Shown here in pieces: positions 1-64,000 of a stretch of DNA of 64,000 bases. This stretch comes from Gemmatimonadota bacterium (GTDB lineage: Bacteria; Gemmatimonadota; Gemmatimonadetes; Gemmatimonadales; Gemmatimonadaceae), in the NCBI GenBank assembly GCA_016182795.1, contig JACPFW010000033.1, forward strand, positions 1 to 64,000, given 5' to 3'. A program made the position numbers and the translations under genes. Numbering within the stretch: the stretch's first letter is position 1; each line of letters starts with the position of its first letter. The notes under the pieces were generated by a model, which was not told where the DNA came from, did not search any database, and saw only the letters and a list, made by a program, of their open reading frames with translations.

Positions 1-45
1 GTGTGGGGAGAGGAGGAGGAGGAGGAGGAGAAGGACACTGAATTC

Positions 46-188
46 ACGGAGGATACGGAGGGCACGGAGGACACGGAGGACTGCAACGGCACTACTGGGG
101 GTAACGACAGCGCGCCACGCATGATCTGCGTGGCGCGCTGTCGTTCCTCCAAGAAGTTGCAGTCCTCCGTGCCCTCCGTGTATTCCGT
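46..188. repeat. Composite inverted-repeat element, copy 1
   Basis: Seen directly: a perfect 19-bp stem (arms AACGACAGCGCGCCACGCA at 103-121 and its complement at 127-145) around a 5-base loop TGATC. It is flanked by inverted arrays of a 9-bp unit, consensus ACGGAGGAC: four units at 46-81 followed by TGCAAC, and three complementary units at 162-188 preceded by the matching GTTGCA. A GGA-triplet run precedes it (about 11-31). It lies just past the stop codon of the minus-strand S9 peptidase, so it may act as that gene's terminator. A relative with the same 12-base core GCGCGCCACGCA is at 12716-12835. The function is unknown. Confidence 0.8.
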
Positions 189-219
189 TAACAGGAACAC
201 CGGCCCAACAGGCAAACTG

Positions 220-2904
220 CTACGGCTGCGTCCTCGGCGCCGCGGGCTTCTTCCGCGCCAGCGCCATACCGTCGTTCTTGACGTACAGGTCGAGCCACGT
301 GGTCCACCGCGCCCACTGGTCAAGCAGGGTCTCCTTGGTCACCGGGCCGTGGTCCTCGTACGGATACATGTACAGCGACGCCACTTTGCCGTTGGCGCGG
401 AGCGCCTGCATCATGCGGATGGAGCTGATGGGATCGGTGCCGACATTCTGATCCTCGATGGAGTGGTACATCAGAATCGCCCCCTGCAGCTTGTCGGCGT
501 TGAGCATCGGCGACATGTCGAGGTAGGTCTTCTGCCCGCTCCACAGGTCGCGCCGCTCGCTCTGGAAGCCGGAGGGCGTCAGCGTGCGGTTGTACATGCC
601 GTCGCCCGCAATGCCGGCCTTGAAGTACGGGACGTTGACCATCGCGTTCATCGTGCTGAATGCACCGTAGCTGTGTCCGCCGAGCCCGAGCTTGGTGCGA
701 TCGATGTACCCCTGACGGTCAAGTTCGTCGATCACCGTGTAGAGATTCATGCGCAGGTCCGACACATAGTTGTCGTTCATGCGATTGGCTTCGCCAATGA
801 TCGGCGGATTGAAGTTCGCCACCGCATAGCCCTGCGCGGCGAGGAACTCGATCGTGCGCGGACCCGAGCTCACAAACCGATTCACGTTCTCGGTGCGGTT
901 CGACCGGTCGTAGCCGGCCTGGTCGGTGTACTCGTACGGATAGAACCAGAACATGCCCGGCAGGCGCGTGCCGGCCTTGTAGTCGGCGGGCAGGGTGAGG
1001 TTCACCACGAACTTGATGCCGTCGGCGCGCGTCACGATGATGCGCCGACGCTGGAACGCCGTGAACTCGGGCGCCGGATCCACGTTCTTGGTGATCGCGG
1101 TGACGGTGCCGGCCTTGAGGTCCTTGAGATACGAGTTGGGCACCTGCGTCGGCGATTCGCGCGTCACGATTGCCGCGGCGCCGTCATCGTCGAGCAGTGT
1201 GCCCAGCGACTCACTGATGTCCTTGTTTGCCGCTTCAAAGACCCGTGTCTTCTTGCCGCTCGCCATCTCGATCTTGTCGAGGAAGTCCTTGGGCGGGTTG
1301 GCGAGATAGTCGAGCGAGTACTGCGTACCCTTCAGAAACACCTCACCGGCGGCGCTGACCACGGCGACTTCGCCACCGTTGGTGCCGCGCTTGGTGAGCA
1401 TCGCGCCGGGGTTGTTGTAGAACGACAGCGAGTCGCCGCCGCCGCGCGGGCTGAAGCCGCCGAACACCGCACGTCCGCCGCCGACAAACGCGGGCGTCCA
1501 GCCGCGCTGACGCACGATGCTCATGCGCTTGGTGGGATCGCTGAGCTTCACGGCGAAAATTTCGCCGGTGCCGTTGTTGTTCGTCGCCAGGAACAGCGTT
1601 TCGGCGTCGTCGGTGAAGACCGCGCTCGCAATCGCCGTCGTGTGCTGATAGAGGACTTTGATGTCCTTGTCGCCGAACGGCGGCAGCCACTGCACCACCT
1701 TCTCCGGACGGCCCGCCGCGCCGCCCGCACCCGGACGGCCGCCAGTTGCCGGCGCCCCCGCTGGGCGCGTGCTGTCGCCGCGCGCCGTCGAGTCGGATGC
1801 GATGTAGAAGAAGCCGTGGCCCTTGGGCATCCACGCCAGACCCTTCTTGCCGCCGGCCGCGCCGCCGCGCCCGCCAAACGCGCCGCCGCCCGACGTGTCG
1901 CCGGCAAACCGCAGGGCGCGCTTGGAAATCTCGGCGAGCATTTTGCCCGTGGTATCCCACACCGCGTCGCGGCTGCCGAAAGCCGAATACTGCACCACGT
2001 ACGAGAACGGCTTCTGCACCGTGCTCACGCGGAAGTACTTGCCGTCGGGTGACGCATCCACCGATGACAGCATCACCGGCACGCCGATGGGCTTCACGGT
2101 CTTCTTGGCCACGTCAATGACGCCGAGCTGGCCGCGGATGCTCCACTCGAACAGGTCGAAGTCGTACGGCTCCGCCATCAGCGAGGCGTAGTTGCGCTCC
2201 GGCGCCTTGGTGCCCTCCGTCCACGTGCGTACCTGCGGACCGGTGGCAATCTCTGATTTCTTGGGCATCGGATCACGCTTGTCCGGTACGAAGACCGCAA
2301 CGAGACTCTTGCCGTCGGCCGTCCAATCCACCGTCGTCACCAGCGTGGCGAGCAGCGCTTGCTTGGCCACCTGCACCGACTTGCCGGTCGCGACGTCGGC
2401 AACCCAGACATACGACCCGGCGTCGAAGTTGGCGATGTACACCACCTTCTTGCTGTCGGGCGACCAGACGGGAGCGGTGATCATCGCTCCCTTCGGCGCC
2501 TCAATGACGGTCGTCGCGCCGGTGCGCGTATCGATGAGCTGCAGCGCCGTGGCGCCGCGCGCCGTCAGCGCGCGGGCGCGGCTGGCCTTGAGATCGACCT
2601 GCAAGCCGCCGAGATAGACGTGTGCCTTGCCGTACGTCTGCACGCTCGGCAGGCCGTCGGTCTGCTCACGCAGAGAATACTTGCGGTCAGGACTCAGGTT
2701 CGTGAGCGTGACGACGAGATGCCGCGGCGCGGTCACGAGCTTCGCGACTTCGGGTGCCGGCTCAATGTACCCTTCCTTGGCGAGCGTCTCGCGCAAGGCG
2801 TTGAGCTTGGCATCGGTCGCCTGCTGAGCAAGCGACGGCGCGACCGCGAAGAGCAGGAGGGCCGCGACGCGGCCGGCGCGAACGAGGAGTGGGCGGATGG
2901 GCAC
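220..2904 (-). CDS. S9 family (prolyl oligopeptidase-type) serine peptidase, exported
   Basis: Predicted exported peptidase of the S9 clan, cutting short peptides, often after proline or as a dipeptidyl- or acylaminoacyl-peptidase. A GTG start at 2904 gives 894 residues beginning with a clear signal peptide that ends PSLAQQ; the frame stays open upstream to 3072 but that part is not protein-like. The N-terminal half looks like a beta-propeller with low-complexity Gly/Ala/Arg loops near residues 340-420. The C-terminal catalytic domain carries GGHSYGAFS (Ser745), Asp818 in EDQNVGTD and His852 in YEDHG, a complete Ser-Asp-His triad. It diverges from the cyclophilin-fusion gene. No good ribosome binding site was seen at the GTG, so the exact start is uncertain; the family call is firm. 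Confidence 0.93.
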   Translation of the reverse strand: MPIRPLLVRAGRVAALLLFAVAPSLAQQATDAKLNALRETLAKEGYIEPAPEVAKLVTAPRHLVVTLTNLSPDRKYSLREQTDGLPSVQTYGKAHVYLGGLQVDLKASRARALTARGATALQLIDTRTGATTVIEAPKGAMITAPVWSPDSKKVVYIANFDAGSYVWVADVATGKSVQVAKQALLATLVTTVDWTADGKSLVAVFVPDKRDPMPKKSEIATGPQVRTWTEGTKAPERNYASLMAEPYDFDLFEWSIRGQLGVIDVAKKTVKPIGVPVMLSSVDASPDGKYFRVSTVQKPFSYVVQYSAFGSRDAVWDTTGKMLAEISKRALRFAGDTSGGGAFGGRGGAAGGKKGLAWMPKGHGFFYIASDSTARGDSTRPAGAPATGGRPGAGGAAGRPEKVVQWLPPFGDKDIKVLYQHTTAIASAVFTDDAETLFLATNNNGTGEIFAVKLSDPTKRMSIVRQRGWTPAFVGGGRAVFGGFSPRGGGDSLSFYNNPGAMLTKRGTNGGEVAVVSAAGEVFLKGTQYSLDYLANPPKDFLDKIEMASGKKTRVFEAANKDISESLGTLLDDDGAAAIVTRESPTQVPNSYLKDLKAGTVTAITKNVDPAPEFTAFQRRRIIVTRADGIKFVVNLTLPADYKAGTRLPGMFWFYPYEYTDQAGYDRSNRTENVNRFVSSGPRTIEFLAAQGYAVANFNPPIIGEANRMNDNYVSDLRMNLYTVIDELDRQGYIDRTKLGLGGHSYGAFSTMNAMVNVPYFKAGIAGDGMYNRTLTPSGFQSERRDLWSGQKTYLDMSPMLNADKLQGAILMYHSIEDQNVGTDPISSIRMMQALRANGKVASLYMYPYEDHGPVTKETLLDQWARWTTWLDLYVKNDGMALARKKPAAPRTQP

Positions 2905-3080
2905 GGGTCTTGGCGTTGAGGTCTCAACTGGCCCGGAGGCGCGAGAGTCGCGCCCCGGAACGTTGCCATCTAATGAATACGGTTTTCCCGCCGCGTTCGC
3001 TGATGCGCCCGCCGGGCGGGGGACGCCGCGGCGGGTATCCCCCCTTGCGGCGCACCCCGCGCAACCGTCCATTGGCTGGC

Positions 3081-4604
3081 ATGACCCGTACTGCCCTGCT
3101 CGCCCTGTTCAGCGCTTCCCTGCTATCGGCGCAGACGCCGGCACCGACTCCGGACACCCTGCTCATTCGGCGCATCCTTGCCGCCGAAGACCGGCGCGAC
3201 ACGACAGATCGGGCGCTGGCCGTCGGGATCAAGGCCTCGGATGCACGCGTGGCGTCGATCGCCCGGCGCGCGCTGGCGCGTATTCGGGACCCCAAGTTCG
3301 CCGGGCGCGACGCCTTCGGTGCGCTCCCTGCCCCGCCGAAGTACGCGGATCCCGCATGGCGATTGAGATACCGCGCGCTTGATCCCAAATCGACCGACTG
3401 CGCGCAGCTGCGCGATGCGCTTGGCGACAGCGTATGGCATGTCCGACTGCGCGCCGCCGATCTGGTGACGGCGAAGTGTGCGGGCGATGCGGCCCTGATA
3501 TCCACACTCAAGGGATGGCTGCCCTCGGCGACGGCGCGCACTCGCACAGCCGGCGGTGCGGCTTGGCAGCCCGCCGCCCACGCCATCGTCGCACTCGCGC
3601 GCGTGGCGCCGGCTGACGCGCGGAGCGCGCTCCCTGCACTCGCCGGCACCCCCGCGCACTGGGTGCGCACGTACAGCGCGCGTGCGGCCGCGGTGCTCGC
3701 CGACACCCAGCGGCTGCGCGCATTTGCCAGCGACTCCAACGACAATGTGAAGGAAGCGGCCATCGAGGCCCTTGTGAAGTTGACGGGCCATGCTGACGAC
3801 AGCCTGTACGTGGCTGCGCTCGGCGCACGCGGATACCAGGCCGTGCGGGCCGGCGCGCTGGCGCTCAAGGGCGCGGCGCCATCGGCGTCGCTTCGCGCGG
3901 CGCTCGTGCACGCGGCGTACCGCCTGCGCGGCGACTACAGCGAGACCTCGCGCGATGCGCGCACCACGGTGTTGTCGCGCCTCGCCGAGGTGGCCGACAC
4001 CAGTGTGTGGGGCGAGGTCGTGGAACTGGCCACCGATTTTGACTGCGAGGTCGCGAAGGCCGCCGCCGCCATCGCGACCAAGCTGGGCGTTGCCACCAAG
4101 CCAGCGTGCACGCCGTTTCACAACGCCGTCGCCGGCGACGCCGTACGGCTCGCGCTCGGCGCCGATGTGCGCCTGCGGGTGGTGATGTCCGCGGCGCATG
4201 GCGGCGGGGCGTTTGTCGTGCGTCTGCGTGGCGACGTGGCGCCCATTATGGCCGCGCGCATCCTGCAGCTCGCGCAGACCGGATATTACAACGGACGCGC
4301 CTGGCACCGCGTGGAACCGAACTTCGTGATTCAGGGGCCAAGCCCGGGCGACAATGAGTATGTCGGATTGCCGCTGTTTCTGCGTGACGAGCTTGGCACG
4401 GTGCCGCATGTGCGTGGCACAGTGGGAATGAGCACGCGCGGTCACGACACCGGCGACGCCCAGTGGTTCGTGAACCTCAAGGACAACCTGACGCTCAACT
4501 CCACGTACACGGTGTTCGGGGAGATGGTGGAAGGCATCGAGGTTGCCGACGGGGTGCTCGAGGGGGACGTGATTGAACGCATCGAGGTGGTGCGGGCGAA
4601 GTAG
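3081..4604 (+). CDS. Exported HEAT-repeat protein with C-terminal cyclophilin-type PPIase domain
   Basis: 507 residues from ATG 3081, chosen because it starts a signal peptide (MTRTALLALFSASLLSAQ). Residues about 30-350 are a series of short Ala/Arg-rich helical pairs typical of HEAT-like repeats (for example the stretches around ALARIRDPKF and AAIEALVKLTG). The last 150 residues are a cyclophilin peptidyl-prolyl isomerase domain: WHRVEPNFVIQGP contains the Arg used for catalysis in cyclophilins, followed by RGTVGMS and GDAQWFVN. Inferred role: periplasmic folding or scaffolding protein whose HEAT solenoid recruits clients. It stands alone, divergent from the S9 peptidase and convergent with the D-aminoacylase gene 7 bases downstream. 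Confidence 0.88.
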   Translation: MTRTALLALFSASLLSAQTPAPTPDTLLIRRILAAEDRRDTTDRALAVGIKASDARVASIARRALARIRDPKFAGRDAFGALPAPPKYADPAWRLRYRALDPKSTDCAQLRDALGDSVWHVRLRAADLVTAKCAGDAALISTLKGWLPSATARTRTAGGAAWQPAAHAIVALARVAPADARSALPALAGTPAHWVRTYSARAAAVLADTQRLRAFASDSNDNVKEAAIEALVKLTGHADDSLYVAALGARGYQAVRAGALALKGAAPSASLRAALVHAAYRLRGDYSETSRDARTTVLSRLAEVADTSVWGEVVELATDFDCEVAKAAAAIATKLGVATKPACTPFHNAVAGDAVRLALGADVRLRVVMSAAHGGGAFVVRLRGDVAPIMAARILQLAQTGYYNGRAWHRVEPNFVIQGPSPGDNEYVGLPLFLRDELGTVPHVRGTVGMSTRGHDTGDAQWFVNLKDNLTLNSTYTVFGEMVEGIEVADGVLEGDVIERIEVVRAK

Positions 4605-4611
4605 AAACGCG

Positions 4612-6219
4612 TCACTGCCCCCGCACGGGCGCCGGCCGCCGCACCACCCGCCCCGGCCGCGCCTCGGTGAAGACGTTGTTCGCGATCACCGGTTCGCCAT
4701 TCACCAGCACCCACGGGATTCCCACGGGATAATGGTGCGGGTCGGTGAACGTGCCCATGTCGCGCACGGTCGCCGGATCGAAGATCGTAACGTCGGCCAC
4801 GCACCCCGTGCGCAGGCAGCCACGGTCGCGCAGCTTGAGCCGTTCCGCTGGCATGCCGGTCATCTTATGGATGGCCTGCTCCAGCGTGAGCACGTGATCT
4901 TCGCGCACGTACTTGCCGAGCACGCGCGGGAAGGTGCCGTAGTTGCGCGGATGCGGCACGCCTTCGCCGAGTTTGGTCAGGCGGCCATCGCTGGCGATCA
5001 TCGTCATCGGATGCGCCATGATGCGCTTGACGTCGGCTTCCTCGATGACGTGGTACACCATGCCGGCGCCGCCGTTGAGCACTCCCTCGAGAATGAGCGG
5101 AATCGCATTCTCCGGGGTCGGCTTGAGTCCGCGCCGAACGGCCCAGTCGGCCAGCGTCTTGCCCTGCAGCGACTTGTCCCACGCGACAATCGCGAACTGC
5201 ACGCGGCTGATATCGCCGCCGCCGCGATCATTCATCAGTAGGTCCATCATCCCCGCGTAGATGCTGTCCTTGAGCGCTGGGGTGTCGAGCCGCTTCTTGA
5301 GTTCCGCATTGCCGCCCGCCAGCGCCCAGGGTGGCACGAGCACGTTGAGGCTCGTGTACGATGCCGTGAACGGATACTGGTCGATCATCACGTCGGTGCC
5401 GGCTTTCCGCGCCGAATCGACCATTGCCAGTGTGATGACGCTCTTCCCCCACGCCTGACGCCCGATCGCCTTGTGGTGCGTGAGGATCACGGGAATCTTG
5501 GCGCGCCGCCCGATCTCCAGCGCTTCACCCACACCCTGCAGCAGACCGACGCCCTCTTCGCGCAGGTGCGACGTGTAGATGCCGCCGCGCTTGGCGGCTT
5601 CCTCGGAGAGCGCAATGACTTCGTCGATGTTGGAGTAATAGCCGGGGATGTAGCGCAGGCCGGTGCTCATCCCAAACGCGCCCTCGTCCATCGCCTGGGC
5701 GACCATCCGCCGCATGCGCGCGAGTTCGTTGGCGGTCGGGGCGCGGTTCTCGGTGCCCATCACCGTTTCGCGAATGATGTTGTGGCCGGTGAGGTACCCA
5801 ACATTGATCCCCAGCCCAGCGCGGTCGGCTTTGTCCATGTACGCGCCCAACGGCCACGGGCCGCCGCCGTCCGGTCCGCCGAGTGCGAACGTCACGCCCT
5901 GTCGCACATGGCTCTCCGCACCGGGGAGCTGCATCAACGGCTCGAGGTGCACGTGCAGATCAATGAACCCCGGTGAAACGACCAGACCGGTTGCATCGAT
6001 CACGCGTTTGGCGTCGGCCGGACTCAGCGGCGTGGGCGACACGCGGACGATGCGCGCGCCAGCGATGGCGACATCAGCCTTTACGCCCGGCGCGCCCGTG
6101 CCATCGAGCACGGTGCCGTTGCGCACGAGCACGTCATACGGCGCGGACTGTGATGAAAGTGAATTCGGTGAGCACGCCAAGATGGCGGCGAAGAGCGCGA
6201 GAATGGCGAAGCGACGCAT
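4612..6219 (-). CDS. N-acyl-D-amino-acid deacylase (D-aminoacylase) family amidohydrolase, probable lipoprotein
   Basis: Metal-dependent amidohydrolase of the D-aminoacylase group, which removes acyl groups from N-acyl-D-amino acids. ATG 6219 gives 535 residues; the leader has a lipobox-like ILAC with Cys16, so the protein is probably membrane-anchored outside the cytoplasm. The metal motif is GFIDLHVHLEP (His89, His91); further family marks are TGHNIIRETVMG, LTHHKAIGRQ, IASDGRLTKLG near the C-terminus and HPRNYGTFPRVLGKYVRE. It is convergent with the cyclophilin fusion. Substrate specificity (D-aminoacylase versus dihydroorotase-like or dipeptidase) cannot be settled from motifs. Confidence 0.9.
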   Translation of the reverse strand: MRRFAILALFAAILACSPNSLSSQSAPYDVLVRNGTVLDGTGAPGVKADVAIAGARIVRVSPTPLSPADAKRVIDATGLVVSPGFIDLHVHLEPLMQLPGAESHVRQGVTFALGGPDGGGPWPLGAYMDKADRAGLGINVGYLTGHNIIRETVMGTENRAPTANELARMRRMVAQAMDEGAFGMSTGLRYIPGYYSNIDEVIALSEEAAKRGGIYTSHLREEGVGLLQGVGEALEIGRRAKIPVILTHHKAIGRQAWGKSVITLAMVDSARKAGTDVMIDQYPFTASYTSLNVLVPPWALAGGNAELKKRLDTPALKDSIYAGMMDLLMNDRGGGDISRVQFAIVAWDKSLQGKTLADWAVRRGLKPTPENAIPLILEGVLNGGAGMVYHVIEEADVKRIMAHPMTMIASDGRLTKLGEGVPHPRNYGTFPRVLGKYVREDHVLTLEQAIHKMTGMPAERLKLRDRGCLRTGCVADVTIFDPATVRDMGTFTDPHHYPVGIPWVLVNGEPVIANNVFTEARPGRVVRRPAPVRGQ

Positions 6220-6296
6220 CGAACACCCGGCGTGAAGACTGCCCCAACTTACTCGCCGAGGGCCACCGTCGACTAGAACCAACGCCTCGCGCGCTG

Positions 6297-7214
6297 CTAC
6301 GCGAAGAACCGCCCGACGTCGCGCGCGTCGCATGGCGCGGAGGTGGGCTGCAGCCCCGCCAGTTGCGCCGCGCGGCCAATCACGTCAGCGCTGGCGTGCC
6401 CCAAGGCGCGCAGCTCGCGCACGCCCGTGTCGCCCGCCGACTTGCTGAGCTTCGCGCCGTCCGGGTGACGGACCAGCGGGTGGTGCAGAAAGAGCAGCGG
6501 TCGCCGCCGTCCGAGCAGTCGCGCCAGCGCGCGCTGGCGACCGGTGGAGTCGAGCAGGTCTTCGCCGCGGATGACGAGATCGATCTGCTGTTCGAGATCA
6601 TCCACGGTGACGGCATACTGATACGTCCACTGCCCCAGTCGGTCGCGCACCAGCAGGTCGCCGCACTGCTCCGCCGGCGTCTGTTGCTGCGGCCCGCGCA
6701 GCAGATCGAAGAACCGCTCCGTGTCATCGCCTAGCTTCACACGGCGCTGCAACGACGCATCGGGCGACAGCGCGGCGTCGCGGCAGGTGCCGGGGTAGCG
6801 CAGCTCTTCGTTCGGCCGGTCTTCCACCACCCGCGCAATGTCGCCGCGCGAACAGGTGCACGTGTACACGAGGTCGCGCAGCTCGAGTGCAGTAATGGCC
6901 CCGGCGTAGCGCCAGTCGTTGTCGCTTTGTCGGCGCAGACTCTCACCGGCCCGAAACTCACTCGTCTCCCCTTCATCGGGGACGAATCCGAGCCAGTCGA
7001 GATCGTCGAGCAGCGCCTGCTCATACTCGGCGCGGCAGCGCGAGCGGTCGTGGTCCTCTATGCGGAGCACGACGCGCCCGTCGTGCCCGCGCGCCATTCC
7101 CCACACGTAGATGGCGTTGACGACGTGTCCGAGGTGCAGATAGCCAGTGGGCGCGGGCGCGAATCGCGTCCGCCATCCCGGCGGCAAATTCAGCAGATCA
7201 GGACCGCGGCCCAC
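6297..7214 (-). CDS. gluQ: Glutamyl-Q tRNA(Asp) synthetase
   Basis: Truncated glutamyl-tRNA synthetase paralogue that attaches glutamate to queuosine at the anticodon of tRNA(Asp). GTG 7214 gives 305 residues, the usual length. Class I signatures are present: APAPTGYLHLGH (HIGH motif) and AKLSKS (KMSKS motif), plus the zinc-site pattern CTC followed by YPGTC characteristic of GluQ. The anticodon-binding domain of full GltX is absent, as expected. The start overlaps the end of the upstream DEAD-box helicase gene by 17 bases, implying translational coupling. The frame is open further upstream inside the helicase gene, but GTG 7214 fits the family N-terminus. Confidence 0.92.
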   Translation of the reverse strand: MGRGPDLLNLPPGWRTRFAPAPTGYLHLGHVVNAIYVWGMARGHDGRVVLRIEDHDRSRCRAEYEQALLDDLDWLGFVPDEGETSEFRAGESLRRQSDNDWRYAGAITALELRDLVYTCTCSRGDIARVVEDRPNEELRYPGTCRDAALSPDASLQRRVKLGDDTERFFDLLRGPQQQTPAEQCGDLLVRDRLGQWTYQYAVTVDDLEQQIDLVIRGEDLLDSTGRQRALARLLGRRRPLLFLHHPLVRHPDGAKLSKSAGDTGVRELRALGHASADVIGRAAQLAGLQPTSAPCDARDVGRFFA

Positions 7215-8559
7215 GTGGCGGCCCGCTGCGTCCCCGTCCGCCGCGGCGACGCCGGCTGCCCGAGCCCGCCTCGCCGTCGCGCGCCGCGGATGACGACCCG
7301 GCGCGCGGTGCCGGTGCACCACTGGCTTCGCGGCGTGCAAGCTTGGCGGCCGCGCGGGCGCGATCCTCAGCCTTCTTGGCGCGAATGGCCGCGATGCGCT
7401 CGGCGAGCGGGATTTCGAGCTTCGCCGTCGGACGCGCCTTGTAATCGAAGTCCGGCACCGTCACGCGCGGCAAGCGTTTGTTGATCGCTTTCTCGATGGC
7501 GCGCAGTTCCGCTTCTTCGTCGGGACAGACGAACGTGTACGCTTCGCCCGTCAGCTCCGCGCGCGCGGTACGTCCCACGCGATGGATGTAATCCTCGGGA
7601 ACGTTGGGCACATCGAAGTTCACCACGTGGCCCAGCGCCTCAACATCGATGCCGCGGGCGGCGATGTCGGTGGCGACGAGCACGCGGTATGTGCCGTCCT
7701 TGAACCCCTCGAGCGCCTTGGTGCGCTGCTGCTGCGAGCGGTTGCCGTGAATGCGCTCGGTGTTGATGCCGCGCTTCGACAGAAACTCCGCCAGCCGGTT
7801 GGCGCGGTGCTTGGTGCGCGTGAAGACCAGCGCTTCCTTCATCGAGCCGGCCGACAGGAGGGCCAGCAGCAGTTCGCCCTTGAGCTCCTGCGACACCGGA
7901 TAGACTGCCTGCGTAATGCCGGTGGCCGGCGCCGACTTGCGCTCGAGGTTGATGGTCGCCGGCTGCCGGAGCAGTTCGTGCGCGAGCGTCGCGATCGGCC
8001 CCGGCATGGTGGCGCTGAAGAACAGCGTCTGCTTGCGCGGCGGCAGGTGCTTGAGCACGCGCTTGATGTCGGGCAGGAAGCCCATATCGAGCATGCGATC
8101 GGCTTCGTCGAGCACGAGGTATTCCAGGTGCTCCAGCTTGGCGTACGGCTGACGGAAGTGATCGAGCAGGCGCCCGGGGCAGGCGACGATCACGTCCACG
8201 CCCGACCGAAACGCGTGCTCCTGCGGCCCCATGCCGACGCCGCCATACACCGACGCGGCCGCGAGCGGCGTGTGCACCGCCACCTCGTTCATATCTTCCA
8301 CAATCTGCGCCGCCAGCTCGCGCGTCGGCGTGAGCACGAGCGCGCGCGTGACGCCGCGCTTCTTCTCCATCAGGTGATTCAGGATCGGCAGGAGAAACGC
8401 GAGCGTCTTGCCGCTCCCCGTCTGCGCGCAGGCCAGCAGGTCGCGCCCCTCAAGTGCAGGAGGGATGGCGTCCATCTGAATGGGCGTCGGGCGCGTGAAA
8501 CCGAGTTCCTTGAGGCCACGCTGAAGGGAGACGTGCAGTTTGAGCGAAGAAAAGGCCAC
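7198..8559 (-). CDS. DEAD-box ATP-dependent RNA helicase, RhlE-like
   Basis: RNA-unwinding ATPase involved in ribosome assembly or RNA decay. A GTG start at 8559 (VAFSSLKLHVSLQ) gives 453 residues; an upstream in-frame ATG at 8631 would add unrelated sequence overlapping the divergent gene. Motifs in order: Q-motif region FTRPTPIQMDAI, Walker A AQTGSGKT (about 45-52), PTRELA, DEAD in LVLDEADRM, SAT, then the helicase C domain with ARGID and HRVGRTARA. The C-terminus is a basic Arg/Gly/Ser-rich tail typical of RhlE-type RNA-binding extensions. It is transcribed with gluQ downstream (17-base overlap). Confidence 0.95.
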   Translation of the reverse strand: MAFSSLKLHVSLQRGLKELGFTRPTPIQMDAIPPALEGRDLLACAQTGSGKTLAFLLPILNHLMEKKRGVTRALVLTPTRELAAQIVEDMNEVAVHTPLAAASVYGGVGMGPQEHAFRSGVDVIVACPGRLLDHFRQPYAKLEHLEYLVLDEADRMLDMGFLPDIKRVLKHLPPRKQTLFFSATMPGPIATLAHELLRQPATINLERKSAPATGITQAVYPVSQELKGELLLALLSAGSMKEALVFTRTKHRANRLAEFLSKRGINTERIHGNRSQQQRTKALEGFKDGTYRVLVATDIAARGIDVEALGHVVNFDVPNVPEDYIHRVGRTARAELTGEAYTFVCPDEEAELRAIEKAINKRLPRVTVPDFDYKARPTAKLEIPLAERIAAIRAKKAEDRARAAAKLARREASGAPAPRAGSSSAARDGEAGSGSRRRRGGRGRSGPPRGPRS

Positions 8560-8624
8560 GACAAGTCGGGTGGAAGACGGGGGCAGACAGCCTGTCCCTG
8601 AAACGTAGCGGCATCGGAGGACAG

Positions 8625-9959
8625 ATGGCATACTGTTCCACCATGCGCCGACGCACTTTCCTGCAGCATACCGCCGCCGTGGCGTCGGTCCCGTTTGTCG
8701 GGTTGGATCGCCTGTTCGCCCCCGGCGCTCCACGCGCCGACGCCCTGCACGTCAATGGCGAGCGGCTCAACAGCGTGCTGGCCGCGTTCAACGGAATCGG
8801 TCGCACGGCGAGCGGCATCAATCGTGTGGCCTACTCCGCCGCCGATCTCGAAGGGCGGGCGTTCACGCTCAATCTCATTCGGCAGGCGGGCCTCACACCG
8901 CGGCTCGACGCAGCGGGCAACATCTTTGCGCGGCTCGACGGCACGGACACGTCGCTGAAACCGATTCTCATCGGCTCGCACATCGATTCAGTGACCGATG
9001 GTGGCAATTACGACGGCCCTCTCGGGTCGTTTGCGGCCATCGAGGTTGCGCGCACGCTGCGCGAACGACAGGTCCGCCTGCGCCATCCGCTGGACGTGGT
9101 GATCTGGCAGAATGAGGAAGGCGGCACCATTGGCAGCAAGCTGGTGATCGATGCGTTGACCGCGGCCGATCTCGACAAGGTGGCGCGCTCTGGCCGGACG
9201 ATCCGCGACGGCATTGGACTCATTGGCGGCGATGTCAGCCGACTTTCAAGCGCCGTGCTGCGGCGTGGCGACCTTGCCTGCTACTTCGAGCTGCATATCG
9301 AACAGGGCGGTCTGCTCGAGAAGGCCGGCAAGCAGGTGGGCGTCGTGCAGGGCATTGTGGGGCTGCGCTGGTTTGAGGTCACGATCACCGGCTTCGCCAA
9401 CCATGCGGGAGCGACGCCCATGGACCAGCGGCAGGACGCAATGCTGGCGGCGGCCAAATTCACAGTGGCCGTCAATGATGCGGTGCGCGGTGAGCCGGGA
9501 CGTCAGGTGGCAACGGTCGGTCGCATCATCGTGACTCCCAACACCACCAACGTGATTCCGGCGCAGGCGGTGCTCACCATCGACCTGCGCGATCTGGAGC
9601 AGGCAAAGATCGAGCGCTTCACGGCGCGGTTCGAACAGCTCGCGCGCGACATTGGCGCCGCCACCGGCACTTCATTTGCCTTCAAGCGCCTCGTGGACAG
9701 CGAGCCGGCACTCGCCACGTCGTCGGTGATGGATGCCATTCAGACGAGCGCCGATGCGCTGGGCCTGTCGCATCAACGCATGCCGAGCGGGGCGGGACAC
9801 GACGCGCAGGAGATTGGCCGCATCGCACCGATGGGGATGATCTTTGTCCCCAGCGTTGGCGGCATCAGCCATTCGCCTAGGGAGTTCACCCGCCCGGCCG
9901 ACTGCGCCAACGGTGCCAACGTGCTGCTCAACGCGGTCGTTGCCCTGGACGCCGGCTAG
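8625..9959 (+). CDS. Zn-dependent N-carbamoyl-L-amino-acid / allantoate amidohydrolase (M20 family) with Tat-type leader
   Basis: Hydrolyses the carbamoyl or ureido group of N-carbamoyl amino acids, allantoate or beta-ureidopropionate; 444 residues. ATG 8625 is preceded by GGAGG at 8616-8620 with a 4-base spacer, so it is preferred over ATG 8643. The leader has a twin-arginine pattern (MRRRTFLQHTAAVAS), suggesting export folded. Family marks: GSHIDSVTDGGNYDG (metal ligands), EEGGTIGSK, HIEQGGLLE, ANHAGATPMDQRQD and the C-terminal GISHSPREFT. Cytosolic AllC/HyuC relatives lack a leader, so export is unusual. Its end overlaps the convergent 91-residue gene by 4 bases. Confidence 0.9.
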   Translation: MAYCSTMRRRTFLQHTAAVASVPFVGLDRLFAPGAPRADALHVNGERLNSVLAAFNGIGRTASGINRVAYSAADLEGRAFTLNLIRQAGLTPRLDAAGNIFARLDGTDTSLKPILIGSHIDSVTDGGNYDGPLGSFAAIEVARTLRERQVRLRHPLDVVIWQNEEGGTIGSKLVIDALTAADLDKVARSGRTIRDGIGLIGGDVSRLSSAVLRRGDLACYFELHIEQGGLLEKAGKQVGVVQGIVGLRWFEVTITGFANHAGATPMDQRQDAMLAAAKFTVAVNDAVRGEPGRQVATVGRIIVTPNTTNVIPAQAVLTIDLRDLEQAKIERFTARFEQLARDIGAATGTSFAFKRLVDSEPALATSSVMDAIQTSADALGLSHQRMPSGAGHDAQEIGRIAPMGMIFVPSVGGISHSPREFTRPADCANGANVLLNAVVALDAG

Positions 9960-10231
9960 CGCAGGAAGCGCTCCGCAAGCTGCTCGAGCCGGTCGTCTCC
10001 CTCGCGGCGCGCGCGCTCGAGAATGCGCTCCACATACGGACGGAGCGCGGGCTCGCCCCAGTAATAGCCGGTCGCCATCTCGGCGCTTCCAGTGTCGCCC
10101 GTGCGCGCCGCCTCGAGCAGCACTTCAGCGGCGGCGGCGTCAAAGCCGGGATCGTCGCGCGGCGGCAGCGAGAACCGGACACCGGGGTCGCCCCAGTTGC
10201 CGGAATCTTCCTTGGCGAAAGCGCGTGACAT
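9956..10231 (-). CDS. Hypothetical 91-residue acidic/helical protein
   Basis: A small protein not recognised. It starts MSRAFAKEDSGNWGDPGV and is rich in charged residues, with a C-terminal helix (LRPYVERILERARREGDD). No signal peptide or membrane segment is seen. It sits 6 bases downstream of the GNAT gene on the same strand and probably shares its transcript. Reading-frame composition is consistent with coding. Confidence 0.65.
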   Translation of the reverse strand: MSRAFAKEDSGNWGDPGVRFSLPPRDDPGFDAAAAEVLLEAARTGDTGSAEMATGYYWGEPALRPYVERILERARREGDDRLEQLAERFLR

Positions 10232-10237
10232 CGCCGC

Positions 10238-10753
10238 TTACTCCGGCAGCTCGCGCCACTCGGTGCGCGTGCGCACCACCTCAAACCCGCGGGCGAGGTA
10301 GTTCGGCAGCGCCTGCTTGTGGTCGAGCGTGCAGGTGTTCACGATCACGCGGTCGGCGCCAGACTCCCACGTGCGCTCGACAGCGCAGGTGAGCATGTGC
10401 GCGCCGAGTCCCTGCCCCGCGTACCAGGCAAAGAGGCCGAAGTACTCGATCTCCTTGGTGCGCGACGCCGGCTGGGTGAGCAAGAAGAACCCCGCCTCGT
10501 CACCATCTACCGTGAGCACCCAGAGTTCAGTCCCCGGCTTGGCGAGCCAATCGGCCCACTGTCGCTCGGTCCATTCCGCGCGCTCCGTCCAGAAATACTC
10601 GTTGCCAATATCGTTGTAGAAGTGCGCCGCCACTGCCGCCGACGGCGGCTCGCTGCGCGTGACGGCAACACCCGCGCGCGTGCTGCGCTTGGCGCGCAGC
10701 ATCGCCGGATGCTCCATCTCGAGGTAGGTGATGGTGACTTCGATGCTCGTCAT
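10238..10753 (-). CDS. GNAT family N-acetyltransferase
   Basis: 171 residues with a C-terminal GNAT fold: acetyl-CoA pyrophosphate-binding loop AGQGLGAHML followed by ERTWESGADRVIVNTCTLDH and the terminal ALPNYLARGFEVVRT. The N-terminal 60 residues are divergent. The substrate is unknown. It lies between two small genes, 3 bases after the stop of the 52-residue membrane protein and 6 bases before the 91-residue protein, suggesting a three-gene minus-strand operon reading from about 10915. Confidence 0.85.
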   Translation of the reverse strand: MTSIEVTITYLEMEHPAMLRAKRSTRAGVAVTRSEPPSAAVAAHFYNDIGNEYFWTERAEWTERQWADWLAKPGTELWVLTVDGDEAGFFLLTQPASRTKEIEYFGLFAWYAGQGLGAHMLTCAVERTWESGADRVIVNTCTLDHKQALPNYLARGFEVVRTRTEWRELPE

Positions 10754-10756
10754 GCG

Positions 10757-10915
10757 TTACTCGTAGCGTTTGCCGAACTTGCGCCCATAGTAGATGCCGA
10801 CACCGCCGCCGATGGTGCTGGTGAGGAACCCGGCGAAGAAACCGAATGGCGCGCCGACATACCACCCGGCGTAGCCTCCGACGACGGATCCCACGAATCC
10901 GAGCAGTTTGACCAT
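10757..10915 (-). CDS. Small glycine-rich membrane protein (52 residues)
   Basis: ATG 10915 is preceded by GGGAG with suitable spacing; the open frame extends upstream to 10939 without a better start. The protein consists almost entirely of two hydrophobic Gly-rich segments (about 4-20 and 24-43, with GxxxG-like spacing) ending in a basic YYGRKFGKRYE tail. This resembles glycine-zipper hairpin proteins of the inner membrane. Function unknown. First gene of a probable operon with the GNAT and 91-residue proteins. Confidence 0.65.
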   Translation of the reverse strand: MVKLLGFVGSVVGGYAGWYVGAPFGFFAGFLTSTIGGGVGIYYGRKFGKRYE

Positions 10916-10945
10916 TCCAACTCCCAGCTGGGGGGGCAACGGTCA

Positions 10946-10975
10946 TTACCAAGCGCGACCGTAGCATTCATTATA
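10946..10975. promoter_or_regulatory. Putative divergent sigma-70-like promoters
   Basis: Seen: on the minus strand a perfect TATAAT at 10975-10970, upstream of the 52-residue membrane protein. On the plus strand TTACCA (10946-10951), a 17-base spacer and CATTAT (10969-10974) lie upstream of the M20 hydrolase. A small hairpin CCCCG-TGA-CGGGG (11011-11023) follows in the plus-strand leader. No good minus-strand -35 was found. Inferred promoters, not proven. Confidence 0.4.
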
Positions 10976-11066
10976 TCCTCTCCGCCCCCCACCGCTGCCG
11001 TTTCGCCCAACCCCGTGACGGGGCTGTGCGTTACCCTCCCGAACGCCACCCCACCGGAGGACCGTG

Positions 11067-12713
11067 ATGTCCCGTTCGTTCATTCGTTCGCTGGCTGCCG
11101 CCAGTCTCGCCCTGATCGTGCCGCTCGCCGTTGGCGCGCAGCGCCCGAGCAGTGCGGCTGATTCGATCAAGTACGTCTACCCGGCGTCGCCCGACCTCGA
11201 CGCGCTCAAGGCGGAGGTCGCCAAGAAGGTCGACGCCAAAGCCAAGCTGGTGCAGGAGATGGTCGATCAGGTCTTCTCGTTTGGCGAACTCGGCATGCAG
11301 GAGTTCGAGACGTCCAAGTACCTGACCGGCATTCTCGAGCAGAACGGCTTCAAGGTGGAGCGCGGCGTCGGTGGTATGCCCACTGCGTGGGTGGCACGCT
11401 GGGGAAGCGGCAAGCCGGTGATCTCGCTCGGCAGCGACATCGACGGCATCCCGCAGACGAACACCAAGCCTGGCGTCGGCTATCGCGATCAGTACCTGCA
11501 GGGCGCGCCCAGCCACGGCGAGGGGCACAACTCCGGTGTGCCGCTGAACATCGCGGCCGCGCTCTCCGTGAAGGAGATCATGGAGGCCAAGAAGATGCAG
11601 GGCACCATCGTGCTCTGGCCGGGTGTGGCCGAGGAGCAGATGGCGGGCAAGGCATTCCTCGTGCGCGCCGGCATCTTCAAGGACGTGGACATCACGCTCT
11701 TCACGCACGTCGGGCAGGACCTCGGCGTGTCGTGGGGGCAGAGCAGCAGCACGGCGCTCATTAGCGCGGTGTTCAAGTTCAAGGGACAGAGCGCCCATGC
11801 GGCCGGCGCGCCGTGGCGCGGCCGCAGCGCGCTGGACGCCGCCATGCTGATGGGCACCGGATGGGAATACCGCCGCGAGCACAACGAACTGCCGTCGCGG
11901 TCGCACTACGTGATCTCCGACGGCGGCGACCAGCCCAATGTGGTGCCGAGCACGGCGGCTATCTGGTTCTACTTCCGCGAGCGCGACTCCGACCGGGTGA
12001 AGGCGCTGTTCGAGCAGGGGAAGCGCGTGGCGCAGGGCGCGGCGATGATGACCGACACGCAGCTCGACACGGTGATGATCATCGGGTCGGGCTGGAGCGG
12101 CCACTTCTCGCGGCCGGTCGCTGAAGCGATGTATGCCAACATCAAGAAGGTTGGGATGCCGGCGTGGGATGAGAAGGATCAGACGCTCGCCAAGGGCATC
12201 CAGCGTGAACTCGGCCAGCCCGAACGCGGTCTGAGCAGCAGCGGCGGGAACATCAGCGGTCCCGTGCCGGAAGCCCTGCGTATGGGTGGTGGGTCCGACG
12301 ACATCGGCGACGTGAGCTGGAACGTGCCGACGATCACCCTGCGGTACCCGTCGAACATTCCGGGCCTGCCCGGGCACAACTGGGCGAACGCCATTTCGAT
12401 GGCGACGCCGATCGCGCACAAGGGCGTGGTGGCCGGCGCCAAGGTGCAGGCGATGACGATGCTCGACATTCTGTCGAACCAGCAGATCGTGAAGGACGCG
12501 TGGGACTATTTCACGAACGTCCAGACCAAGACGGTAAAGTACTATCCGCTGATCGGTCCCAATGACCAGCCGCCCATCTGGCTGAACAAGGACATCCTGC
12601 TCAAGTACCGCGAGGACATGCGGAAGTACTACTACGACCCCAAGAAGTACAAGAACTATCTGGAGCAGCTGGGCATCACGTACCCCACCGTGCACGATAA
12701 GCCGGTGCCGTAA
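11067..12713 (+). CDS. AbgB-like M20 family amidohydrolase, exported
   Basis: 548 residues from ATG 11067 (GGAGG at 11056-11060, 6-base spacer; a GTG three bases upstream is too close). Signal peptide ends PLAVGAQ. Relatives cleave aminobenzoyl-glutamate or other N-acyl amino acids. Motifs: GSDIDGIP, GEGHNSGVPLN and AEEQMAGKAF in the metal-binding catalytic domain, the dimerisation segment with SAHAAGAPWRGRSALDA, and the AbgB-type C-terminus GSDDIGDVSWNVPT and PGLPGHNW. Longer than typical aminoacylases (about 390) and than AbgB (about 480), with extra C-terminal Tyr/Lys-rich sequence after residue 470. It ends at the second inverted-repeat element. Confidence 0.9.
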   Translation: MSRSFIRSLAAASLALIVPLAVGAQRPSSAADSIKYVYPASPDLDALKAEVAKKVDAKAKLVQEMVDQVFSFGELGMQEFETSKYLTGILEQNGFKVERGVGGMPTAWVARWGSGKPVISLGSDIDGIPQTNTKPGVGYRDQYLQGAPSHGEGHNSGVPLNIAAALSVKEIMEAKKMQGTIVLWPGVAEEQMAGKAFLVRAGIFKDVDITLFTHVGQDLGVSWGQSSSTALISAVFKFKGQSAHAAGAPWRGRSALDAAMLMGTGWEYRREHNELPSRSHYVISDGGDQPNVVPSTAAIWFYFRERDSDRVKALFEQGKRVAQGAAMMTDTQLDTVMIIGSGWSGHFSRPVAEAMYANIKKVGMPAWDEKDQTLAKGIQRELGQPERGLSSSGGNISGPVPEALRMGGGSDDIGDVSWNVPTITLRYPSNIPGLPGHNWANAISMATPIAHKGVVAGAKVQAMTMLDILSNQQIVKDAWDYFTNVQTKTVKYYPLIGPNDQPPIWLNKDILLKYREDMRKYYYDPKKYKNYLEQLGITYPTVHDKPVP

Positions 12714-12715
12714 GG

Positions 12716-12835
12716 GCAGAGAGACAACAGAGAAACAACAGAGAGACAACAGATAGACAACAGACACAGAGCGCGCCACGCAAATCCTTGCATGGCGCGC
12801 TCAGGGTGTCTCTGTGCTCCTCTGTGCCTTTCTGT
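12716..12835. repeat. Composite inverted-repeat element, copy 2
   Basis: Seen directly: a 14-bp stem with one A-C mismatch (GAGCGCGCCACGCA at 12769-12782, partner at 12789-12802, loop AATCCT). On its left are five tandem 11-bp units, consensus ACAGAGAGACA (12716-12770). On its right are three 10-bp units of the type GTCTCTCTGT (about 12806-12835), roughly complementary to the left array. It fills the gap between the stop codons of two convergent genes (12713 and 12838). The core GCGCGCCACGCA is identical to copy 1. Probably a bidirectional terminator or a dispersed repeat family. Confidence 0.75.
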
Positions 12836-12837
12836 GG

Positions 12838-13407
12838 TTACGGGACAGTCTTCTCACGCACCGTCGGGTACGTGATTAGGCGCGCGACGGTGGCGTCATC
12901 GAACCGTTGGCGGATGACGCGCGCCGGGTTACCGCCGACAATCGCATAGGGCGGCACGTCGCCGGTGACGACGCTCAGACTGCCGATCACCGCACCGTCG
13001 CCAATGGTGACGCCGGGCAGGATCGTGGCGCCGTAGCCGATCCAGACGTCGTTGCCGACGCGCGTGTCGCCCTTGTGCGGCCACGCTTTGGGAGTGGCCG
13101 CCTCCCATCCGTTGCCGAAGATCGAAAACGGATAGCTGGAGAAGGTCGCCACCTGGTGGTTGCCGCCGTTCATCAGAAAGCGCACGCCGGCGGCGATGGA
13201 GCAGAACTTGCCGATGATCAGCCGGTCGCCGATGAAGTCGAAATGGTACAGGACGTTGCGCTCGAACTGCTCGGCGCCGTCGGGATCGTCGTAGTAGGTG
13301 TAGTCGCCGACTTCGATGTTGGGGCGCGTAATGAAATTCTTGAGGAACGCCACGCGCTCGGCGCCGGGAATGGGGTGGCGCGTCTCGGGGGAGGGACCGT
13401 GTGTCAT
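12838..13407 (-). CDS. CatB/Vat-type hexapeptide-repeat acyltransferase
   Basis: 189 residues from ATG 13407; a longer frame to 13533 is not protein-like. Left-handed beta-helix acetyltransferase of the xenobiotic/streptogramin type: [19 protein letters not shown], then [39 protein letters not shown] hexapeptide turns and the C-terminal [10 protein letters not shown]. Known relatives acetylate chloramphenicol, virginiamycin or sugars; the real substrate here is unknown and resistance should not be assumed. It is convergent with the AbgB-like gene across the repeat element and divergent from the korAB operon. Confidence 0.9.
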
Positions 13408-13544
13408 ATAGTCGGCAGGCGGGTGAGGACAGGAGAATACTGGTGTATGACACGGCGGCGGTCTACGCACGCTCCGGCGAAAGCAATCCTTGCCCCGCCC
13501 CCGTTCCCGTCCCCTAATTTCGAGTCTAGCCACGAGGCGAGGAG

Positions 13545-15338
13545 ATGGCCCCCACGAACGTGTCGGATCCGCGGTACTTCCACAAAGTCGTCGACTGCCA
13601 GTGGGCGTGCCCCGCCCACACCAACGTGCCGCAGTATCTGCGGCTTATCGGGCAGGGACGCTACGATGACTCGTACTTATTGAACCGCGAGTCAAATGTC
13701 TTCCCTGGCATTCTAGGGCGCACCTGCGACCGCCCGTGCGAGCCGGCCTGCCGCCGCGGTCGCATCGACGAGAAGCCGGTCGCCATCTGCCGCCTGAAAC
13801 GCGTGGCCGCCGACCTGCGCGGTGACATCACTGACCGCCTTCCCAAGGCGCCCGCGCAGAAGAACGGCAAACGCATCGCACTCGTCGGCGCCGGTCCGTC
13901 GTCGCTGACCGTCGCCAACGACCTGCTCCCTCTGGGCTACGACGTCACGATCTACGAAAAGCACAACCAGCCCGGCGGCCTGATGCGCGTCAGCATCCCG
14001 TCGTTTCGCCTGCCGGCCAGCGTGATCGACGAAGAATGCCAGTACATCATCGGCATGGGCGCCACGATGAAGTACAACACCCCCGTGACCAGCATGAAGG
14101 CGCTGCTCAACGAGGGGTACGACGCGATCTTCGTCGGCAGCGGCGCGCCGCACGGCAAGGATCTCGACATCCCCGGCCGCCACGACACCTCCTCGATTCA
14201 CGTGGGGCTCGACTGGCTCGCCGGCGTGCACTTCGGCCACATCGAGCACATTGAGCCGCGGGTGCTGATCATCGGCGTGGGCAACACGGCCATGGACTGC
14301 TGTCGCACCTCGCGGCGCCTCGGCGCCACCGACGTAACGGTCGTCGCCCGCCGCAGCCGCGCGCACTTCAAGGCGTCGCCGTGGGAGCTCGACGATGCCA
14401 TCGAGGAAGGCGTGCATATCCTCGAGAACCACGCCCCCACCCGCTTTGTCGTGGAGAACGGCGTGCTCACGGGCATGGAGTTCGAACGCCTGCAGTGGAC
14501 CGAGGACAAGTCGGGGCGCCAGTCGAGCACCGTCGTTGGCACGGTCATCGTCCCCTGCGACGCCGTGATCCTCGCCATCGGACAGGACAACGCGGTGCCG
14601 TGGATCGAGAGCGACCTCGGCATCGAGTTTGCCGCGCGCCACATGCCGATTGTCGACAAGGTGACGCACCAGAGTTCGCGCCCGGGCGTCTTCTTTGGCG
14701 GCGACGCGGCGTGGGGCCCGCAGAACATCATCTGGGCCGTGGAGCACGGGCATCAGGCCGCGATCTCCATTCACCTGCACTGCTCCGGACGCGCGCTCAC
14801 CGACCGGCCGCCGACCGGCATGACGCTGACCAGCACCAAGCTCGGCATGGGCGCGTGGGAGTACAGCAACGACTACAATCCGTCGCCGCGCGCCAAGATG
14901 CAGCACGAGGAGCTGGTCAAGCGCTTCAGCGACGTGAGCATCGAGGTGGAACTCGGCTACACTCCGGAGCAGGCCGCGCGCGAGGTGGAGCGGTGCCTCA
15001 ACTGCGACGTCCAGACCAAGTTCACCGATGCGCTGTGCATCGAGTGCGACGCGTGCATTGATATCTGCCCGACGAGCTGCCTGACCATCACGCCGGTCCG
15101 CGAGAGCGAGGCGGACCTCCGCCGGCACCTCTCGGCGCCGGCGCTCAACACCAAGCAGGAGCTCTTTGTCTCCGGCCCGCTGACGCAGACGAGCCGGCTG
15201 ATGGTCAAGGACGAAGACGTCTGTCTGCACTGTGGTTTGTGCGCTGACCGCTGCCCCACCGCCGCGTGGGACATGCAGCGCTTTGACCTCAAACTCGGCT
15301 ATGCCGGCGGCCTGCTCGCCGGCGCGGAGCAGCGATGA
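13545..15338 (+). CDS. GltD-like FAD/NAD(P)H oxidoreductase with C-terminal 2x[4Fe-4S] ferredoxin domains
   Basis: 597 residues; ATG 13545 with GAGG at 13534-13537. The N-terminal region has the Cys pattern of glutamate-synthase small subunits ([30 protein letters not shown]), then an FAD-binding VGAGPSSL and an NAD(P)-binding GVGNTAMD. The C-terminus adds two [4Fe-4S] motifs, Cys498/501/504/508 ([11 protein letters not shown]) and Cys560/563/566/570 ([11 protein letters not shown]). Its stop overlaps the korA start by 4 bases. Inferred role: moves electrons between ferredoxin-level centres of the following 2-oxoacid oxidoreductase and NAD(P)H. Calling it glutamate synthase small subunit would be wrong, since no gltB is nearby. 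Confidence 0.88.
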
Positions 15339-17134
15339 ACCGGGTGAACGACTTCGCCTTCAAGTCGGCCACCGTGAACGGCACGGGGTCGGCGAGCGCC
15401 AACAGCCTGCTGATGGAAGCGATCTTCCGCATGGGCATCCCGGTGACGGGCAAGAACATCTTCCCGTCGAACATCCAGGGACTCCCCACGTGGTATGAGG
15501 TCCGCGTGAGCCGCGACGGCTTCACGGCGCGGCCACCGACAATCGATCTCGTCGTCGCGCTCAATCCGGCGACCTACGCGCAGGACATCGCGTCGGTCTG
15601 TTCGGGCGGGTACGTGCTGTACGACTCGTCGTGGCCGCTCGACGCCAAGCTGGTGCGCGAAGATGTGACGATCCTCGGCGTTCCGCTGGGCGCGATGTGC
15701 CGCGAGGCGTTCACGCGCGACCGCGACCGCACGCTGCTGCGCAACATCGCCTACGCCGGCGCCCTCGCCGCGCTGCTGCAGATCGACATGGGCGTCATCG
15801 AGACGATGCTGAACGAAAAGTTCGCCCGCAAGAAAGGACTGCTCGACGCCAACCACCGCGCGCTGCGCCTCGGTTACGACTACGCACAGAAGCATTTCTC
15901 GTGCCCGCTGCCGATCCACTGCGCGCCGATGAATGAGACGAGTGGATCGATTCTCATCGACGGCAACACGGCCTGCGCGCTTGGCGCGCTCTACGCTGGC
16001 GCGACCGTCGGCGCGTGGTATCCCATTACGCCGTCCACGTCATTGATGGACGCGTTCAAGGAGTTCTGCCAGGAATTCCGCATCGAGCCGGAGACGGGAC
16101 TCCACCGCTACTGCATTGTGCAAGCCGAGGATGAGCTGTCGGCGGCCGGCATGGTGATTGGCGCCGGATGGATGGGGGCACGGGCGTTCACCTGCACCTC
16201 GGGTCCCGGCATCTCGCTGATGCAGGAGTTCCTCGGCTTCGCCTACTACACCGAGATCCCCGGCGTCTGGATCAACGTGCAGCGCGCCGGCCCGGCCACT
16301 GGGCTTCCGACGCGCACGCAGCAGGCCGACCTGATGTCGATGGCGTACGCGTCGCACGGCGATACCAAGCACATTGTGCTCTTCCCCGCCGATCCGGCCG
16401 AGTGCTTCACGCTCACGGTTGAGGCGTTCAACGCCGCGGAACGGTTCCAGACGCCGGTCTTCGTGGCGTCGGATCTCGACATCGGGATGAACGACTGGAT
16501 GGTGCCGCGCCTGCAGTGGGACGACAGCTATCGCCCCGACCGCGGCAAGGTGCTCGACGTCGCCGAGTTGGAGCAGGCCAAGAAGTTCTTCCGGTATTTG
16601 GACACCGACGGCGATGGCGTGGCGGCGCGCACGCTCCCCGGCGTGAGCGGCAAGGGCGCGTACTTTGTGCGCGGCTCGGGGCACGACAAGTTCGGTGCGT
16701 ACACCGAGGACGGCGCCGCGTATCGCGAAGTGGTAGACCGCCTCACGCGCAAGTTCGAGACCGCGGCGCGCGAACTGCCCAAGCCTGTCGTCATCGAGCA
16801 GGAAGGGGCCGACGTGGGGATTCTGCTGGTCGGGAGTTCTGACTGCGCGGTGCGCGAAGCGGTTGTGCACCTGCACGAACAGGGCATTGTCGCCGACAGC
16901 ATGCGCATCCGGTCGTTCCCGTTCGCCCCCGAAGTCAAGGCGTTCATTGACCGCTACCGGACGGTCTTCGTGGTTGAACAGAATCGTGACGCGCAGCTGC
17001 GTTCCCTGCTCGCCATCGAGACCGGCACCCCGCGCGACCGGATGATCTCGGTGCTCGAGTATGCCGGCCAGCCGATCACCGCCGGCGCGCTGGTCACCAC
17101 CATCGCGTCGCATCTCGCCGGAGTGTCCGCATGA
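15335..17134 (+). CDS. korA: 2-oxoacid:ferredoxin oxidoreductase, fused gamma-alpha subunit (KorA type)
   Basis: 599 residues. Residues about 1-190 are the gamma domain (SASANSLLMEAIFRMGIPV start); about 205-590 are the alpha domain with GNTACALGALYAGATVGAWYPITPS, the SGPGISLMQEFLGFAYYTEIP loop and the C-terminal ligand-binding fold (VGSSDCAVREAV). This gamma-alpha order is typical of 2-oxoglutarate:ferredoxin oxidoreductases, which oxidatively decarboxylate 2-oxoglutarate to succinyl-CoA. An acidic loop DTDGDG near residue 425 is part of this family. Overlaps flavoprotein (4 bases) and korB (4 bases), so the three are co-translated. Pyruvate or branched-chain oxoacid specificity cannot be excluded. 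Confidence 0.9.
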   Translation: MNRVNDFAFKSATVNGTGSASANSLLMEAIFRMGIPVTGKNIFPSNIQGLPTWYEVRVSRDGFTARPPTIDLVVALNPATYAQDIASVCSGGYVLYDSSWPLDAKLVREDVTILGVPLGAMCREAFTRDRDRTLLRNIAYAGALAALLQIDMGVIETMLNEKFARKKGLLDANHRALRLGYDYAQKHFSCPLPIHCAPMNETSGSILIDGNTACALGALYAGATVGAWYPITPSTSLMDAFKEFCQEFRIEPETGLHRYCIVQAEDELSAAGMVIGAGWMGARAFTCTSGPGISLMQEFLGFAYYTEIPGVWINVQRAGPATGLPTRTQQADLMSMAYASHGDTKHIVLFPADPAECFTLTVEAFNAAERFQTPVFVASDLDIGMNDWMVPRLQWDDSYRPDRGKVLDVAELEQAKKFFRYLDTDGDGVAARTLPGVSGKGAYFVRGSGHDKFGAYTEDGAAYREVVDRLTRKFETAARELPKPVVIEQEGADVGILLVGSSDCAVREAVVHLHEQGIVADSMRIRSFPFAPEVKAFIDRYRTVFVVEQNRDAQLRSLLAIETGTPRDRMISVLEYAGQPITAGALVTTIASHLAGVSA

Positions 17135-18186
17135 CCTCCATCAGCAAACCGCCCGTCCGCCACCCCAGCGCGCAGAAGAACCAGATTGGCCTGACGAAGG
17201 CCGACTACGAGGGCGGGATGTCGACGCTCTGCGCCGGGTGCGGCCACGACTCGGTGACGGCCGCGTTGATCCAGGCGTTCTGGGAGCTCGACCTGCCGCC
17301 CCACCGCGCGGCGAAGATGAGCGGCATTGGCTGCTCGTCAAAGACGACCGCGTATTTCATGAAGCAGTCGCACGGCTTCAACTCCGTGCACGGCCGCATG
17401 CCGTCGGTGACGACCGGCGCCAACGCCGCCAATCGCGACCTGACGTACATCGGCATCTCCGGCGACGGCGACTCGCTCAACATTGGCTTCGGCCAATTGG
17501 CGCACGCGATCCGCCGCAACGTGAACATGCTGTACGTGATCGAGAACAACGGCGTGTACGGGCTGACCAAGGGGCAGTTCTCCGCGTCCGCCGATGTGGG
17601 CAGCAAGTCGCGCAAGGGCGAGGTCAACGAACAGACGCCCATCGACCCCGTGCTGCTGGCGCTGACGCTGGGCGCCACGTTTGTCGCCCGTTCGTTCTCG
17701 GGCGACAAGACGCAGCTCGTGCCGATCCTGAAGGCCGGCCTGAGCCACCACGGCTTTGCGCTGATCGACGTCATCTCGCCGTGCGTCTCGTTCAACGATC
17801 ACGAAGGATCAGCCAAGAGCTACGCGTATATGCGCCGGCATGAGGTGGAAGTCGTGGAGACCGATTTCGTCCCCCTGCGGCGCGAGATCAAGGTGCCCGA
17901 GACGCACGAGGAGTTGACCGTGGTGCGCATGCACGACGGCAGCGAGGTGCGCCTGCACGCCACGGCGCCGGGGTACAACCCGCGCAGCCGCGACACGGCC
18001 TACCGGCACGTGCAGGCGTGCGTCAGGAAGGGCGAAGTGGCAACTGGTCTTCTGTTCATCGACGAATCGGGGCGCGAAATGCACGACATGCAGCGCACCG
18101 TCACCACGCCGCTGGCCCAGTTGCCGTATGACGTGCTGTGCCCGGGCTCCGCGGTGCTCGATTCATTGATGGAACGATATCGGTGA
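17131..18186 (+). CDS. korB: 2-oxoacid:ferredoxin oxidoreductase, beta subunit (KorB type)
   Basis: 351 residues, thiamine diphosphate-binding subunit paired with the upstream KorA. Seen: LCAGCGHDSV and GIGCSSK supplying Cys ligands of the [4Fe-4S] cluster, the TPP/Mg motif ISGDGDSLNIGFGQL, ENNGVYGLTKGQ, and a further Cys in ISPCVSFND. The length and the absence of its own ferredoxin domain match aerobic-type KorB. It is followed one base later by the AlaX-type gene. Confidence 0.92.
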   Translation: MTSISKPPVRHPSAQKNQIGLTKADYEGGMSTLCAGCGHDSVTAALIQAFWELDLPPHRAAKMSGIGCSSKTTAYFMKQSHGFNSVHGRMPSVTTGANAANRDLTYIGISGDGDSLNIGFGQLAHAIRRNVNMLYVIENNGVYGLTKGQFSASADVGSKSRKGEVNEQTPIDPVLLALTLGATFVARSFSGDKTQLVPILKAGLSHHGFALIDVISPCVSFNDHEGSAKSYAYMRRHEVEVVETDFVPLRREIKVPETHEELTVVRMHDGSEVRLHATAPGYNPRSRDTAYRHVQACVRKGEVATGLLFIDESGREMHDMQRTVTTPLAQLPYDVLCPGSAVLDSLMERYR

Positions 18187-18187
18187 C

Positions 18188-19378
18188 ATGACCACCCGCC
18201 TCTATTACACCGACACGTACCTTCGCGCCTTCGACGCGACAATCGTCGAACGCGCCGAGGGCGGCAGGCGACTGTATCTCGACCAGTCGGCATTTTATCC
18301 GACGTCGGGCGGTCAGCCCAACGACCTCGGCACGCTGGGCGATGTGGCGGTGGTGGATGTGGTGGACGAGGACGAGCGCGTGGCGCATGTGCTGGCCGAG
18401 CCGTACACCGGCCCCGACGCCGTGCGCGGCGCCATCGACTGGGCACGCCGCTGGGATTACGTGCAGCAGCACACGGGGCAGCACCTGCTGTCGGGTACGT
18501 TCGACGCGCTCTTCGATTGGCCCACGGTCAGCGTGCATTTTGGCGACGTGATGTCCACGCTCGAGATTCGCGCGTCGGCCGTGTCGCCCAAGCAGCTGCG
18601 CCGCGCCGAAGAGCACGCCAATGCGCTGATCGCCGAGAACCGCCCGGTGACCGTGACGTTTGAGGACGCGATGGCCGTGGCGCCGCGACTGCGCCGGCCG
18701 TCTGGGCGCACGGGGATGCTGCGCGTGGTGACCATCGAGGGGCACGACGTCAGCGCATGCGGCGGCACGCACGTGCGTGCCACTGGCGAGATTGGCGTGA
18801 TCCTGCTGCGCCGCGTGGAGAAGATCCGCGACAACGTGCGCATCGAGTTCACCTGCGGCGCGCGCGCCATTCGCCGCGCCCGCGCCGACTACGATGTGCT
18901 CAGCGGCGTTGCCGAACGGTTGTCGGCCGCCATCGACGAAGTGCCCCATCTCGTGCAGACGCGGGTCGACGACGCAAAGGCCCTCGCCGCGGTGAACCGC
19001 AAGCTCACCGAGGAAGTGGCGGCCTTCCGCGCGCGTGCCCAGTGGGATGCGACACCGCCGGGCGCCGATGGCGTGCGACGGTTGCGCGCGTCCGATGGGA
19101 TGTCGGCCGATGAACTGCGTGCGTGGGCGGCGGCGTGCGCCGCCCTGCCAGCGACCGTCGCCGCCGGCGCCGTGCGCTCCACGCGAACGCTGGCGGTGGC
19201 GATATCGGCCGACATCGGGGCCAATGCCGGCGCGGTGCTGAAGGACGCACTGCAATCCGTGGGCGGGCGTGGCGGCGGATCGCCGCGCACCGCACAGGGG
19301 AGCGTGCCGGAGGATGCGCACGTGGATGCGGTGCTCACGACGGTGCTCACCGCGCCATACGCGGCAAAGCAAGCGTAA
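18188..19378 (+). CDS. Alanyl-tRNA editing protein, AlaX-L type with DHHA1 domain
   Basis: 396 residues, a free-standing relative of the editing half of alanyl-tRNA synthetase, which removes Ser or Gly from mischarged tRNA(Ala). N-terminal glycine-containing motif SAFYPTSGGQPNDLG, zinc ligands HTGQHLLSG and CGGTH (Cys191, His195), then a coiled linker and a C-terminal DHHA1 domain with SVGGRGGGSPRTAQG. The aminoacylation domain is absent. The start is one base after korB, so it probably rides on the korAB transcript, with no obvious functional link. Confidence 0.9.
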   Translation: MTTRLYYTDTYLRAFDATIVERAEGGRRLYLDQSAFYPTSGGQPNDLGTLGDVAVVDVVDEDERVAHVLAEPYTGPDAVRGAIDWARRWDYVQQHTGQHLLSGTFDALFDWPTVSVHFGDVMSTLEIRASAVSPKQLRRAEEHANALIAENRPVTVTFEDAMAVAPRLRRPSGRTGMLRVVTIEGHDVSACGGTHVRATGEIGVILLRRVEKIRDNVRIEFTCGARAIRRARADYDVLSGVAERLSAAIDEVPHLVQTRVDDAKALAAVNRKLTEEVAAFRARAQWDATPPGADGVRRLRASDGMSADELRAWAAACAALPATVAAGAVRSTRTLAVAISADIGANAGAVLKDALQSVGGRGGGSPRTAQGSVPEDAHVDAVLTTVLTAPYAAKQA

Positions 19379-19389
19379 CCAGCACGCCG

Positions 19390-20040
19390 ATGCGCCGTCC
19401 GCTAATCATCGCCGCCGCGGCGCTCGCCGCGGCCAACACCGCCGCCGAAGTGATGGACGCGCGCGGCGCGGTGTACCTGCTCAAGCCGCTCGCCACGCTG
19501 GCGCTCGTCGCCATCACACTCGGCGCGGCGACCCCGCTGCGATACCGTCAGTGGATCGCCGCCGGATTATGCGCGTCGCTCGCCGGCGACATTCTACTGA
19601 TGCTCCCGCAGGGGCTCTTTGTGCCCGGCTTGGTGGCCTTCTTGGTTGGCCACCTGCTGTACATCACGGCCTTCACCACCGACGGCGCACGCTGGCGCGC
19701 CTCTGCGCTCGCCGCCCTGCCGGTCTACGGCATCGCGCTGGCCGTGCTGGCGTATCTGTGGCCCGCGCTCGGTACGATGCGCGTGCCCGTGGCCTGTTAT
19801 GTGGCGGTCATCAGCACCATGGCCTGGCTGGCGATCGCGCGCTGGCGTGTGCGGGTGGTGCCGGGTGCCGCGCTGGCCGCGGCCGGTGGCCTGTTCTTCT
19901 TGGCGTCCGATTCCGCGCTGGCGATCCGCAAGTTTGTCGCGCCGTATCCGGCCGCAACACTGCTAATTCTCGTGACGTACTACGCCGCGCAGTGGTGCCT
20001 CGCGCTTTCCGTCGTGAAGCGAGAACCGTCGACAGACTGA
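19390..20040 (+). CDS. YhhN/TMEM86 family membrane protein (lysoplasmalogenase-like)
   Basis: 216 residues from ATG 19390, 11 bases after the AlaX stop. About seven to eight hydrophobic helices; family marks are the YLLKPLATL segment, AGDILLMLP and FFLASDSALA, which carry the conserved Lys and Asp residues of the YhhN family. Eukaryotic TMEM86 hydrolyses vinyl-ether lysophospholipids; bacterial function is mostly unproven. Convergent with the O-antigen ligase-like gene 15 bases further on. Confidence 0.85.
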   Translation: MRRPLIIAAAALAAANTAAEVMDARGAVYLLKPLATLALVAITLGAATPLRYRQWIAAGLCASLAGDILLMLPQGLFVPGLVAFLVGHLLYITAFTTDGARWRASALAALPVYGIALAVLAYLWPALGTMRVPVACYVAVISTMAWLAIARWRVRVVPGAALAAAGGLFFLASDSALAIRKFVAPYPAATLLILVTYYAAQWCLALSVVKREPSTD

Positions 20041-20055
20041 CCGACGGCTGGCGCG

Positions 20056-21654
20056 CTACTTACACCCCGCCGCGAGCCGCTTGGCGTCGGGTGAACGCGG
20101 GAACAGATCGCGCGCGGCCTTGGCCTCCACGCACCCGCGCGTACGGCTCGTGCGCGACATCATGAGCTGCGCGTAGCGCAGGCGCGCGCGGAACGACCCC
20201 GGATCCAGCGAGACGGCGCGCCCGAGCTGGCCGGCGCTGTACGCCGCCATCGAGGCGATCTTGAGCGCGCTGTATTCGGCGGCCGCGAGGCCCATAAGGA
20301 GCACGGCGAGGGCAATTAGCACGCGGCGTCCGCGCCCCAGCGACGGCGCCGCCGTCATGTTGGGCGGCGGTGGAAGCAACGCTCCAATGCTCCCCCAGAA
20401 CACCAGCGCCGGCGGGGCGAGCAGCAGCACGGCGTCGAACGCGCCCTCCACGGCGACCACCACAATCACCGCCACGGCGGTGATGGAGCGCAGCCGCTCG
20501 TCGAGCGGAATGTCCAACCGCCCCCAACCGACCAATCCCACGATGGCGAGCCCCGCCAGCATCATCGCCCAGATCGCGAACGCGGGGATTCCCCGCTCCG
20601 ACAGCATCGCCATCCAGTCGCTCGACGGCCACGGGTTGGCGGTCATCCCCGTCTCCTGACTCAGTGACGGATCGTTGGGCGGCGCGATGCCGGGATACTC
20701 CACCGCCCAGTTGCCGGTGCCGACACCGAGTGCCGGATGTCGCAGCGCCAACTTGGTGGAGTTCACATACTGACGCAGTCGTCCACGCCCGCTCCCTTCG
20801 CGGTAGTTCACCATCCCCTTCGCCGACTCGAGATACGGATTGTCGCTGCGCCAGTCGAGCGAGTTGGGCACCACCACCGCTCCGGCGCCGCCGACCACGA
20901 TGCCGCTGATGATGAGAATCAGCCCACGGCGCGCCGCCGTGTCGCGCCAGAGCGTGCCACGCCGCCACAACCACGCCGCCACCGCGACCATGGCGCAGAC
21001 GACGAGGGCCAGCCACGCCGCGCGCGTGCGTGAGAGCACCAGAGCGGCCGCGTTGATGCCGAGTCCGCCGGCGGCGAGCAGCGCGCCAGGGAGTCCACGC
21101 GCCGTGAGCGCCAGATAGCCCAGCAGCGGCACGCCGGCCGCGGCAAGGTGAGCCATGAAATTGCGGTTGCCGAACGTGCCACCCGGCGCGCGGCTGATTG
21201 ACGCCAGGTCGCTCGACACGCCGTACGCCTGCGCCAGCGCCGTAGCTGCGCCAATCACCGTGGCCGTGGCGAGCCCGCGAATCAGCACGTCGCGGCCGCC
21301 GTGTGCTGCCGCGATCCGCGCGGCCCACCAGACAAAGGCGGCGCTGACGCTGATCGCGAGGGCGCGCATCGCCAGCCAGCCGTTGACCGCGAACAGCGCC
21401 GAGAGCGCCGACAGCGCGAGAAAGACGCCCAGACTGCGGTCGGTGCGCGTGCGCGGCAGGGCCGCGCCTGCCGACACCACAAGCGTCAGGGCCAGCGTGC
21501 CGCCAACATGCAGCGCCAGTTCCTTGGGCACGAAGAACCGGTCGAGGTCAAACGACCGGTACGGCAGGGCGACAAGCACGGCCACGCTCGCCAGCACCGC
21601 GAGCGTCCATGCGCTCGCGATGCTGGTTCGACGGATGGCGGGCGAGGCTTCCAC
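20056..21654 (-). CDS. O-antigen ligase / Wzy-like polysaccharide polymerase
   Basis: 532 residues with about 12 transmembrane helices. The Wzy_C/O-antigen-ligase signature region includes GTFGNRNFMAHL, SRTRAAWLALV and a large periplasmic loop with HPALGVGTGNW. The C-terminal 90 residues form a soluble TPR-like tail (AAEYSALKIASMAAY, then SLDPGSFRARLRYAQ). Such proteins join or polymerise O-chains or glycans in the inner membrane; others glycosylate pilins. No glycosyltransferases flank it, so it is an orphan here and the exact role is open. Confidence 0.87.
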   Translation of the reverse strand: MEASPAIRRTSIASAWTLAVLASVAVLVALPYRSFDLDRFFVPKELALHVGGTLALTLVVSAGAALPRTRTDRSLGVFLALSALSALFAVNGWLAMRALAISVSAAFVWWAARIAAAHGGRDVLIRGLATATVIGAATALAQAYGVSSDLASISRAPGGTFGNRNFMAHLAAAGVPLLGYLALTARGLPGALLAAGGLGINAAALVLSRTRAAWLALVVCAMVAVAAWLWRRGTLWRDTAARRGLILIISGIVVGGAGAVVVPNSLDWRSDNPYLESAKGMVNYREGSGRGRLRQYVNSTKLALRHPALGVGTGNWAVEYPGIAPPNDPSLSQETGMTANPWPSSDWMAMLSERGIPAFAIWAMMLAGLAIVGLVGWGRLDIPLDERLRSITAVAVIVVVAVEGAFDAVLLLAPPALVFWGSIGALLPPPPNMTAAPSLGRGRRVLIALAVLLMGLAAAEYSALKIASMAAYSAGQLGRAVSLDPGSFRARLRYAQLMMSRTSRTRGCVEAKAARDLFPRSPDAKRLAAGCK

Positions 21655-21677
21655 GCCGTAAGAGCTAACGGACTCGA

Positions 21678-21701
21678 CCCTTTGCCGAAAGGGCTATTTT
21701 T
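21678..21701 (+). terminator. Intrinsic-terminator-like hairpin in a divergent intergenic region
   Basis: CCCTTT-GCCG-AAAGGG (21678-21693) followed on the plus strand by CTATTTTT. On the plus strand it has terminator form, yet it lies between divergent genes, so it could stop antisense transcripts, act as an attenuator for the gene at 21770, or form a hairpin in the leader of the minus-strand gene. Confidence 0.35.
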
Positions 21702-21769
21702 CACTTGCGTCGAGACGTGCATCGACGAACGTTCCGCCTGCCCTCACTCGCCTCTTCCTGTTTCGCGAC

Positions 21770-22978
21770 ATGCCGCGGCTGCGCTTCGCCTTCCTGATTG
21801 CCCTTCTCGTATCGGCCAGCGCCGCGTCGGCGCAGGGACGCACCGGCCGCGTGCGCGGCATGGTGGTCGATTCCCTGCTTGGCGCGCCGCTGCCAGGCGC
21901 CGAGGTGCGCCTCGTGCAGGGAAACCGCCGCAGCGTCACCGACAGCACGGGGCGGTTTGTCCTCGACAGTGTCGCGCCCGGTGAGTGGAGTGTGGCGTTC
22001 CGACATCCATCGCTCGATTCGCTTGGCATTACCACGCCCGCCGTTCCGGTGCGCGTCTTTGCCGGCGCCACGTCAACCGTCACGCTTGCCACGCCAGCCT
22101 TTGAGGAGTATCGCGACCGGTGGTGTGCCGACACGCCGGACAGCCTTACGTCGACCGTCGCGTACGGCGGGGTCTTTTCGAGAAATCAGGCCAGAGTGCG
22201 CGTCGTGGTATCGGTCAGCTGGATGCTCGGCAGCGCCACCGGCAGCGCCTCGCGTCCGGGGACAGTCCGCACCATCGTCGATGGCGATCGGACGATCTGG
22301 ATAGCATGCGGCATTCCATCCGGCGCGTGGATCCACGCCACGGTGGTGGATTCGACGCATCGCCTCTCGGCGTACATGCACATGGGGCCGCGGGGCATCG
22401 CCGTGCGCGATCTGGTGGTCGCCGACGGTGTCGCCCCGCTCTCGGGTGTGGTGACCGACAGCGAGGGCCGAGTGGTGCGCGGGGCGCGGGTGTCGGTGGT
22501 CGAAACGCCAGTGACTTCCCAAACCGATGCCACCGGCGGCTTTGTGCTCCGTGACGCGCCTGACGGCACGATAACGCTCGATGTGCGCGCCGCCGGCTAC
22601 CGACCGTGGGTTGAGACGGTGACGGCGGCGAGCGAACGCTTCGCGATCGTGCTGCAACCGCTCCCTGAGGTGAGTTCCGACATCCCGAGCGGCAGTGACT
22701 ACCTGCGCCTGCTCCAGCGCAGCGCACGCGACGGCGTGCAGCTGCTCATCGGCGACGCGCTCAGCGGCGAGAGCGCGGCACTCGAGACGCTCCCCCCCGC
22801 CGGCACATGCCACTGGTGGCTCGACGGTCGTCCGGTGAGTCGCGAGTTCTTTGTCGCCCAGCCCCACTGGACCTGGCGCGCGCTCGAACTGTATCCGCGC
22901 GGCGCCGATGCGCCGCCCGAATTCGGCTCGACAGGCTGCCCGGTTGCCCTGTTATGGACGAGCGCCGCGGATTGGTAG
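21770..22978 (+). CDS. Exported protein with two carboxypeptidase-regulatory-like (CarboxypepD_reg) domains
   Basis: 402 residues; signal peptide ends SASAASAQ. Two beta-sandwich domains of the carboxypeptidase regulatory type are seen: residues about 24-105 (GRVRGMVVDSLLGAPLPGAEV, then GRFVLDSVAPGEW) and about 222-290 (LSGVVTDSEGRVVRGARVSV, then GGFVLRDAPDGT). Such domains also occur at the N-terminus of TonB-dependent receptors, but no barrel follows. The middle and C-terminal parts (with several Trp and Cys residues) are unrecognised. Role presumably at the cell surface or periplasm. Confidence 0.8.
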   Translation: MPRLRFAFLIALLVSASAASAQGRTGRVRGMVVDSLLGAPLPGAEVRLVQGNRRSVTDSTGRFVLDSVAPGEWSVAFRHPSLDSLGITTPAVPVRVFAGATSTVTLATPAFEEYRDRWCADTPDSLTSTVAYGGVFSRNQARVRVVVSVSWMLGSATGSASRPGTVRTIVDGDRTIWIACGIPSGAWIHATVVDSTHRLSAYMHMGPRGIAVRDLVVADGVAPLSGVVTDSEGRVVRGARVSVVETPVTSQTDATGGFVLRDAPDGTITLDVRAAGYRPWVETVTAASERFAIVLQPLPEVSSDIPSGSDYLRLLQRSARDGVQLLIGDALSGESAALETLPPAGTCHWWLDGRPVSREFFVAQPHWTWRALELYPRGADAPPEFGSTGCPVALLWTSAADW

Positions 22979-23004
22979 CCAGCGCGCCCGCGTCGCGGGA
23001 ATGA

Positions 23005-23025
23005 GTGGCGGAACCCGCCACATTT
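23005..23025 (+). terminator. Putative terminator after the carboxypeptidase-regulatory gene
   Basis: Perfect 7-bp stem GTGGCGG-AAC-CCGCCAC at 23005-23021 followed by ATTT. The T-run is short, so the strength is doubtful. Confidence 0.4.
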
Positions 23026-23062
23026 GCCCATGGTATGGTAAGGCCATTCAAGGGAGTCCTAC

Positions 23063-23632
23063 GTGCCGAGAAACCTGCCCGTCGTTGTCCTGCTCGCCGC
23101 GCTGTCCACCGCCGGATGCGCCAGCTCGTCTGGCACGTCGGCCACACCCAATGTGACGCAGGCTCCGGTCACGCAGCGCATCATCTCACCGGGGTCCACG
23201 CTCAACATCAACACGGTCGACGTGAACTCGGGGTACTCCCAGATTATCGTCGGATCCATAGACGCCGCGTGGACCGCGCTGAACGTCTCCTACGGCGAGC
23301 TCAAGATCCCCATCACCACGCTCGTCGACGCGCAGCACGTGCTCGGCAACGACAAGTTCAAGATCCGCCGCCGCATTGGCCCGCTCCCGATGCAGCAGAT
23401 CCTCGACTGCGGCAATGCCCAGGGCATTCCCAACGCCGAGACGTACGACATCCTGATGTCGATCACGAGCACGATGACGCCCAACCCCAAGGGCGGCATC
23501 AATCTGGTCACGCGCATCGACGCGACAGGCCGGTCGCCGAACTTTTCGCGTGAGAACCCGGTGATCTGCCACTCGGCTGGTGCGCTTGAGAAGCACATCG
23601 CCGAGCTCGTGCGCAAGAAGGTCGGCAGCTGA
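23063..23632 (+). CDS. Hypothetical lipoprotein (189 residues)
   Basis: GTG 23063 with AGGGAG at 23051-23056. The leader ends in a good lipobox, LSTAGC, so the mature protein is lipid-anchored at a Cys near residue 19. The rest is a soluble domain of unknown family; it includes SQIIVGSIDAAWTAL, LDCGNAQGIPNAETYDI and ARKKV-like basic C-terminal residues. Two further Cys (in LDCG and ICHS) could form a disulfide. No function assigned. Confidence 0.75.
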   Translation: MPRNLPVVVLLAALSTAGCASSSGTSATPNVTQAPVTQRIISPGSTLNINTVDVNSGYSQIIVGSIDAAWTALNVSYGELKIPITTLVDAQHVLGNDKFKIRRRIGPLPMQQILDCGNAQGIPNAETYDILMSITSTMTPNPKGGINLVTRIDATGRSPNFSRENPVICHSAGALEKHIAELVRKKVGS

Positions 23633-23642
23633 CGCGATAAGC

Positions 23643-23665
23643 GCCCGATGGCACACGCATCGGGC
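23643..23665. other. Intergenic hairpin
   Basis: Perfect 8-bp stem GCCCGATG-(7 bases)-CATCGGGC between the lipoprotein stop and the DUF4010 gene start. There is no T-run; it may be a weak terminator or a leader structure of the next gene, whose start is 8 bases downstream. Confidence 0.4.
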
Positions 23666-23672
23666 CGTGCTC

Positions 23673-24950
23673 ATGGCTGAACCGTTCTTTCCCGAGACTC
23701 TCGACACCGCCGCGCGGCTGGCGGTGGCGGGGCTCGTGGGGTTGGCCGCCGGCATCGAACGGCAGCGATCGGGGCACACCATGGGCCCCGCCCCCGACTT
23801 CGCCGGCGCCCGCACCTTCCTGCTCATCGGCCTGCTCGGCGGGCTCGGCGGACTGTTCATCACGCACGATGCGCAACTGGCCGGTGTCGCCCTCGTCGCC
23901 GCGGCAGCGCTGCTCGTCGTCGGCGCTTACGTGATGACCGCCAAGCAGGGCACCGCAGACGCTATTGACGGCACCACCGAGGTGGCGGCGCTCGTCGTGC
24001 TCGCGTTGGGGATGTTGGCGGGCGGCGGCGCCCTGCGGCTGACGGCGGGGCTCGCCGCACTGGTGGTGCTCGCGCTCGCTGAAAAGAACCGTTTGCACGG
24101 CTGGGTAGACCGTGTGGATCCCTTGGAGATGCGCGCCGCGCTGCACTTCGCCGTGCTCGCGCTGGTGATTCTCCCGCTCCTTCCCGCGACGATTGCGACT
24201 CCCGTTGGCGAGTTCACGCCGCGGGCCACGTGGATTCTCGTCCTCGTCATCTCGGGCCTCAACTTCGCGGGGCACCTCGCCCGGCGAGTTGTCGGTCGAG
24301 AACGTGGGTATGCCGTGACCGGTGCGCTGGGCGGCCTCGTGTCGTCCACCGCGGTGACGTGGGGGTTCGCGCGCAGCAGCCAGGACGACGCGGCGCTGCG
24401 GCCGGCGTATGCCGCCGGCGTGACGGCGGCGTCCACGGTGCTCTTTCCGCGCGTGCTGGTGCTGGTGCTCCTCCTCAACCCCGGGGTGGCGCTGGCCGCC
24501 GCGCCGTACTTCGCGGCTCCGTTTCTCGTTGGCGCGGCGTGCTCGTGGTGGTTCGCCCGCACGCCGACCGCGTCCGGCGAGACAATCATGGAACCGCCCC
24601 GCAGCCCGCTCCGGCTCGGTGCGGCCCTGCAGATGGCGGTCGTCTTCCAACTGGCCCTGCTGCTGATGGCGTTTGTGCGCGGCCAGTTCGGCGACGCCGG
24701 CGTGTACACTACGGCCGCGCTCTTTGGCGTCACCGACGTTGACGCCATCTCGGTGGCGATGACGCGCACCAACGATGCCGCATTTGCCCCCGTAGCCGCC
24801 CGGGCGATTGTCGTGGCGGTGGCGTCGAACACCGCGGCCAAGGCCGCCATTGCGGCCGCCGTCGGCCGCGGCGCGTTCCGCACGCGCGCCACACTGGCCC
24901 TCATCGCGATGCTGGCGTCAATGCTGACGTCGCTCGCGCTGGTGCCGTGA
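23673..24950 (+). CDS. MgtC/DUF4010 family integral membrane protein
   Basis: 425 residues from ATG 23673. The N-terminal MgtC/SapB-like segment has LVGLAAGIERQRSG and ARTFLLIGLLGG; the C-terminal DUF4010 part has LNFAGHLARRVVGRERGYAVTG-type sequence, GGLVSSTAVTWGFARSS and LFGVTDVDAISVAM. About 11-12 hydrophobic helices. Related proteins are proposed to transport or sense divalent cations, but the substrate is unknown. The OsmC gene follows 24 bases downstream. Confidence 0.85.
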   Translation: MAEPFFPETLDTAARLAVAGLVGLAAGIERQRSGHTMGPAPDFAGARTFLLIGLLGGLGGLFITHDAQLAGVALVAAAALLVVGAYVMTAKQGTADAIDGTTEVAALVVLALGMLAGGGALRLTAGLAALVVLALAEKNRLHGWVDRVDPLEMRAALHFAVLALVILPLLPATIATPVGEFTPRATWILVLVISGLNFAGHLARRVVGRERGYAVTGALGGLVSSTAVTWGFARSSQDDAALRPAYAAGVTAASTVLFPRVLVLVLLLNPGVALAAAPYFAAPFLVGAACSWWFARTPTASGETIMEPPRSPLRLGAALQMAVVFQLALLLMAFVRGQFGDAGVYTTAALFGVTDVDAISVAMTRTNDAAFAPVAARAIVVAVASNTAAKAAIAAAVGRGAFRTRATLALIAMLASMLTSLALVP

Positions 24951-24974
24951 CCTGCAGTTCTTCCGGACCGAACG

Positions 24975-25415
24975 ATGTCAGACGAAGCGTCGATCAACTT
25001 CTCGATTTCCCTGAAAGACAACTACGCATTCACCGTCGACTTTGGCGATACGGACATTCCGCCGATGACCATCGACGAGACGCCGCCACTCGGCAACAAT
25101 GAGGGACCCAACCCGTCGCGTCTGCTGGCGGCGGGCATCGCCGGCTGCCTGGGCGCCAGCCTGCTGTTCTGCCTGCGCAAGGCACACGTGGACGTGGCGG
25201 CAATGCGCACCGACGTGAGCGTGACGAACGGACGCAATGCGCGGGGACGGCTGCGGGTACAGCGTGTCGCCGTGCGGCTGCTCCCGTCGGTGCCGGTGGA
25301 GCAGCAGGCCCGGATGACCAAGTGCCTCGAAGTCTTTGAGGACTTCTGCGTCGTGTCGGCCGCGGTGCGCGAAGGAATCGAGATTGACGTGCAGGTCGAT
25401 ACGCAGCCGGCGTAG
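24975..25415 (+). CDS. OsmC-like peroxiredoxin-fold protein
   Basis: 146 residues of the OsmC/Ohr superfamily, thiol-dependent organic-hydroperoxide reductases. Seen: GPNPSRLLAAGIAGCLGASLLFCLRK with candidate catalytic Cys residues, and a second Cys in FEDFCVVSAAVREG, matching the usual spacing of the two reactive cysteines. No signal peptide. Convergent with the membrane gene 3 bases downstream. Confidence 0.87.
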   Translation: MSDEASINFSISLKDNYAFTVDFGDTDIPPMTIDETPPLGNNEGPNPSRLLAAGIAGCLGASLLFCLRKAHVDVAAMRTDVSVTNGRNARGRLRVQRVAVRLLPSVPVEQQARMTKCLEVFEDFCVVSAAVREGIEIDVQVDTQPA

Positions 25416-25418
25416 CGG

Positions 25419-25874
25419 CTAGAACCGCTCTCCTTTCGCCTCGCGCTGCGCGCTTCCCGCGGCGCGAATGCGCGGCAGCAGCGTCCAGAAGACGAGCGCC
25501 AGCCCAACCGCCTGCAGCAGTCCGCCGATGACGATGCTGATGCGCAACGCCGGCCCGGGATCGAAGCCGGCCAGCACTTCGGCGGTGATGCGCAGCGCGG
25601 TTCCTGGCGCAATGCACCACCACGCCGCTTCGGCGAGTTTCGGCTTGTAGCGCGTATCGTCAGCGCTCGGACGCGGGAACAGCCAGAGCGCGACGCCGGC
25701 AATCATGAGCATCACGAAGCCGACGAGCAGGGCATGCGTGTGCGCGCTGAGTTCGCGCGCCGAGATCGCCGCGCCGCCCAACTCGCGGCGCAGCAACAGC
25801 CAAACTCCGAGCGCGAGACCGACCACCAGAAAGACGAGGGCGGTCTTGAGGAAGCGGCGGGCTAGTGAATGCAT
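25419..25874 (-). CDS. Mini heme-copper-oxidase-like membrane protein, paralogue 2
   Basis: 151 residues, four hydrophobic helices, with an AHTHALLVGFVMLM helix and LWLFPR turn. It is clearly a paralogue of the gene at 25928-26371 (shared pattern KxALVxLxxG, AHxHxxLxGFVxML, PR). The pattern resembles one helix of cbb3-oxidase/NorB subunit I, where His ligands bind heme, but the protein is far too short to be an oxidase. Probably a heme-binding accessory or sensor in the same operon as the RIC-domain protein. Confidence 0.7.
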   Translation of the reverse strand: MHSLARRFLKTALVFLVVGLALGVWLLLRRELGGAAISARELSAHTHALLVGFVMLMIAGVALWLFPRPSADDTRYKPKLAEAAWWCIAPGTALRITAEVLAGFDPGPALRISIVIGGLLQAVGLALVFWTLLPRIRAAGSAQREAKGERF

Positions 25875-25927
25875 GATCTCATTCTAGCGTCTCACGGTGC
25901 GGCCGGCAGCACCGCCGGCCGCCGCTA

Positions 25928-26371
25928 CTACGTTGGCAGACGTCGGCCCCCGAGCGCCTCTGGTGGGCTCGGCTTGGGTCCCGGTCCGTCGAGCGTACGC
26001 CACAGATTGTAGATGAACAGGAACGCGCCGATGGCGGCCAGCACCGCGCCCACCTCAATGGCCAGGCGGGCGCCGGGTGCCCACGGCAAGAAGACAAAAC
26101 CCAGCACGAGCACCACCAGCCCCACGTTCGACGCCCACCAATGCAACTCGGCCAGGCGGCGGCTGTGCAGCGCATGCCCCGTGAACCGCGGGATGACGTG
26201 GTATGCCACTCCGAAAATCAGCATCGACACAAAGCCCAGCAGATTCAGGTGGGCATGCGCCGGACGGTAGATCGTCGCGTTGGGCACGAAGCCCATCCAG
26301 ATGCCGAAGCAGATGCCGAGGCCCAGGTAGACGAGGGCGCTCTTGATGAAGTAGCGGACGAACCAATCCAT
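25928..26371 (-). CDS. Mini heme-copper-oxidase-like membrane protein, paralogue 1
   Basis: 147 residues, four helices. Contains RPAHAHLNLLGFVSMLIFG and YHVIPRFTGHALHS, a His-rich region like the start of subunit I of cbb3-type oxidase or nitric-oxide reductase. Annotated relatives are often called cbb3-type subunit I, although the remaining helices and the copper site are missing. It lies 37 bases after the RIC N-terminal-domain gene and 53 bases before its paralogue, all on the minus strand. Confidence 0.75.
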   Translation of the reverse strand: MDWFVRYFIKSALVYLGLGICFGIWMGFVPNATIYRPAHAHLNLLGFVSMLIFGVAYHVIPRFTGHALHSRRLAELHWWASNVGLVVLVLGFVFLPWAPGARLAIEVGAVLAAIGAFLFIYNLWRTLDGPGPKPSPPEALGGRRLPT

Positions 26372-26408
26372 AAGGCGAGGGACGGGAGACGGGGGCCGGG
26401 AGACCTGA

Positions 26409-26609
26409 CTACTGCGCTACGGCGTGCAGCTCTTGGAGCAGAGTGGGAAGATCGAGGCCGTGACGCTCGCAGACCAGTGCCAGCGTCTTGGCGCCGCCGC
26501 AGCAGCTGTCGAGTCCGTGGCGCTCGAACACTTCGAGGGCGCGCGGCAGCGCCAGGGAAATCTCGTTCAGGGTCATCTCGCCGGTGATGCTGGCAGTGGC
26601 TTCGGGCAT
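26409..26609 (-). CDS. RIC/ScdA N-terminal (DUF542) domain protein
   Basis: 66 residues from ATG 26609, preceded by GGAGGAG; the frame extends upstream but this ribosome site fixes the start. It is the stand-alone N-terminal domain of ScdA/YtfE/RIC (repair of iron centres): LPRALEVFERHGLDSCCGGAKTL with the conserved CCGG. The hemerythrin-like di-iron domain of full RIC is absent. Full-length relatives repair Fe-S clusters after nitric-oxide or oxidative stress. First gene of an operon with two mini heme-copper-like proteins. Confidence 0.85.
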   Translation of the reverse strand: MPEATASITGEMTLNEISLALPRALEVFERHGLDSCCGGAKTLALVCERHGLDLPTLLQELHAVAQ

Positions 26610-26648
26610 GATCTCCTCCAGGGAGCAAATGGGGTGCGTCAACAAAGT

Positions 26649-26663
26649 GGCATATAATATACC
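26649..26663. promoter_or_regulatory. AT-rich palindrome, likely operator/-10 region of the RIC-domain operon
   Basis: GGCATATAATATACC, a 15-base dyad with one mismatched pair, stands out in GC-rich sequence. It lies about 40 bases upstream of the RIC-domain gene on the minus strand (reading GGTATATTATATGCC) and contains TATTAT there, and a perfect TATAAT on the plus strand towards the 58-residue gene. Inferred operator for a nitric-oxide or redox regulator such as an Rrf2/NsrR type; no regulator gene is in the window. Confidence 0.45.
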
Positions 26664-26773
26664 TCTTATTTATCGGGGAATCTACCGAACCGGTGCGGAC
26701 GACCCACCCTGTGCAGGCATTTCGCCCTCAAGCTGTTTAGATTGCGGCTACGTCCCTTAGCCACCCGGATGCC

Positions 26774-26950
26774 ATGGCCAATCCGCGCGACACCGAAGTG
26801 CAGAAGCTGCTGAAGAAGCTCGCCAAGGCTGGGCCAGTGAAGCCCCGCGGCGAGTTCGGCAAGACGTACGACAAGACGGCGCCCAAGCGCGCCGACGAGG
26901 ACTTCGAGAACCAGGCGTTCTTCAAGGAAATGAAACGGCGCGAGTTCTAA
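26774..26950 (+). CDS. Small basic protein (58 residues), unknown
   Basis: ATG 26774 to TAA 26950. The product begins MANPRDTEVQKLLKKLAKAG and ends FFKEMKRREF; 12 Lys, many Glu/Asp, no hydrophobic segment. Third-position GC bias and amphipathic helices suggest real coding. It sits between the RIC-domain gene (divergent) and the acyl-CoA ligase (convergent). Its stop codon lies inside the loop of the following terminator hairpin. Not recognised. Confidence 0.65.
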   Translation: MANPRDTEVQKLLKKLAKAGPVKPRGEFGKTYDKTAPKRADEDFENQAFFKEMKRREF

Positions 26951-26986
26951 TCGCGCCGTTCGTGTGTCCGGGCGCCTCGGGCGCCC
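26934..26986. terminator. Bidirectional terminator, two consecutive hairpins
   Basis: First stem AACGGCGCGA / TCGCGCCGTT (26934-26943 and 26951-26960, perfect 10 bp) with the TAA of the 58-residue gene in its loop. Second stem GGGCGCC-TCG-GGCGCCC (26970-26986). They lie between convergent genes; there are no long T-runs. Confidence 0.6.
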
Positions 26987-26995
26987 CGCGCGCGC

Positions 26996-28690
26996 CTAGT
27001 CGCTGGTGTCGAGCGTGAGCATCCGCCGCAGCACCTTGCCGACCAGCGATTTCGGCAGTTCGCGGCGGAACACCACCTTGCCGGGCACTTTGTAGAACGC
27101 CAAGTGCTCCTTGCAGTACGAGCGCAGCTCCTCAGGGGTGACCATCTCCCCGACGCGGAGCACGACAAACGCCACGGCAATCTCGCCCTTGTAGGCATCG
27201 GGGAATCCGCGCACGCCGACCTCGGCCACGGCCGGATGCCCCTGCAGGACCTCTTCGATCTCGCGCGGCCACACCTGCATGCCGCCGGGCTTGATGAGGT
27301 CCTTCTTGCGGTCGACGATGAAGATGTAGCCGTCCTCGTCCATGTAGCCGAGGTCGGCGCTGTAGATCCACTCGCGGCCGTCGGGACCGACGCGCCGCAT
27401 GATCGCCGTCTCCTCGGGGTTGTTCCAGTAGCCGCGCATGATCTGGCGTCCCGTGAGGATGATCTCGCCCACCTCTCCCGCCGGGAGGATCTTCATCGGG
27501 TCGTCGGCGTCGACGATCATGGCGTCCACGTCGGGGAACGGCACGCCCACTGACCCCAGTTTCTGCACGCCACGGATGGGGTTGATGGTCGCGGCGAGCA
27601 GCGTTTCGGTGAGCGCGTACCCTTCGACGATGCGCGCACCGGTGGCGGCCTCAAACCGCTTCTTCGTTTCCGCGAGCAGCGGCGCGGCGCCCGACACACA
27701 GGCGCGCAGCGACTTGAAGTCGGCGCGGCCGTTCTTCACATCAGGGTGATTCAGCAGGGCGTTGTAGAGCGTTGGCACGCCGCAGAAGATGGTCGGCTTC
27801 ACCTGCTTGAACGTCTTCACCGTGTCGTCGAGGTCGCGCGGATTTGGGACCAGCGCGATGGGGTTGTGCCCCACCAGGCAGACGGACTGCACGCCGCACG
27901 CGCCAAACGAGTGGAACATCGGCAGCGGCAGCATGTACACGTCGGTCCACGGCCGGAACTCGTTGGCAAACCAGGCGCGGATCTGCAGTCCGGTGCTGAC
28001 CAAGCCGTTGTGGTGCACGCGCACGCCCTTGGGCGTTCCCGTGGTGCCGCCGCTGAGCAGGATCATGCAGTCGTCGTCGGGCCCTGGGCGCGGCGCCGAC
28101 AGCGGCGCCGTGCGGTGCGCCGCCAACAGATCCTGCATCCAGTGGTCGCCAGCCTTTATGCGGATGCGATGCCCATGCTTCTTCTCCATCAGCAGCGTGA
28201 ATGCCGTGCGCAAGAGCGGCGGAAAATACTCCTTGATGTTTGTCGCGATGACGTGCTGCACGGGCGTGGCGGGCTGCACGTGCTTGACGCGTTCGTAGAA
28301 CGGCGTCAGCGTCACCACCACCTTGGGCGCCGTGTCCTTGAGCGGGCCGAGCAGCTCCTCCTCGGTGTAGATCGGATTCAGCGGCACCAGAATGGCTCCG
28401 ATCTTCCACGCGCCGAGTTCGCAGACGAAGAACTGCGGGGCGTTTGGCAGCATGACCGCCACGCGATCGCCCTTGGTGATGCCCAGCGAGAGCAGAGCGT
28501 TGGCAAAGGCCGAACTCTGCTGATCCAGTTCCCGCAGACTGACCGCGCGCCCCTTGAACAACAGAGCCGGCCGCTCGGGGTGTTCCTTCAGTCCATCGTC
28601 AACGAAATCGAGCAGCGTACGGGCAGGATACTCCCCAATGGTTGCGGGAACGCCGGGATCGTAGTGCTTGAGCCAGGGACGGTTGACCAT
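26996..28690 (-). CDS. Long-chain fatty-acid--CoA ligase (AMP-binding), FadD-like
   Basis: 564 residues from ATG 28690 (MVNRPWLKHYDPGVP). Activates fatty acids to acyl-CoA for beta-oxidation or lipid synthesis. Motifs: P-loop LLSGGTTGTPKGV, VEGYALTETLLA, adenylation core YSADLGYMDEDGYIF and DRKKDLIKPGG, and the C-terminal catalytic Lys in ELPKSLVGKVLRR. N-terminal LLDFVDDGLKEHPERPALLF is typical of long-chain acyl-CoA ligases. It is transcribed away from the M20 peptidase at 28883; no ribosome site is apparent upstream. Confidence 0.92.
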   Translation of the reverse strand: MVNRPWLKHYDPGVPATIGEYPARTLLDFVDDGLKEHPERPALLFKGRAVSLRELDQQSSAFANALLSLGITKGDRVAVMLPNAPQFFVCELGAWKIGAILVPLNPIYTEEELLGPLKDTAPKVVVTLTPFYERVKHVQPATPVQHVIATNIKEYFPPLLRTAFTLLMEKKHGHRIRIKAGDHWMQDLLAAHRTAPLSAPRPGPDDDCMILLSGGTTGTPKGVRVHHNGLVSTGLQIRAWFANEFRPWTDVYMLPLPMFHSFGACGVQSVCLVGHNPIALVPNPRDLDDTVKTFKQVKPTIFCGVPTLYNALLNHPDVKNGRADFKSLRACVSGAAPLLAETKKRFEAATGARIVEGYALTETLLAATINPIRGVQKLGSVGVPFPDVDAMIVDADDPMKILPAGEVGEIILTGRQIMRGYWNNPEETAIMRRVGPDGREWIYSADLGYMDEDGYIFIVDRKKDLIKPGGMQVWPREIEEVLQGHPAVAEVGVRGFPDAYKGEIAVAFVVLRVGEMVTPEELRSYCKEHLAFYKVPGKVVFRRELPKSLVGKVLRRMLTLDTSD

Positions 28691-28882
28691 GATCAGGGAG
28701 GGAGGTGAAATCGACCCGGCAATATGGCTACACTGGGGACCAACGTCACGGGGCAAACTCGTCGGCACGAACTTTGGTGCCCACGCGCGGCGGCGCCCTA
28801 CTGATCCCGCGTCCCCAATCCGGCTATCCTACGTGAGGCCACGCCGCCATCCCGTTTCCCCATTTTCACGCTCACCCCCATC

Positions 28883-30118
28883 ATGCGCCGACTCACTTTC
28901 CTACTTGCAGTTCCCGTCGCCCTCGCCGCACAACAGCCGGCGGCGGATTCTCCGGCTCTTGCCCAGGCACTCGCCCAGTTGAAGACCGACAACGCCTGGA
29001 CCGTGCAGAAACAGGTGGCCCTCTGCGAAATCCCGGCGCCGCCGTTCAAGGAACAGGCGCGCGGCGTGGCGTTCCGCAAGGAGATGATCGCGCTCGGTTA
29101 CGCCGACGCCCACATCGACGAGGTGGGCAACGTGGTGGCGGAGCTGGCCGGCGCCGGCAAAGGCCCGACCGTGGTGCTGGCCGGACACCTCGACACCGTC
29201 TTCCCCGAAGGCACGGACGTGCGCGTCACGCGCGACGGGTCGCGCCTCAAGGGGGCGGGCATCGGCGACGATTGCCGCGGCCTGGCGGTTGTGCTGTCCA
29301 CGGCGCGGGCGGTGAAGCAGTCGGGCGTGCGGTTTGCCGGACGCATGATCTTTGTCGCCAACGTGGGCGAGGAAGGACCGGGCAATCTGCGCGGCACGCG
29401 CCACCTGCTGGGCACGACCCACAAGGGACAGGTCAACTACTTCATCTCGGTGGACGGCGCGGGCAACGACATTGTGAGCCGCGCGGTGGGTAGCATCCGA
29501 TACAACGTCCACTTCATGAGCCCGGGCGGCCACAGCTACGGCGCCTTCGGCATGCCGAATCCGATTCACGCGATGGGGCGCGCCATCGCGACCATCAGCG
29601 ACATCAAGGTGCCGCGGTCGCCCAAGACGACGTTCAACGTCGGCGTCGTGTCGGGCGGCACGTCGGTGAACTCCATTGCCATGGAAGGGGTGATGGACGT
29701 GGACATGCGCAGCGAGTCCGCCGAGGAGCTGGCCAAGGTGGACGTGCAGGTGCGCAAGGCGATTAACGATGCCGTAACGGCGGAGCTGGCGCGGTGGCCC
29801 GCTTCGACCAAGGGGCTCAAGGTGCGCATCGACACCATCGGCATCCGTCCCACGGGAGCGCAGGCCGACTCGGCGCTCATTGTGCGCACGGCGGTCGCCG
29901 CCGCGCGTCAGCTTGGCCTCGCGCCGAGCATCGGGGCGTCGAGCACTGACTCCAACTATCCCATCTCGCTGGGGATTCCGGCCATCACGATTGACGGCGG
30001 CGGCGACGGCAGCGGCGCCCATTCGCACGACGAGTGGTATGACGACGGCGCGGCGGGCTATCTGGGACCGCAGTGGGCGCTGAAGATCATCGCGGCGCTC
30101 GCCGGAACCGTGCGCTAA
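28883..30118 (+). CDS. Exported M20/M25/M40 family metallopeptidase (PepT-like)
   Basis: 411 residues; signal peptide MRRLTFLLAVPVALAAQ. Di-zinc exopeptidase: AGHLDTVFPEGTDV (His, Asp ligands), GAGIGDDCRGLAVVLS (bridging Asp), NVGEEGPGNLRG (catalytic Glu-Glu), HFMSPGGHSYGAFG in the dimerisation domain, and the last ligand His in SGAHSHDEWY. Probably cleaves di- or tripeptides in the periplasm. The following nuclease gene starts 13 bases after its stop. Confidence 0.9.
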   Translation: MRRLTFLLAVPVALAAQQPAADSPALAQALAQLKTDNAWTVQKQVALCEIPAPPFKEQARGVAFRKEMIALGYADAHIDEVGNVVAELAGAGKGPTVVLAGHLDTVFPEGTDVRVTRDGSRLKGAGIGDDCRGLAVVLSTARAVKQSGVRFAGRMIFVANVGEEGPGNLRGTRHLLGTTHKGQVNYFISVDGAGNDIVSRAVGSIRYNVHFMSPGGHSYGAFGMPNPIHAMGRAIATISDIKVPRSPKTTFNVGVVSGGTSVNSIAMEGVMDVDMRSESAEELAKVDVQVRKAINDAVTAELARWPASTKGLKVRIDTIGIRPTGAQADSALIVRTAVAAARQLGLAPSIGASSTDSNYPISLGIPAITIDGGGDGSGAHSHDEWYDDGAAGYLGPQWALKIIAALAGTVR

Positions 30119-30131
30119 ACGCGTCGCATCA

Positions 30132-30665
30132 ATGACCGGCCAGCCGTTCGGCATCACCGTGCTGCTGGCCGCGGGCATTGCCGCGGGCAGCGCGATGGTG
30201 CTGGACGCGCAGCCGGTGCGCGCCGCCGTTGGCACCGCGCGCGACGCCACCTGCGAGGTGCTGAAGCTTAGCGACGGCGATTCGTTCCGCTGCCGCGATG
30301 GGCGAGAGGTGCGCATGCTCCTGATGGACACGCCGGAGCTCGCGCAGGCACCGTGGGGGCGGATGGCGGCCAAGCAGCTGGAGCAGCTGATCCCGCGCGG
30401 CACCACCGTGCGGCTGGAGTTCGACCGCGCGCGCACCGACCGGTACCGCCGCACCCTCGCGTATGTGTGGGCCGACTCGGTGCTGGTGAACGAGTGGATG
30501 GTGGCCCGCGGATGGGCCGTGGTGCTCGCCTACGAGAACGTGCGGTACCTCGAGCGTATGCAACGCGCCGAACGCGCCGCGCAGGCCGCCAAGCGGGGAC
30601 TCTGGCAGGCATGGGGGTTCCGCTGCCGGCCGGTGGACTTCAGGGCCCGGCGCTGCGGACGCTGA
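30132..30665 (+). CDS. Thermonuclease (SNase) family secreted nuclease
   Basis: 177 residues with an N-terminal hydrophobic leader (about 1-30). Staphylococcal-nuclease fold: SDGDSFRCRDGREVRMLLMD supplies the first Arg, DTPELAQAPWG the acidic Ca-binding and catalytic Glu, and RTDRYRRTLAYVW the second Arg. The tail ERAAQAAKRGLWQAWGF is typical of the family. Likely cleaves DNA or RNA outside the cytoplasm for phosphate or nucleotide recovery. Probably co-transcribed with the preceding peptidase. Confidence 0.88.
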   Translation: MTGQPFGITVLLAAGIAAGSAMVLDAQPVRAAVGTARDATCEVLKLSDGDSFRCRDGREVRMLLMDTPELAQAPWGRMAAKQLEQLIPRGTTVRLEFDRARTDRYRRTLAYVWADSVLVNEWMVARGWAVVLAYENVRYLERMQRAERAAQAAKRGLWQAWGFRCRPVDFRARRCGR

Positions 30666-30689
30666 TCGAGAGGGGACTGCGGTCGTGGG

Positions 30690-30849
30690 CGGCATCGTTG
30701 CGGCGACTCGGCGAGCTCTACGACGCCAACGGGAACACCGCCAAGTTGATCGAGTACTACCAGAAGTTCACGGGTCTGTGGAGGGACGCAGACCCGGAGT
30801 TGCAGCCAAAGGTGTGCGGGCGCAGGCGCGCCTCGATGCGCTAGGGTGA
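30690..30849 (+). pseudogene. Decayed C-terminal TPR remnant
   Basis: Translating 30690-30815 in one frame gives TPR-like RLGELYDANGNTAKLIEYYQ followed by KFTGLWRDADPELQPKV, without an upstream start or the rest of a gene. The continuation, VRAQARLDALG then TGA, is only found after a frame change near 30812-30815. This looks like the last repeat of a Gemmatimonadota-style TPR or kinase-TPR protein, left after deletion of the body and a frameshift. The preceding nuclease stop is at 30665. Confidence 0.6.
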
Positions 30850-30936
30850 AACGGGATAAAGGGTTAGCGAAACACAAAGTGGAATTGGAATTGTCAATTT
30901 CAGGCAAACCCTTACATCCCCATTGAAGTTGCCCGA

Positions 30937-30965
30937 TTGGCGTGCAATTGTTCGCCTGACATTAT
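30937..30965 (+). promoter_or_regulatory. Possible promoter of the copper-handling gene cluster
   Basis: TTGGCG (30937-30942), 17-base spacer, CATTAT (30960-30965), about 20 bases before the GTG at 30986. Only moderate similarity to the sigma-70 consensus; no MerR/CueR-type long-spacer dyad was seen. Confidence 0.3.
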
Positions 30966-30985
30966 CGGGTGTCCAAATCCGTCTC

Positions 30986-31396
30986 GTGAAAACCATCGGT
31001 TCGCGCGTTCTTCGTGGAGTGATTGCCGTCAGCACGCTGCATATGCTGATGGCCGTTCCCGCGCGCGCGTGTCCGTCCGAGACGCAGACGGCTGCGTCCA
31101 GCTCCCAGGCGATGTCGATGGCCACGACGCACGCGGGCCATCAGATGGTCGAGATGCCGGCTACGTCCGGCGACCAGACACCGGCCCCCGACGCACCGTC
31201 GACGAACCATAAGCCGTGCTGTCCGTCGCCGGCGTCAGGGTGCCCCGGCAGTATCTGCGCACCGTCGGTCGCGGCGGCGATCTTGTTGACGTCCAACGCT
31301 GCGCCCGTTGCGCCACTGACCATCGCGCCAAGCGCGTTCCTACCCGATTGGGTGTCGTTCACCCTCGCACCAGAACCGCCTCCTCCGCGGGCCTAG
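30986..31396 (+). CDS. Small secreted Cys/His/Met-rich protein of the copper cluster
   Basis: 136 residues from GTG 30986; ATG 30923 in the same frame is an alternative start. The N-terminus (VKTIGSRVLRGVIAVSTLHM) plus AVPARA is a signal peptide. The mature part is rich in possible metal ligands: MSMATTHAGHQMVEM, then KPCCPSPASGCPGSICAPS, followed by a hydrophobic segment (about 90-110) and a Pro-rich tail. No family recognised. Its position ahead of cusC, cusB and cusA suggests a periplasmic copper-binding or sensing role. Confidence 0.6.
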   Translation: MKTIGSRVLRGVIAVSTLHMLMAVPARACPSETQTAASSSQAMSMATTHAGHQMVEMPATSGDQTPAPDAPSTNHKPCCPSPASGCPGSICAPSVAAAILLTSNAAPVAPLTIAPSAFLPDWVSFTLAPEPPPPRA

Positions 31397-31417
31397 CCTT
31401 AGGCTTGTTGTGAGTCC

Positions 31418-31437
31418 CTCACCGCGAGTGCGGTGAG
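31418..31437. other. Intergenic hairpin before the TolC-family gene
   Basis: Perfect 8-bp stem CTCACCGC-GAGT-GCGGTGAG. There is no T-run; it may attenuate or stabilise the transcript between the small Cys-rich gene and the cusC-like gene. Confidence 0.4.
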
Positions 31438-31502
31438 CGGAGCAGATCGTGAAGCGTCCGGCTGACCGCCGTTGACGTTCCTTCTTGAGGCGTTCGTACA
31501 CA

Positions 31503-32885
31503 ATGCATGCTCTTCTGCGACGTATTGCTCGTCGCGCGTGCGGAATTCGCATTCCGCGGCGCGCGGGCGCGGCCGCCTTGGCGGCCCTTCAACTGGGTTG
31601 GCTGACGTCGGCCGCCGCACAGGCGCCGGCCGCACCTCGCCCGTCCACTCTTGAATCCGAGGCCGTGCGCCTCGGTGACCTCTATACCCAAATCCAACAG
31701 GTGAATCCGCGCATCGCCGTGGCGCGGTCGCTCACGCAGGCGGCGCTCGCCCGCGTGCCCGGCGCCACGCGGCCGCCGGATCCGCAGGTGCAGCTCGGCT
31801 TCATGAACTACATGGTCCCGGACCTCGCGCCGATGGCCACACTGGGAATGCGCCAGCTGCAGGTGATGCAGATGCTCCCGCTGGGCGGCAAGCTTGCGCT
31901 GTCGGGACGCGTTGCCGGCGCCAAGGCGGCCGCGGTTGGCGAACGCGCGCAGGATGTGTCGTGGGAGCTGCGCAGCGAAGCCGCGATGGCGTTCTACGAT
32001 CTCTATGCCACCGATCACCGGCTCGCGGTGATGCGCGAAACGGTGCGGCTGCTGCAGGACATCGAACAGACGGCGGCGGCGATGTACCGCGTCGGCGACG
32101 GCCGTCAGGCCGACGTGCTCCGCGCGCAGGTGGAAATCGCGCGCATGGTCGAGGACACCGTGCGCATGCAGGCCATGCGACAGTCGATGGCCGCGCGCCT
32201 GAACGCGCTGCTCGACCGGCCCACCGAGTCGAGCGTCGGCCAACCGGCATTGCCGGTCTTCCCCGATGCCCTGCCCTCGCGTGCCTCGCTCGATTCGCTG
32301 GCGCTTGGCAATCGGCCGATGATCCGCGCCGGTCTCGAGGAGGTGCGGGCCGCCGAAGCCGCTGAGCAGCTCGCGCGCAAGGAGATCTGGCCCGACCTGC
32401 AGGTCGGCGCGCAGTACGCCCAGCGCGGCGGCGAGATGGGCGGCACCGAGCGCATGGGAAGCCTGATGTTCGGCGCGTCGGTGCCGATCTTCGCCCGCAG
32501 TCGGCAGTACCGCATGCGCGACGAAATGGGCGCGATGGCCCGGATGGCGCAGGCCGACGTGGCGCAGATGCGCGCCGAAACGCGGGGCAAGATCGGCGAG
32601 GCGTACGCGAACCTCAGCCGCTCGCGGAATCTCGCGCAGCTGTATCGCAACACCGTGCTGCCACAGGCGGAAGCGACCGTGGCATCGGCGCTCGCCGCAT
32701 ATCGCGTGGGCAACGTGGACTTCATGACGCTGCTCGACGCGCGGATGACCGTAAACACGTACCGGCAGGAACTGCACACGCTCGACGCCGACCAGGGAAA
32801 GGCCTGGGCCGAGCTCGAGATGCTCACCGGCCGCGCACTCATTGACTCGAACCGAATCGCCGCGGCAACGCGAGGTGACAAGTGA
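31503..32885 (+). CDS. TolC-family outer-membrane efflux protein (CusC-like)
   Basis: 460 residues from ATG 31503 (a TTG 18 bases upstream is also possible). Signal peptide ends TSAAAQ. Outer-membrane channel of a tripartite efflux pump: two long alpha-helical repeats, with QMLPLGGKLALSGRVAGA and YRVGDGRQADVLRAQVEIAR in the first half and AAYRVGNVDFMTLLDARMTV in the second, the standard OEP hallmarks. Overlaps the adaptor gene by 4 bases. Confidence 0.88.
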   Translation: MHALLRRIARRACGIRIPRRAGAAALAALQLGWLTSAAAQAPAAPRPSTLESEAVRLGDLYTQIQQVNPRIAVARSLTQAALARVPGATRPPDPQVQLGFMNYMVPDLAPMATLGMRQLQVMQMLPLGGKLALSGRVAGAKAAAVGERAQDVSWELRSEAAMAFYDLYATDHRLAVMRETVRLLQDIEQTAAAMYRVGDGRQADVLRAQVEIARMVEDTVRMQAMRQSMAARLNALLDRPTESSVGQPALPVFPDALPSRASLDSLALGNRPMIRAGLEEVRAAEAAEQLARKEIWPDLQVGAQYAQRGGEMGGTERMGSLMFGASVPIFARSRQYRMRDEMGAMARMAQADVAQMRAETRGKIGEAYANLSRSRNLAQLYRNTVLPQAEATVASALAAYRVGNVDFMTLLDARMTVNTYRQELHTLDADQGKAWAELEMLTGRALIDSNRIAAATRGDK

Positions 32886-34246
32886 CGTACGATCCGAAAG
32901 ACCTTTCGCACCCTGCGGACGAGCAGCCGACGGTCACCCCGTTGCGCCTGGCGATCTATGTCGTGGTGCTTCTGGCCGCCGCCGGCGGCGTGTATTTCGC
33001 GACGCGCGGGCCCGGCGCGGAGGCGCCGATGGCCGCCGGCCACAACCACGCCGCGATGACGGGCGGCTCCGGCGGCGCCAAGCCGGTGATGCTGTCGGAA
33101 GCCGATCAGCGGCGCATTGGCGTCACCTTCGCCACAGCTGAGCTGGGCCAGCTCACCAAGGAAGTGCGAACGGTGGGACAGGTGACGTTCGATGAAACAC
33201 GCCTGCAGACCATCTCGCCCAAGATCGACGGGTGGGTGGAGAAGCTGTACGTGAACGCGACCGGTCAGGCGGTGGCGGCCGGAGATCCGCTGCTCACCAT
33301 CTACTCGCCGATGCTCGTGAGCGCGCAGGAAGAGCTGCTGCTCGCCAAGAAGCTGCTGAGCGACGTCGCCAACGCCGACTCCAACACGCGGCGCAACGCC
33401 GAAGAGCTGCTCGCCTCGGCGCGCCGCCGACTGGCGTACTGGGATATTCCGGCGAGCGAACTCGTGCACGCCGAGCAGATGGGGCACGTGGCGCGGACGA
33501 TGACGCTGCGGTCATCGGCCGGCGGCTATGTGCTGGAGAAGAACGTGGTGGCCGGACAGCGCATCATGGCCGGCGACGCGCTGTACAAGGTGGCCGACCT
33601 GAGCGCGGTGTGGATCGAGGGCGAGGTGTTCGAGCAGGACATCGCGAGCGTGCGCCTGGGGCAGATGGTGCATGCCGACCTCGACGCGCTGCCCGGCGAG
33701 CATCGGATGGGGCGCATCTCGTACATCTATCCGACACTCGATCCGCAGACGCGCACCGTGCGCGTGCGGGTGGCGCTGGCAAACCCCGGCCTGCGGCTCA
33801 AGCCCGGCATGTATGCCACGATCCGCATTGACGGCACCGCCGCGGCGCGCGTGCTCACGGTGCCGCGGTCTGCCGTGCTCTCCACGGGCGAGCGCAGCAT
33901 CGTGTTTGTGAAGGAGGTCGGCGGCCATCTCACGCCGCGTGAGGTCGTGCTTGGCGCCTCCAACGACGAGCGCGTTCAGATTCTGCGCGGCCTGACGGCC
34001 GGCGAATCGGTGGTGGCGTCGGCGACGTTCCTGGTGGACGCCGAATCCAACCTCGGCACGGCGCTCGGTGGCATGGGGAACATGCCGGGGATGGACATGA
34101 CCACGCCGCCGAAGCCGGCGAGCGCGGCGCCAGCCGGCGCCACGCCGTCTGCCGCAAAGCCGGCCGCACCTCCGCCCGCGAAGGACCCGATGGCCGACAT
34201 GCCTGGCATGGACCACTCGGCGCATACCACTCCCAAGAAGCCGTAA
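32882..34246 (+). CDS. CusB-like RND periplasmic adaptor with Met/His-rich C-terminal tail
   Basis: 454 residues from GTG 32882, translationally coupled to the TolC-type gene. One N-terminal membrane anchor (about 22-42) is followed by a His/Met-containing linker AAGHNHAAMTGG, then lipoyl and helical-hairpin domains (ISPKIDGWVEKLYVNATGQ; YSPMLVSAQEELLLAKKLL) and beta-barrel/MP domains. The C-terminus (about 395-454) carries GNMPGMDMTT and MADMPGMDHSAHTT, a copper/silver-binding style Met/His motif extra to the usual adaptor. Confidence 0.9.
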   Translation: MTYDPKDLSHPADEQPTVTPLRLAIYVVVLLAAAGGVYFATRGPGAEAPMAAGHNHAAMTGGSGGAKPVMLSEADQRRIGVTFATAELGQLTKEVRTVGQVTFDETRLQTISPKIDGWVEKLYVNATGQAVAAGDPLLTIYSPMLVSAQEELLLAKKLLSDVANADSNTRRNAEELLASARRRLAYWDIPASELVHAEQMGHVARTMTLRSSAGGYVLEKNVVAGQRIMAGDALYKVADLSAVWIEGEVFEQDIASVRLGQMVHADLDALPGEHRMGRISYIYPTLDPQTRTVRVRVALANPGLRLKPGMYATIRIDGTAAARVLTVPRSAVLSTGERSIVFVKEVGGHLTPREVVLGASNDERVQILRGLTAGESVVASATFLVDAESNLGTALGGMGNMPGMDMTTPPKPASAAPAGATPSAAKPAAPPPAKDPMADMPGMDHSAHTTPKKP

Positions 34247-34256
34247 GGGGATCGCC

Positions 34257-37200
34257 ATGCTCAAGCGCATTATCGAGTGGGCGGTCGGCAACAAGCTGCT
34301 CATCGCGCTCTTCACCATCGCCGCCACCGTTGGCGGCATCATCGCCATTCAGCGCACCCCGCTGGAGGCGCTGCCCGATTTGTCGGACGTGCAGGTCATT
34401 GTGCAAGCCGACTACAACGAACAGGCGCCGCGCATCGTCGAAGATCAGGTCACGTATCCCATCGCCGCCGAGATGCTCAAGGTGCCCGGCGCGCGCACGG
34501 TGCGTGGCTATTCGTTCTTCGGCGTCTCGTTTGTGTATGTCATTTTCGACGACGGCACCGATCTCTACTGGGCGCGGTCGCGCGTCCTCGAGTACCTGAA
34601 CGGCATCAAGGGCAAGCTGCCCTCGACGGTCACCCCCACGCTCGGGCCCGATGCCACCGGATTGGGATGGGTCTATCAGTACGTGCTCGAGGACACCACG
34701 GGGCGGTTGAACCTCGCCGAGCTGCGGAGTCTGCAGGACTGGTATCTGCGGTACGCGCTGACGGCGGTGCCCGGCGTGTCGGAGGTGGCCAGCGTTGGCG
34801 GCTTTGAGAAGCAGTATCAGGTGGACATCGATCCCGCCAAGCTGCTGGCGTTCGGGATTCCCGTCACGCGCGTGATGGCGGCGCTGCAGAACGCCAACAA
34901 CGATGTCGGCGCGATGACCATGGAACTGTCGGAGCGCGAGTACATGGTGCGCGGACTCGGCTACCTCAAATCGATGACCGACATCGAGAACGTGGTGGTC
35001 GGCGCAACGCGCGACGGCACGCCGATCCGCGTGGCGGAACTCGGCCGCGTCAGCGTGGGGCCAGCCATTCGGCGCGGCGTGGCGGATCTTGACGGGCGCG
35101 GCGACGCGGTTGGCGGAATTGTCGTCATGCGCTTTGGCGAGAACGCGATGGCGACCATCAAGAACGTGAAGGCCAAGCTCGAGACCGTGAGGAGCGGCCT
35201 GCCCCCCGGCGTGGTCGTGCGCCCGGTGTACGACCGCAGTTCGCTGATTCAGCGCGCCATCGAGACGCTCCAGAGCAAGCTGCTGGAGGAATCGCTCATC
35301 GTCGCGCTCGTGTGCGTGCTGTTCCTGTTCCACGCGCAGTCGGCGCTGGTGGCCATTCTCACGCTGCCGATCGGCATTCTGATGGCGTTTATCGCCATGC
35401 GGTGGGTGGGCGTGAACGCCGACATCATGTCACTCGGCGGCATCGCCATTGCGATTGGCGCAATGATCGACGGCGCCATCGTGATGATCGAGAACATGCA
35501 CAAGCATCTCGAACGCGCGGTGGAGGCGCGGGAGGGACCGGCGCGTGGCGCACGGTCGCGATCGTTCAACGCGTCGCTGCTGACGAGCGCCGAGCGATGG
35601 CAGGTAGTGCTCGAGAGCTCAAAGGAAGTGGGGCCGGCGCTCTTCTTCTCCCTGCTGATCATCACGGTGGCATTCCTGCCCGTGTTCAGTCTCCAGGGGC
35701 AGGAAGGGCGGATGTTCACGCCACTGGCGTTCACCAAGACGTTTGCGATGGCCGCCGCCAGCCTGCTGTCGGTCACGTTGGTGCCGGTGGCGATGGGATG
35801 GTTCATTCGCGGCCGGATCTTCCGCGAGCAGGCCAACCCGCTCAACCGCGCACTGATCCGCCTGTACCGTCCGATTATTGACTTCGTGCTCGGTCATCGC
35901 GGGCCGGTGATCGTGGCGGGCGTGGTGGCGCTGATCGTGACCTGGGTGCCGTGGACGCGCATCGGCACCGAGTTCATGCCGAGGCTGGAAGAGGGAACGA
36001 TTCTCTATATGCCCACGACGCTGCCGGGCATCCCCATCGCACGCGCACGGGAGATCCTCAAGCAGCAGGATTCAATTCTCAAGACGTTCCCCGAGGTGGA
36101 GCACGTGTGGGGCAAGTCGGGGCGCGCCAACACCGCCACGGATCCGGCGGGTTTCGACATGTTCGAGACCACCATCTCGCTCAAGCCAAAGGAGCAGTGG
36201 CGCGCCGGCCTGACCTACGATCAGCTCGTGGCCGCCATGGACTCCGCCGTGCGCCTGCCCGGTGTGACCAATGCGTGGACGATGCCGATCATCGGACGCA
36301 TCGACATGTTGGCCACCGGGATTCGGACGCCGGTGGGCATCAAGATCTTCGGGCCTGACCTCTCCGAACTCGAGCGCATCGGCAAGGAGGTGGAGCAGGC
36401 GGTGCAGATGGTGTCGGGGACGCGCAGCGCGTTCGCCGAGCGCGCGGTCTCGGGATATTACCTCGATATCGATATTGATCGTGCCGCGGCGGCGCGCCAC
36501 GGCGTAAACATCGCCGATGTGCAGGCCGTGATCGCGACCGCCATTGGCGGGATGACCATCACGCAGACGGTGGAGGGGCGCGAACGCTACGGCGTGCGCG
36601 TGCGCTATCCGCAGGAGCTGCGCGCCACTCCCGAGCAGTTGGCGTCGGTGCTGGTGCCGATGAATCACGACGGCGGCGCCACGCCGGCGAGCGCCTCGGG
36701 CGGTGCGATGGGCGGCGCGGCAATGGGGAGTTCGGTGATGTCCGCCGGGAGCGCGCAGATCCCCCTCGGCCAGTTGGCGACCATCAAGCAGGTGCCCGGA
36801 CCCATGGTGGTGCGCACCGAAGGGGCGATACCGACGGCGTGGGTCTATGTGGACGTCGCCGGCCGCGACATTGGCAGCTACGTGGCCGACGCCAAGAAGA
36901 TGGTGGACGACATGGTGAAGGTGTCGCCCGGCTACTCCATTGTGTGGAGCGGACAGTACGAGTACATGCAGCGCGCCAAGGAAACGATGAAGCTCGTAAT
37001 TCCGGCGACGTTGGCCATCATCTTCCTGCTCCTGTACTTCAACTTCAAGAACGTGGGCGAGACGCTGATCGTGATGCTCTCGCTGCCGTTCGCCCTCGTT
37101 GGCGGCATCTGGTTCATCTGGGCGCTTGGCTACCACTGGTCGGTGGCGGTGGCCATCGGGTTCATAGCGCTCGCCGGCGTGGCGGCCGAAACCGGGGTGG

Positions 37201-37559
37201 TGATGCTCATCTACCTCGACCATGCGTGGAAGGCGCAGCTCGCGCGCGTGGGGCGGCCGACGGTGCGTGATCTCTACGCAGCCGTGATCGAAGGCGCGGT
37301 GGAGCGCGTGCGCCCCAAGATGATGACCGTCACCGCCATCATGGCCGGCCTGCTCCCGATCCTGTGGGGCAACGGCACGGGCGCGAGCGTGATGAAGCGC
37401 ATCGCCGCGCCGATGGTGGGCGGGATGATCTCGAGCACGGTGCTGACGCTCGTGGTGATTCCGGCGGTGTATTCGCTGTGGAAGGAGCGTGAGGTGCGGC
37501 GGTTGCAGGCGGCGGCGCCTGAGGTCGCGCTGGAGACCACAACCCCGGAGGTCGCATGA
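34257..37559 (+). CDS. cusA: CusA-like heavy-metal efflux RND transporter
   Basis: 1100 residues with the 12-helix RND layout; AGGGGAT before ATG 34257. Begins MLKRIIEWAVGNKLLI; proton-relay helix segment IAIGAMIDGAIVMIENMHKH. The three metal-coordinating methionines of E. coli CusA (573, 623, 672) align with Met585, Met635 and Met684 here, with the same spacing of 50 and 49, in YMPTTLPGI, GFDMFETTI and RIDMLATGI. This supports Cu(I)/Ag(I) export rather than Zn or Co. An extra loop at about residues 801-835 holds four Met and one His. Third gene of a coupled cus-type operon; copC follows with a 4-base overlap. Confidence 0.93.
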   Translation: MLKRIIEWAVGNKLLIALFTIAATVGGIIAIQRTPLEALPDLSDVQVIVQADYNEQAPRIVEDQVTYPIAAEMLKVPGARTVRGYSFFGVSFVYVIFDDGTDLYWARSRVLEYLNGIKGKLPSTVTPTLGPDATGLGWVYQYVLEDTTGRLNLAELRSLQDWYLRYALTAVPGVSEVASVGGFEKQYQVDIDPAKLLAFGIPVTRVMAALQNANNDVGAMTMELSEREYMVRGLGYLKSMTDIENVVVGATRDGTPIRVAELGRVSVGPAIRRGVADLDGRGDAVGGIVVMRFGENAMATIKNVKAKLETVRSGLPPGVVVRPVYDRSSLIQRAIETLQSKLLEESLIVALVCVLFLFHAQSALVAILTLPIGILMAFIAMRWVGVNADIMSLGGIAIAIGAMIDGAIVMIENMHKHLERAVEAREGPARGARSRSFNASLLTSAERWQVVLESSKEVGPALFFSLLIITVAFLPVFSLQGQEGRMFTPLAFTKTFAMAAASLLSVTLVPVAMGWFIRGRIFREQANPLNRALIRLYRPIIDFVLGHRGPVIVAGVVALIVTWVPWTRIGTEFMPRLEEGTILYMPTTLPGIPIARAREILKQQDSILKTFPEVEHVWGKSGRANTATDPAGFDMFETTISLKPKEQWRAGLTYDQLVAAMDSAVRLPGVTNAWTMPIIGRIDMLATGIRTPVGIKIFGPDLSELERIGKEVEQAVQMVSGTRSAFAERAVSGYYLDIDIDRAAAARHGVNIADVQAVIATAIGGMTITQTVEGRERYGVRVRYPQELRATPEQLASVLVPMNHDGGATPASASGGAMGGAAMGSSVMSAGSAQIPLGQLATIKQVPGPMVVRTEGAIPTAWVYVDVAGRDIGSYVADAKKMVDDMVKVSPGYSIVWSGQYEYMQRAKETMKLVIPATLAIIFLLLYFNFKNVGETLIVMLSLPFALVGGIWFIWALGYHWSVAVAIGFIALAGVAAETGVVMLIYLDHAWKAQLARVGRPTVRDLYAAVIEGAVERVRPKMMTVTAIMAGLLPILWGNGTGASVMKRIAAPMVGGMISSTVLTLVVIPAVYSLWKEREVRRLQAAAPEVALETTTPEVA

Positions 37560-38200
37560 CCGCTCTTGCCCCCCGTGCGGCGAGCGCCGTCCGAGCCATC
37601 GTGCTGATGCTCGCGCTCGCGGTTCCACTTCGTGCCGCCGTGGCGCACACTCGGCTGCTGCAATCGCAGCCAGCCGCGGACGCGCATGTCGCCGCGGCAC
37701 CAGGCCAACTGGGACTCCTGTTCAGCAGGAAGCCCATACTGGAATCGAGTCGCGTCGAGTTGATGGGAGCCGGAATGCGGCCAGTTGCCGTGGCCGCGCT
37801 CCGCATCGACCCCAAGGACGCACGCCGGCTCATTGTCCCCATCACCGGGCCCATGCCGGCCGGACGCTACACCGTGCGATGGAGCGTTGCGGGAGCCGAC
37901 GGTCACTCGGTGCGTGGTACGTACACGTTCACCGTGGACCGGAGTTCGGCGACGGCGGAAGTGAACGCCTCGTGCCATGCGGCCTCGGCGCGTGACGATT
38001 CACGATCGACCTACAACAACATCGTGGAGAACTGCAGTGCATACGTATTTCACACCTGGCGTGGCCCCGTGCTCCGTGCGGCGGGTCGCGCGTCTGTTCA
38101 TGTTGCTCACGTTCTGTGCGCTGCCAGCGCGGAGCGGGGCCCAGACGACGGTCGCGGGATCGGCGATGGCAGCGCGCTTCGCCGCCGCATTGTCCTTTGA
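37556..38200 (+). CDS. CopC-family periplasmic copper-binding protein with unusual C-terminal extension
   Basis: 214 residues as read. Signal peptide is followed by mature HTRLLQSQPAADA, placing His at the N-terminus as in Cu(II)-binding CopC, and the C-terminal site DGHSVRGTYTFTV is intact near residue 125. True CopC ends soon after this; here the frame runs on 80 residues and overlaps the thioredoxin-fold gene by 164 bases. In the +1 frame a TGA lies at 37962, just where CopC should stop, so a one-base frameshift may have extended the protein. CopD is not encoded nearby. Confidence 0.8.
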   Translation: MTALAPRAASAVRAIVLMLALAVPLRAAVAHTRLLQSQPAADAHVAAAPGQLGLLFSRKPILESSRVELMGAGMRPVAVAALRIDPKDARRLIVPITGPMPAGRYTVRWSVAGADGHSVRGTYTFTVDRSSATAEVNASCHAASARDDSRSTYNNIVENCSAYVFHTWRGPVLRAAGRASVHVAHVLCAASAERGPDDGRGIGDGSALRRRIVL

Positions 38201-38729
38201 TCAGTTCGTCGCCGGCGACACCGCGCGACAGGCTGAGTGGAGGCGCAACTACGACCACGCCTCGAGCGTGGTCACCGAAGCCGTGTCGCGATGGGGGGCG
38301 CCCGTTGGTCGCTGGCATCTCCTGGTAGTTGCCGAGTCGTGGTGCGGTGACGCGGTCAACAGCGTGCCGTACCTTGCGCGGCTTGCCGCGGAGCATCCCG
38401 CCGTCGATCTGCGGCTGATTCGCCGCGCTGACGGACAGGACCTGCTCGACGCGCACCCGCTCGACGGCCAGCCCGCCGCACCGTTGGTGCTCGTGCTCGA
38501 TGAATCATTCGCGCAGCGCGCCGTCTGGATTGAGAACCCCGCGGCACTGCGCACGCTGGTCAAGTCAAAGCAGGGGCGAACGTGCGAGGATGCCTTGAAG
38601 GTCGAAGTCGCGTCCTGGCGCACCAAGGACGGCGGTCGTTCCGTGCTTTCCGAGGTGCTCTCACTTATGGCACCCGCGACGTCCGCCGACACCCATGCTG
38701 ATCACAAACCACTTACTCCGGAATCCTAG
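38037..38729 (+). CDS. Exported thioredoxin-fold protein (Thioredoxin_9 type)
   Basis: 230 residues from GTG 38037, chosen for GGAG at 38026-38029 and the signal peptide that follows (LLTFCALPARSGAQ). Contains VVAESWCGDAVNSVPYLARL, the WCGD active-site variant with a single Cys, then RRADGQDLLDAHPLDG and a cis-Pro-like region. Family members act in thiol redox or sulfur or metal handling. Its position between copC and a DUF411 gene suggests a role with copper, possibly protecting or reducing cysteines. Confidence 0.75.
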   Translation: MHTYFTPGVAPCSVRRVARLFMLLTFCALPARSGAQTTVAGSAMAARFAAALSFDQFVAGDTARQAEWRRNYDHASSVVTEAVSRWGAPVGRWHLLVVAESWCGDAVNSVPYLARLAAEHPAVDLRLIRRADGQDLLDAHPLDGQPAAPLVLVLDESFAQRAVWIENPAALRTLVKSKQGRTCEDALKVEVASWRTKDGGRSVLSEVLSLMAPATSADTHADHKPLTPES

Positions 38730-38731
38730 CC

Positions 38732-39217
38732 ATGCTTTCACGGCGTTCCTTTTTGTCCTACGCCGGCGGCGGTGCCGCCGTGCTGCTCGTCGCGCGGGAG
38801 TTGCGTGCTGCGCCCACATCGTCGGCCGATGCCGCATCCGCGCGAGCCAAGGCCGTTGTGTATCTCTCACCGGCCTGCGGCTGCTGTGCCGATTGGGTCA
38901 AGCACCTCAAGCAGAACCAGTTCGACGTTGAAGTCCGGACGCTCGAAGACGTCGATCCGATCAAGCGGCAACACAAGGTGCCGGAGCGGCTGTGGGCCTG
39001 CCATACGGCGGTTGTTGATGGCGTCGTCGTCGAAGGGCACGTGCCCGCGGATCTCATCACGCGCGTGCTGCGGGAGCGTCCCGCGGGCGTAGCCGGACTT
39101 GCGGTCGCAGGCATGCCGATGGGATCACCGGGCATGGAACACGGCGACCACAAGGAACCGTATGACGTCCTCGCCTTCTCCGGGCGCGGGGAATCGAAAG
39201 TCTTCGCCAAGCGGTGA
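38732..39217 (+). CDS. DUF411 metal-binding protein, Tat-type leader
   Basis: 161 residues starting MLSRRSFLSYAGGGAAVLL, a twin-arginine-like leader. DUF411 core: VVYLSPACGCCADWVKHLK with the CxCC cluster, then KVPERLWACHTAVVDGVVVEGHVPADLI. A Met/His tail (GMPMGSPGMEHGDHKEPYD) is consistent with copper. DUF411 proteins occur in copper-resistance loci and are proposed copper chaperones. It starts 2 bases after the previous stop and closes the island before a terminator. Confidence 0.88.
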   Translation: MLSRRSFLSYAGGGAAVLLVARELRAAPTSSADAASARAKAVVYLSPACGCCADWVKHLKQNQFDVEVRTLEDVDPIKRQHKVPERLWACHTAVVDGVVVEGHVPADLITRVLRERPAGVAGLAVAGMPMGSPGMEHGDHKEPYDVLAFSGRGESKVFAKR

Positions 39218-39297
39218 CCCATCGTGGTCGCGTTTGACCGCTCTGGCGTCACCGGGGCATTTGCCGCCCACTGAGCGGTGATCGGGAGTATCTTGAG

Positions 39298-39332
39298 GGG
39301 TGATGGGCCGTCCGGCTCATCGCCCTTCATTT
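39298..39332 (+). terminator. Terminator after the copper operon
   Basis: GGGTGATGGGCCG (39298-39310) pairs with CGGCTCATCGCCC (39313-39325) allowing two G-U pairs, then TTCATTT. It separates the DUF411 gene from the next lipoprotein gene. Confidence 0.6.
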
Positions 39333-39345
39333 GCCCACGACCTCC

Positions 39346-39858
39346 ATGCGACGCACACCGCGCCCGACTTCGCTCTTGATTCTCGCCGCCCTGCTGCCGG
39401 CGCTTGCCTGCGGCGCGCCCGAGCCCAAAGCCGAAGTCGCGGTCGCCGCGGTGTCGGCGGCGGAACTGCCGCCCTTCCAGCAAGAGATTGCGTCGCTGAA
39501 CGCGGAGGTGACGCTCCCCGGCGTCTGGAAATACGGATACCGGATGATCGACCGCCCAGACACGACGTACGGTGCGCATCGCGCCGTGGAGTTCATCTAC
39601 ACGGCCGACTCGGCCGCCGGTGTGCCGCCGCGGTTGCTGCTGGCGATTCGCGCGTACAAGAAGGGCGCGTGGGACAAGGTGCGCGTGTCGCAGAAGGATC
39701 TGGCCAAGGTGTTGGCCGAACGTGGTGACGAGGTCTACACGTACTCGATCGTCACGTCGAGCCCGTATCCCGTGGGGACGGCCTCGACCATTCGCGTGGA
39801 CCAGATGATGATGGCGCTGATTGGCGAACGGACGCCTTTCAAGCTGACGTTCAAGTAG
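39346..39858 (+). CDS. Hypothetical lipoprotein (170 residues)
   Basis: ATG 39346; leader ends LLPALACGAPEP, a lipobox with Cys at about residue 22. The body is a single soluble domain (KYGYRMIDRPDTTYGAHRAV; TYSIVTSSPYPVGTASTIR) with no recognised family. Separate transcript from the copper operon because of the upstream terminator, and convergent with the TlpA-like gene. Confidence 0.75.
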   Translation: MRRTPRPTSLLILAALLPALACGAPEPKAEVAVAAVSAAELPPFQQEIASLNAEVTLPGVWKYGYRMIDRPDTTYGAHRAVEFIYTADSAAGVPPRLLLAIRAYKKGAWDKVRVSQKDLAKVLAERGDEVYTYSIVTSSPYPVGTASTIRVDQMMMALIGERTPFKLTFK

Positions 39859-39867
39859 GCGGCGCGC

Positions 39868-39890
39868 GCCGGCGCCTACTTGGCGCCGGC
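39868..39890. terminator. Convergent-gene hairpin
   Basis: Perfect 9-bp stem GCCGGCGCC-TACTT-GGCGCCGGC lying across the stop codon of the TlpA-like gene; terminates either strand if functional. No T-run. Confidence 0.5.
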
Positions 39891-40451
39891 AGCCGGCGTT
39901 TCGTTCAGCAGGCGCCGCACCGCGGGTTCGAGCGACGCCATCGCGAGCGGGCCGAGCACTTTGTAGCGCACCTGCCCCGTGCGATCGAGCAGAACTGACG
40001 TGGGGTAGCCCTGCACGCCACCGAAGGCTGTTTCCGCATCGCGTCCGACGATCGCCACCGGATAGGTGATGCCGCGTTCGCGCAGCCACTGCGTCACCTC
40101 GGCGGGCGGGATCCGATCCACCGACAGGCCGAGCACGATCAGCCCCGCGTCCTTGTGGCGCACCGACATCGCCTGCAGCAGCGGCATTTCCACTCGGCAC
40201 GGCGGGCACCACGTCGCCCAGAAGTTCACCAGAACCACGTGCCCGCGAAGCACGCTGTCGGTCACGGTCGTCCCGTCGAGCGCCGTCACGGCAAGCGAGG
40301 GGCGCAGGCGTCCGCCGCTCTCGATGCCGACGAGCGCGCCGAGGTGCGGCAGGAAGCGCGGCGCCAGCCACAGCACCAGGATGATGGCGAAGATCCGCCA
40401 CGCGGTGAGCCAGCGGCGGATTCGCGCTTTGCGGGTGGCAGGATCGGTCAT
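39876..40451 (-). CDS. TlpA/ResA-like thioredoxin, membrane-anchored
   Basis: 191 residues. One N-terminal membrane helix (about 17-40) anchors a periplasmic TlpA domain with WATWCPPCRVEMPLLQA (CPPC active site) and GYPTSVLLDRTGQV (cis-Pro region). Relatives reduce apocytochrome c or copper-chaperone thiols. No ccm genes lie beside it, though a CcdA-like pair is at 53.2-54.4 kb. Divergent from the amidohydrolase operon. Confidence 0.88.
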   Translation of the reverse strand: MTDPATRKARIRRWLTAWRIFAIILVLWLAPRFLPHLGALVGIESGGRLRPSLAVTALDGTTVTDSVLRGHVVLVNFWATWCPPCRVEMPLLQAMSVRHKDAGLIVLGLSVDRIPPAEVTQWLRERGITYPVAIVGRDAETAFGGVQGYPTSVLLDRTGQVRYKVLGPLAMASLEPAVRRLLNETPAAGAK

Positions 40452-40576
40452 CGCTGAAATCTATCCACCCTCCACAACGCCCGATCGGGTTGTATCGTAG
40501 TGGTACGTCTGACACGCGCTCCGGGAAACCCCCTGTCCCGCCGGCGCGTGTTCTGCCACCTCGGAGAGTGTACCCC

Positions 40577-42310
40577 ATGGTCGCATCGCTTCGACGCATG
40601 GCGTTTGGTATGGTTGCCGGCCTGCTGGCCGCGCCATCCCTCGCCGCACAGCTTGCGTCGCCCCGCAGTATCCCCGCGACGTACGCCATCACGAATGCCC
40701 GGTTGGTCCCGGTCTCGTCGCCCGTCATCGAGAAGGGAACGATTGTCGTGCGTGACGGACTGATTGCCGCCATCGGCGCCAACGTGGCCGTGCCCGGCGA
40801 CGCGCGTGTGATTGACGGCACCGGCCTGACTGTCTATCCCGGGTTGATCGATGCGTATGGATCGATCGGCGTGCCGAACGCGCCGGCACCGAGTGCCGGC
40901 GGCGGTGGACGTGGCGGCGGTGGCGCGCCCGGCGGACCGGCGGCCACACCCGCGCGAGCGGCGGCAAACTCCAACTACCCTGTCGGACTGCAGCCCGAAG
41001 TCTCCGTGGTGGACCTGCTCAAGGCCGACAACGACGCCTTCAGCGGTCCCACGAGCGCGGGGATCACGACCGCACTGACCAGCTCGGGAAGCGGGATCTT
41101 TCAGGGCCAGTCGGCAGTTATCAACCTCGCGGGCGCCGACGCCAACGCGATGGTTGTCAAGGCGCCGGTGGCGCAGCACATCGGGTTCTCGCCGCTGCGC
41201 GGTGGCAGCTTTCCGAACTCGCTCATGGGCGTTTTCGCCGCCCTGCGTCAGCAACTGCTCGACGCCCAGCACTATCGCGACGTGAAGGCCGCGTACGACA
41301 AGAATCCGCGCGGCATGAGCCGTCCGGAGTATGACCCGTCGCTCGAGGCGCTCCTGCCGGTGCTGGCCCGCACGCAGCCCGTTGTGATGTATGCCACGAC
41401 GGAACGGGAAATCGAGCGCGCGCTCAACCTGGCCAAGGAGTTTGGCCTGCGTCCCATTATCGCCGGCGGCAACGAGGCGCACCTGGTTGCCGCGCGACTC
41501 AAGGCCGAGAACGTGCCGGTGCTGCTGACGCTCAACTTCCCACACCGCACCGCGGCGCCCTCGGCGGATGCCGATCCCGAACCACTTCGCGTGCTGCGCG
41601 AACGGGCCGACGCGCCCAAGGTGGCCGGACGGCTCGCACAGGCTGGCGTGAAGTTCGCCTTCCAGTCGGGCGGCCTGACCACGTGGTCCGATTTCGCCGG
41701 CAACGCGCAGAAGGCGGTGGAGAACGGGCTCAGCGGCGACGCCGCGCTCAAGGCGCTCACACTGACGTCGGCCGAGATCCTCGGCGTCAGCGACCGGCTT
41801 GGATCGCTTGAGATCGGGAAAATCGCCAACCTGGCAATCACGCGTGGCGACCTGCTCGCCCACGGGCGCGTCACGCAGCTCTTCATCGACGGCCGTCCGG
41901 TGGCGGTGCGCGCTCCGGCGACGACGGGCAACGCCGGCGCGGCCGGCATCACCGGCACGTGGACTGTCACCGTATCACTCGACGGAAGCGACTATCCCAC
42001 CACCTGGTCGCTTCGACAGGACGGCACGCGCCTGCTGGGATCGATTCAGGGGACGCTCGGCACGATGGAAATCCAGAACGGCACGATGGGCACGGACAAC
42101 GAGCTGCGCTTCACCGCTTCGATCACGCTGAAGGAGGGGACCGAAGAGGCGACGTTCATCGGCACGCTCGACGGCAATGCCGTGCGCGGCCGCATGGCGA
42201 TTGTCGGGCACACGCCGGGCACGTTTGCCGGTACCCGACCGCAGCGTGCGGGGGGACCGCCGGCCGGCGCGCCGCCGGCCGCGCCGCGCACGCCCAACGG
42301 AGCCCGCTAA
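40577..42310 (+). CDS. Amidohydrolase-fold protein lacking metal ligands, with C-terminal beta domain
   Basis: 577 residues from ATG 40577; signal peptide ends PSLAAQ. Amidohydrolase-like beta-sandwich and barrel (AITNARLVPVSSPVIEKG; LTVYPGLIDAYGSIGV), but the usual HxH is AYGS, and positions of the other ligands are also replaced (VVMYATTE, IIAGGNEAH, AFQSGGLTT). A Gly/Ala-rich linker follows residue 105. Residues about 465-560 add a lipocalin-like beta domain (GTWTVTVSLDGSDYP; TFIGTLDGNAVRG). First gene of an operon; its stop overlaps the next start (TAATG). Probably a pseudoenzyme partner. Confidence 0.85.
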   Translation: MVASLRRMAFGMVAGLLAAPSLAAQLASPRSIPATYAITNARLVPVSSPVIEKGTIVVRDGLIAAIGANVAVPGDARVIDGTGLTVYPGLIDAYGSIGVPNAPAPSAGGGGRGGGGAPGGPAATPARAAANSNYPVGLQPEVSVVDLLKADNDAFSGPTSAGITTALTSSGSGIFQGQSAVINLAGADANAMVVKAPVAQHIGFSPLRGGSFPNSLMGVFAALRQQLLDAQHYRDVKAAYDKNPRGMSRPEYDPSLEALLPVLARTQPVVMYATTEREIERALNLAKEFGLRPIIAGGNEAHLVAARLKAENVPVLLTLNFPHRTAAPSADADPEPLRVLRERADAPKVAGRLAQAGVKFAFQSGGLTTWSDFAGNAQKAVENGLSGDAALKALTLTSAEILGVSDRLGSLEIGKIANLAITRGDLLAHGRVTQLFIDGRPVAVRAPATTGNAGAAGITGTWTVTVSLDGSDYPTTWSLRQDGTRLLGSIQGTLGTMEIQNGTMGTDNELRFTASITLKEGTEEATFIGTLDGNAVRGRMAIVGHTPGTFAGTRPQRAGGPPAGAPPAAPRTPNGAR

Positions 42311-43743
42311 TGCGACGCCCATCCACGACCAGACTGCTCGAGGCATCCATGACGAGAACTCTGCTGTTCGCGGCGTCGCTCACGCTCGCCGCGGGCTCGC
42401 TTGGCGCGCAGGCGAATCCGGCCGCGGCCGGCGCCGGCGCCACGCTGATCAAGAACGCAACCGTACTGACAGTCACCAAGGGGACGCTCAAGAACACCGA
42501 CGTCCTCATCCAGAACGGCAAGATCGCGCAAGTCGGTTCGAACATCGCCGCGCCGGCGGGCGCGACGGTCATTGACGCCACCGGCAAGTACCTGATGCCC
42601 GGCATCATCGACCCCCACACGCACACGATGAGCGACGCCATCAATGAAGGGTCGCTTTCGGTCACGTCGATGGTCCGCATTCAGGACGTGCTCAATCCCA
42701 CGGCGATCAACATCTACCGCGCCCTCGCCGGCGGCGTGACGAGCATTAACATCCTGCACGGGTCGGCCAACACCATCGGCGGACAGAACGCGACGGTGAA
42801 GCTCAAGTGGGGCGAGGACGTCGACCAGATGATGTTCCCGGGCGCCCCGCCGGGCATCAAGTTCGCGCTCGGCGAGAACGTCACGCGCAAGAACCAGAGT
42901 CAGATCATCATCCCCGGGCAGCCGACGACGCGCCGCTATCCAGTCTCGCGCATGGGGCAGGAAGAAGTGGTGCGCGACGCCTTCGTGCGCGCCCGTGACT
43001 ACAAGGCGACGCTCGACGACTACAAGGCGCGCGTAGCCAAGGGCGAGAAGAACCTCGTCGCCCCGCGCCGTAACCTTGAACTGGAGCCGCTGGTGGAGGT
43101 GCTCGAGGGGAAGCGGCTGGTGCACGCCCACTCGTACCGGTCGGACGAAATGCTGATGCTCCTCGGCCTGGCCGATGAGTTCGGATTCAAGATCCAGACG
43201 CTGCAGCACGGCCTCGAGGGGTACAAGATCGCGTCGGAGATCGCCAAGCACGGCGCGGGACTGTCGTCCTTCGCCGACAGCTGGTCGTACAAGATCGAGG
43301 CGTACGACGCTATTCCGTACAACGTTGCCATCCTTCTGCGCCACGGCGTCAACGCCACCATCAACTCCGACAGCGACGAACGCATGCGCCGCCTCAACAT
43401 CGACGCCGCCAAGCTGGTGCGATACGGCGGACTCACCGAGGACGAAGCGCTGGCCACGATCACCATCAATGGCGCCAAGCAGCTGGGTGTGGCCGACAAG
43501 GTCGGCTCCATCGAGGTGGGCAAGGACGCCGACCTCGGCTTGTGGAACAACCATCCGCTGAGCGTCTTCGCGGCGGTGGACAAGACCTTCGTCGACGGCA
43601 AGGTCTATTTCGATCGCCAGCAGGACCTGGCGATGCGCGACCAGAAGGCCAAGGAGCGCGCGGATCTCGAGAAGGCCGGAGCCAACCAGGCGCCGGCAAC
43701 GCGCCGCGGCGTGCAGCCGGTCCTGCCGCAGGAGGAGCGCTAA
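42310..43743 (+). CDS. Exported amidohydrolase with intact metal site
   Basis: 477 residues from ATG 42310 (GGAG 7 bases upstream, TAATG coupling); ATG 42349 with GAGG before it is an alternative that begins directly at the signal peptide. Signal peptide ends GSLGAQ. Metal ligands intact: MPGIIDPHTHTMSD (HxH), LVHAHSYRSDEM, TLQHGLEGYK and NSDSDERMRR. Long inserts after the HxH. Likely an imidazolonepropionase- or dipeptidase-type hydrolase acting on peptides or cyclic amides in the periplasm. Flanked by two ligand-less paralogues. Confidence 0.88.
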   Translation: MRRPSTTRLLEASMTRTLLFAASLTLAAGSLGAQANPAAAGAGATLIKNATVLTVTKGTLKNTDVLIQNGKIAQVGSNIAAPAGATVIDATGKYLMPGIIDPHTHTMSDAINEGSLSVTSMVRIQDVLNPTAINIYRALAGGVTSINILHGSANTIGGQNATVKLKWGEDVDQMMFPGAPPGIKFALGENVTRKNQSQIIIPGQPTTRRYPVSRMGQEEVVRDAFVRARDYKATLDDYKARVAKGEKNLVAPRRNLELEPLVEVLEGKRLVHAHSYRSDEMLMLLGLADEFGFKIQTLQHGLEGYKIASEIAKHGAGLSSFADSWSYKIEAYDAIPYNVAILLRHGVNATINSDSDERMRRLNIDAAKLVRYGGLTEDEALATITINGAKQLGVADKVGSIEVGKDADLGLWNNHPLSVFAAVDKTFVDGKVYFDRQQDLAMRDQKAKERADLEKAGANQAPATRRGVQPVLPQEER

Positions 43744-43744
43744 C

Positions 43745-45085
43745 ATGACGCGCATTCGTTTTGCCGCCATCGCGGCACTCACGGCACTGGCCGCTTCGTC
43801 CGCCGGTGCCCAGCTCGGTTCGTTCAATCCGCCCCCCGGCCCGCAGAAGACGTTCGCCATCACCAACGCGCACATCGTGCCGGTGAGCGGACCGGAGATT
43901 GCCAACGGCACCGTGGTCATCAGCGGTGGCAAGATCCAGGCGGTCGGTGCTTCTGTCTCGGTGCCCAGCGGCGCCGAGGTCATCGACGCCAAGGGTTTGC
44001 ACGTCTACCCCGGCATGATGGACGCCGGCACCTCGATTGGCCTGTCGGAGATTGGCCAAGGCGCCAACGCGACGGTCGACATCAGTGAAGTGGGGAGCTT
44101 TAACCCGAACGCGATGGCCTATTACGGCCTCAATCCGCATTCGGCGCACATTGGCGTTACGCGCGTGGTGGGCATCACCCACGTCATCACGCGTCCGACC
44201 GGCGGCATTCTCTCGGGGCAGGCCGCGCTGGTGAACCTCGCGGGCTCCACGGCGCCGCAGATGGCGGTGAACCGCAGCATCGCGACGGTCATCGAGATGC
44301 CGCGCTCCGGATTTGGCGGACGCGGCTTTGGCGGCTTCTTCGCGGCGCAGGGACCGGCCAACACGCAGGACGTCAACCGCACGCGCCAGCGTCAACTCGA
44401 CTCGCTGCGCACGATGCTGCGCGACGCCGAGGCGTACGGCACGGCGATGGATGCCTACGCCAAGGACAAGACGCTGCCGCGTCCGAAGCACGATGTCGTG
44501 CTGGCGTCACTCGTGCCGGCGGTGCGCGGGCAGATGCCGGTGCTGATGGTGGCCGATCGCGTGACCGACATCAAGGAAGCCGTCGGCTTTGCCGAGGAGA
44601 ACAAGCTGCGCCCCATCATCGTGGGCGGACGTGACGCGTGGCAGATCACGTCGTTCCTGAAGGACCATGACGTGCCCGTGCTCATCACCTCGGTGATGGA
44701 CTTGCCGACGCGCGAGGACGACCCGTACGACGTGAACTACAGCGCGCCGGCGAAGCTGGCGCAGGGTGGCGTGCGCTTCGCCATCACGTCGGGCGACGCG
44801 GGCGCCGAAGCGCGCAACCTGCCGTATACCGCCGGCATGGCGGCGGCTTTTGGCCTGAGCCGCGAGGACGCGCTGAAGTCGGTGACGCTCTGGCCCGCGC
44901 AGATCTTCGGCATCGCCGACCGGTTCGGCACGATCGAGGTGGGGAAGGCAGCCAACCTCGTGGTGACCACCGGTGACGTGCTCGAGGCCAAGACCGACAC
45001 CAAGTATCTCTTTATCGACGGCCGGCTCGTGCCGCTCGACACCAAGCACACCGACCTCAACGACAAGTTCAAGGACCGTCCGTGA
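43745..45085 (+). CDS. Amidohydrolase-fold protein lacking metal ligands, second partner
   Basis: 446 residues, one base after the previous stop. Signal peptide ends SSAGAQ. Same fold as the neighbours (AITNAHIVPVSGPEIANG; YPGMMDAGTSIGL) but HxH is AGTS, and later ligand positions are VLMVADRV, IVGGRDAW and AITSGDAG. A Gly/Phe-rich loop (GFGGRGFGGFF) sits near residue 190. C-terminal part keeps the amidohydrolase tail SIEVGKxANLVV-type sequence. Likely structural or regulatory partner of the intact enzyme. Confidence 0.85.
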   Translation: MTRIRFAAIAALTALAASSAGAQLGSFNPPPGPQKTFAITNAHIVPVSGPEIANGTVVISGGKIQAVGASVSVPSGAEVIDAKGLHVYPGMMDAGTSIGLSEIGQGANATVDISEVGSFNPNAMAYYGLNPHSAHIGVTRVVGITHVITRPTGGILSGQAALVNLAGSTAPQMAVNRSIATVIEMPRSGFGGRGFGGFFAAQGPANTQDVNRTRQRQLDSLRTMLRDAEAYGTAMDAYAKDKTLPRPKHDVVLASLVPAVRGQMPVLMVADRVTDIKEAVGFAEENKLRPIIVGGRDAWQITSFLKDHDVPVLITSVMDLPTREDDPYDVNYSAPAKLAQGGVRFAITSGDAGAEARNLPYTAGMAAAFGLSREDALKSVTLWPAQIFGIADRFGTIEVGKAANLVVTTGDVLEAKTDTKYLFIDGRLVPLDTKHTDLNDKFKDRP

Positions 45086-46509
45086 GACTCTTCCCCATCG
45101 TTGCGGCGACGGCGCTGCTGAGCGCCGCCACCCTTGGCGCCCAGCAGAAGCCGTTGACGCCGACGCAGCTGCTGGCCCGCGACATCTACAAGGAACTCGT
45201 CGAGATCAACACGTCGGTGTGGACGGGCAGCACCACACCGGCCGCGAACGCGATGGCCAAGCGGTTCCGTGACGCCGGCTTTCCCGAGAAGGACATCTAC
45301 GTCGGCGGCCCCACGGAGAAGAAGCACAACCTCGTGGTCCGCTTCCGCGGCAAGGGCGGCGCCGGCGCGCCCAAGCCGGTGCTGCTGCTCGCGCATCTCG
45401 ACGTCGTGGAGGCGTTGAAGGCCGATTGGTCCGACAACCTCGATCCGTTCAAGTTCACGGAGCGCGACGGCTTCTACTACGGACGTGGAACCTCCGATGA
45501 CAAGGCGATGGCCTCGCTGTTTGTCGCGGCGCTCCTGCGGCTGAAGCAGGAAGGGTACGTGCCGCCACGCGACATCATCGTCGCCCTCACGGCCGACGAA
45601 GAAGGCGGCGCGTACAACGGCGTGGACTGGCTCATCAAGAACCATCGCGACCTCGTGGACGCCGCCTGGGTGATCAACGAGGGCGGCGGCGGCGCGCTGC
45701 GCGACGGCAAGCCGCTGCTGCAGTCGGTGCAGGCCGCCGAGAAGGTGTACAACGACTTCACCTTCCGGACGACCAACCCGGGCGGCCACTCGTCGGTGCC
45801 GCGCGCCGACAACGCCATCTACCAGCTCTCCGAGGCGCTGGCGCGGCTGTCGAAGTTCACGTTCCCGGTGGAACTGAACCCGGTCTCGCGCGCCTTCTTC
45901 GAGCAGACGGCGAAGGTGGAGAAGCCCGAGATGGCGGCCGCGATGGCGGCCATTGCCAAGAATCCGGCCGATGCCGACGCCGCCGCGTTTATCTCAAAGG
46001 ATCCGCGCTACGCCTCGATGCTGCGCACGACCTGTGTGGCCACGATGCTCAAGGGCGGGCACGCCGTGAACGCGCTTCCCCAGCTCGCCGAGGCCAACGT
46101 CAACTGCCGCATGGCGCCGACGGCGACCAAGGCGTCGGTGCAGGCCACGCTGCAGCAGGTGGCGGGCGATCCGAAGATCGTCGCCGTGGTTGACACCAGC
46201 TCCGAGAATCGCGCCTCACCGCCGTCCGAGATGCGCCCCGAAGTCATGGGACCAGTGGAGAAGCTGACGCGCGAGATGTACGGCGACATTCCCGTGGTGC
46301 CGACCATGTCGACTGGCGCCACCGATTCGCGGTACTTCCGCGCCCTCGGCATTCCGGCCTTCGGTGTCTCCGGCTTGTTCAGCGACCCCGCAGTGGACGC
46401 GCGGGCTCACGGGCGCGACGAGCGCGTGCGCATTGAGTGGTACTACAAGGCGCAGGAGTTCCTCTACCAGCTCACACGCCTGCTCTCTTCCAGCGTTCCC
46501 GTTCCCTGA
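45082..46509 (+). CDS. Exported M20/M25/M40 family peptidase (ArgE/DapE-like)
   Basis: 475 residues from GTG 45082 overlapping the upstream stop by 4 bases. Signal peptide ends ATLGAQ. Zn-ligand motifs: LLAHLDVVEA, YGRGTSDDKAMASLF (bridging Asp), LTADEEGGAYNGVDW (Glu-Glu), TTNPGGHSSVPRADN in the dimer domain and AHGRDERVR near the C-terminus. Fourth gene of the amidohydrolase operon, implying that the operon degrades peptides or N-acyl amino acids outside the cytoplasm. Confidence 0.9.
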   Translation: MRLFPIVAATALLSAATLGAQQKPLTPTQLLARDIYKELVEINTSVWTGSTTPAANAMAKRFRDAGFPEKDIYVGGPTEKKHNLVVRFRGKGGAGAPKPVLLLAHLDVVEALKADWSDNLDPFKFTERDGFYYGRGTSDDKAMASLFVAALLRLKQEGYVPPRDIIVALTADEEGGAYNGVDWLIKNHRDLVDAAWVINEGGGGALRDGKPLLQSVQAAEKVYNDFTFRTTNPGGHSSVPRADNAIYQLSEALARLSKFTFPVELNPVSRAFFEQTAKVEKPEMAAAMAAIAKNPADADAAAFISKDPRYASMLRTTCVATMLKGGHAVNALPQLAEANVNCRMAPTATKASVQATLQQVAGDPKIVAVVDTSSENRASPPSEMRPEVMGPVEKLTREMYGDIPVVPTMSTGATDSRYFRALGIPAFGVSGLFSDPAVDARAHGRDERVRIEWYYKAQEFLYQLTRLLSSSVPVP

Positions 46510-46517
46510 TAGATTCC

Positions 46518-46545
46518 GCGGGCCCGGTCTTCTCGCCGGGCCCGC
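46518..46545. terminator. Terminator hairpin after the amidohydrolase operon
   Basis: Perfect 10-bp stem GCGGGCCCGG / CCGGGCCCGC with an 8-base loop, 9 bases after the stop at 46509. No T-run follows; possibly Rho-assisted. Confidence 0.6.
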
Positions 46546-46570
46546 CCCGCATCTCCCCATCCCGCAGGCC

Positions 46571-48838
46571 ATGACGCCATTCTTCCGGTCGCGCGCGCTT
46601 ACGCTCGCGCTCGTCTGCTCCCCGTGTGCGCTGCCGGCGCAGTATCCCTCCGTCCGCAGCGGCACGGCGACCGTCACCAAGACGCCGCCGGTGATGGACG
46701 GCCGACTCACCGAGGACGCCTGGCGCGGCGCGGCGGCGTTGAGCGGATTCACCCAGCGCGAGCCCGCCGAGGGCATACCGGTGAGTGAGCGCACCGAGGT
46801 GCGCCTGCTCACGGATGGTGATGCGCTGTACATCGGCGCGTGGCTGTACGATCGCGACGTCGCCGGGATTGTGGCGGGCGAGAAGATCCGCGACGTGACG
46901 CTGACCAACAGCGACTACTTCGGGATTTTGCTGGACACGTACAAGGACCGCCAGAACGGCTTTCTGTTCGCGACCACGCCAGCCGGTGTGGAGTACGACG
47001 GCCAGATCATCCGCGAGGGTGAAGGGGGCGGCGTCAGCGTGACCGGCCAGAACCGGGCGCAGTCGGGCGCGCTCGGCGGATTCAATCTCAACTGGGACGG
47101 CTCGTGGAAGGTGATGACGTCGCGCGACTCGGCGGGATGGTACGCCGAATTCCGCATTCCCTTCTCGACGCTCCGCTACGGCGGCGGCGCCAACCAGGAA
47201 TGGGGGCTCAACCTCGTGCGCATGATCCGCCGGCGCAACGAGGAGGCGTTCTGGTCGCCCATCTCGCGCCAGTTCAACCTCTATCGCATGTCGCAGGGCG
47301 GCACGCTCACCGGCCTGCAGGTGCCGGCACGGCGCGTGGCCACCATCACGCCGTCGATCCTCAGCGCCGTCAACCGCAACTTCGCCGCCAGCGATCGGGC
47401 GGTGACCACGGGTCAGCTTGGCGTGGATGCCAAGTACGGCGTCACGCCGAGCCTCACGCTCGACCTCACCGTCAACACCGACTTCGCGCAGGTGGAGGTG
47501 GACGAGCAGCGCAGCAACCTTACGCGCTTCCCGCTCTTCTTCCCCGAGAAGCGGCCGTTCTTCCTGGAGAATGCCGGCACCTTCGCGGCTGGCACGCCGC
47601 AGGCCGTGGATCTCTTCTTCACGCGACGCATCGGCATTGACTCGATGGGCCAGCCGGTGAAGATCCGCGGCGGCGGCCGGCTCACCGGCCGTATCGGGAG
47701 CACGACGGTCGGGCTGATGCAGATCTTCACGGCGGAGAATGCCGGTGTGGTGGGGGCACAGTCGTTTTCGGTGGCTCGCGCCATCAAGGAAGTCGGCCGC
47801 CGGTCACGCATTGGCGTCATTGGTGTGCAGCGGCTCGGCATCGGTGATCGTCTTGCCCCGCTGTGCTCGGCGCAGATCCCGTCGTGCCACCTGCCGGACG
47901 ACGTCAACCGCACGTACGGCGTGGACGGGCGGCTTGGCATTGGCGATGCCTGGACCTTCGACGCGTGGGCGGCGGCCACCGAGACGCCGGGCAAGCGCGG
48001 TGATGACTTTGCCGGCAGCGCGCGCGCCGTATATCTGACCCACGACTGGAACAGCAGTGCCCGGTTCCTGCGCGTCGGCGCCGACTTCAACCCCGAAGTC
48101 GGGTTCATCAGCCGGACGCCGGGATACACGTTCTCCGAAGTACAGGTGATGCGGATGGTTCGCCGCGCGTCGTGGACACACGTGCGCGAGTGGAATCCGC
48201 ACGTCACGTATCGCGAGTACTACGGCTTCGACGGATTCCACCAGAGCGGCCAGTGGCATCTCGACCTCAGTGAAGTCTCGTTCAGGAACGGCGGACGCTT
48301 TGGGCCGGAGGTCAACCTCTATCACGAGGGGCTGCAGAAACCGTTCTCCATCGCGCCGGGGGTTACGCTCCCGGTCGGCAGCTACGACTTTGTGAATATC
48401 GGCCTCGACTGGGAGACCAACGCCGCGGCGCCGCTGTCATTCGTGCTGCGCGGCGACTTCAACCAGTTCTACAACGGCACGCGCAACGGCGGCACGATGA
48501 CGCTCACTTACCGGCGCGGTGCGTCCATCACGTCGTCTCTGCTGCTCGACTACAACGACGTGAAGCTGGAGCAGGGCCATTTCATCAAGTCGATCATCGG
48601 GGCGCGCGTGGCGTACTTCTTCACCCCGCGCGTTTTTGTGCAGTCGCTGGCCCAGTTCAACGATCAGGCGTCGGCGTGGACAACCAACGTCCGGTTCGGC
48701 TGGCTGAACACCGCCGCCACGGGATTGTTCATCGTGCTCAACGACGGCGAACAGGCTGACTCGTTCTTCAACTGGCAGCGGCCGATGGCCCGCTCGCTGA
48801 CGGTCAAGTTCACACGGCAGTTCGGCACCGGACAATAG
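46571..48838 (+). CDS. DUF5916 / carbohydrate-binding family 9-like outer-surface protein
   Basis: 755 residues from ATG 46571. Signal peptide ends CALPAQ. The N-terminal CBM9-like domain (PPVMDGRLTEDAWRGAAAL; GDALYIGAWLYDRD) is followed by DUF5916: NTDFAQVEVDEQRSNLTRF, PLFFPEKRPFFLENAG and FFTRRIG, then an amphipathic beta-strand region to the end, consistent with a beta-barrel outer-membrane protein. Function uncertain; relatives sit near peptidase and TonB loci. Upstream hairpin suggests its own transcript. Confidence 0.88.
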   Translation: MTPFFRSRALTLALVCSPCALPAQYPSVRSGTATVTKTPPVMDGRLTEDAWRGAAALSGFTQREPAEGIPVSERTEVRLLTDGDALYIGAWLYDRDVAGIVAGEKIRDVTLTNSDYFGILLDTYKDRQNGFLFATTPAGVEYDGQIIREGEGGGVSVTGQNRAQSGALGGFNLNWDGSWKVMTSRDSAGWYAEFRIPFSTLRYGGGANQEWGLNLVRMIRRRNEEAFWSPISRQFNLYRMSQGGTLTGLQVPARRVATITPSILSAVNRNFAASDRAVTTGQLGVDAKYGVTPSLTLDLTVNTDFAQVEVDEQRSNLTRFPLFFPEKRPFFLENAGTFAAGTPQAVDLFFTRRIGIDSMGQPVKIRGGGRLTGRIGSTTVGLMQIFTAENAGVVGAQSFSVARAIKEVGRRSRIGVIGVQRLGIGDRLAPLCSAQIPSCHLPDDVNRTYGVDGRLGIGDAWTFDAWAAATETPGKRGDDFAGSARAVYLTHDWNSSARFLRVGADFNPEVGFISRTPGYTFSEVQVMRMVRRASWTHVREWNPHVTYREYYGFDGFHQSGQWHLDLSEVSFRNGGRFGPEVNLYHEGLQKPFSIAPGVTLPVGSYDFVNIGLDWETNAAAPLSFVLRGDFNQFYNGTRNGGTMTLTYRRGASITSSLLLDYNDVKLEQGHFIKSIIGARVAYFFTPRVFVQSLAQFNDQASAWTTNVRFGWLNTAATGLFIVLNDGEQADSFFNWQRPMARSLTVKFTRQFGTGQ

Positions 48839-48892
48839 CGTTGCATATCGTGCGGACGGTGCATCAATTCAAGCACCACTGAATCCGCACCC

Positions 48893-49795
48893 ATGACACT
48901 CGTTGATCTCATCGGCGTCCCCCTCGACCTCGGCGCCAGCCGGCGCGGGGTCGATATGGGGCCGTACGCCGTGCGCGCCGCCGGACTGCGCGACTCGTTG
49001 CTGGCGCTCGGCCACGAAGTGCTCGACCACGGCAACCTTCCCGTCGCCGACCGCGGCACGTTTCCGCCATCAGCGCACGGCGCCGACTTCCTGCCGACCA
49101 TTGCCGCCGTCTGCGCCGACCTCGCGACGCGCGTCGAACAGTCGGTGCAGGAGCGGCGCTTCCCGGTCGTCCTCGGCGGCGACCACTCGCTGGCCGCCGG
49201 CTCGGTGGCCGGCGCGGCACGCGCGCTGGCGGCGCGCGGCGACTCACTCGGCTTGCTGTGGATCGACGCGCACGGCGACATCAACACCCCCGAGACCAGT
49301 CCGTCGGGAAACGTGCACGGCATGCCTGTGGCGCACCTGCTGGGGCACGGGGATCCACGGCTGCACTTCACGCGCGGGCCGGCGGTGCGTCCGGAGAACA
49401 CCTTTCTCATTGGCATCCGCGATCTCGACCCCGGCGAGCGCGCGCATCTGCGCACGTTCGGCGTGCACGTCTTCACGATGCACGACGTCGACCGCCGCGG
49501 GTTGTCGGACGTGATGGAGGAAGCCATCACGCTGGCGACGATCAATGCCTCGGGCCTATGGGTGTCATACGACGCCGATGTGCAGGACCCCGTGCATGCG
49601 CCGGGCGTCGGCACGCCGGTCGCGGGCGGACTCTCGTGGCGCGAAGGGCACCTGGTGATGGAGATGATCGCCGACTCGGGTCGCCTGATCGGGCTCGACC
49701 TGGTGGAGGTGAACCCGATCCTCGACATCGGGAACCGCACGGCTGAGCTGGCCGTGGGGCTGATTTCGAGCGCGCTGGGCGACCGAATTCTCTAG
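48893..49795 (+). CDS. Arginase / agmatinase-family ureohydrolase
   Basis: 300 residues. Hydrolyses arginine (or guanidino compounds) to ornithine and urea using a bimetal Mn centre. Motifs: VLGGDHSLAAGSV, LLWIDAHGDINTPETSPSGN (the TSPSGN loop and length of about 300 favour arginase), HGMPVAHLLGHG, and SYDADVQDPVHAPGVGTP with two Asp ligands. Overlaps the convergent TPR gene by 4 bases. Arginase rather than agmatinase is preferred, not proven. Confidence 0.88.
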   Translation: MTLVDLIGVPLDLGASRRGVDMGPYAVRAAGLRDSLLALGHEVLDHGNLPVADRGTFPPSAHGADFLPTIAAVCADLATRVEQSVQERRFPVVLGGDHSLAAGSVAGAARALAARGDSLGLLWIDAHGDINTPETSPSGNVHGMPVAHLLGHGDPRLHFTRGPAVRPENTFLIGIRDLDPGERAHLRTFGVHVFTMHDVDRRGLSDVMEEAITLATINASGLWVSYDADVQDPVHAPGVGTPVAGGLSWREGHLVMEMIADSGRLIGLDLVEVNPILDIGNRTAELAVGLISSALGDRIL

Positions 49796-51399
49796 CGGGG
49801 CGCCGGGTCCTGCGTATCGAGTATCTCGCGCGCCGTCTCCTCGCCGTAGAGCTCGACCGCGCACGTGTGGCAGATGCCGTGGCTGAAGCGGGCGTCCGAG
49901 TGGCTGCTGATGTAGCTCTCGACGCTGTTCCAGTATCCCTGGTCGTCACGCACCTTCTTGCACGACGCGCAGATGGGAATGAGGCCGGACAGCGTGCGCA
50001 CGTCGGCGAGGGCGGCCCGCAGCTCCGTGTTGACGGCGGCAAGATCGGCGTTGGCTCGTAACACCTCAGCCGAGCGCGAATTGACCTTCTGATTGTAGTA
50101 AGCGACGATCGCCAGCAGTGACACGGCGAGCAGCAGGACGAGCGCGCCGAGCATGCCGATGGCGCGCTGACGCGCGATGACGGCGGTCTGCACATGCTCG
50201 TTCTCGCGCAGGCGGGCCAGTTCGCGCTGCGCGCGCTCCTGCGCGGCGCGCGATTCGAGCGTCACGATGCGCTGCGTCGTCGCCTGACTGAACAGGGAGT
50301 CGCGCAGCGCCACGTGCGCGTGCAACAGCCGCAGCGCGGACGCCGTGCGACCCGACGCCTCCTCGATTTCCACCAGCTGCCGGAGCGCAACCAACGCGAG
50401 GACACGCTGGCTTGCCTGCCGCGAGAAGGCGAGCGCTTTCTCCAGGGCGGCGCGCGCTTTCGCGGCATCCCCCATCGCGCGGTACGCCTCGCCAAGATAG
50501 AGGTTCGCACGGGCCTGCCCTCGCACGCTGCCCTGCCGCACACCGATGGCGAGCAGCGTGCTCAAGAGGGCCGCTCCATCGCGGGGCCGCCCCTCGTGCA
50601 CGAGCAGCAGCCCTTCGGCCGCCGTGTTCAACGACCATCCGCTGGCTGAGTCGGCTGGCGTGACGATCCGTCCGCCCCGATACGCTTCGATGGATTCGCG
50701 CAGATGCCGGCGCGCCTGCGCGAAGTCGCGCCGGTCGATGTTGAGCATCACCAGACTGTTCTGCGCATAGCCGAGCACCGCGCCGCTGTCCACGGCCTGC
50801 GCCAGCAGAACGGCGGAGTCCAGCATCCGCTGGGCGCGGTCGAACTGCCCCCAGTCGTGATAGGTCTTGCCGATGTTCGTCAGCGTCCGCGCCATCCCCG
50901 CCGTATCATGCTCTTCGCGCCGCAGGGTCATGGCCTCGAGATACGCGTCGAGCGCCTGCTCAAAGATGCCAAGCTGGTAGTAGGTGGCCCCAATGCTGTT
51001 GAGCACCTGGCCCAACCCGCGACGGTCGCCCGTCGCACGTCGGATGTCGCGCGCGTGTTCCATGTGCACCAGCGCGCTATCGTAGCGGTTGCGGCTCCAA
51101 TGCAGCAGCCCAAGGCGGTGCAGCGCGTTGGCGAGCTGCGCCGAATCGGGTACGGCGCCTCCACGGCCCTGCAGCACCGCGCGCAGCGAATCCGTCCGCT
51201 GCTCCAGCGTGGCCGAGTCCCGGGCCACGAGGCCCGCCTGCGCCGTCGCCTCCGTGGGGAGGGCAGCGACGACTCCGGCGATGATGACGGCAATGCTCGA
51301 CAGCGAACGGCGCAAAGCGGAGCCTGGCCTCTTACGAAGGAATGAGCGGGACGGTCGAAACGCGGCAGCTAATATCGCAGGAACCGAGCGCGACGGCAT
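49792..51399 (-). CDS. TPR protein with membrane segment and C-terminal CxxC/CxxC domain
   Basis: 535 residues. A signal-like segment ends ALPTEATAQ (about residue 54); TPR repeats fill about 85-330 (LHRLGLLHWSRNRYDSAL; NSIGATYYQLGIFEQALD). Then a coiled coil, a transmembrane helix (about 420-440: GALVLLLAVSLLAIVAYY), a second coiled coil, and a C-terminal domain GLIPICASCKKVRDDQGYW followed by HGICHTCAVELYG. The last domain, a putative zinc-binding CxxC...CxxC module, is usually attached to PAS or response-regulator proteins. The topology resembles a kinase-less sensor. Start uncertain among several upstream codons. Confidence 0.85.
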   Translation of the reverse strand: MPSRSVPAILAAAFRPSRSFLRKRPGSALRRSLSSIAVIIAGVVAALPTEATAQAGLVARDSATLEQRTDSLRAVLQGRGGAVPDSAQLANALHRLGLLHWSRNRYDSALVHMEHARDIRRATGDRRGLGQVLNSIGATYYQLGIFEQALDAYLEAMTLRREEHDTAGMARTLTNIGKTYHDWGQFDRAQRMLDSAVLLAQAVDSGAVLGYAQNSLVMLNIDRRDFAQARRHLRESIEAYRGGRIVTPADSASGWSLNTAAEGLLLVHEGRPRDGAALLSTLLAIGVRQGSVRGQARANLYLGEAYRAMGDAAKARAALEKALAFSRQASQRVLALVALRQLVEIEEASGRTASALRLLHAHVALRDSLFSQATTQRIVTLESRAAQERAQRELARLRENEHVQTAVIARQRAIGMLGALVLLLAVSLLAIVAYYNQKVNSRSAEVLRANADLAAVNTELRAALADVRTLSGLIPICASCKKVRDDQGYWNSVESYISSHSDARFSHGICHTCAVELYGEETAREILDTQDPAPR

Positions 51400-51414
51400 C
51401 CGGCGTGTCCCCCG

Positions 51415-53088
<1,674 letters not shown>

Positions 53089-53210
53089 GGTCGATTGCTC
53101 GGGGATGCGAGGGAATCATGAAAAATAACCCACTTGCGCTCGCCAAACGTCCCCCGAGGGGGCTACCGTAAGAGAGCAGCACCCCGCCCCCTCCCTCTTC
53201 TGCACCCCGA

Positions 53211-53924
53211 ATGGACTTTTCCGGCCTAGCCGACCGCTTGTCTCAGAGCCCTGTCACCGCCCTCCCGGTGCTCTTTGCCGCGGGCGTATTGACGAGCCTG
53301 ACGCCGTGCATCTACCCCATGATCCCCATCACCGCCGCGATCGTAGGCGGCACGGGGACCGGCGCGGCCGTCCCCCGCTGGCGTACCGTGGCGCTGACGT
53401 TTGCGTACGTCATTGGCCTCGCCCTCGTGTACTCGCTGCTGGGCCTGCTGGCGGGGCTGTCGGGAACGCTATTCGGTTCGGTCAGCGCCAACCCATGGCT
53501 GCTCTTCGGCATGGCCAACCTGCTCCTCATCGCCGCCTTGGCGATGCTCGACGTGATTCCGGTGCAGCTACCGGCCTCGCTGACCGCCCGCGGCGCGTCG
53601 ATCGGTGAGGGGGGGCGCGTGGGGGGCGCCTTCCTGATGGGTGCCGCGTCCGGCCTCGTGGCCGCTCCCTGCTCTGCCCCGGTGATGGCCGCGGTGCTCA
53701 CCTGGGTATCACGAACGAAGTCGGCGGCCTTGGGGTTTACCTACCTATTCGTCTTCTCGCTCGGCATGTGCACCCTGCTCGTGGTGGTCGGTCTCTCCAG
53801 CGGCGCGGTCAGCCGTCTGCCGAGAGCCGGCGCCTGGATGCTGTGGGTCAAGCGATTCTTCGCGCTCGCGATGGTCGGAGCCGCCGAGTACTACCTCATC
53901 AAGGCAGGTCAGGGATGGTTCTAA
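53211..53924 (+). CDS. CcdA/DsbD-type thiol:disulfide electron-transfer membrane protein
   Basis: 237 residues, six hydrophobic helices. The two redox cysteines are in LTSLTPCIYPMIP and GLVAAPCSAPVMA, the CcdA/DsbD core. It passes electrons from cytosolic thioredoxin across the membrane to periplasmic thioredoxin-like partners. Its stop overlaps the next gene by 10 bases, whose product is a TlpA-like periplasmic thioredoxin, the natural partner. Confidence 0.9.
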   Translation: MDFSGLADRLSQSPVTALPVLFAAGVLTSLTPCIYPMIPITAAIVGGTGTGAAVPRWRTVALTFAYVIGLALVYSLLGLLAGLSGTLFGSVSANPWLLFGMANLLLIAALAMLDVIPVQLPASLTARGASIGEGGRVGGAFLMGAASGLVAAPCSAPVMAAVLTWVSRTKSAALGFTYLFVFSLGMCTLLVVVGLSSGAVSRLPRAGAWMLWVKRFFALAMVGAAEYYLIKAGQGWF

Positions 53925-54427
53925 ACTACAGGGTGCGCCTCGCGGCGTATGTGACGGCCGCCGTGCTGTTTGCGGCAAGCGGCACCAACGCCGGGGCACA
54001 GGAGAGCGGCATCGCGGTGGGCACCAAGGCGCCGAGCGCGGCCGTCGAAACGCTCGACGGACAGCCCGCCGAGTTGTCGACGATGTTCGGCAAGGGACCG
54101 GTGGTCATCCAGTTCTGGGCAACATGGTGCCCCACCTGCAAGGCGATGGAGCCGGCCATGCAGGCCGCCGAGAAGAAGTACGCCGGCAAGGTGTCCTTTG
54201 TGGGCGTCGCCGTCAGCGTGAACCAGACGCCGCGCGCGGTGCAGGCGTACGCCGCGAAGCATGTCCCGACCGTCAAGCAGTTCTTTGACCGCCGCGGCAA
54301 GGCGGTGGACGCCTATGAGGTGCCGGCGACCGGCTTTGTGGTCGTCGTCAACAAGGCCGGTGTGGTGGTCTACACCGGGCTCGGCTCCGAGGTGAATCTC
54401 GACGCCGCCATCAAGAAGGCGATGTAA
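53915..54427 (+). CDS. Periplasmic TlpA/redoxin-family thioredoxin
   Basis: 170 residues from ATG 53915, inside the end of the CcdA-type gene. Signal peptide ends NAGAQ. Thioredoxin fold with FWATWCPTCKAMEPAM (CPTC active site) and EVPATGFVVVVNKAG (cis-Pro-like Thr). Presumably reduced by the upstream membrane protein and used for cytochrome or cysteine repair. Its stop overlaps the following hydrolase start (TAATG). Confidence 0.88.
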   Translation: MVLNYRVRLAAYVTAAVLFAASGTNAGAQESGIAVGTKAPSAAVETLDGQPAELSTMFGKGPVVIQFWATWCPTCKAMEPAMQAAEKKYAGKVSFVGVAVSVNQTPRAVQAYAAKHVPTVKQFFDRRGKAVDAYEVPATGFVVVVNKAGVVVYTGLGSEVNLDAAIKKAM

Positions 54428-55320
54428 TGAACACGACCGTTCGCCGTGGGTTGCTGACTGTCGGGGTGCTCGCGTGGGCGGGCTATCTCACCCCGATCGT
54501 GTACCTGAAGGCGAACGAGAAGCAGATGGTTTTTCAGCCCAACGCATTCGGCGGACGCGCGGTGCGGCCGCTCCCCGATTCGCTCGGGCTGGCGGCCATG
54601 CCGGTGCTGTTTTCGAGCGGAGACGGAGTGAAGCTCAGTGGCTTGGTGGTCCCCGCCGCCGACACAACGGGACCGTGGCTGCTGTACCTGCACGGCAACG
54701 CCGGCAACGTGACGTCGTCGCAGTTGCCGGCGTTCTACGCGCGTTGGCACGCCTTTGGCGTGAACGTGCTCGCCGTCGACTACCGCGGGTATGGCGCCAG
54801 CGAATCGCAGGCGCCAGATGAAGCCGGCGTGTACGCCGACGCGCGCGCCGCGTACGACTGGCTGCGTACGGCACGCGGCGTTCCCGCCGAGCGCATTGTG
54901 ATCTATGGCCACTCGCTGGGCGCCGGCATCGCCACCGAGCTCGCCCTGCGGGTGCAGGCGTCGGGGCTGATTCTCGAGGGAGCGTTTACGTCAATTCCAG
55001 ACATCGCCGCCGACCGCTATCCGTACCTCCCCGCGCGCTGGGTCGCGTCGCAGCGCTTTGCGAATATCGAGAAGATTGGACGGGTGGCGATGCCCAAGCT
55101 CATCATGCACGCCAGCGACGATACCATCGTGCCCTACGCGCACGGGCAGCGCCTATACGCCGCGGCCAGCGCCCCCAAGGAATGGGTGGAGCTGAAGGGC
55201 GGGCATATGGACGCGTTCCTTGACGACAGCGCGCACTTCTGGGGACACGTGGGGCCGTTTGTGCAGCGCCTGCGCAGTGACCTGCCGGTGGGCGAGTCGC
55301 CGGCGCCGGGGCGTCCGTAG
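54427..55320 (+). CDS. Membrane-anchored alpha/beta hydrolase (BEM46/ABHD13-like)
   Basis: 297 residues. One N-terminal membrane helix (about 8-26) is followed by an alpha/beta-hydrolase domain: LYLHGNAGNVTSS (oxyanion region), VDYRGYGASES, nucleophile elbow YGHSLGAGIATELA (Ser), Asp in HASDDTIVPY and His in KGGHMDAF. BEM46-type enzymes act on lipids or acylated proteins; the substrate is unknown. Third gene of the CcdA/thioredoxin operon by start-stop overlap. Confidence 0.88.
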   Translation: MNTTVRRGLLTVGVLAWAGYLTPIVYLKANEKQMVFQPNAFGGRAVRPLPDSLGLAAMPVLFSSGDGVKLSGLVVPAADTTGPWLLYLHGNAGNVTSSQLPAFYARWHAFGVNVLAVDYRGYGASESQAPDEAGVYADARAAYDWLRTARGVPAERIVIYGHSLGAGIATELALRVQASGLILEGAFTSIPDIAADRYPYLPARWVASQRFANIEKIGRVAMPKLIMHASDDTIVPYAHGQRLYAAASAPKEWVELKGGHMDAFLDDSAHFWGHVGPFVQRLRSDLPVGESPAPGRP

Positions 55321-55335
55321 CGCGCGACCGCGGCG

Positions 55336-55863
55336 CTATCCCGCGAGCGGAATGTCGAACAGGTGCTTGGGTGCCTGCGGCGCGCGGGTGTGATACACGC
55401 GGAGCCGGTCAATGACAAACGGTTCATCCACGCGCACAGCCAGCAGGACACGCAGCGACTCGGCGGTGAGCGTCGGGTAGAAACTCAGCGTGCAGTGCGG
55501 CGTGAACGGATAGCGTGCCGACTCAAACGGCAGCCCCGCCGCCTTCAGCCGCTCGTGCAGCGCGCGCGTGGGCCCGTGCGGATCGACGGGGAGCACCACG
55601 ATCTCGCGGCCAACGAACCGGTACGGCGGCTCAAACCGCACGTGCAGCGGTGGCGCGTCGCGCCCAATCGGCTCCAGCGCCGCGCGCAGCGTGGCCAGCG
55701 GCGTGTCGGGCGCAATGGGCCCCGCGCCCGACGAGCCGAGGAGCGTGATGTGCGGCGGCAGTTCATTGGCGAGCTTCGGATCGAAGCGGCGCTGCAAATC
55801 CCGGACCTGCGCCCCCACGGGTCCCGTCAGTTCGGTGGTGATGAAGATGCCGTTGGTGCTCAT
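55336..55863 (-). CDS. 2'-5' RNA ligase-like (LigT/2H phosphoesterase) protein
   Basis: 175 residues. Two HxTx motifs of the 2H superfamily: LPPHITLLGSS (about 37-47) and FTPHCTLSFYP (about 125-135). Bacterial members have 2',3'-cyclic phosphodiesterase or RNA ligase activity in vitro; physiological role unclear. It begins 10 bases downstream of the PAP2 gene stop, same strand, so probably one transcript. Confidence 0.88.
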   Translation of the reverse strand: MSTNGIFITTELTGPVGAQVRDLQRRFDPKLANELPPHITLLGSSGAGPIAPDTPLATLRAALEPIGRDAPPLHVRFEPPYRFVGREIVVLPVDPHGPTRALHERLKAAGLPFESARYPFTPHCTLSFYPTLTAESLRVLLAVRVDEPFVIDRLRVYHTRAPQAPKHLFDIPLAG

Positions 55864-55873
55864 CGCGCCCTCG

Positions 55874-56644
55874 TCACCGTGCGCGCGGCAGGAGTCGCCG
55901 GTCGAGCCAATGCGCCGGACGGTCGGCGTGGAAGCGCGCGACTACGCGGGCGCTGATGAGGCCAATGCCGGCGCCCATCACCACGTCGCTCGCCCAGTGA
56001 TTGTCGCTGTGCATGCGCGCCAGCCCGGTGAGCGTGGCCGCCGCATAGAGCGCCGGTCCGGCCCAGCGCGCCGTGCCGGGGCGTGACAGGCGCAGCTCAC
56101 GATCGAGCGCGCCGGCAAACGCAAACGCGGCGGTCGTGTGCCCTGAGGGAAACGACTGGCGCGCGCCGTCGTGCACGCCAGACAGCAACCGGAAATCGCC
56201 GGGCCGTCCGGGACTCGCATACGGCCGGGCGCGGCCGGCGATGCCCTTGATGCCGCCGGTCACGATGCCGCTGAGCACAATGGCTTCACCGGCGCGCATC
56301 CCCAGCCGCGCGACATCGGGTCGCCCCGTGGCCCAGCCGGCGGCGTAGAGCACCGCGGATCCGGCAAAGACACCCGGGCTCCCGTATGCATTGAACACAT
56401 CGGCCGCGCGCGTGAGCGAGGGCGAGCCTTGCACCCATCGCCGCTGCATCAGGCGTTGGCCGTCGCGGTCAATGAGTGACGTGAGTGCCGACGTAAGCGC
56501 GAACCCTCCAAGCTGCCGCACATCCGACCATGTGACGGGCGACGGCGCGTGGGACGCCGGCGCCGCGCCTTGCGCCGGCGCAAAGACGGGCGTCGCCAGC
56601 ATCGCGGCAAGCAGAACGCGTTGGTAATGCCGAGGGAGTCGCAT
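55874..56644 (-). CDS. PAP2-family phosphatase, exported/membrane
   Basis: 256 residues from ATG 56644; the long open frame upstream to 57436 is antisense to the GNAT gene and is not coding. Signal peptide ends PVFAPAQ. PAP2 catalytic motifs in order: KGIAGRARPYASPG, SFPSGHTTAAFAFA and RMHSDNHWASDV. Such enzymes dephosphorylate lipid phosphates such as undecaprenyl diphosphate or phosphatidic acid. The start is only 12 bases from the divergent GNAT start and no ribosome site is seen. Confidence 0.88.
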   Translation of the reverse strand: MRLPRHYQRVLLAAMLATPVFAPAQGAAPASHAPSPVTWSDVRQLGGFALTSALTSLIDRDGQRLMQRRWVQGSPSLTRAADVFNAYGSPGVFAGSAVLYAAGWATGRPDVARLGMRAGEAIVLSGIVTGGIKGIAGRARPYASPGRPGDFRLLSGVHDGARQSFPSGHTTAAFAFAGALDRELRLSRPGTARWAGPALYAAATLTGLARMHSDNHWASDVVMGAGIGLISARVVARFHADRPAHWLDRRLLPRAR

Positions 56645-56656
56645 CAGATTAAGGAT

Positions 56657-57484
56657 ATGGACACGACCGCCCTCCCGCTCCCTGCCGGAATCGTCATTCG
56701 TGACCTCGTCAGTCACGAAGACCGTCAGCAGTGTGTGGCCCTGCAAGAGGCTACATGGGGTGCCGGGTTCGCCGAGCTGGTCCCGCCCGCCATCCTGCAG
56801 GTCGGGCCCAAAGTTGGCGGCATCACGGCGGGGGCCTTTGAAAAGTCGGGGCGTCTGGTGGGATTTGTCTTCGGCCTCACGGGCATCCGGCACGGCGCGC
56901 TGGCGCATTGGTCCGACATGCTCGCCGTGGTGCCGGAGCTTCGCGGCACGGGACTTGGCGGGCACCTCAAGGCCTGGCAGCGCGCGCGCTGCGAGGAGTT
57001 GGGGGTGCAGGTGATGTACTGGACGTGGGATCCGCTGGTCTCGCGCAACTCGCACCTGAACCTCAACAAGCTCGGCGCGCGGGTGGACGAGTTCGTCGAG
57101 AATATGTACGGCGTCACCGACAGCACGCAGTTCGGCGCGCTCCCCACCGACCGGTTCGTCGCCGCCTGGGACCTCGACAACCTGAAGATCACGCGCCGCC
57201 TCGCGGCGCGGGCGGCCGACGCCCCGCTGCTCGCCGAGAGCCCGCTCGCCGCCGGCGGCCCCACCGCCCCGCCGCCACCGGCGTGGCCCGACGCCCCCAC
57301 CGTGCAGGTCGCGATTCCGCGCGACTTCCCCGCGCTCCTTACCGACGCGCCGGACGCCGCCGCCGCGTTCCGCCAGCACACGCACGCGGCCTTCACGCAT
57401 TATTTCGCACTTGGCTACCAAATCAGCTCGTTCCACCCCACGGTGGACGGCGACGGTACCTACCTGATGACCAGGCCCCTGTGA
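56657..57484 (+). CDS. GNAT-family acyltransferase of the N-acylamino-acid racemase operon
   Basis: 275 residues. GNAT core in the first 150 residues: acyl-CoA loop VVPELRGTGLGGHLKAWQRA, YWTWDPLVSRNSHLNLNKLG, followed by an Ala/Pro-rich linker and a second small domain (FTHYFALGYQISSFHP). Stop overlaps the racemase start (ATGA). By analogy with the pathway described in Geobacillus kaustophilus, it would succinylate D-amino acids. Alternative: an unrelated acetyltransferase. Confidence 0.8.
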   Translation: MDTTALPLPAGIVIRDLVSHEDRQQCVALQEATWGAGFAELVPPAILQVGPKVGGITAGAFEKSGRLVGFVFGLTGIRHGALAHWSDMLAVVPELRGTGLGGHLKAWQRARCEELGVQVMYWTWDPLVSRNSHLNLNKLGARVDEFVENMYGVTDSTQFGALPTDRFVAAWDLDNLKITRRLAARAADAPLLAESPLAAGGPTAPPPPAWPDAPTVQVAIPRDFPALLTDAPDAAAAFRQHTHAAFTHYFALGYQISSFHPTVDGDGTYLMTRPL

Positions 57485-58611
57485 TGATCCGCCTCGACCA
57501 GATCACCCTGCGCGAAATCCACCTGCCGCTGCGGGAGCCGTTCCGCATCTCTTCGGGGACCGTCTCCGAGCGCCGTATTGTCCTGCTCGAATTGCGCGAC
57601 GCCAGCGGCGCCGTGGCGTGGAGTGAATGCGTCGCCGGCGAATGGCCCAATTACTCGTCCGAGACCGTCGACACGGCGTGGCTCGCCATCGAGGCGTACG
57701 TCGCGCCGCGCGTGCTGGGCGTGCGGTTCGACAAGCCCGCCGACGTGCATGCCGCGCTCGAGCGCGATTTCCGCGGCCACGAGATGGCCAAGGCAGCGGT
57801 GGAGATGGGGATGTGGGGAGTGGCCGCCGCGCAGGCGGGCGTTCCGTTGGCGCAGCTGATTGGCGGCACGCGCGAGCGCATCGCCGTCGGCATCTCGCTC
57901 GGCATTCAGGCGTCGCCGCAGGCGCTCGCCGACAAGGCCGTGGCCGCGAGCGCCGAGGGGTACCACAAGGTCAAGATCAAGATCGAGCCCGGACGCGACG
58001 TGGAGTACCTTCGCGCGGCGCGCCTGGCGCTGCCCAGCGCCGAGTTGATGGCCGACGCCAACAACGCATACACGCTCGCCGACGCCGGACTGCTGGCCGA
58101 GCTGGATGAACTCAACCTGATGATGATCGAGCAGCCGCTCGCCCATGACGATCTCGTGCGGCACGCCGAGCTGCAGCGGCGCCTGCGCACCGCCATCTGT
58201 CTCGACGAATCCATCACCTCGCTCGAACGGGCGCAGGACATGGTGACGCTGGGCGCGGGGCGCATCATCAACATCAAGCCGGGACGCGTGGGCGGGTTCA
58301 ACGTCTCCGTTGCGATCCACAACTACTGCAAGCGACTCGGCATTCCGGTCTGGTGCGGCGGGATGCTGGAGAGCGGCATCGGCCGCGCCTACAACGTGGC
58401 GCTGGCGTCACTCCCCAACTTCACCCTCCCCGGCGATCTCTCGCCGAGCCGTCGCTATTGGGAGCAGGACATCGTCTTTCCGCAGTGGACCATGGACGAC
58501 GAGGGGATGATGACGGTGCCGCTCGACCGCACGGGAATCGGTGTCGAAATCGACGTTGATCGCATCAGCGCGCTGACCGTGCGCCGCGCCGTCCTCCGGA
58601 GTCCAGCGTGA
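57484..58611 (+). CDS. N-acylamino-acid racemase / o-succinylbenzoate synthase (MenC-type enolase superfamily)
   Basis: 375 residues. Enolase-superfamily barrel with KxK pair Lys164/Lys166 (HKVKIKIEPG), metal ligands Asp191 (MADANNAY), Glu216 (MIEQPL) and Asp241 (CLDES), and the second catalytic Lys265 (INIKPGRVGG). The capping domain begins ITLREIHLPLREPFRISSG. Either OSBS of menaquinone synthesis or the promiscuous NSAR; absence of other men genes and the presence of GNAT and M20 neighbours favour racemase. Overlaps both neighbours. Confidence 0.88.
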   Translation: MIRLDQITLREIHLPLREPFRISSGTVSERRIVLLELRDASGAVAWSECVAGEWPNYSSETVDTAWLAIEAYVAPRVLGVRFDKPADVHAALERDFRGHEMAKAAVEMGMWGVAAAQAGVPLAQLIGGTRERIAVGISLGIQASPQALADKAVAASAEGYHKVKIKIEPGRDVEYLRAARLALPSAELMADANNAYTLADAGLLAELDELNLMMIEQPLAHDDLVRHAELQRRLRTAICLDESITSLERAQDMVTLGAGRIINIKPGRVGGFNVSVAIHNYCKRLGIPVWCGGMLESGIGRAYNVALASLPNFTLPGDLSPSRRYWEQDIVFPQWTMDDEGMMTVPLDRTGIGVEIDVDRISALTVRRAVLRSPA

Positions 58612-59792
58612 GCGCCGTAGTGCCGGCGGCGGTGCGCGCACTGTTCACGGACCACGAGACGACCGCGCTCATTGCGCTGCGCCGCGATCTGCACGCCAAC
58701 CCGGAGTTGTCGTGGCAGGAGGTGCGCACGCAGGCGCGACTTGAAGAAGCGCTGCGCGCGTTTGGTATTGACGACATCCAGCGCATCGCCGGCACGGGTC
58801 TGGTGGCGCGCATCCCCGGCACATCGCCAGAGGCGCCGGTCATCGCCCTGCGCGGTGACATCGACGCGCTGCCAATTCAGGAAGCGACCAACCTGCCCTA
58901 CGCCTCGCGCACCGCAGGTGTGATGCACGCCTGCGGCCACGACGTGCATGCGGCGTGGGCGGTGGGAGCCGCGGCACTGCTGCACCGCACGCCGGCCCGT
59001 GGCGAGGTGCGAATCGTCTTTCAGCCCGCGGAAGAAGTCGGGCAGGGCGCCGCGCGCGTGCTGGAAAGCGGCGCGCTTGAAGGCGTGAGCGCCATTTTCG
59101 GCGGGCACGTCGATCGCCGGTTCGACGTTGGGCAGGTCGTGGCGCAGGCCGGGCCGCTCGCCGCGTCTACGGACACCTTCGCCATCACGCTCACCGGCAC
59201 CGGCGCGCACGGCGCCCGGCCGCACGAGTCGGCCGATCCGGTGGTTGGGCTCGCCGCGGTGGTCTCGGCGTTGCAGACCATCGTCTCCCGTCGGCTCGAC
59301 CCGGCACAACCCGGCGTCGTGACCGTCGGCATGGTGCAGGCCGGCACGGCCGCCAACATCATCCCCGAGTCCGCCGTGCTTGGTGGCACGGTGCGGGCCA
59401 CGACCTCTGCGGCACGTGATCTCATGGTTGGTGATGTCGAGCGTCTCACCCTCAGCGTCGCCGCCGCCTACCGGCTGGAGGCGATCGTCGAGTGGGGCGA
59501 GCGCACCCCGCCTGTTATCAACTCAGCAGACGGCGCGGCGTGGGCCGCCAGCGCCGCCGCACGCGTGCTGGGTGAGCAGGCAATCGTGCCATTCGGCGTC
59601 ACCAACATGGGCGGCGAGGATTTTGCGTTCTATCTGGAACAGATGCCGGGCTGTTTCCTGCGCGTGGGCGCGCGCGAACCCGGCGGCGCGCGCATTGCCG
59701 CGCATTCACCGCGCTTCCAGGCGGCCGAGGAGGCGCTGTTTGTCGGCGCCGCGGTGTTGGCCGAGTGCGCGCGCGTGGCGAGCGACTCATGA
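58608..59792 (+). CDS. M20D-type N-acyl-L-amino-acid amidohydrolase
   Basis: 394 residues from GTG 58608 overlapping the racemase stop. No signal peptide. Typical aminoacylase/carboxypeptidase M20D: LRRDLHANPELSWQE, RGDIDALPIQE, MHACGHDVHAAWAVG, FQPAEEVGQGAARVL, GTGAHGARPHESADPV and MGGEDFAFYLEQMPG. In the proposed pathway it would hydrolyse N-succinyl-L-amino acids after racemisation, making the conversion irreversible. The tsaC-like gene starts 4 bases before its stop. Confidence 0.92.
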   Translation: MSAVVPAAVRALFTDHETTALIALRRDLHANPELSWQEVRTQARLEEALRAFGIDDIQRIAGTGLVARIPGTSPEAPVIALRGDIDALPIQEATNLPYASRTAGVMHACGHDVHAAWAVGAAALLHRTPARGEVRIVFQPAEEVGQGAARVLESGALEGVSAIFGGHVDRRFDVGQVVAQAGPLAASTDTFAITLTGTGAHGARPHESADPVVGLAAVVSALQTIVSRRLDPAQPGVVTVGMVQAGTAANIIPESAVLGGTVRATTSAARDLMVGDVERLTLSVAAAYRLEAIVEWGERTPPVINSADGAAWAASAAARVLGEQAIVPFGVTNMGGEDFAFYLEQMPGCFLRVGAREPGGARIAAHSPRFQAAEEALFVGAAVLAECARVASDS

Positions 59793-60784
59793 TCCGGCAT
59801 GCGGTTGACGCCGTGCGGCCGGACGCCGCGGTGATCGCCGCCGCGGCCGCGGTCATTCAGCGCGGCGGACTCGTCGCATTTCCCACCGAGACCGTCTACG
59901 GACTCGGAGCCAATGCGCTCAGCGAGCGTGCCGTACTCGGCATCTTCGCCGCAAAGGGGCGCCCGTCGTACAATCCGATCATCGCGCACGTCGCCACGGT
60001 GGAACAGGCGCAATCGCTCGTCACGCGGTGGCCGCCGTGGGCGGTGGCGCTCGCGACGGCCTTTTGGCCGGGCCCGCTCTCACTGGTGCTCCCGCGGGCG
60101 TCGCACGTCCCGCTCGCCCTCACCGCGGGACGCGATACGGTCGCCGTACGCATGCCGGCGCATCCGGTGGCGCTCGCACTCATTGAGGGCGCGGGCTGCC
60201 CGATCGCGGCGCCGAGCGCCAATCGGTTCACCGAAATCAGTCCCACCACCGCCGATCATGTGGCTCACGGGTTGGGCAACCGCGTCGACATGATTCTCGA
60301 TGGTGGTCCCACGCAGGTTGGCATCGAAAGCACGGTCGTGGATGTATCGGGCGATGCGCCGGTGCTGCTGCGCCCGGGAACCCTGTCGCGCGCGACGCTG
60401 GAACGCGCGCTGGGCACGACGCTGCGTGATCCCGCGCCAGCCGCCGAAGCCACTGAAGCGCGCCAGTCGCCCGGAATGATTGAGCGGCACTATGCCCCGC
60501 ACGCACGGGTGGTGCTCGTCGAACCGGGCAGCGTGCCGGCGGCTGTCGCCAAGGAATCAGCGGCCGGGCATCGCGTCGGCGCGATCGTCATCGTTGCCAG
60601 CGCTCCCGGCGCGGTCGCCGTGCACCGTCTGCCCGCCGATGCGCTGGGCTATGCCCGCCGGCTTTACGCCGCGCTGCACGCCGTGGATGACGCGGCCTGC
60701 GACGTGGTGTGCATTGAACGGCCGCCCGACAGCCTGGAGTGGGTGGGCGTCAACGACCGCGTACGACGCGCCGCGCACCCGTAA
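59789..60784 (+). CDS. L-threonylcarbamoyladenylate synthase (Sua5/YwlC type)
   Basis: 331 residues; ATG 59789 overlaps the M20 stop. Makes threonylcarbamoyl-AMP for t6A modification of tRNAs reading ANN codons. YrdC domain: AFPTETVYGLGANAL, IFAAKGRPSYNPIIAH, PSANRFTEISPTTADHV and GIESTVVDVSG; the C-terminal Sua5 extension (SPGMIERHYAPHARV) distinguishes it from the short TsaC. Length and extension fit Sua5. Shares the operon of the D-to-L amino-acid genes without an evident functional link. Confidence 0.92.
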   Translation: MIRHAVDAVRPDAAVIAAAAAVIQRGGLVAFPTETVYGLGANALSERAVLGIFAAKGRPSYNPIIAHVATVEQAQSLVTRWPPWAVALATAFWPGPLSLVLPRASHVPLALTAGRDTVAVRMPAHPVALALIEGAGCPIAAPSANRFTEISPTTADHVAHGLGNRVDMILDGGPTQVGIESTVVDVSGDAPVLLRPGTLSRATLERALGTTLRDPAPAAEATEARQSPGMIERHYAPHARVVLVEPGSVPAAVAKESAAGHRVGAIVIVASAPGAVAVHRLPADALGYARRLYAALHAVDDAACDVVCIERPPDSLEWVGVNDRVRRAAHP

Positions 60785-61976
60785 GCGCCCGCGTCAGCCG
60801 CGAGGGCTGCTGCGTCACTTCACGCGAGTTGTCGAGATCGGCGAGGAACATCGCCTCCGCCTCCGCGCCAAACACCCGGTCACCGATGATGGCGTCGAGT
60901 TCGTAGTTGATGGCGGCGCCAAGCGGATTGAAATCGGTGGATCCGATGCGCGTAATCACGCCATCCATCACGGTGGACTTGGCATGCATCATTTCGCCCT
61001 GCCACTCCCAGATCCGCACGCCGTTCTGCAGCAGCGAGGGGAAGTACGATGCCGCGTAGCTGTTGACCCACGCGTGGTCGTTGCGGCCCGGAACGAGGAC
61101 GCGCACATCCACACCGTCGCGCGCCGCTCCCTTGAGCGACTCGACGACCCCAAACGCCGGAATGAAATACGCGGTGGCGATCCACAGCCGTTCCCGCGCG
61201 GCGGCGGCCTGCACCTCGAGTGAACGCGATATGCGGAAGCGGCCGGGCTCACCCTCGACAATCCCCACCAGCGCCGCCGGCGCGTCGGCGAAGTCGATCC
61301 ACGAATTGCGCGCGGCCCGCACCATGCGCCGCTGCTGACGGCGGGTCGGGCCCAGCCCGACGGCGCGCAGCCACATGGTGTCGAAGGCCCGTTCCATCGC
61401 TTCGGCGGCCGGACCGAGAATTTGCACCGCCGTGTCGCGCCACGGGCGGCGCTTGGGGCCCACCGCCCCCAATCGCCACTCTTCGCCAATCCCGATGCCA
61501 CCGGTGATCCCCACCTTGCCGTCGGCCACCAGGACTTTGCGATGGTCGCGCGGCAGCAGCCCCAACCAGGCGCGGAACCCGGGCGGACTGAAGATGCGCA
61601 CATCCACGCCGCCGGCGCGCAGCATCCGCCAGACGCCGTTCGGCGTGTCGCGCCCCCCGATCCAGTCGACGAGCAGGCGCACCCGCACGCCGCGCTGGGC
61701 CGCCGCGAGCAGCCCCTGCACGAACCGCTGGCCGACGTCGTCGGTGCCGCGGAAGATGTAGCACTCAAAGTCGAGGGTGTACCGCGCGTTTTGCATCACG
61801 GCCAGCATCGCGTCAAACGCGGCCGCGCCGTCGCGCAGCAGGGTGGGCTGGTTGCCGGACGAGACGTCAGCGGCCGCCACCCGCCAGAGTCCCCGCGCAA
61901 AGCTCACCGCCGCCGACGGCCCCTGTGGAGGCGGCGGCCAGATGGGCGGATCGACGGGCGTGGGTGGGGTTGGCAT
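60750..61976 (-). CDS. Phospholipase D-type cardiolipin synthase-like protein
   Basis: 408 residues from ATG 61976. Two HKD motifs: HRKVLVADGKVGITGG and MHAKSTVMDGVITRIGSTD. Contains LDFECYIFRGTDDVG and RVRLLVDWIGG typical of ClsB-like cardiolipin synthases. N-terminal Pro-rich stretch lacks a clear signal or membrane helix, so it is more like ClsB/ClsC than ClsA. Overlaps the tsaC-like gene by 35 bases at the 3' end (convergent). Confidence 0.88.
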   Translation of the reverse strand: MPTPPTPVDPPIWPPPPQGPSAAVSFARGLWRVAAADVSSGNQPTLLRDGAAAFDAMLAVMQNARYTLDFECYIFRGTDDVGQRFVQGLLAAAQRGVRVRLLVDWIGGRDTPNGVWRMLRAGGVDVRIFSPPGFRAWLGLLPRDHRKVLVADGKVGITGGIGIGEEWRLGAVGPKRRPWRDTAVQILGPAAEAMERAFDTMWLRAVGLGPTRRQQRRMVRAARNSWIDFADAPAALVGIVEGEPGRFRISRSLEVQAAAARERLWIATAYFIPAFGVVESLKGAARDGVDVRVLVPGRNDHAWVNSYAASYFPSLLQNGVRIWEWQGEMMHAKSTVMDGVITRIGSTDFNPLGAAINYELDAIIGDRVFGAEAEAMFLADLDNSREVTQQPSRLTRALTGARRVVRGR

Positions 61977-62073
61977 CCGTATGGAAGGTGCGCCGGGGCC
62001 CCGTGGCAAGGAAGCGGCAGCGGTGTCACAAAAACGCTGGCTCGACGCGGGTACCGAGGGCATCTTTCTTGCC

Positions 62074-62089
62074 GCATCGCACGCGATGC
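62074..62089. promoter_or_regulatory. Small palindrome upstream of the acyl-CoA dehydrogenase gene
   Basis: GCATCG-CACG-CGATGC in the 223-base region between the divergent phospholipase D-type gene and the acyl-CoA dehydrogenase gene. Nothing else (no clear promoter) is recognised in that region; may be chance in GC-rich DNA. Confidence 0.2.
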
Positions 62090-62199
62090 ATTGCCGCCCC
62101 CCAACCGAACCGCTCGCCGCACCGCGAGGCGCATCACTGCCCCTCGTACGGCGCGCGTGGCGACTTCGGATTCGGGACATCTCCACGGGGAACGGCATC

Positions 62200-64000
62200 A
62201 TGAGCAACGACAACGCGCCATTGGACCACTCGGCCCTGCTGCAGACCCTGCCGGGTGACGACGTGCGGCAGATCATGTGGCGGTTCGCCGACCGCTTCGA
62301 CTATCAGATGGTCGTGCAGGCGGCCCGGGCGGTGGCGCGCGGTCCCGTGGCGCGCGCGGTCGCCAAGGGCGCCAGAAACTCCCACGAGTGGACCGACGAC
62401 AAGGCCGCCCTGCTGCACGAGTTCGACGCCGCGGGCATTACAGCGGCCGCGGTGGATCCGGCCTACGGCGGCTACCTCGAAGGCCCCAAGAACTTCGTGC
62501 TCGGCCTGCTCGCCTTTGAGCTTGCGTGGGTCGATGCCGGAGCCGGCACGTCGAGCATGGCCAACACGCTCGCGCTCGCGCCCATCCACGAGCGCGGCAC
62601 CGCCGAGCAGAAGCAGAAGTACATGGCCGCATCGGTTCCGCCGCATCCCGGCGAGGATCGCACGATCTGGCGCGGGGCGTTTGCGCTCACGGAATCGATT
62701 CCCTATGTCGGCGTCGACACGGGCGTGCTGAGCGGTCGCGTGCGCGTAGCCGAGTGGAAGGACGGCGAGGAGCCGGTGCTGCACGTCGACAAGCGCGGAC
62801 GCTTCATCACCAACATGGGCTGCGCCAACTTCGTCACGGCGGCGGTCGATTCGGGCGATCCGAGGATCAAGGGAAGCTGCATGATCATCCTCGAGGAGAC
62901 CGATCCGGGCACCTGGGACCGCGGCATCCCCACCAAGAAGCTCGCGCACCAACTGTCGTCCACGCGCGATCCGGTCTTTAGCCTGCAGGTGCCGGCCGGC
63001 CGCATTATCGGCGGCTACACGGTGAAGGACGGCGTCATCATCCCCAACTACAGCCACGCCGACGTCATTGAAGCGGTGTTCACGCGCACGCGCGCCACCC
63101 CCGCCATCATGACCGCGGCCAAGCTGCTTTCGGCGGTTGAGCCGGTCATTCGCTATCACCGCCGGCGTTTCCGCGGTGCGGCGGGCATCACCGAGGGCAC
63201 GCCCCGGTTCGACATGGGGCTCCAGCAGAAGGAAGACGCGCTCCACCGCCTGCTCGACGTCTGGGCCGCCGGTGAGGCGGGTGCTTCGCTCGGGTTCGAG
63301 ACCTCGCGACTGCTCGATACCTACGACGACATCGAGAAAGCGATGGCCGACGTACTCTCCGCGCAGGGAGTCGGCGGCGGACGCGCCAAGCTCAAGGCGC
63401 TGCGCGCCCGCGAGCAGGACGCTGCCGAGTACGTGACGCTCGCGTACCAGAAGTCGCCGACGGCTGATGACGCGACTCGGCTCGCCGCGCTCGATGCCGA
63501 TCCGGTGGTCAAGTTCATCGTCACCGAGTCGTTGTCGAGCGTGCTGATTCCGTCGGCCAAACTTTGGAACACCGGCCACGGCGTCAACATGATGCGCGAA
63601 GCCGTGAGCATGATGGGCGGCTACGGCATCACCGAAGACTGCCCCGGTTTCTTGGGCACCAAGTGGATCGACGGTCAGCTCGAGGCTACGTACGAGGGTC
63701 CCGAGGTGGTGCAGCGCCGTCAGCTGTCGGTCACGATGTCGCGCTCCATCTTTTTGCAGCAGTTCCAGCTGTGGATTGCGCATCTCAAGGACGTGGCCGC
63801 CGCGCATCCGGCAATGGGGGCCGGCACGCTCGCCGCGGCGATGGAGCTGTGGTTCTGGTCGCGTGAGTATCTCGCCACGGCCAAGGACGCCTATGGCCGG
63901 GAGCTGTACTCCAATCAGCGGCACGGCGTCACGTATCCGCTCGCCGACGCGCTGGCCTGGCTCGTCGCCACATACCACCTCGTGCTCGACGTGCTGGAGC
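62200..64000 (+). CDS. Acyl-CoA dehydrogenase family protein (partial, runs off the window)
   Basis: 600 codons from ATG 62200 to the window end, still open. An extended acyl-CoA dehydrogenase: HEFDAAGITAAAVDPAYGG in the N-terminal domain, FALTESIPYVGVDTG, HQLSSTRDPVFSLQVPAGR in the middle domain, and a C-terminal helical bundle with SMMGGYGITEDCPGF and LEATYEGPEVVQRRQLS (FAD/catalytic region). The length resembles large ACAD types rather than the roughly 380-residue classical enzymes. Together with the acyl-CoA ligase at 27 kb it supports fatty-acid oxidation. Confidence 0.9.
   Translation, partial: MSNDNAPLDHSALLQTLPGDDVRQIMWRFADRFDYQMVVQAARAVARGPVARAVAKGARNSHEWTDDKAALLHEFDAAGITAAAVDPAYGGYLEGPKNFVLGLLAFELAWVDAGAGTSSMANTLALAPIHERGTAEQKQKYMAASVPPHPGEDRTIWRGAFALTESIPYVGVDTGVLSGRVRVAEWKDGEEPVLHVDKRGRFITNMGCANFVTAAVDSGDPRIKGSCMIILEETDPGTWDRGIPTKKLAHQLSSTRDPVFSLQVPAGRIIGGYTVKDGVIIPNYSHADVIEAVFTRTRATPAIMTAAKLLSAVEPVIRYHRRRFRGAAGITEGTPRFDMGLQQKEDALHRLLDVWAAGEAGASLGFETSRLLDTYDDIEKAMADVLSAQGVGGGRAKLKALRAREQDAAEYVTLAYQKSPTADDATRLAALDADPVVKFIVTESLSSVLIPSAKLWNTGHGVNMMREAVSMMGGYGITEDCPGFLGTKWIDGQLEATYEGPEVVQRRQLSVTMSRSIFLQQFQLWIAHLKDVAAAHPAMGAGTLAAAMELWFWSREYLATAKDAYGRELYSNQRHGVTYPLADALAWLVATYHLVLDVLE

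What the first reader, a model, noticed from the sequence alone, without database searches (positions are those of the whole stretch)
2820..56644. Q-rule-like signal peptides: Gln at the predicted +1 position in nearly all exported proteins
Seen: at least 15 exported proteins have signal peptides whose AxA-like end is followed by Gln (genes at 220, 3081, 11067, 21770, 28883, 31503, 38037, 40577, 42310, 43745, 45082, 46571, 49792, 53915, 55874; for example PSLAQ, VGAQ, LGAQ, LPAQ, NAGAQ). The clear exceptions are lipoproteins, Tat-type proteins, and CopC, whose mature N-terminus needs His for copper, plus the small Cys-rich protein at 30986. Established: a Gln(+1) preference with pyroglutamate formation (the Q-rule) is described for Bacteroidetes. 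Inference: this probable Gemmatimonadota may cyclise periplasmic N-termini too, and would need a glutaminyl cyclase not present here.
Basis: partly seen in the sequence, partly recalled or inferred. Interest (0 to 1): 0.72.

Follow-up and report, generated by a model that had tools for sequence, protein, structure and literature searches.

The report
Glutamine-start rule in Gemmatimonadota exported proteins
Exported proteins of this bacterium usually begin with glutamine once their signal peptide is cut off, a habit that papers call exclusive to another bacterial phylum, and most relatives examined carry an enzyme of the kind that seals such a glutamine into a protective cap.

Summary
A crude caller that does not reward Gln finds Gln enriched after the cleavage motif in the window (odds ratio 6.2) and in 20 other stretches of the genome (7.0, p=1.6e-15), not in E. 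coli or S. meliloti (1.3 each); a Bacteroidota control gives 7.5. In two exported families, OmpH/Skp and TolB, Gln follows the signal peptide in 30 of 30 and 30 of 30 Gemmatimonadota loci read. The window genome's only copy has an internal deletion in this assembly. Some 25 genomes show neither, and the eight of these that were examined keep the Gln. Tat precursors do not follow the rule (0 of 28 by best site). So a Q-rule, described as exclusive to Bacteroidetes (PMC10653852), also holds across Gemmatimonadota. Pyroglutamate formation is inferred, not shown.

The parts
2824..2904 (-). Signal peptide of the gene ending at 220 (start taken at 2904); SLA then Gln codon at 2826-2824
3081..3134 (+). 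Signal peptide of cyclophilin-type isomerase gene 3081; LSA then Gln codon at 3132-3134
11067..11141 (+). Signal peptide of gene 11067; VGA then Gln codon at 11139-11141
21770..21835 (+). Signal peptide of carboxypeptidase-regulatory-domain gene 21770; ASA then Gln codon at 21833-21835
28883..28933 (+). Signal peptide of peptidase-like gene 28883; LAA then Gln codon at 28931-28933
31503..31622 (+). Signal peptide of outer membrane efflux protein gene 31503; AAA then Gln codon at 31620-31622
37556..37660 (+). Exception: CopC signal peptide, AVA then His (end coordinate approximate)
38037..38144 (+). Signal peptide of gene 38037; SGA then Gln codon at 38142-38144
40577..40651 (+). Signal peptide of gene 40577; LAA then Gln codon at 40649-40651
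42310..42411 (+). Signal peptide of gene 42310 (start may lie downstream); LGA then Gln codon at 42409-42411
43745..43813 (+). Signal peptide of gene 43745; AGA then Gln codon at 43811-43813
45082..45144 (+). Signal peptide of peptidase-like gene 45082; LGA then Gln codon at 45142-45144
46571..46642 (+). Signal peptide of DUF5916 gene 46571; LPA then Gln codon at 46640-46642
51238..51315 (-). Signal peptide of the gene ending at 49792 (start taken at 51315, TTG); ATA then Gln codon at 51240-51238
53915..54001 (+). Signal peptide of thioredoxin-like gene 53915; AGA then Gln codon at 53999-54001
56570..56644 (-). Signal peptide of the gene ending at 55874 (start 56644); APA then Gln codon at 56572-56570
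30986..31072 (+). Exception: signal peptide of the Cys-rich protein, ARA then Cys (end coordinate approximate)

Best explanation
Gemmatimonadota follow a Q-rule like that of Bacteroidetes. Signal peptidase I frees a Gln as the first residue of most Sec-exported, non-lipidated proteins. The Gln is then most likely closed to pyroglutamate by a lipoprotein glutaminyl cyclase in the periplasm (PgQC-like M28 type in most genomes, plant-type beta-propeller in others), which would shield the N-terminus from aminopeptidases. Shown from sequence: the +1 Gln bias, its breadth, its absence from Tat precursors, and the presence of both cyclase families. Inferred: the cyclisation, its protective purpose, and the periplasmic site of the enzyme.
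For: 15 of 15 sites in the window. OR 6.2 and 7.0 against 1.3 in two controls. Shuffle control. OmpH 30 of 30 and TolB 30 of 30 loci with [AG]|Gln, -1 Ala/Gly in all, -3 small or aliphatic in 30 of 30 and at least 29 of 30, +2 onward variable; E. coli Skp and TolB start ADK and EVR. M28-type cyclase in 199 of 298 and PF05096 in 101 of 298 genomes, 271 of 298 with at least one. Profile matches solved 'glutamine cyclotransferase' chains at 2e-79; the plant-type one matches 3mbr at 1.9e-70. Asp144, Glu176, Asp177, Asp213, Asp262, Asp263, His264, His289 are the same in 16 of 16 aligned sequences.
Against: No protein chemistry. The window genome's only cyclase gene is interrupted in this assembly, and about 25 of 298 genomes show neither family though eight of them that were examined keep the Gln. 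In small genome samples the fitted Gln fraction is low: G129 0 of 8, G184 3 of 13, G070 4 of 11, though in G129 three of the listed precursors have a nearby AQ. The +1-blind caller alone puts Gln at +1 in only 13 of 29 OmpH and 19 of 30 TolB because it often misplaces the cut.
Confidence: 0.8

Rival explanations
1. The +1 Gln is only a cleavage preference of this phylum's signal peptidase I or of the Sec pathway; cyclisation is incidental.
For: The Gln is kept in genomes without either known cyclase: 8 of 8 OmpH/TolB loci from six such genomes, and fitted counts of 9 of 17 in G125 and 9 of 23 in G161.
Against: Tat precursors, presumably cut by the same peptidase, lack Gln (0 of 28 best sites, 2 of 28 with any [AG]Q), as do CopC and other exceptions; and 271 of 298 genomes do carry a cyclase.
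Confidence: 0.12
2. Lineages without the two known cyclases use a third, undescribed periplasmic cyclase (or spontaneous cyclisation).
For: 25 of 298 genomes show neither family after a profile search and a lax PF05096 search, 18 of them at least 90% complete, G125 in one contig and G161 in two; in genera g64, g80, g85 and g86 none of the ten sampled members has one. Of 23 M28-like hits in G125, G161 and G034 I could read 15 in the right frame and all look like aminopeptidases.
Against: Completeness of 90-96% leaves room for missed genes; eight of the 23 hits were not read; no candidate enzyme was found.
Confidence: 0.3
3. Composition or caller artefact.
For: The caller is crude and the genome is 67% G+C; absolute fractions depend on it.
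Against: S. meliloti pSymB (62% G+C) and E. coli show no enrichment with the same procedure, the mature parts of the same proteins do not, shuffles do not, and orthologues read without a caller give 60 of 60.
Confidence: 0.02

Closest known systems
Bacteroidetes Q-rule (PMC5837995, PMC10653852)
   Same: Gln directly after the signal peptidase I site in the majority of Sec substrates, whatever their place (periplasmic OmpH and TolB, outer-membrane efflux protein); a cyclase gene of animal or plant type, rarely both.
   Different: Other phylum; pyroglutamate not demonstrated; some lineages show neither cyclase; Tat precursors exempt (neither paper's main text holds the words Tat or twin-arginine).
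PgQC-like (animal type, M28) glutaminyl cyclase
   Same: Full-length profile match to solved chains called glutamine cyclotransferase (6qql, 7cje, 6qro; 2e-79 to 9e-79), Glu-Asp in place of Glu-Glu as in most Bacteroidetes enzymes, lipoprotein-like N-terminus. The three plasmid-collection hits are all Bacteroidota, 34-37% identical.
   Different: Only about 35% identical to those; activity untested; the copy in the window's genome is interrupted.
Plant-type glutaminyl cyclase (PF05096)
   Same: 101 of 298 genomes; the G019 protein matches 3mbr, 3nol, 2faw and 3nok at 1.9e-70 to 1.3e-51.
   Different: No match in the window's own genome.

Membership tests
Q-rule system | Gln at +1 of most signal peptidase I substrates | tested here: met
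   15 of 17 clear window cases; fitted 43 of 65 in the genome sample; OmpH and TolB 60 of 60.
Q-rule system | Holds irrespective of final location | tested here: inconclusive
   Periplasmic OmpH and TolB and a window outer-membrane efflux protein follow it; no systematic sorting by location was done.
Q-rule system | N-terminal Gln is converted to pyroglutamate | not testable with these tools
   Needs mass spectrometry.
Q-rule system | A glutaminyl cyclase is encoded | tested here: met
   271 of 298 phylum genomes at the thresholds used; 27 without, two of these with contig-end fragments.
Q-rule system | Cyclase is essential for growth | not testable with these tools
   Reported for P. gingivalis (PMC10653852, abstract and passages).
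Q-rule system | Restricted to Bacteroidetes, as stated in PMC10653852 | tested here: not met
   Present across sampled Gemmatimonadota.
Animal-type (M28) glutaminyl cyclase | Catalytic and zinc-binding residues conserved | tested here: met
   Invariant in the 16 of 29 intact relatives that I aligned.
Animal-type (M28) glutaminyl cyclase | Lipoprotein signal | tested here: met
   Lipobox-like motif seen in 29 of 30 loci by a loose pattern; Cys invariant in 16 of 16 aligned, but start sites were chosen by the lipobox.
Animal-type (M28) glutaminyl cyclase | Intact gene in the window's own genome | tested here: not met
   Frame lost after VDGEDYGDFG; about 30 codons with the DMIGD motif missing, C-terminal motif in another frame.

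The most novel reading that the evidence does not exclude
Several Gemmatimonadota lineages keep the Q-rule without either known glutaminyl cyclase, and apply it to Sec but not Tat substrates: so either a third, undescribed periplasmic cyclase exists, or +1 Gln has a role of its own in Sec export or quality control that does not depend on the known enzymes.
Probability: 0.35. Interest if true: 0.78.

Novelty: new member of a known kind. Interest (0 to 1): 0.62.

Why it matters
PMC10653852 ties the Q-rule to Bacteroidetes alone and suggests their strong proteolytic pressure as the reason. A second phylum with the same rule and the same two cyclase families, known mostly from soil and water, puts that explanation to the test and points to an older or a convergent origin. 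The Tat exemption suggests that signal peptidase I does not itself need the Gln. Lineages without a known cyclase would be natural knockouts. In practice, proteomics of Gemmatimonadota should search exported N-termini as pyroglutamate.

Tried and rejected
Composition bias as the cause: rejected by the high-GC control and shuffles. Taking the best-scoring cut alone undercounts, as the listing shows misplaced cuts next to a Gln, so a fitted +1 distribution was added and applied to the controls too. A plant-type cyclase in the window genome: no match. A hidden cyclase in the genomes without one: two contig-end fragments (G014, G209) among 27, and with a lax PF05096 search weak or fragmentary matches in 3 of the other 25, one over the family's cut-off (G228, 88% complete). 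NCBIfam gave no cyclase name for either protein. A structure prediction of a congener's cyclase had not finished at any of eight look-ups, so no fold comparison was made. The script stopped on an error after printing six plant-type ORFs; its Tat part was redone. In one search the label 'other 10 Gemm genomes' is wrong: loci L129-L188 come from nine genomes. Two of my notes overstate: entry 2 says all 80 loci are Gemmatimonadota (78 of 80 by name), entry 3 that all M28 proteins look like aminopeptidases (15 of 23 read).
Full report
What was checked. In the window I find two clear Sec/SPI exceptions, CopC (AVA|H) and the Cys-rich protein at 30986 (ARA|C), one ambiguous ORF (30132), three lipoproteins and two Tat-like precursors.

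Is it more than chance? I wrote a crude signal-peptide caller that uses n-region charge, h-region hydropathy and the -3/-1 residues. It does not reward Gln at +1, though it penalises Pro there and drops hydrophobic mature starts. It lets in membrane anchors and cytoplasmic starts, so absolute fractions are too low. Gln after the cleavage motif, c-region against mature part of the same proteins: window 10 of 63 vs 24 of 808 (OR 6.2); 20 further stretches of the genome 36 of 210 vs 77 of 2692 (OR 7.0, p=1.6e-15); E. coli 5 of 67 vs 58 of 995 (OR 1.3, p=0.59); S. meliloti pSymB 4 of 75 vs 28 of 673 (OR 1.3, p=0.55); Prevotella, a Bacteroidota positive control, 8 of 45 vs 21 of 746 (OR 7.5, p=1e-4). 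Gln at the raw best cut: 7 of 13 (window), 17 of 52 (other stretches), 3 of 22 (E. coli), 2 of 18 (pSymB), 6 of 15 (Prevotella). After fitting the +1 distribution: 10 of 13, 32 of 52, 3 of 22, 1 of 18, 7 of 15. An earlier run with another gene caller gave E. coli 0 of 19 fitted and 1 of 19 raw. Shuffling the residues after the h-region lowers the fitted fraction from 0.66 to 0.12 on average in the window's genome, from 0.45 to 0.13 in G125 and G161, and from 0.48 to 0.17 in nine other genomes.

How wide is it? Eleven other phylum genomes were sampled. Fitted Gln counts: G129 0 of 8, G075 7 of 11, G184 3 of 13, G158 6 of 14, G019 14 of 24, G058 5 of 12, G070 4 of 11, G199 5 of 9, G069 6 of 16, and, without a known cyclase, G125 9 of 17 and G161 9 of 23. 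The motif enrichment is not significant in G129 (p=0.64) and G184 (p=0.16) and has p of 0.012 or less in the other nine. Flanks of the 80 named loci give 51 of 96 fitted, OR 3.2, p=4.8e-12. G019 is one contig of 4,636,964 bases, which I recall as the length of the Gemmatimonas aurantiaca T-27 genome.

Orthologues. OmpH/Skp was found in 119 of 121 genomes and TolB_N in 50 of 121; the 30 best loci of each were read, not all. Ala or Gly followed by Gln stands at the end of the signal peptide in 30 of 30 and 30 of 30. The pattern by itself is loose (I estimate, without a call, that an [AG]Q would fall into such a 47-residue stretch by chance in perhaps 40% of cases), but the sites line up: -1 is Ala or Gly in all, -3 small or aliphatic in 30 of 30 and at least 29 of 30, and positions from +2 vary. 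27 and 28 of the 30 stretches are distinct. With the +1-blind caller the same sets give 13 of 29 and 19 of 30. E. coli Skp and TolB start ADK and EVR by the usual sites. The sets include family f11 of another class (G003, G005, G009) and six genomes without a known cyclase (G009, G034, G035, G093, G096, G120; 8 of 8 loci).

Tat substrates. From a Pfam TAT_signal search of 150 genomes the 30 loci held were read and 28 could be located: Gln at the best -3/-1 site in 0 of 28, any [AG]Q in the region in 2 of 28, of which one (L381, ARA|Q) looks like a real site. Against the +1-blind Sec calls (32 of 59) Fisher p=1.2e-7. The set holds near-identical orthologues, and some of these precursors may be lipidated or uncleaved. 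A smaller, looser Tat listing of 16 from the stretches shows one Gln case, in L024.

The enzyme. The window's genome has a protein with a lipobox, VDGEDYG and, in another frame, TDDHIPLL. Set against congeners it lacks about 30 codons with the DMIGD motif, and the frame is lost. Whether this is real or a fault of the 50-contig assembly I cannot tell. The other PF04389 hits of this genome (20 in all, two of them parts of this gene, and not all true M28) do not show these motifs where I read them, and PF05096 has no match. The first 204 residues find relatives in 199 of 298 genomes at E 1e-15 or better, PF05096 in 101 of 298 at E 1e-10 or better. 29 have both where independence would give 67; 170 have only the M28 type, 72 only the plant type, 27 neither. 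The genomes are related, so the small p-value of that comparison should not be taken at face value. Genomes without a match were found by subtraction from the list of handles, because the tool does not list them all. With a profile, two of the 27 show contig-end fragments; a lax PF05096 search gives weak or fragmentary matches in 3 of the other 25. I aligned 16 of the 29 intact relatives; the residues named in PMC5837995 for the animal-type enzyme are the same in all. The best solved relatives are named glutamine cyclotransferases; that these come from Bacteroidota is recalled, but the three relatives in the plasmid collection are Bacteroides, Prevotella and Phocaeicola.

Mechanism. Most likely: Sec export, cleavage by signal peptidase I exposing Gln, cyclisation by a membrane-anchored cyclase, resistance to aminopeptidases. 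Sites, bias and enzymes are shown from sequence; cyclisation and protection are inferred from work on P. gingivalis. The Tat exemption argues against a demand of the peptidase itself for Gln, assuming that one peptidase cuts both kinds (recalled, not tested here). The genomes without a known cyclase argue that the known enzymes are not the whole reason for the rule, or that another cyclase exists.

Against the literature. PMC5837995 (abstract, sections 16, 17, 18 and 22, and passages read) tested Bacteroidetes, Chlorobi, Spirochaetes, Chlamydiae and Cyanobacteria and holds no word beginning with Gemmatimon; it did report scattered high-Q species elsewhere, such as Ignavibacterium album at 77%, so single species outside Bacteroidetes were already known. 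PMC10653852 (abstract and passages read) calls the rule exclusive to the Bacteroidetes phylum and not applicable to other phyla. PMC11285876 (passages read) mentions Gemmatimonadetes only for type IX secretion. Searches for a Gemmatimonadota Q-rule or cyclase listed none; the library holds only open-licence PubMed Central papers, and of the longer result lists only the first 8 to 20 rows were seen.

Noticed in passing
L012:1159-2059 (G000 contig C30, outside the window): The only glutaminyl cyclase gene found in the window's genome is interrupted by an internal deletion, while the congeners' copies are intact.
   Followed up: partly
G034, G096 (g64), G120, G125, G176 (g80), G150, G297 (g85), G151, G192, G262 (g86): Ten genomes of four genera show neither cyclase family at the thresholds used.
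   Followed up: partly
L371-L400: Tat precursors of the phylum lack the +1 Gln of Sec precursors.
   Followed up: partly
298 phylum genomes: Animal-type and plant-type cyclases tend to exclude each other, 29 genomes with both where 67 would be expected, as reported for Bacteroidetes.
   Followed up: partly
window 30132-30665: Nuclease-like exported ORF with an ambiguous cleavage site, LDA|QPVRA or VRA|AVG.
   Followed up: no
window 37556-39858: CopC followed by a small exported protein, a Tat precursor with a CxCC-like stretch and a lipoprotein, beside an efflux operon at 31503-37559: possibly a copper or metal resistance cluster.
   Followed up: no
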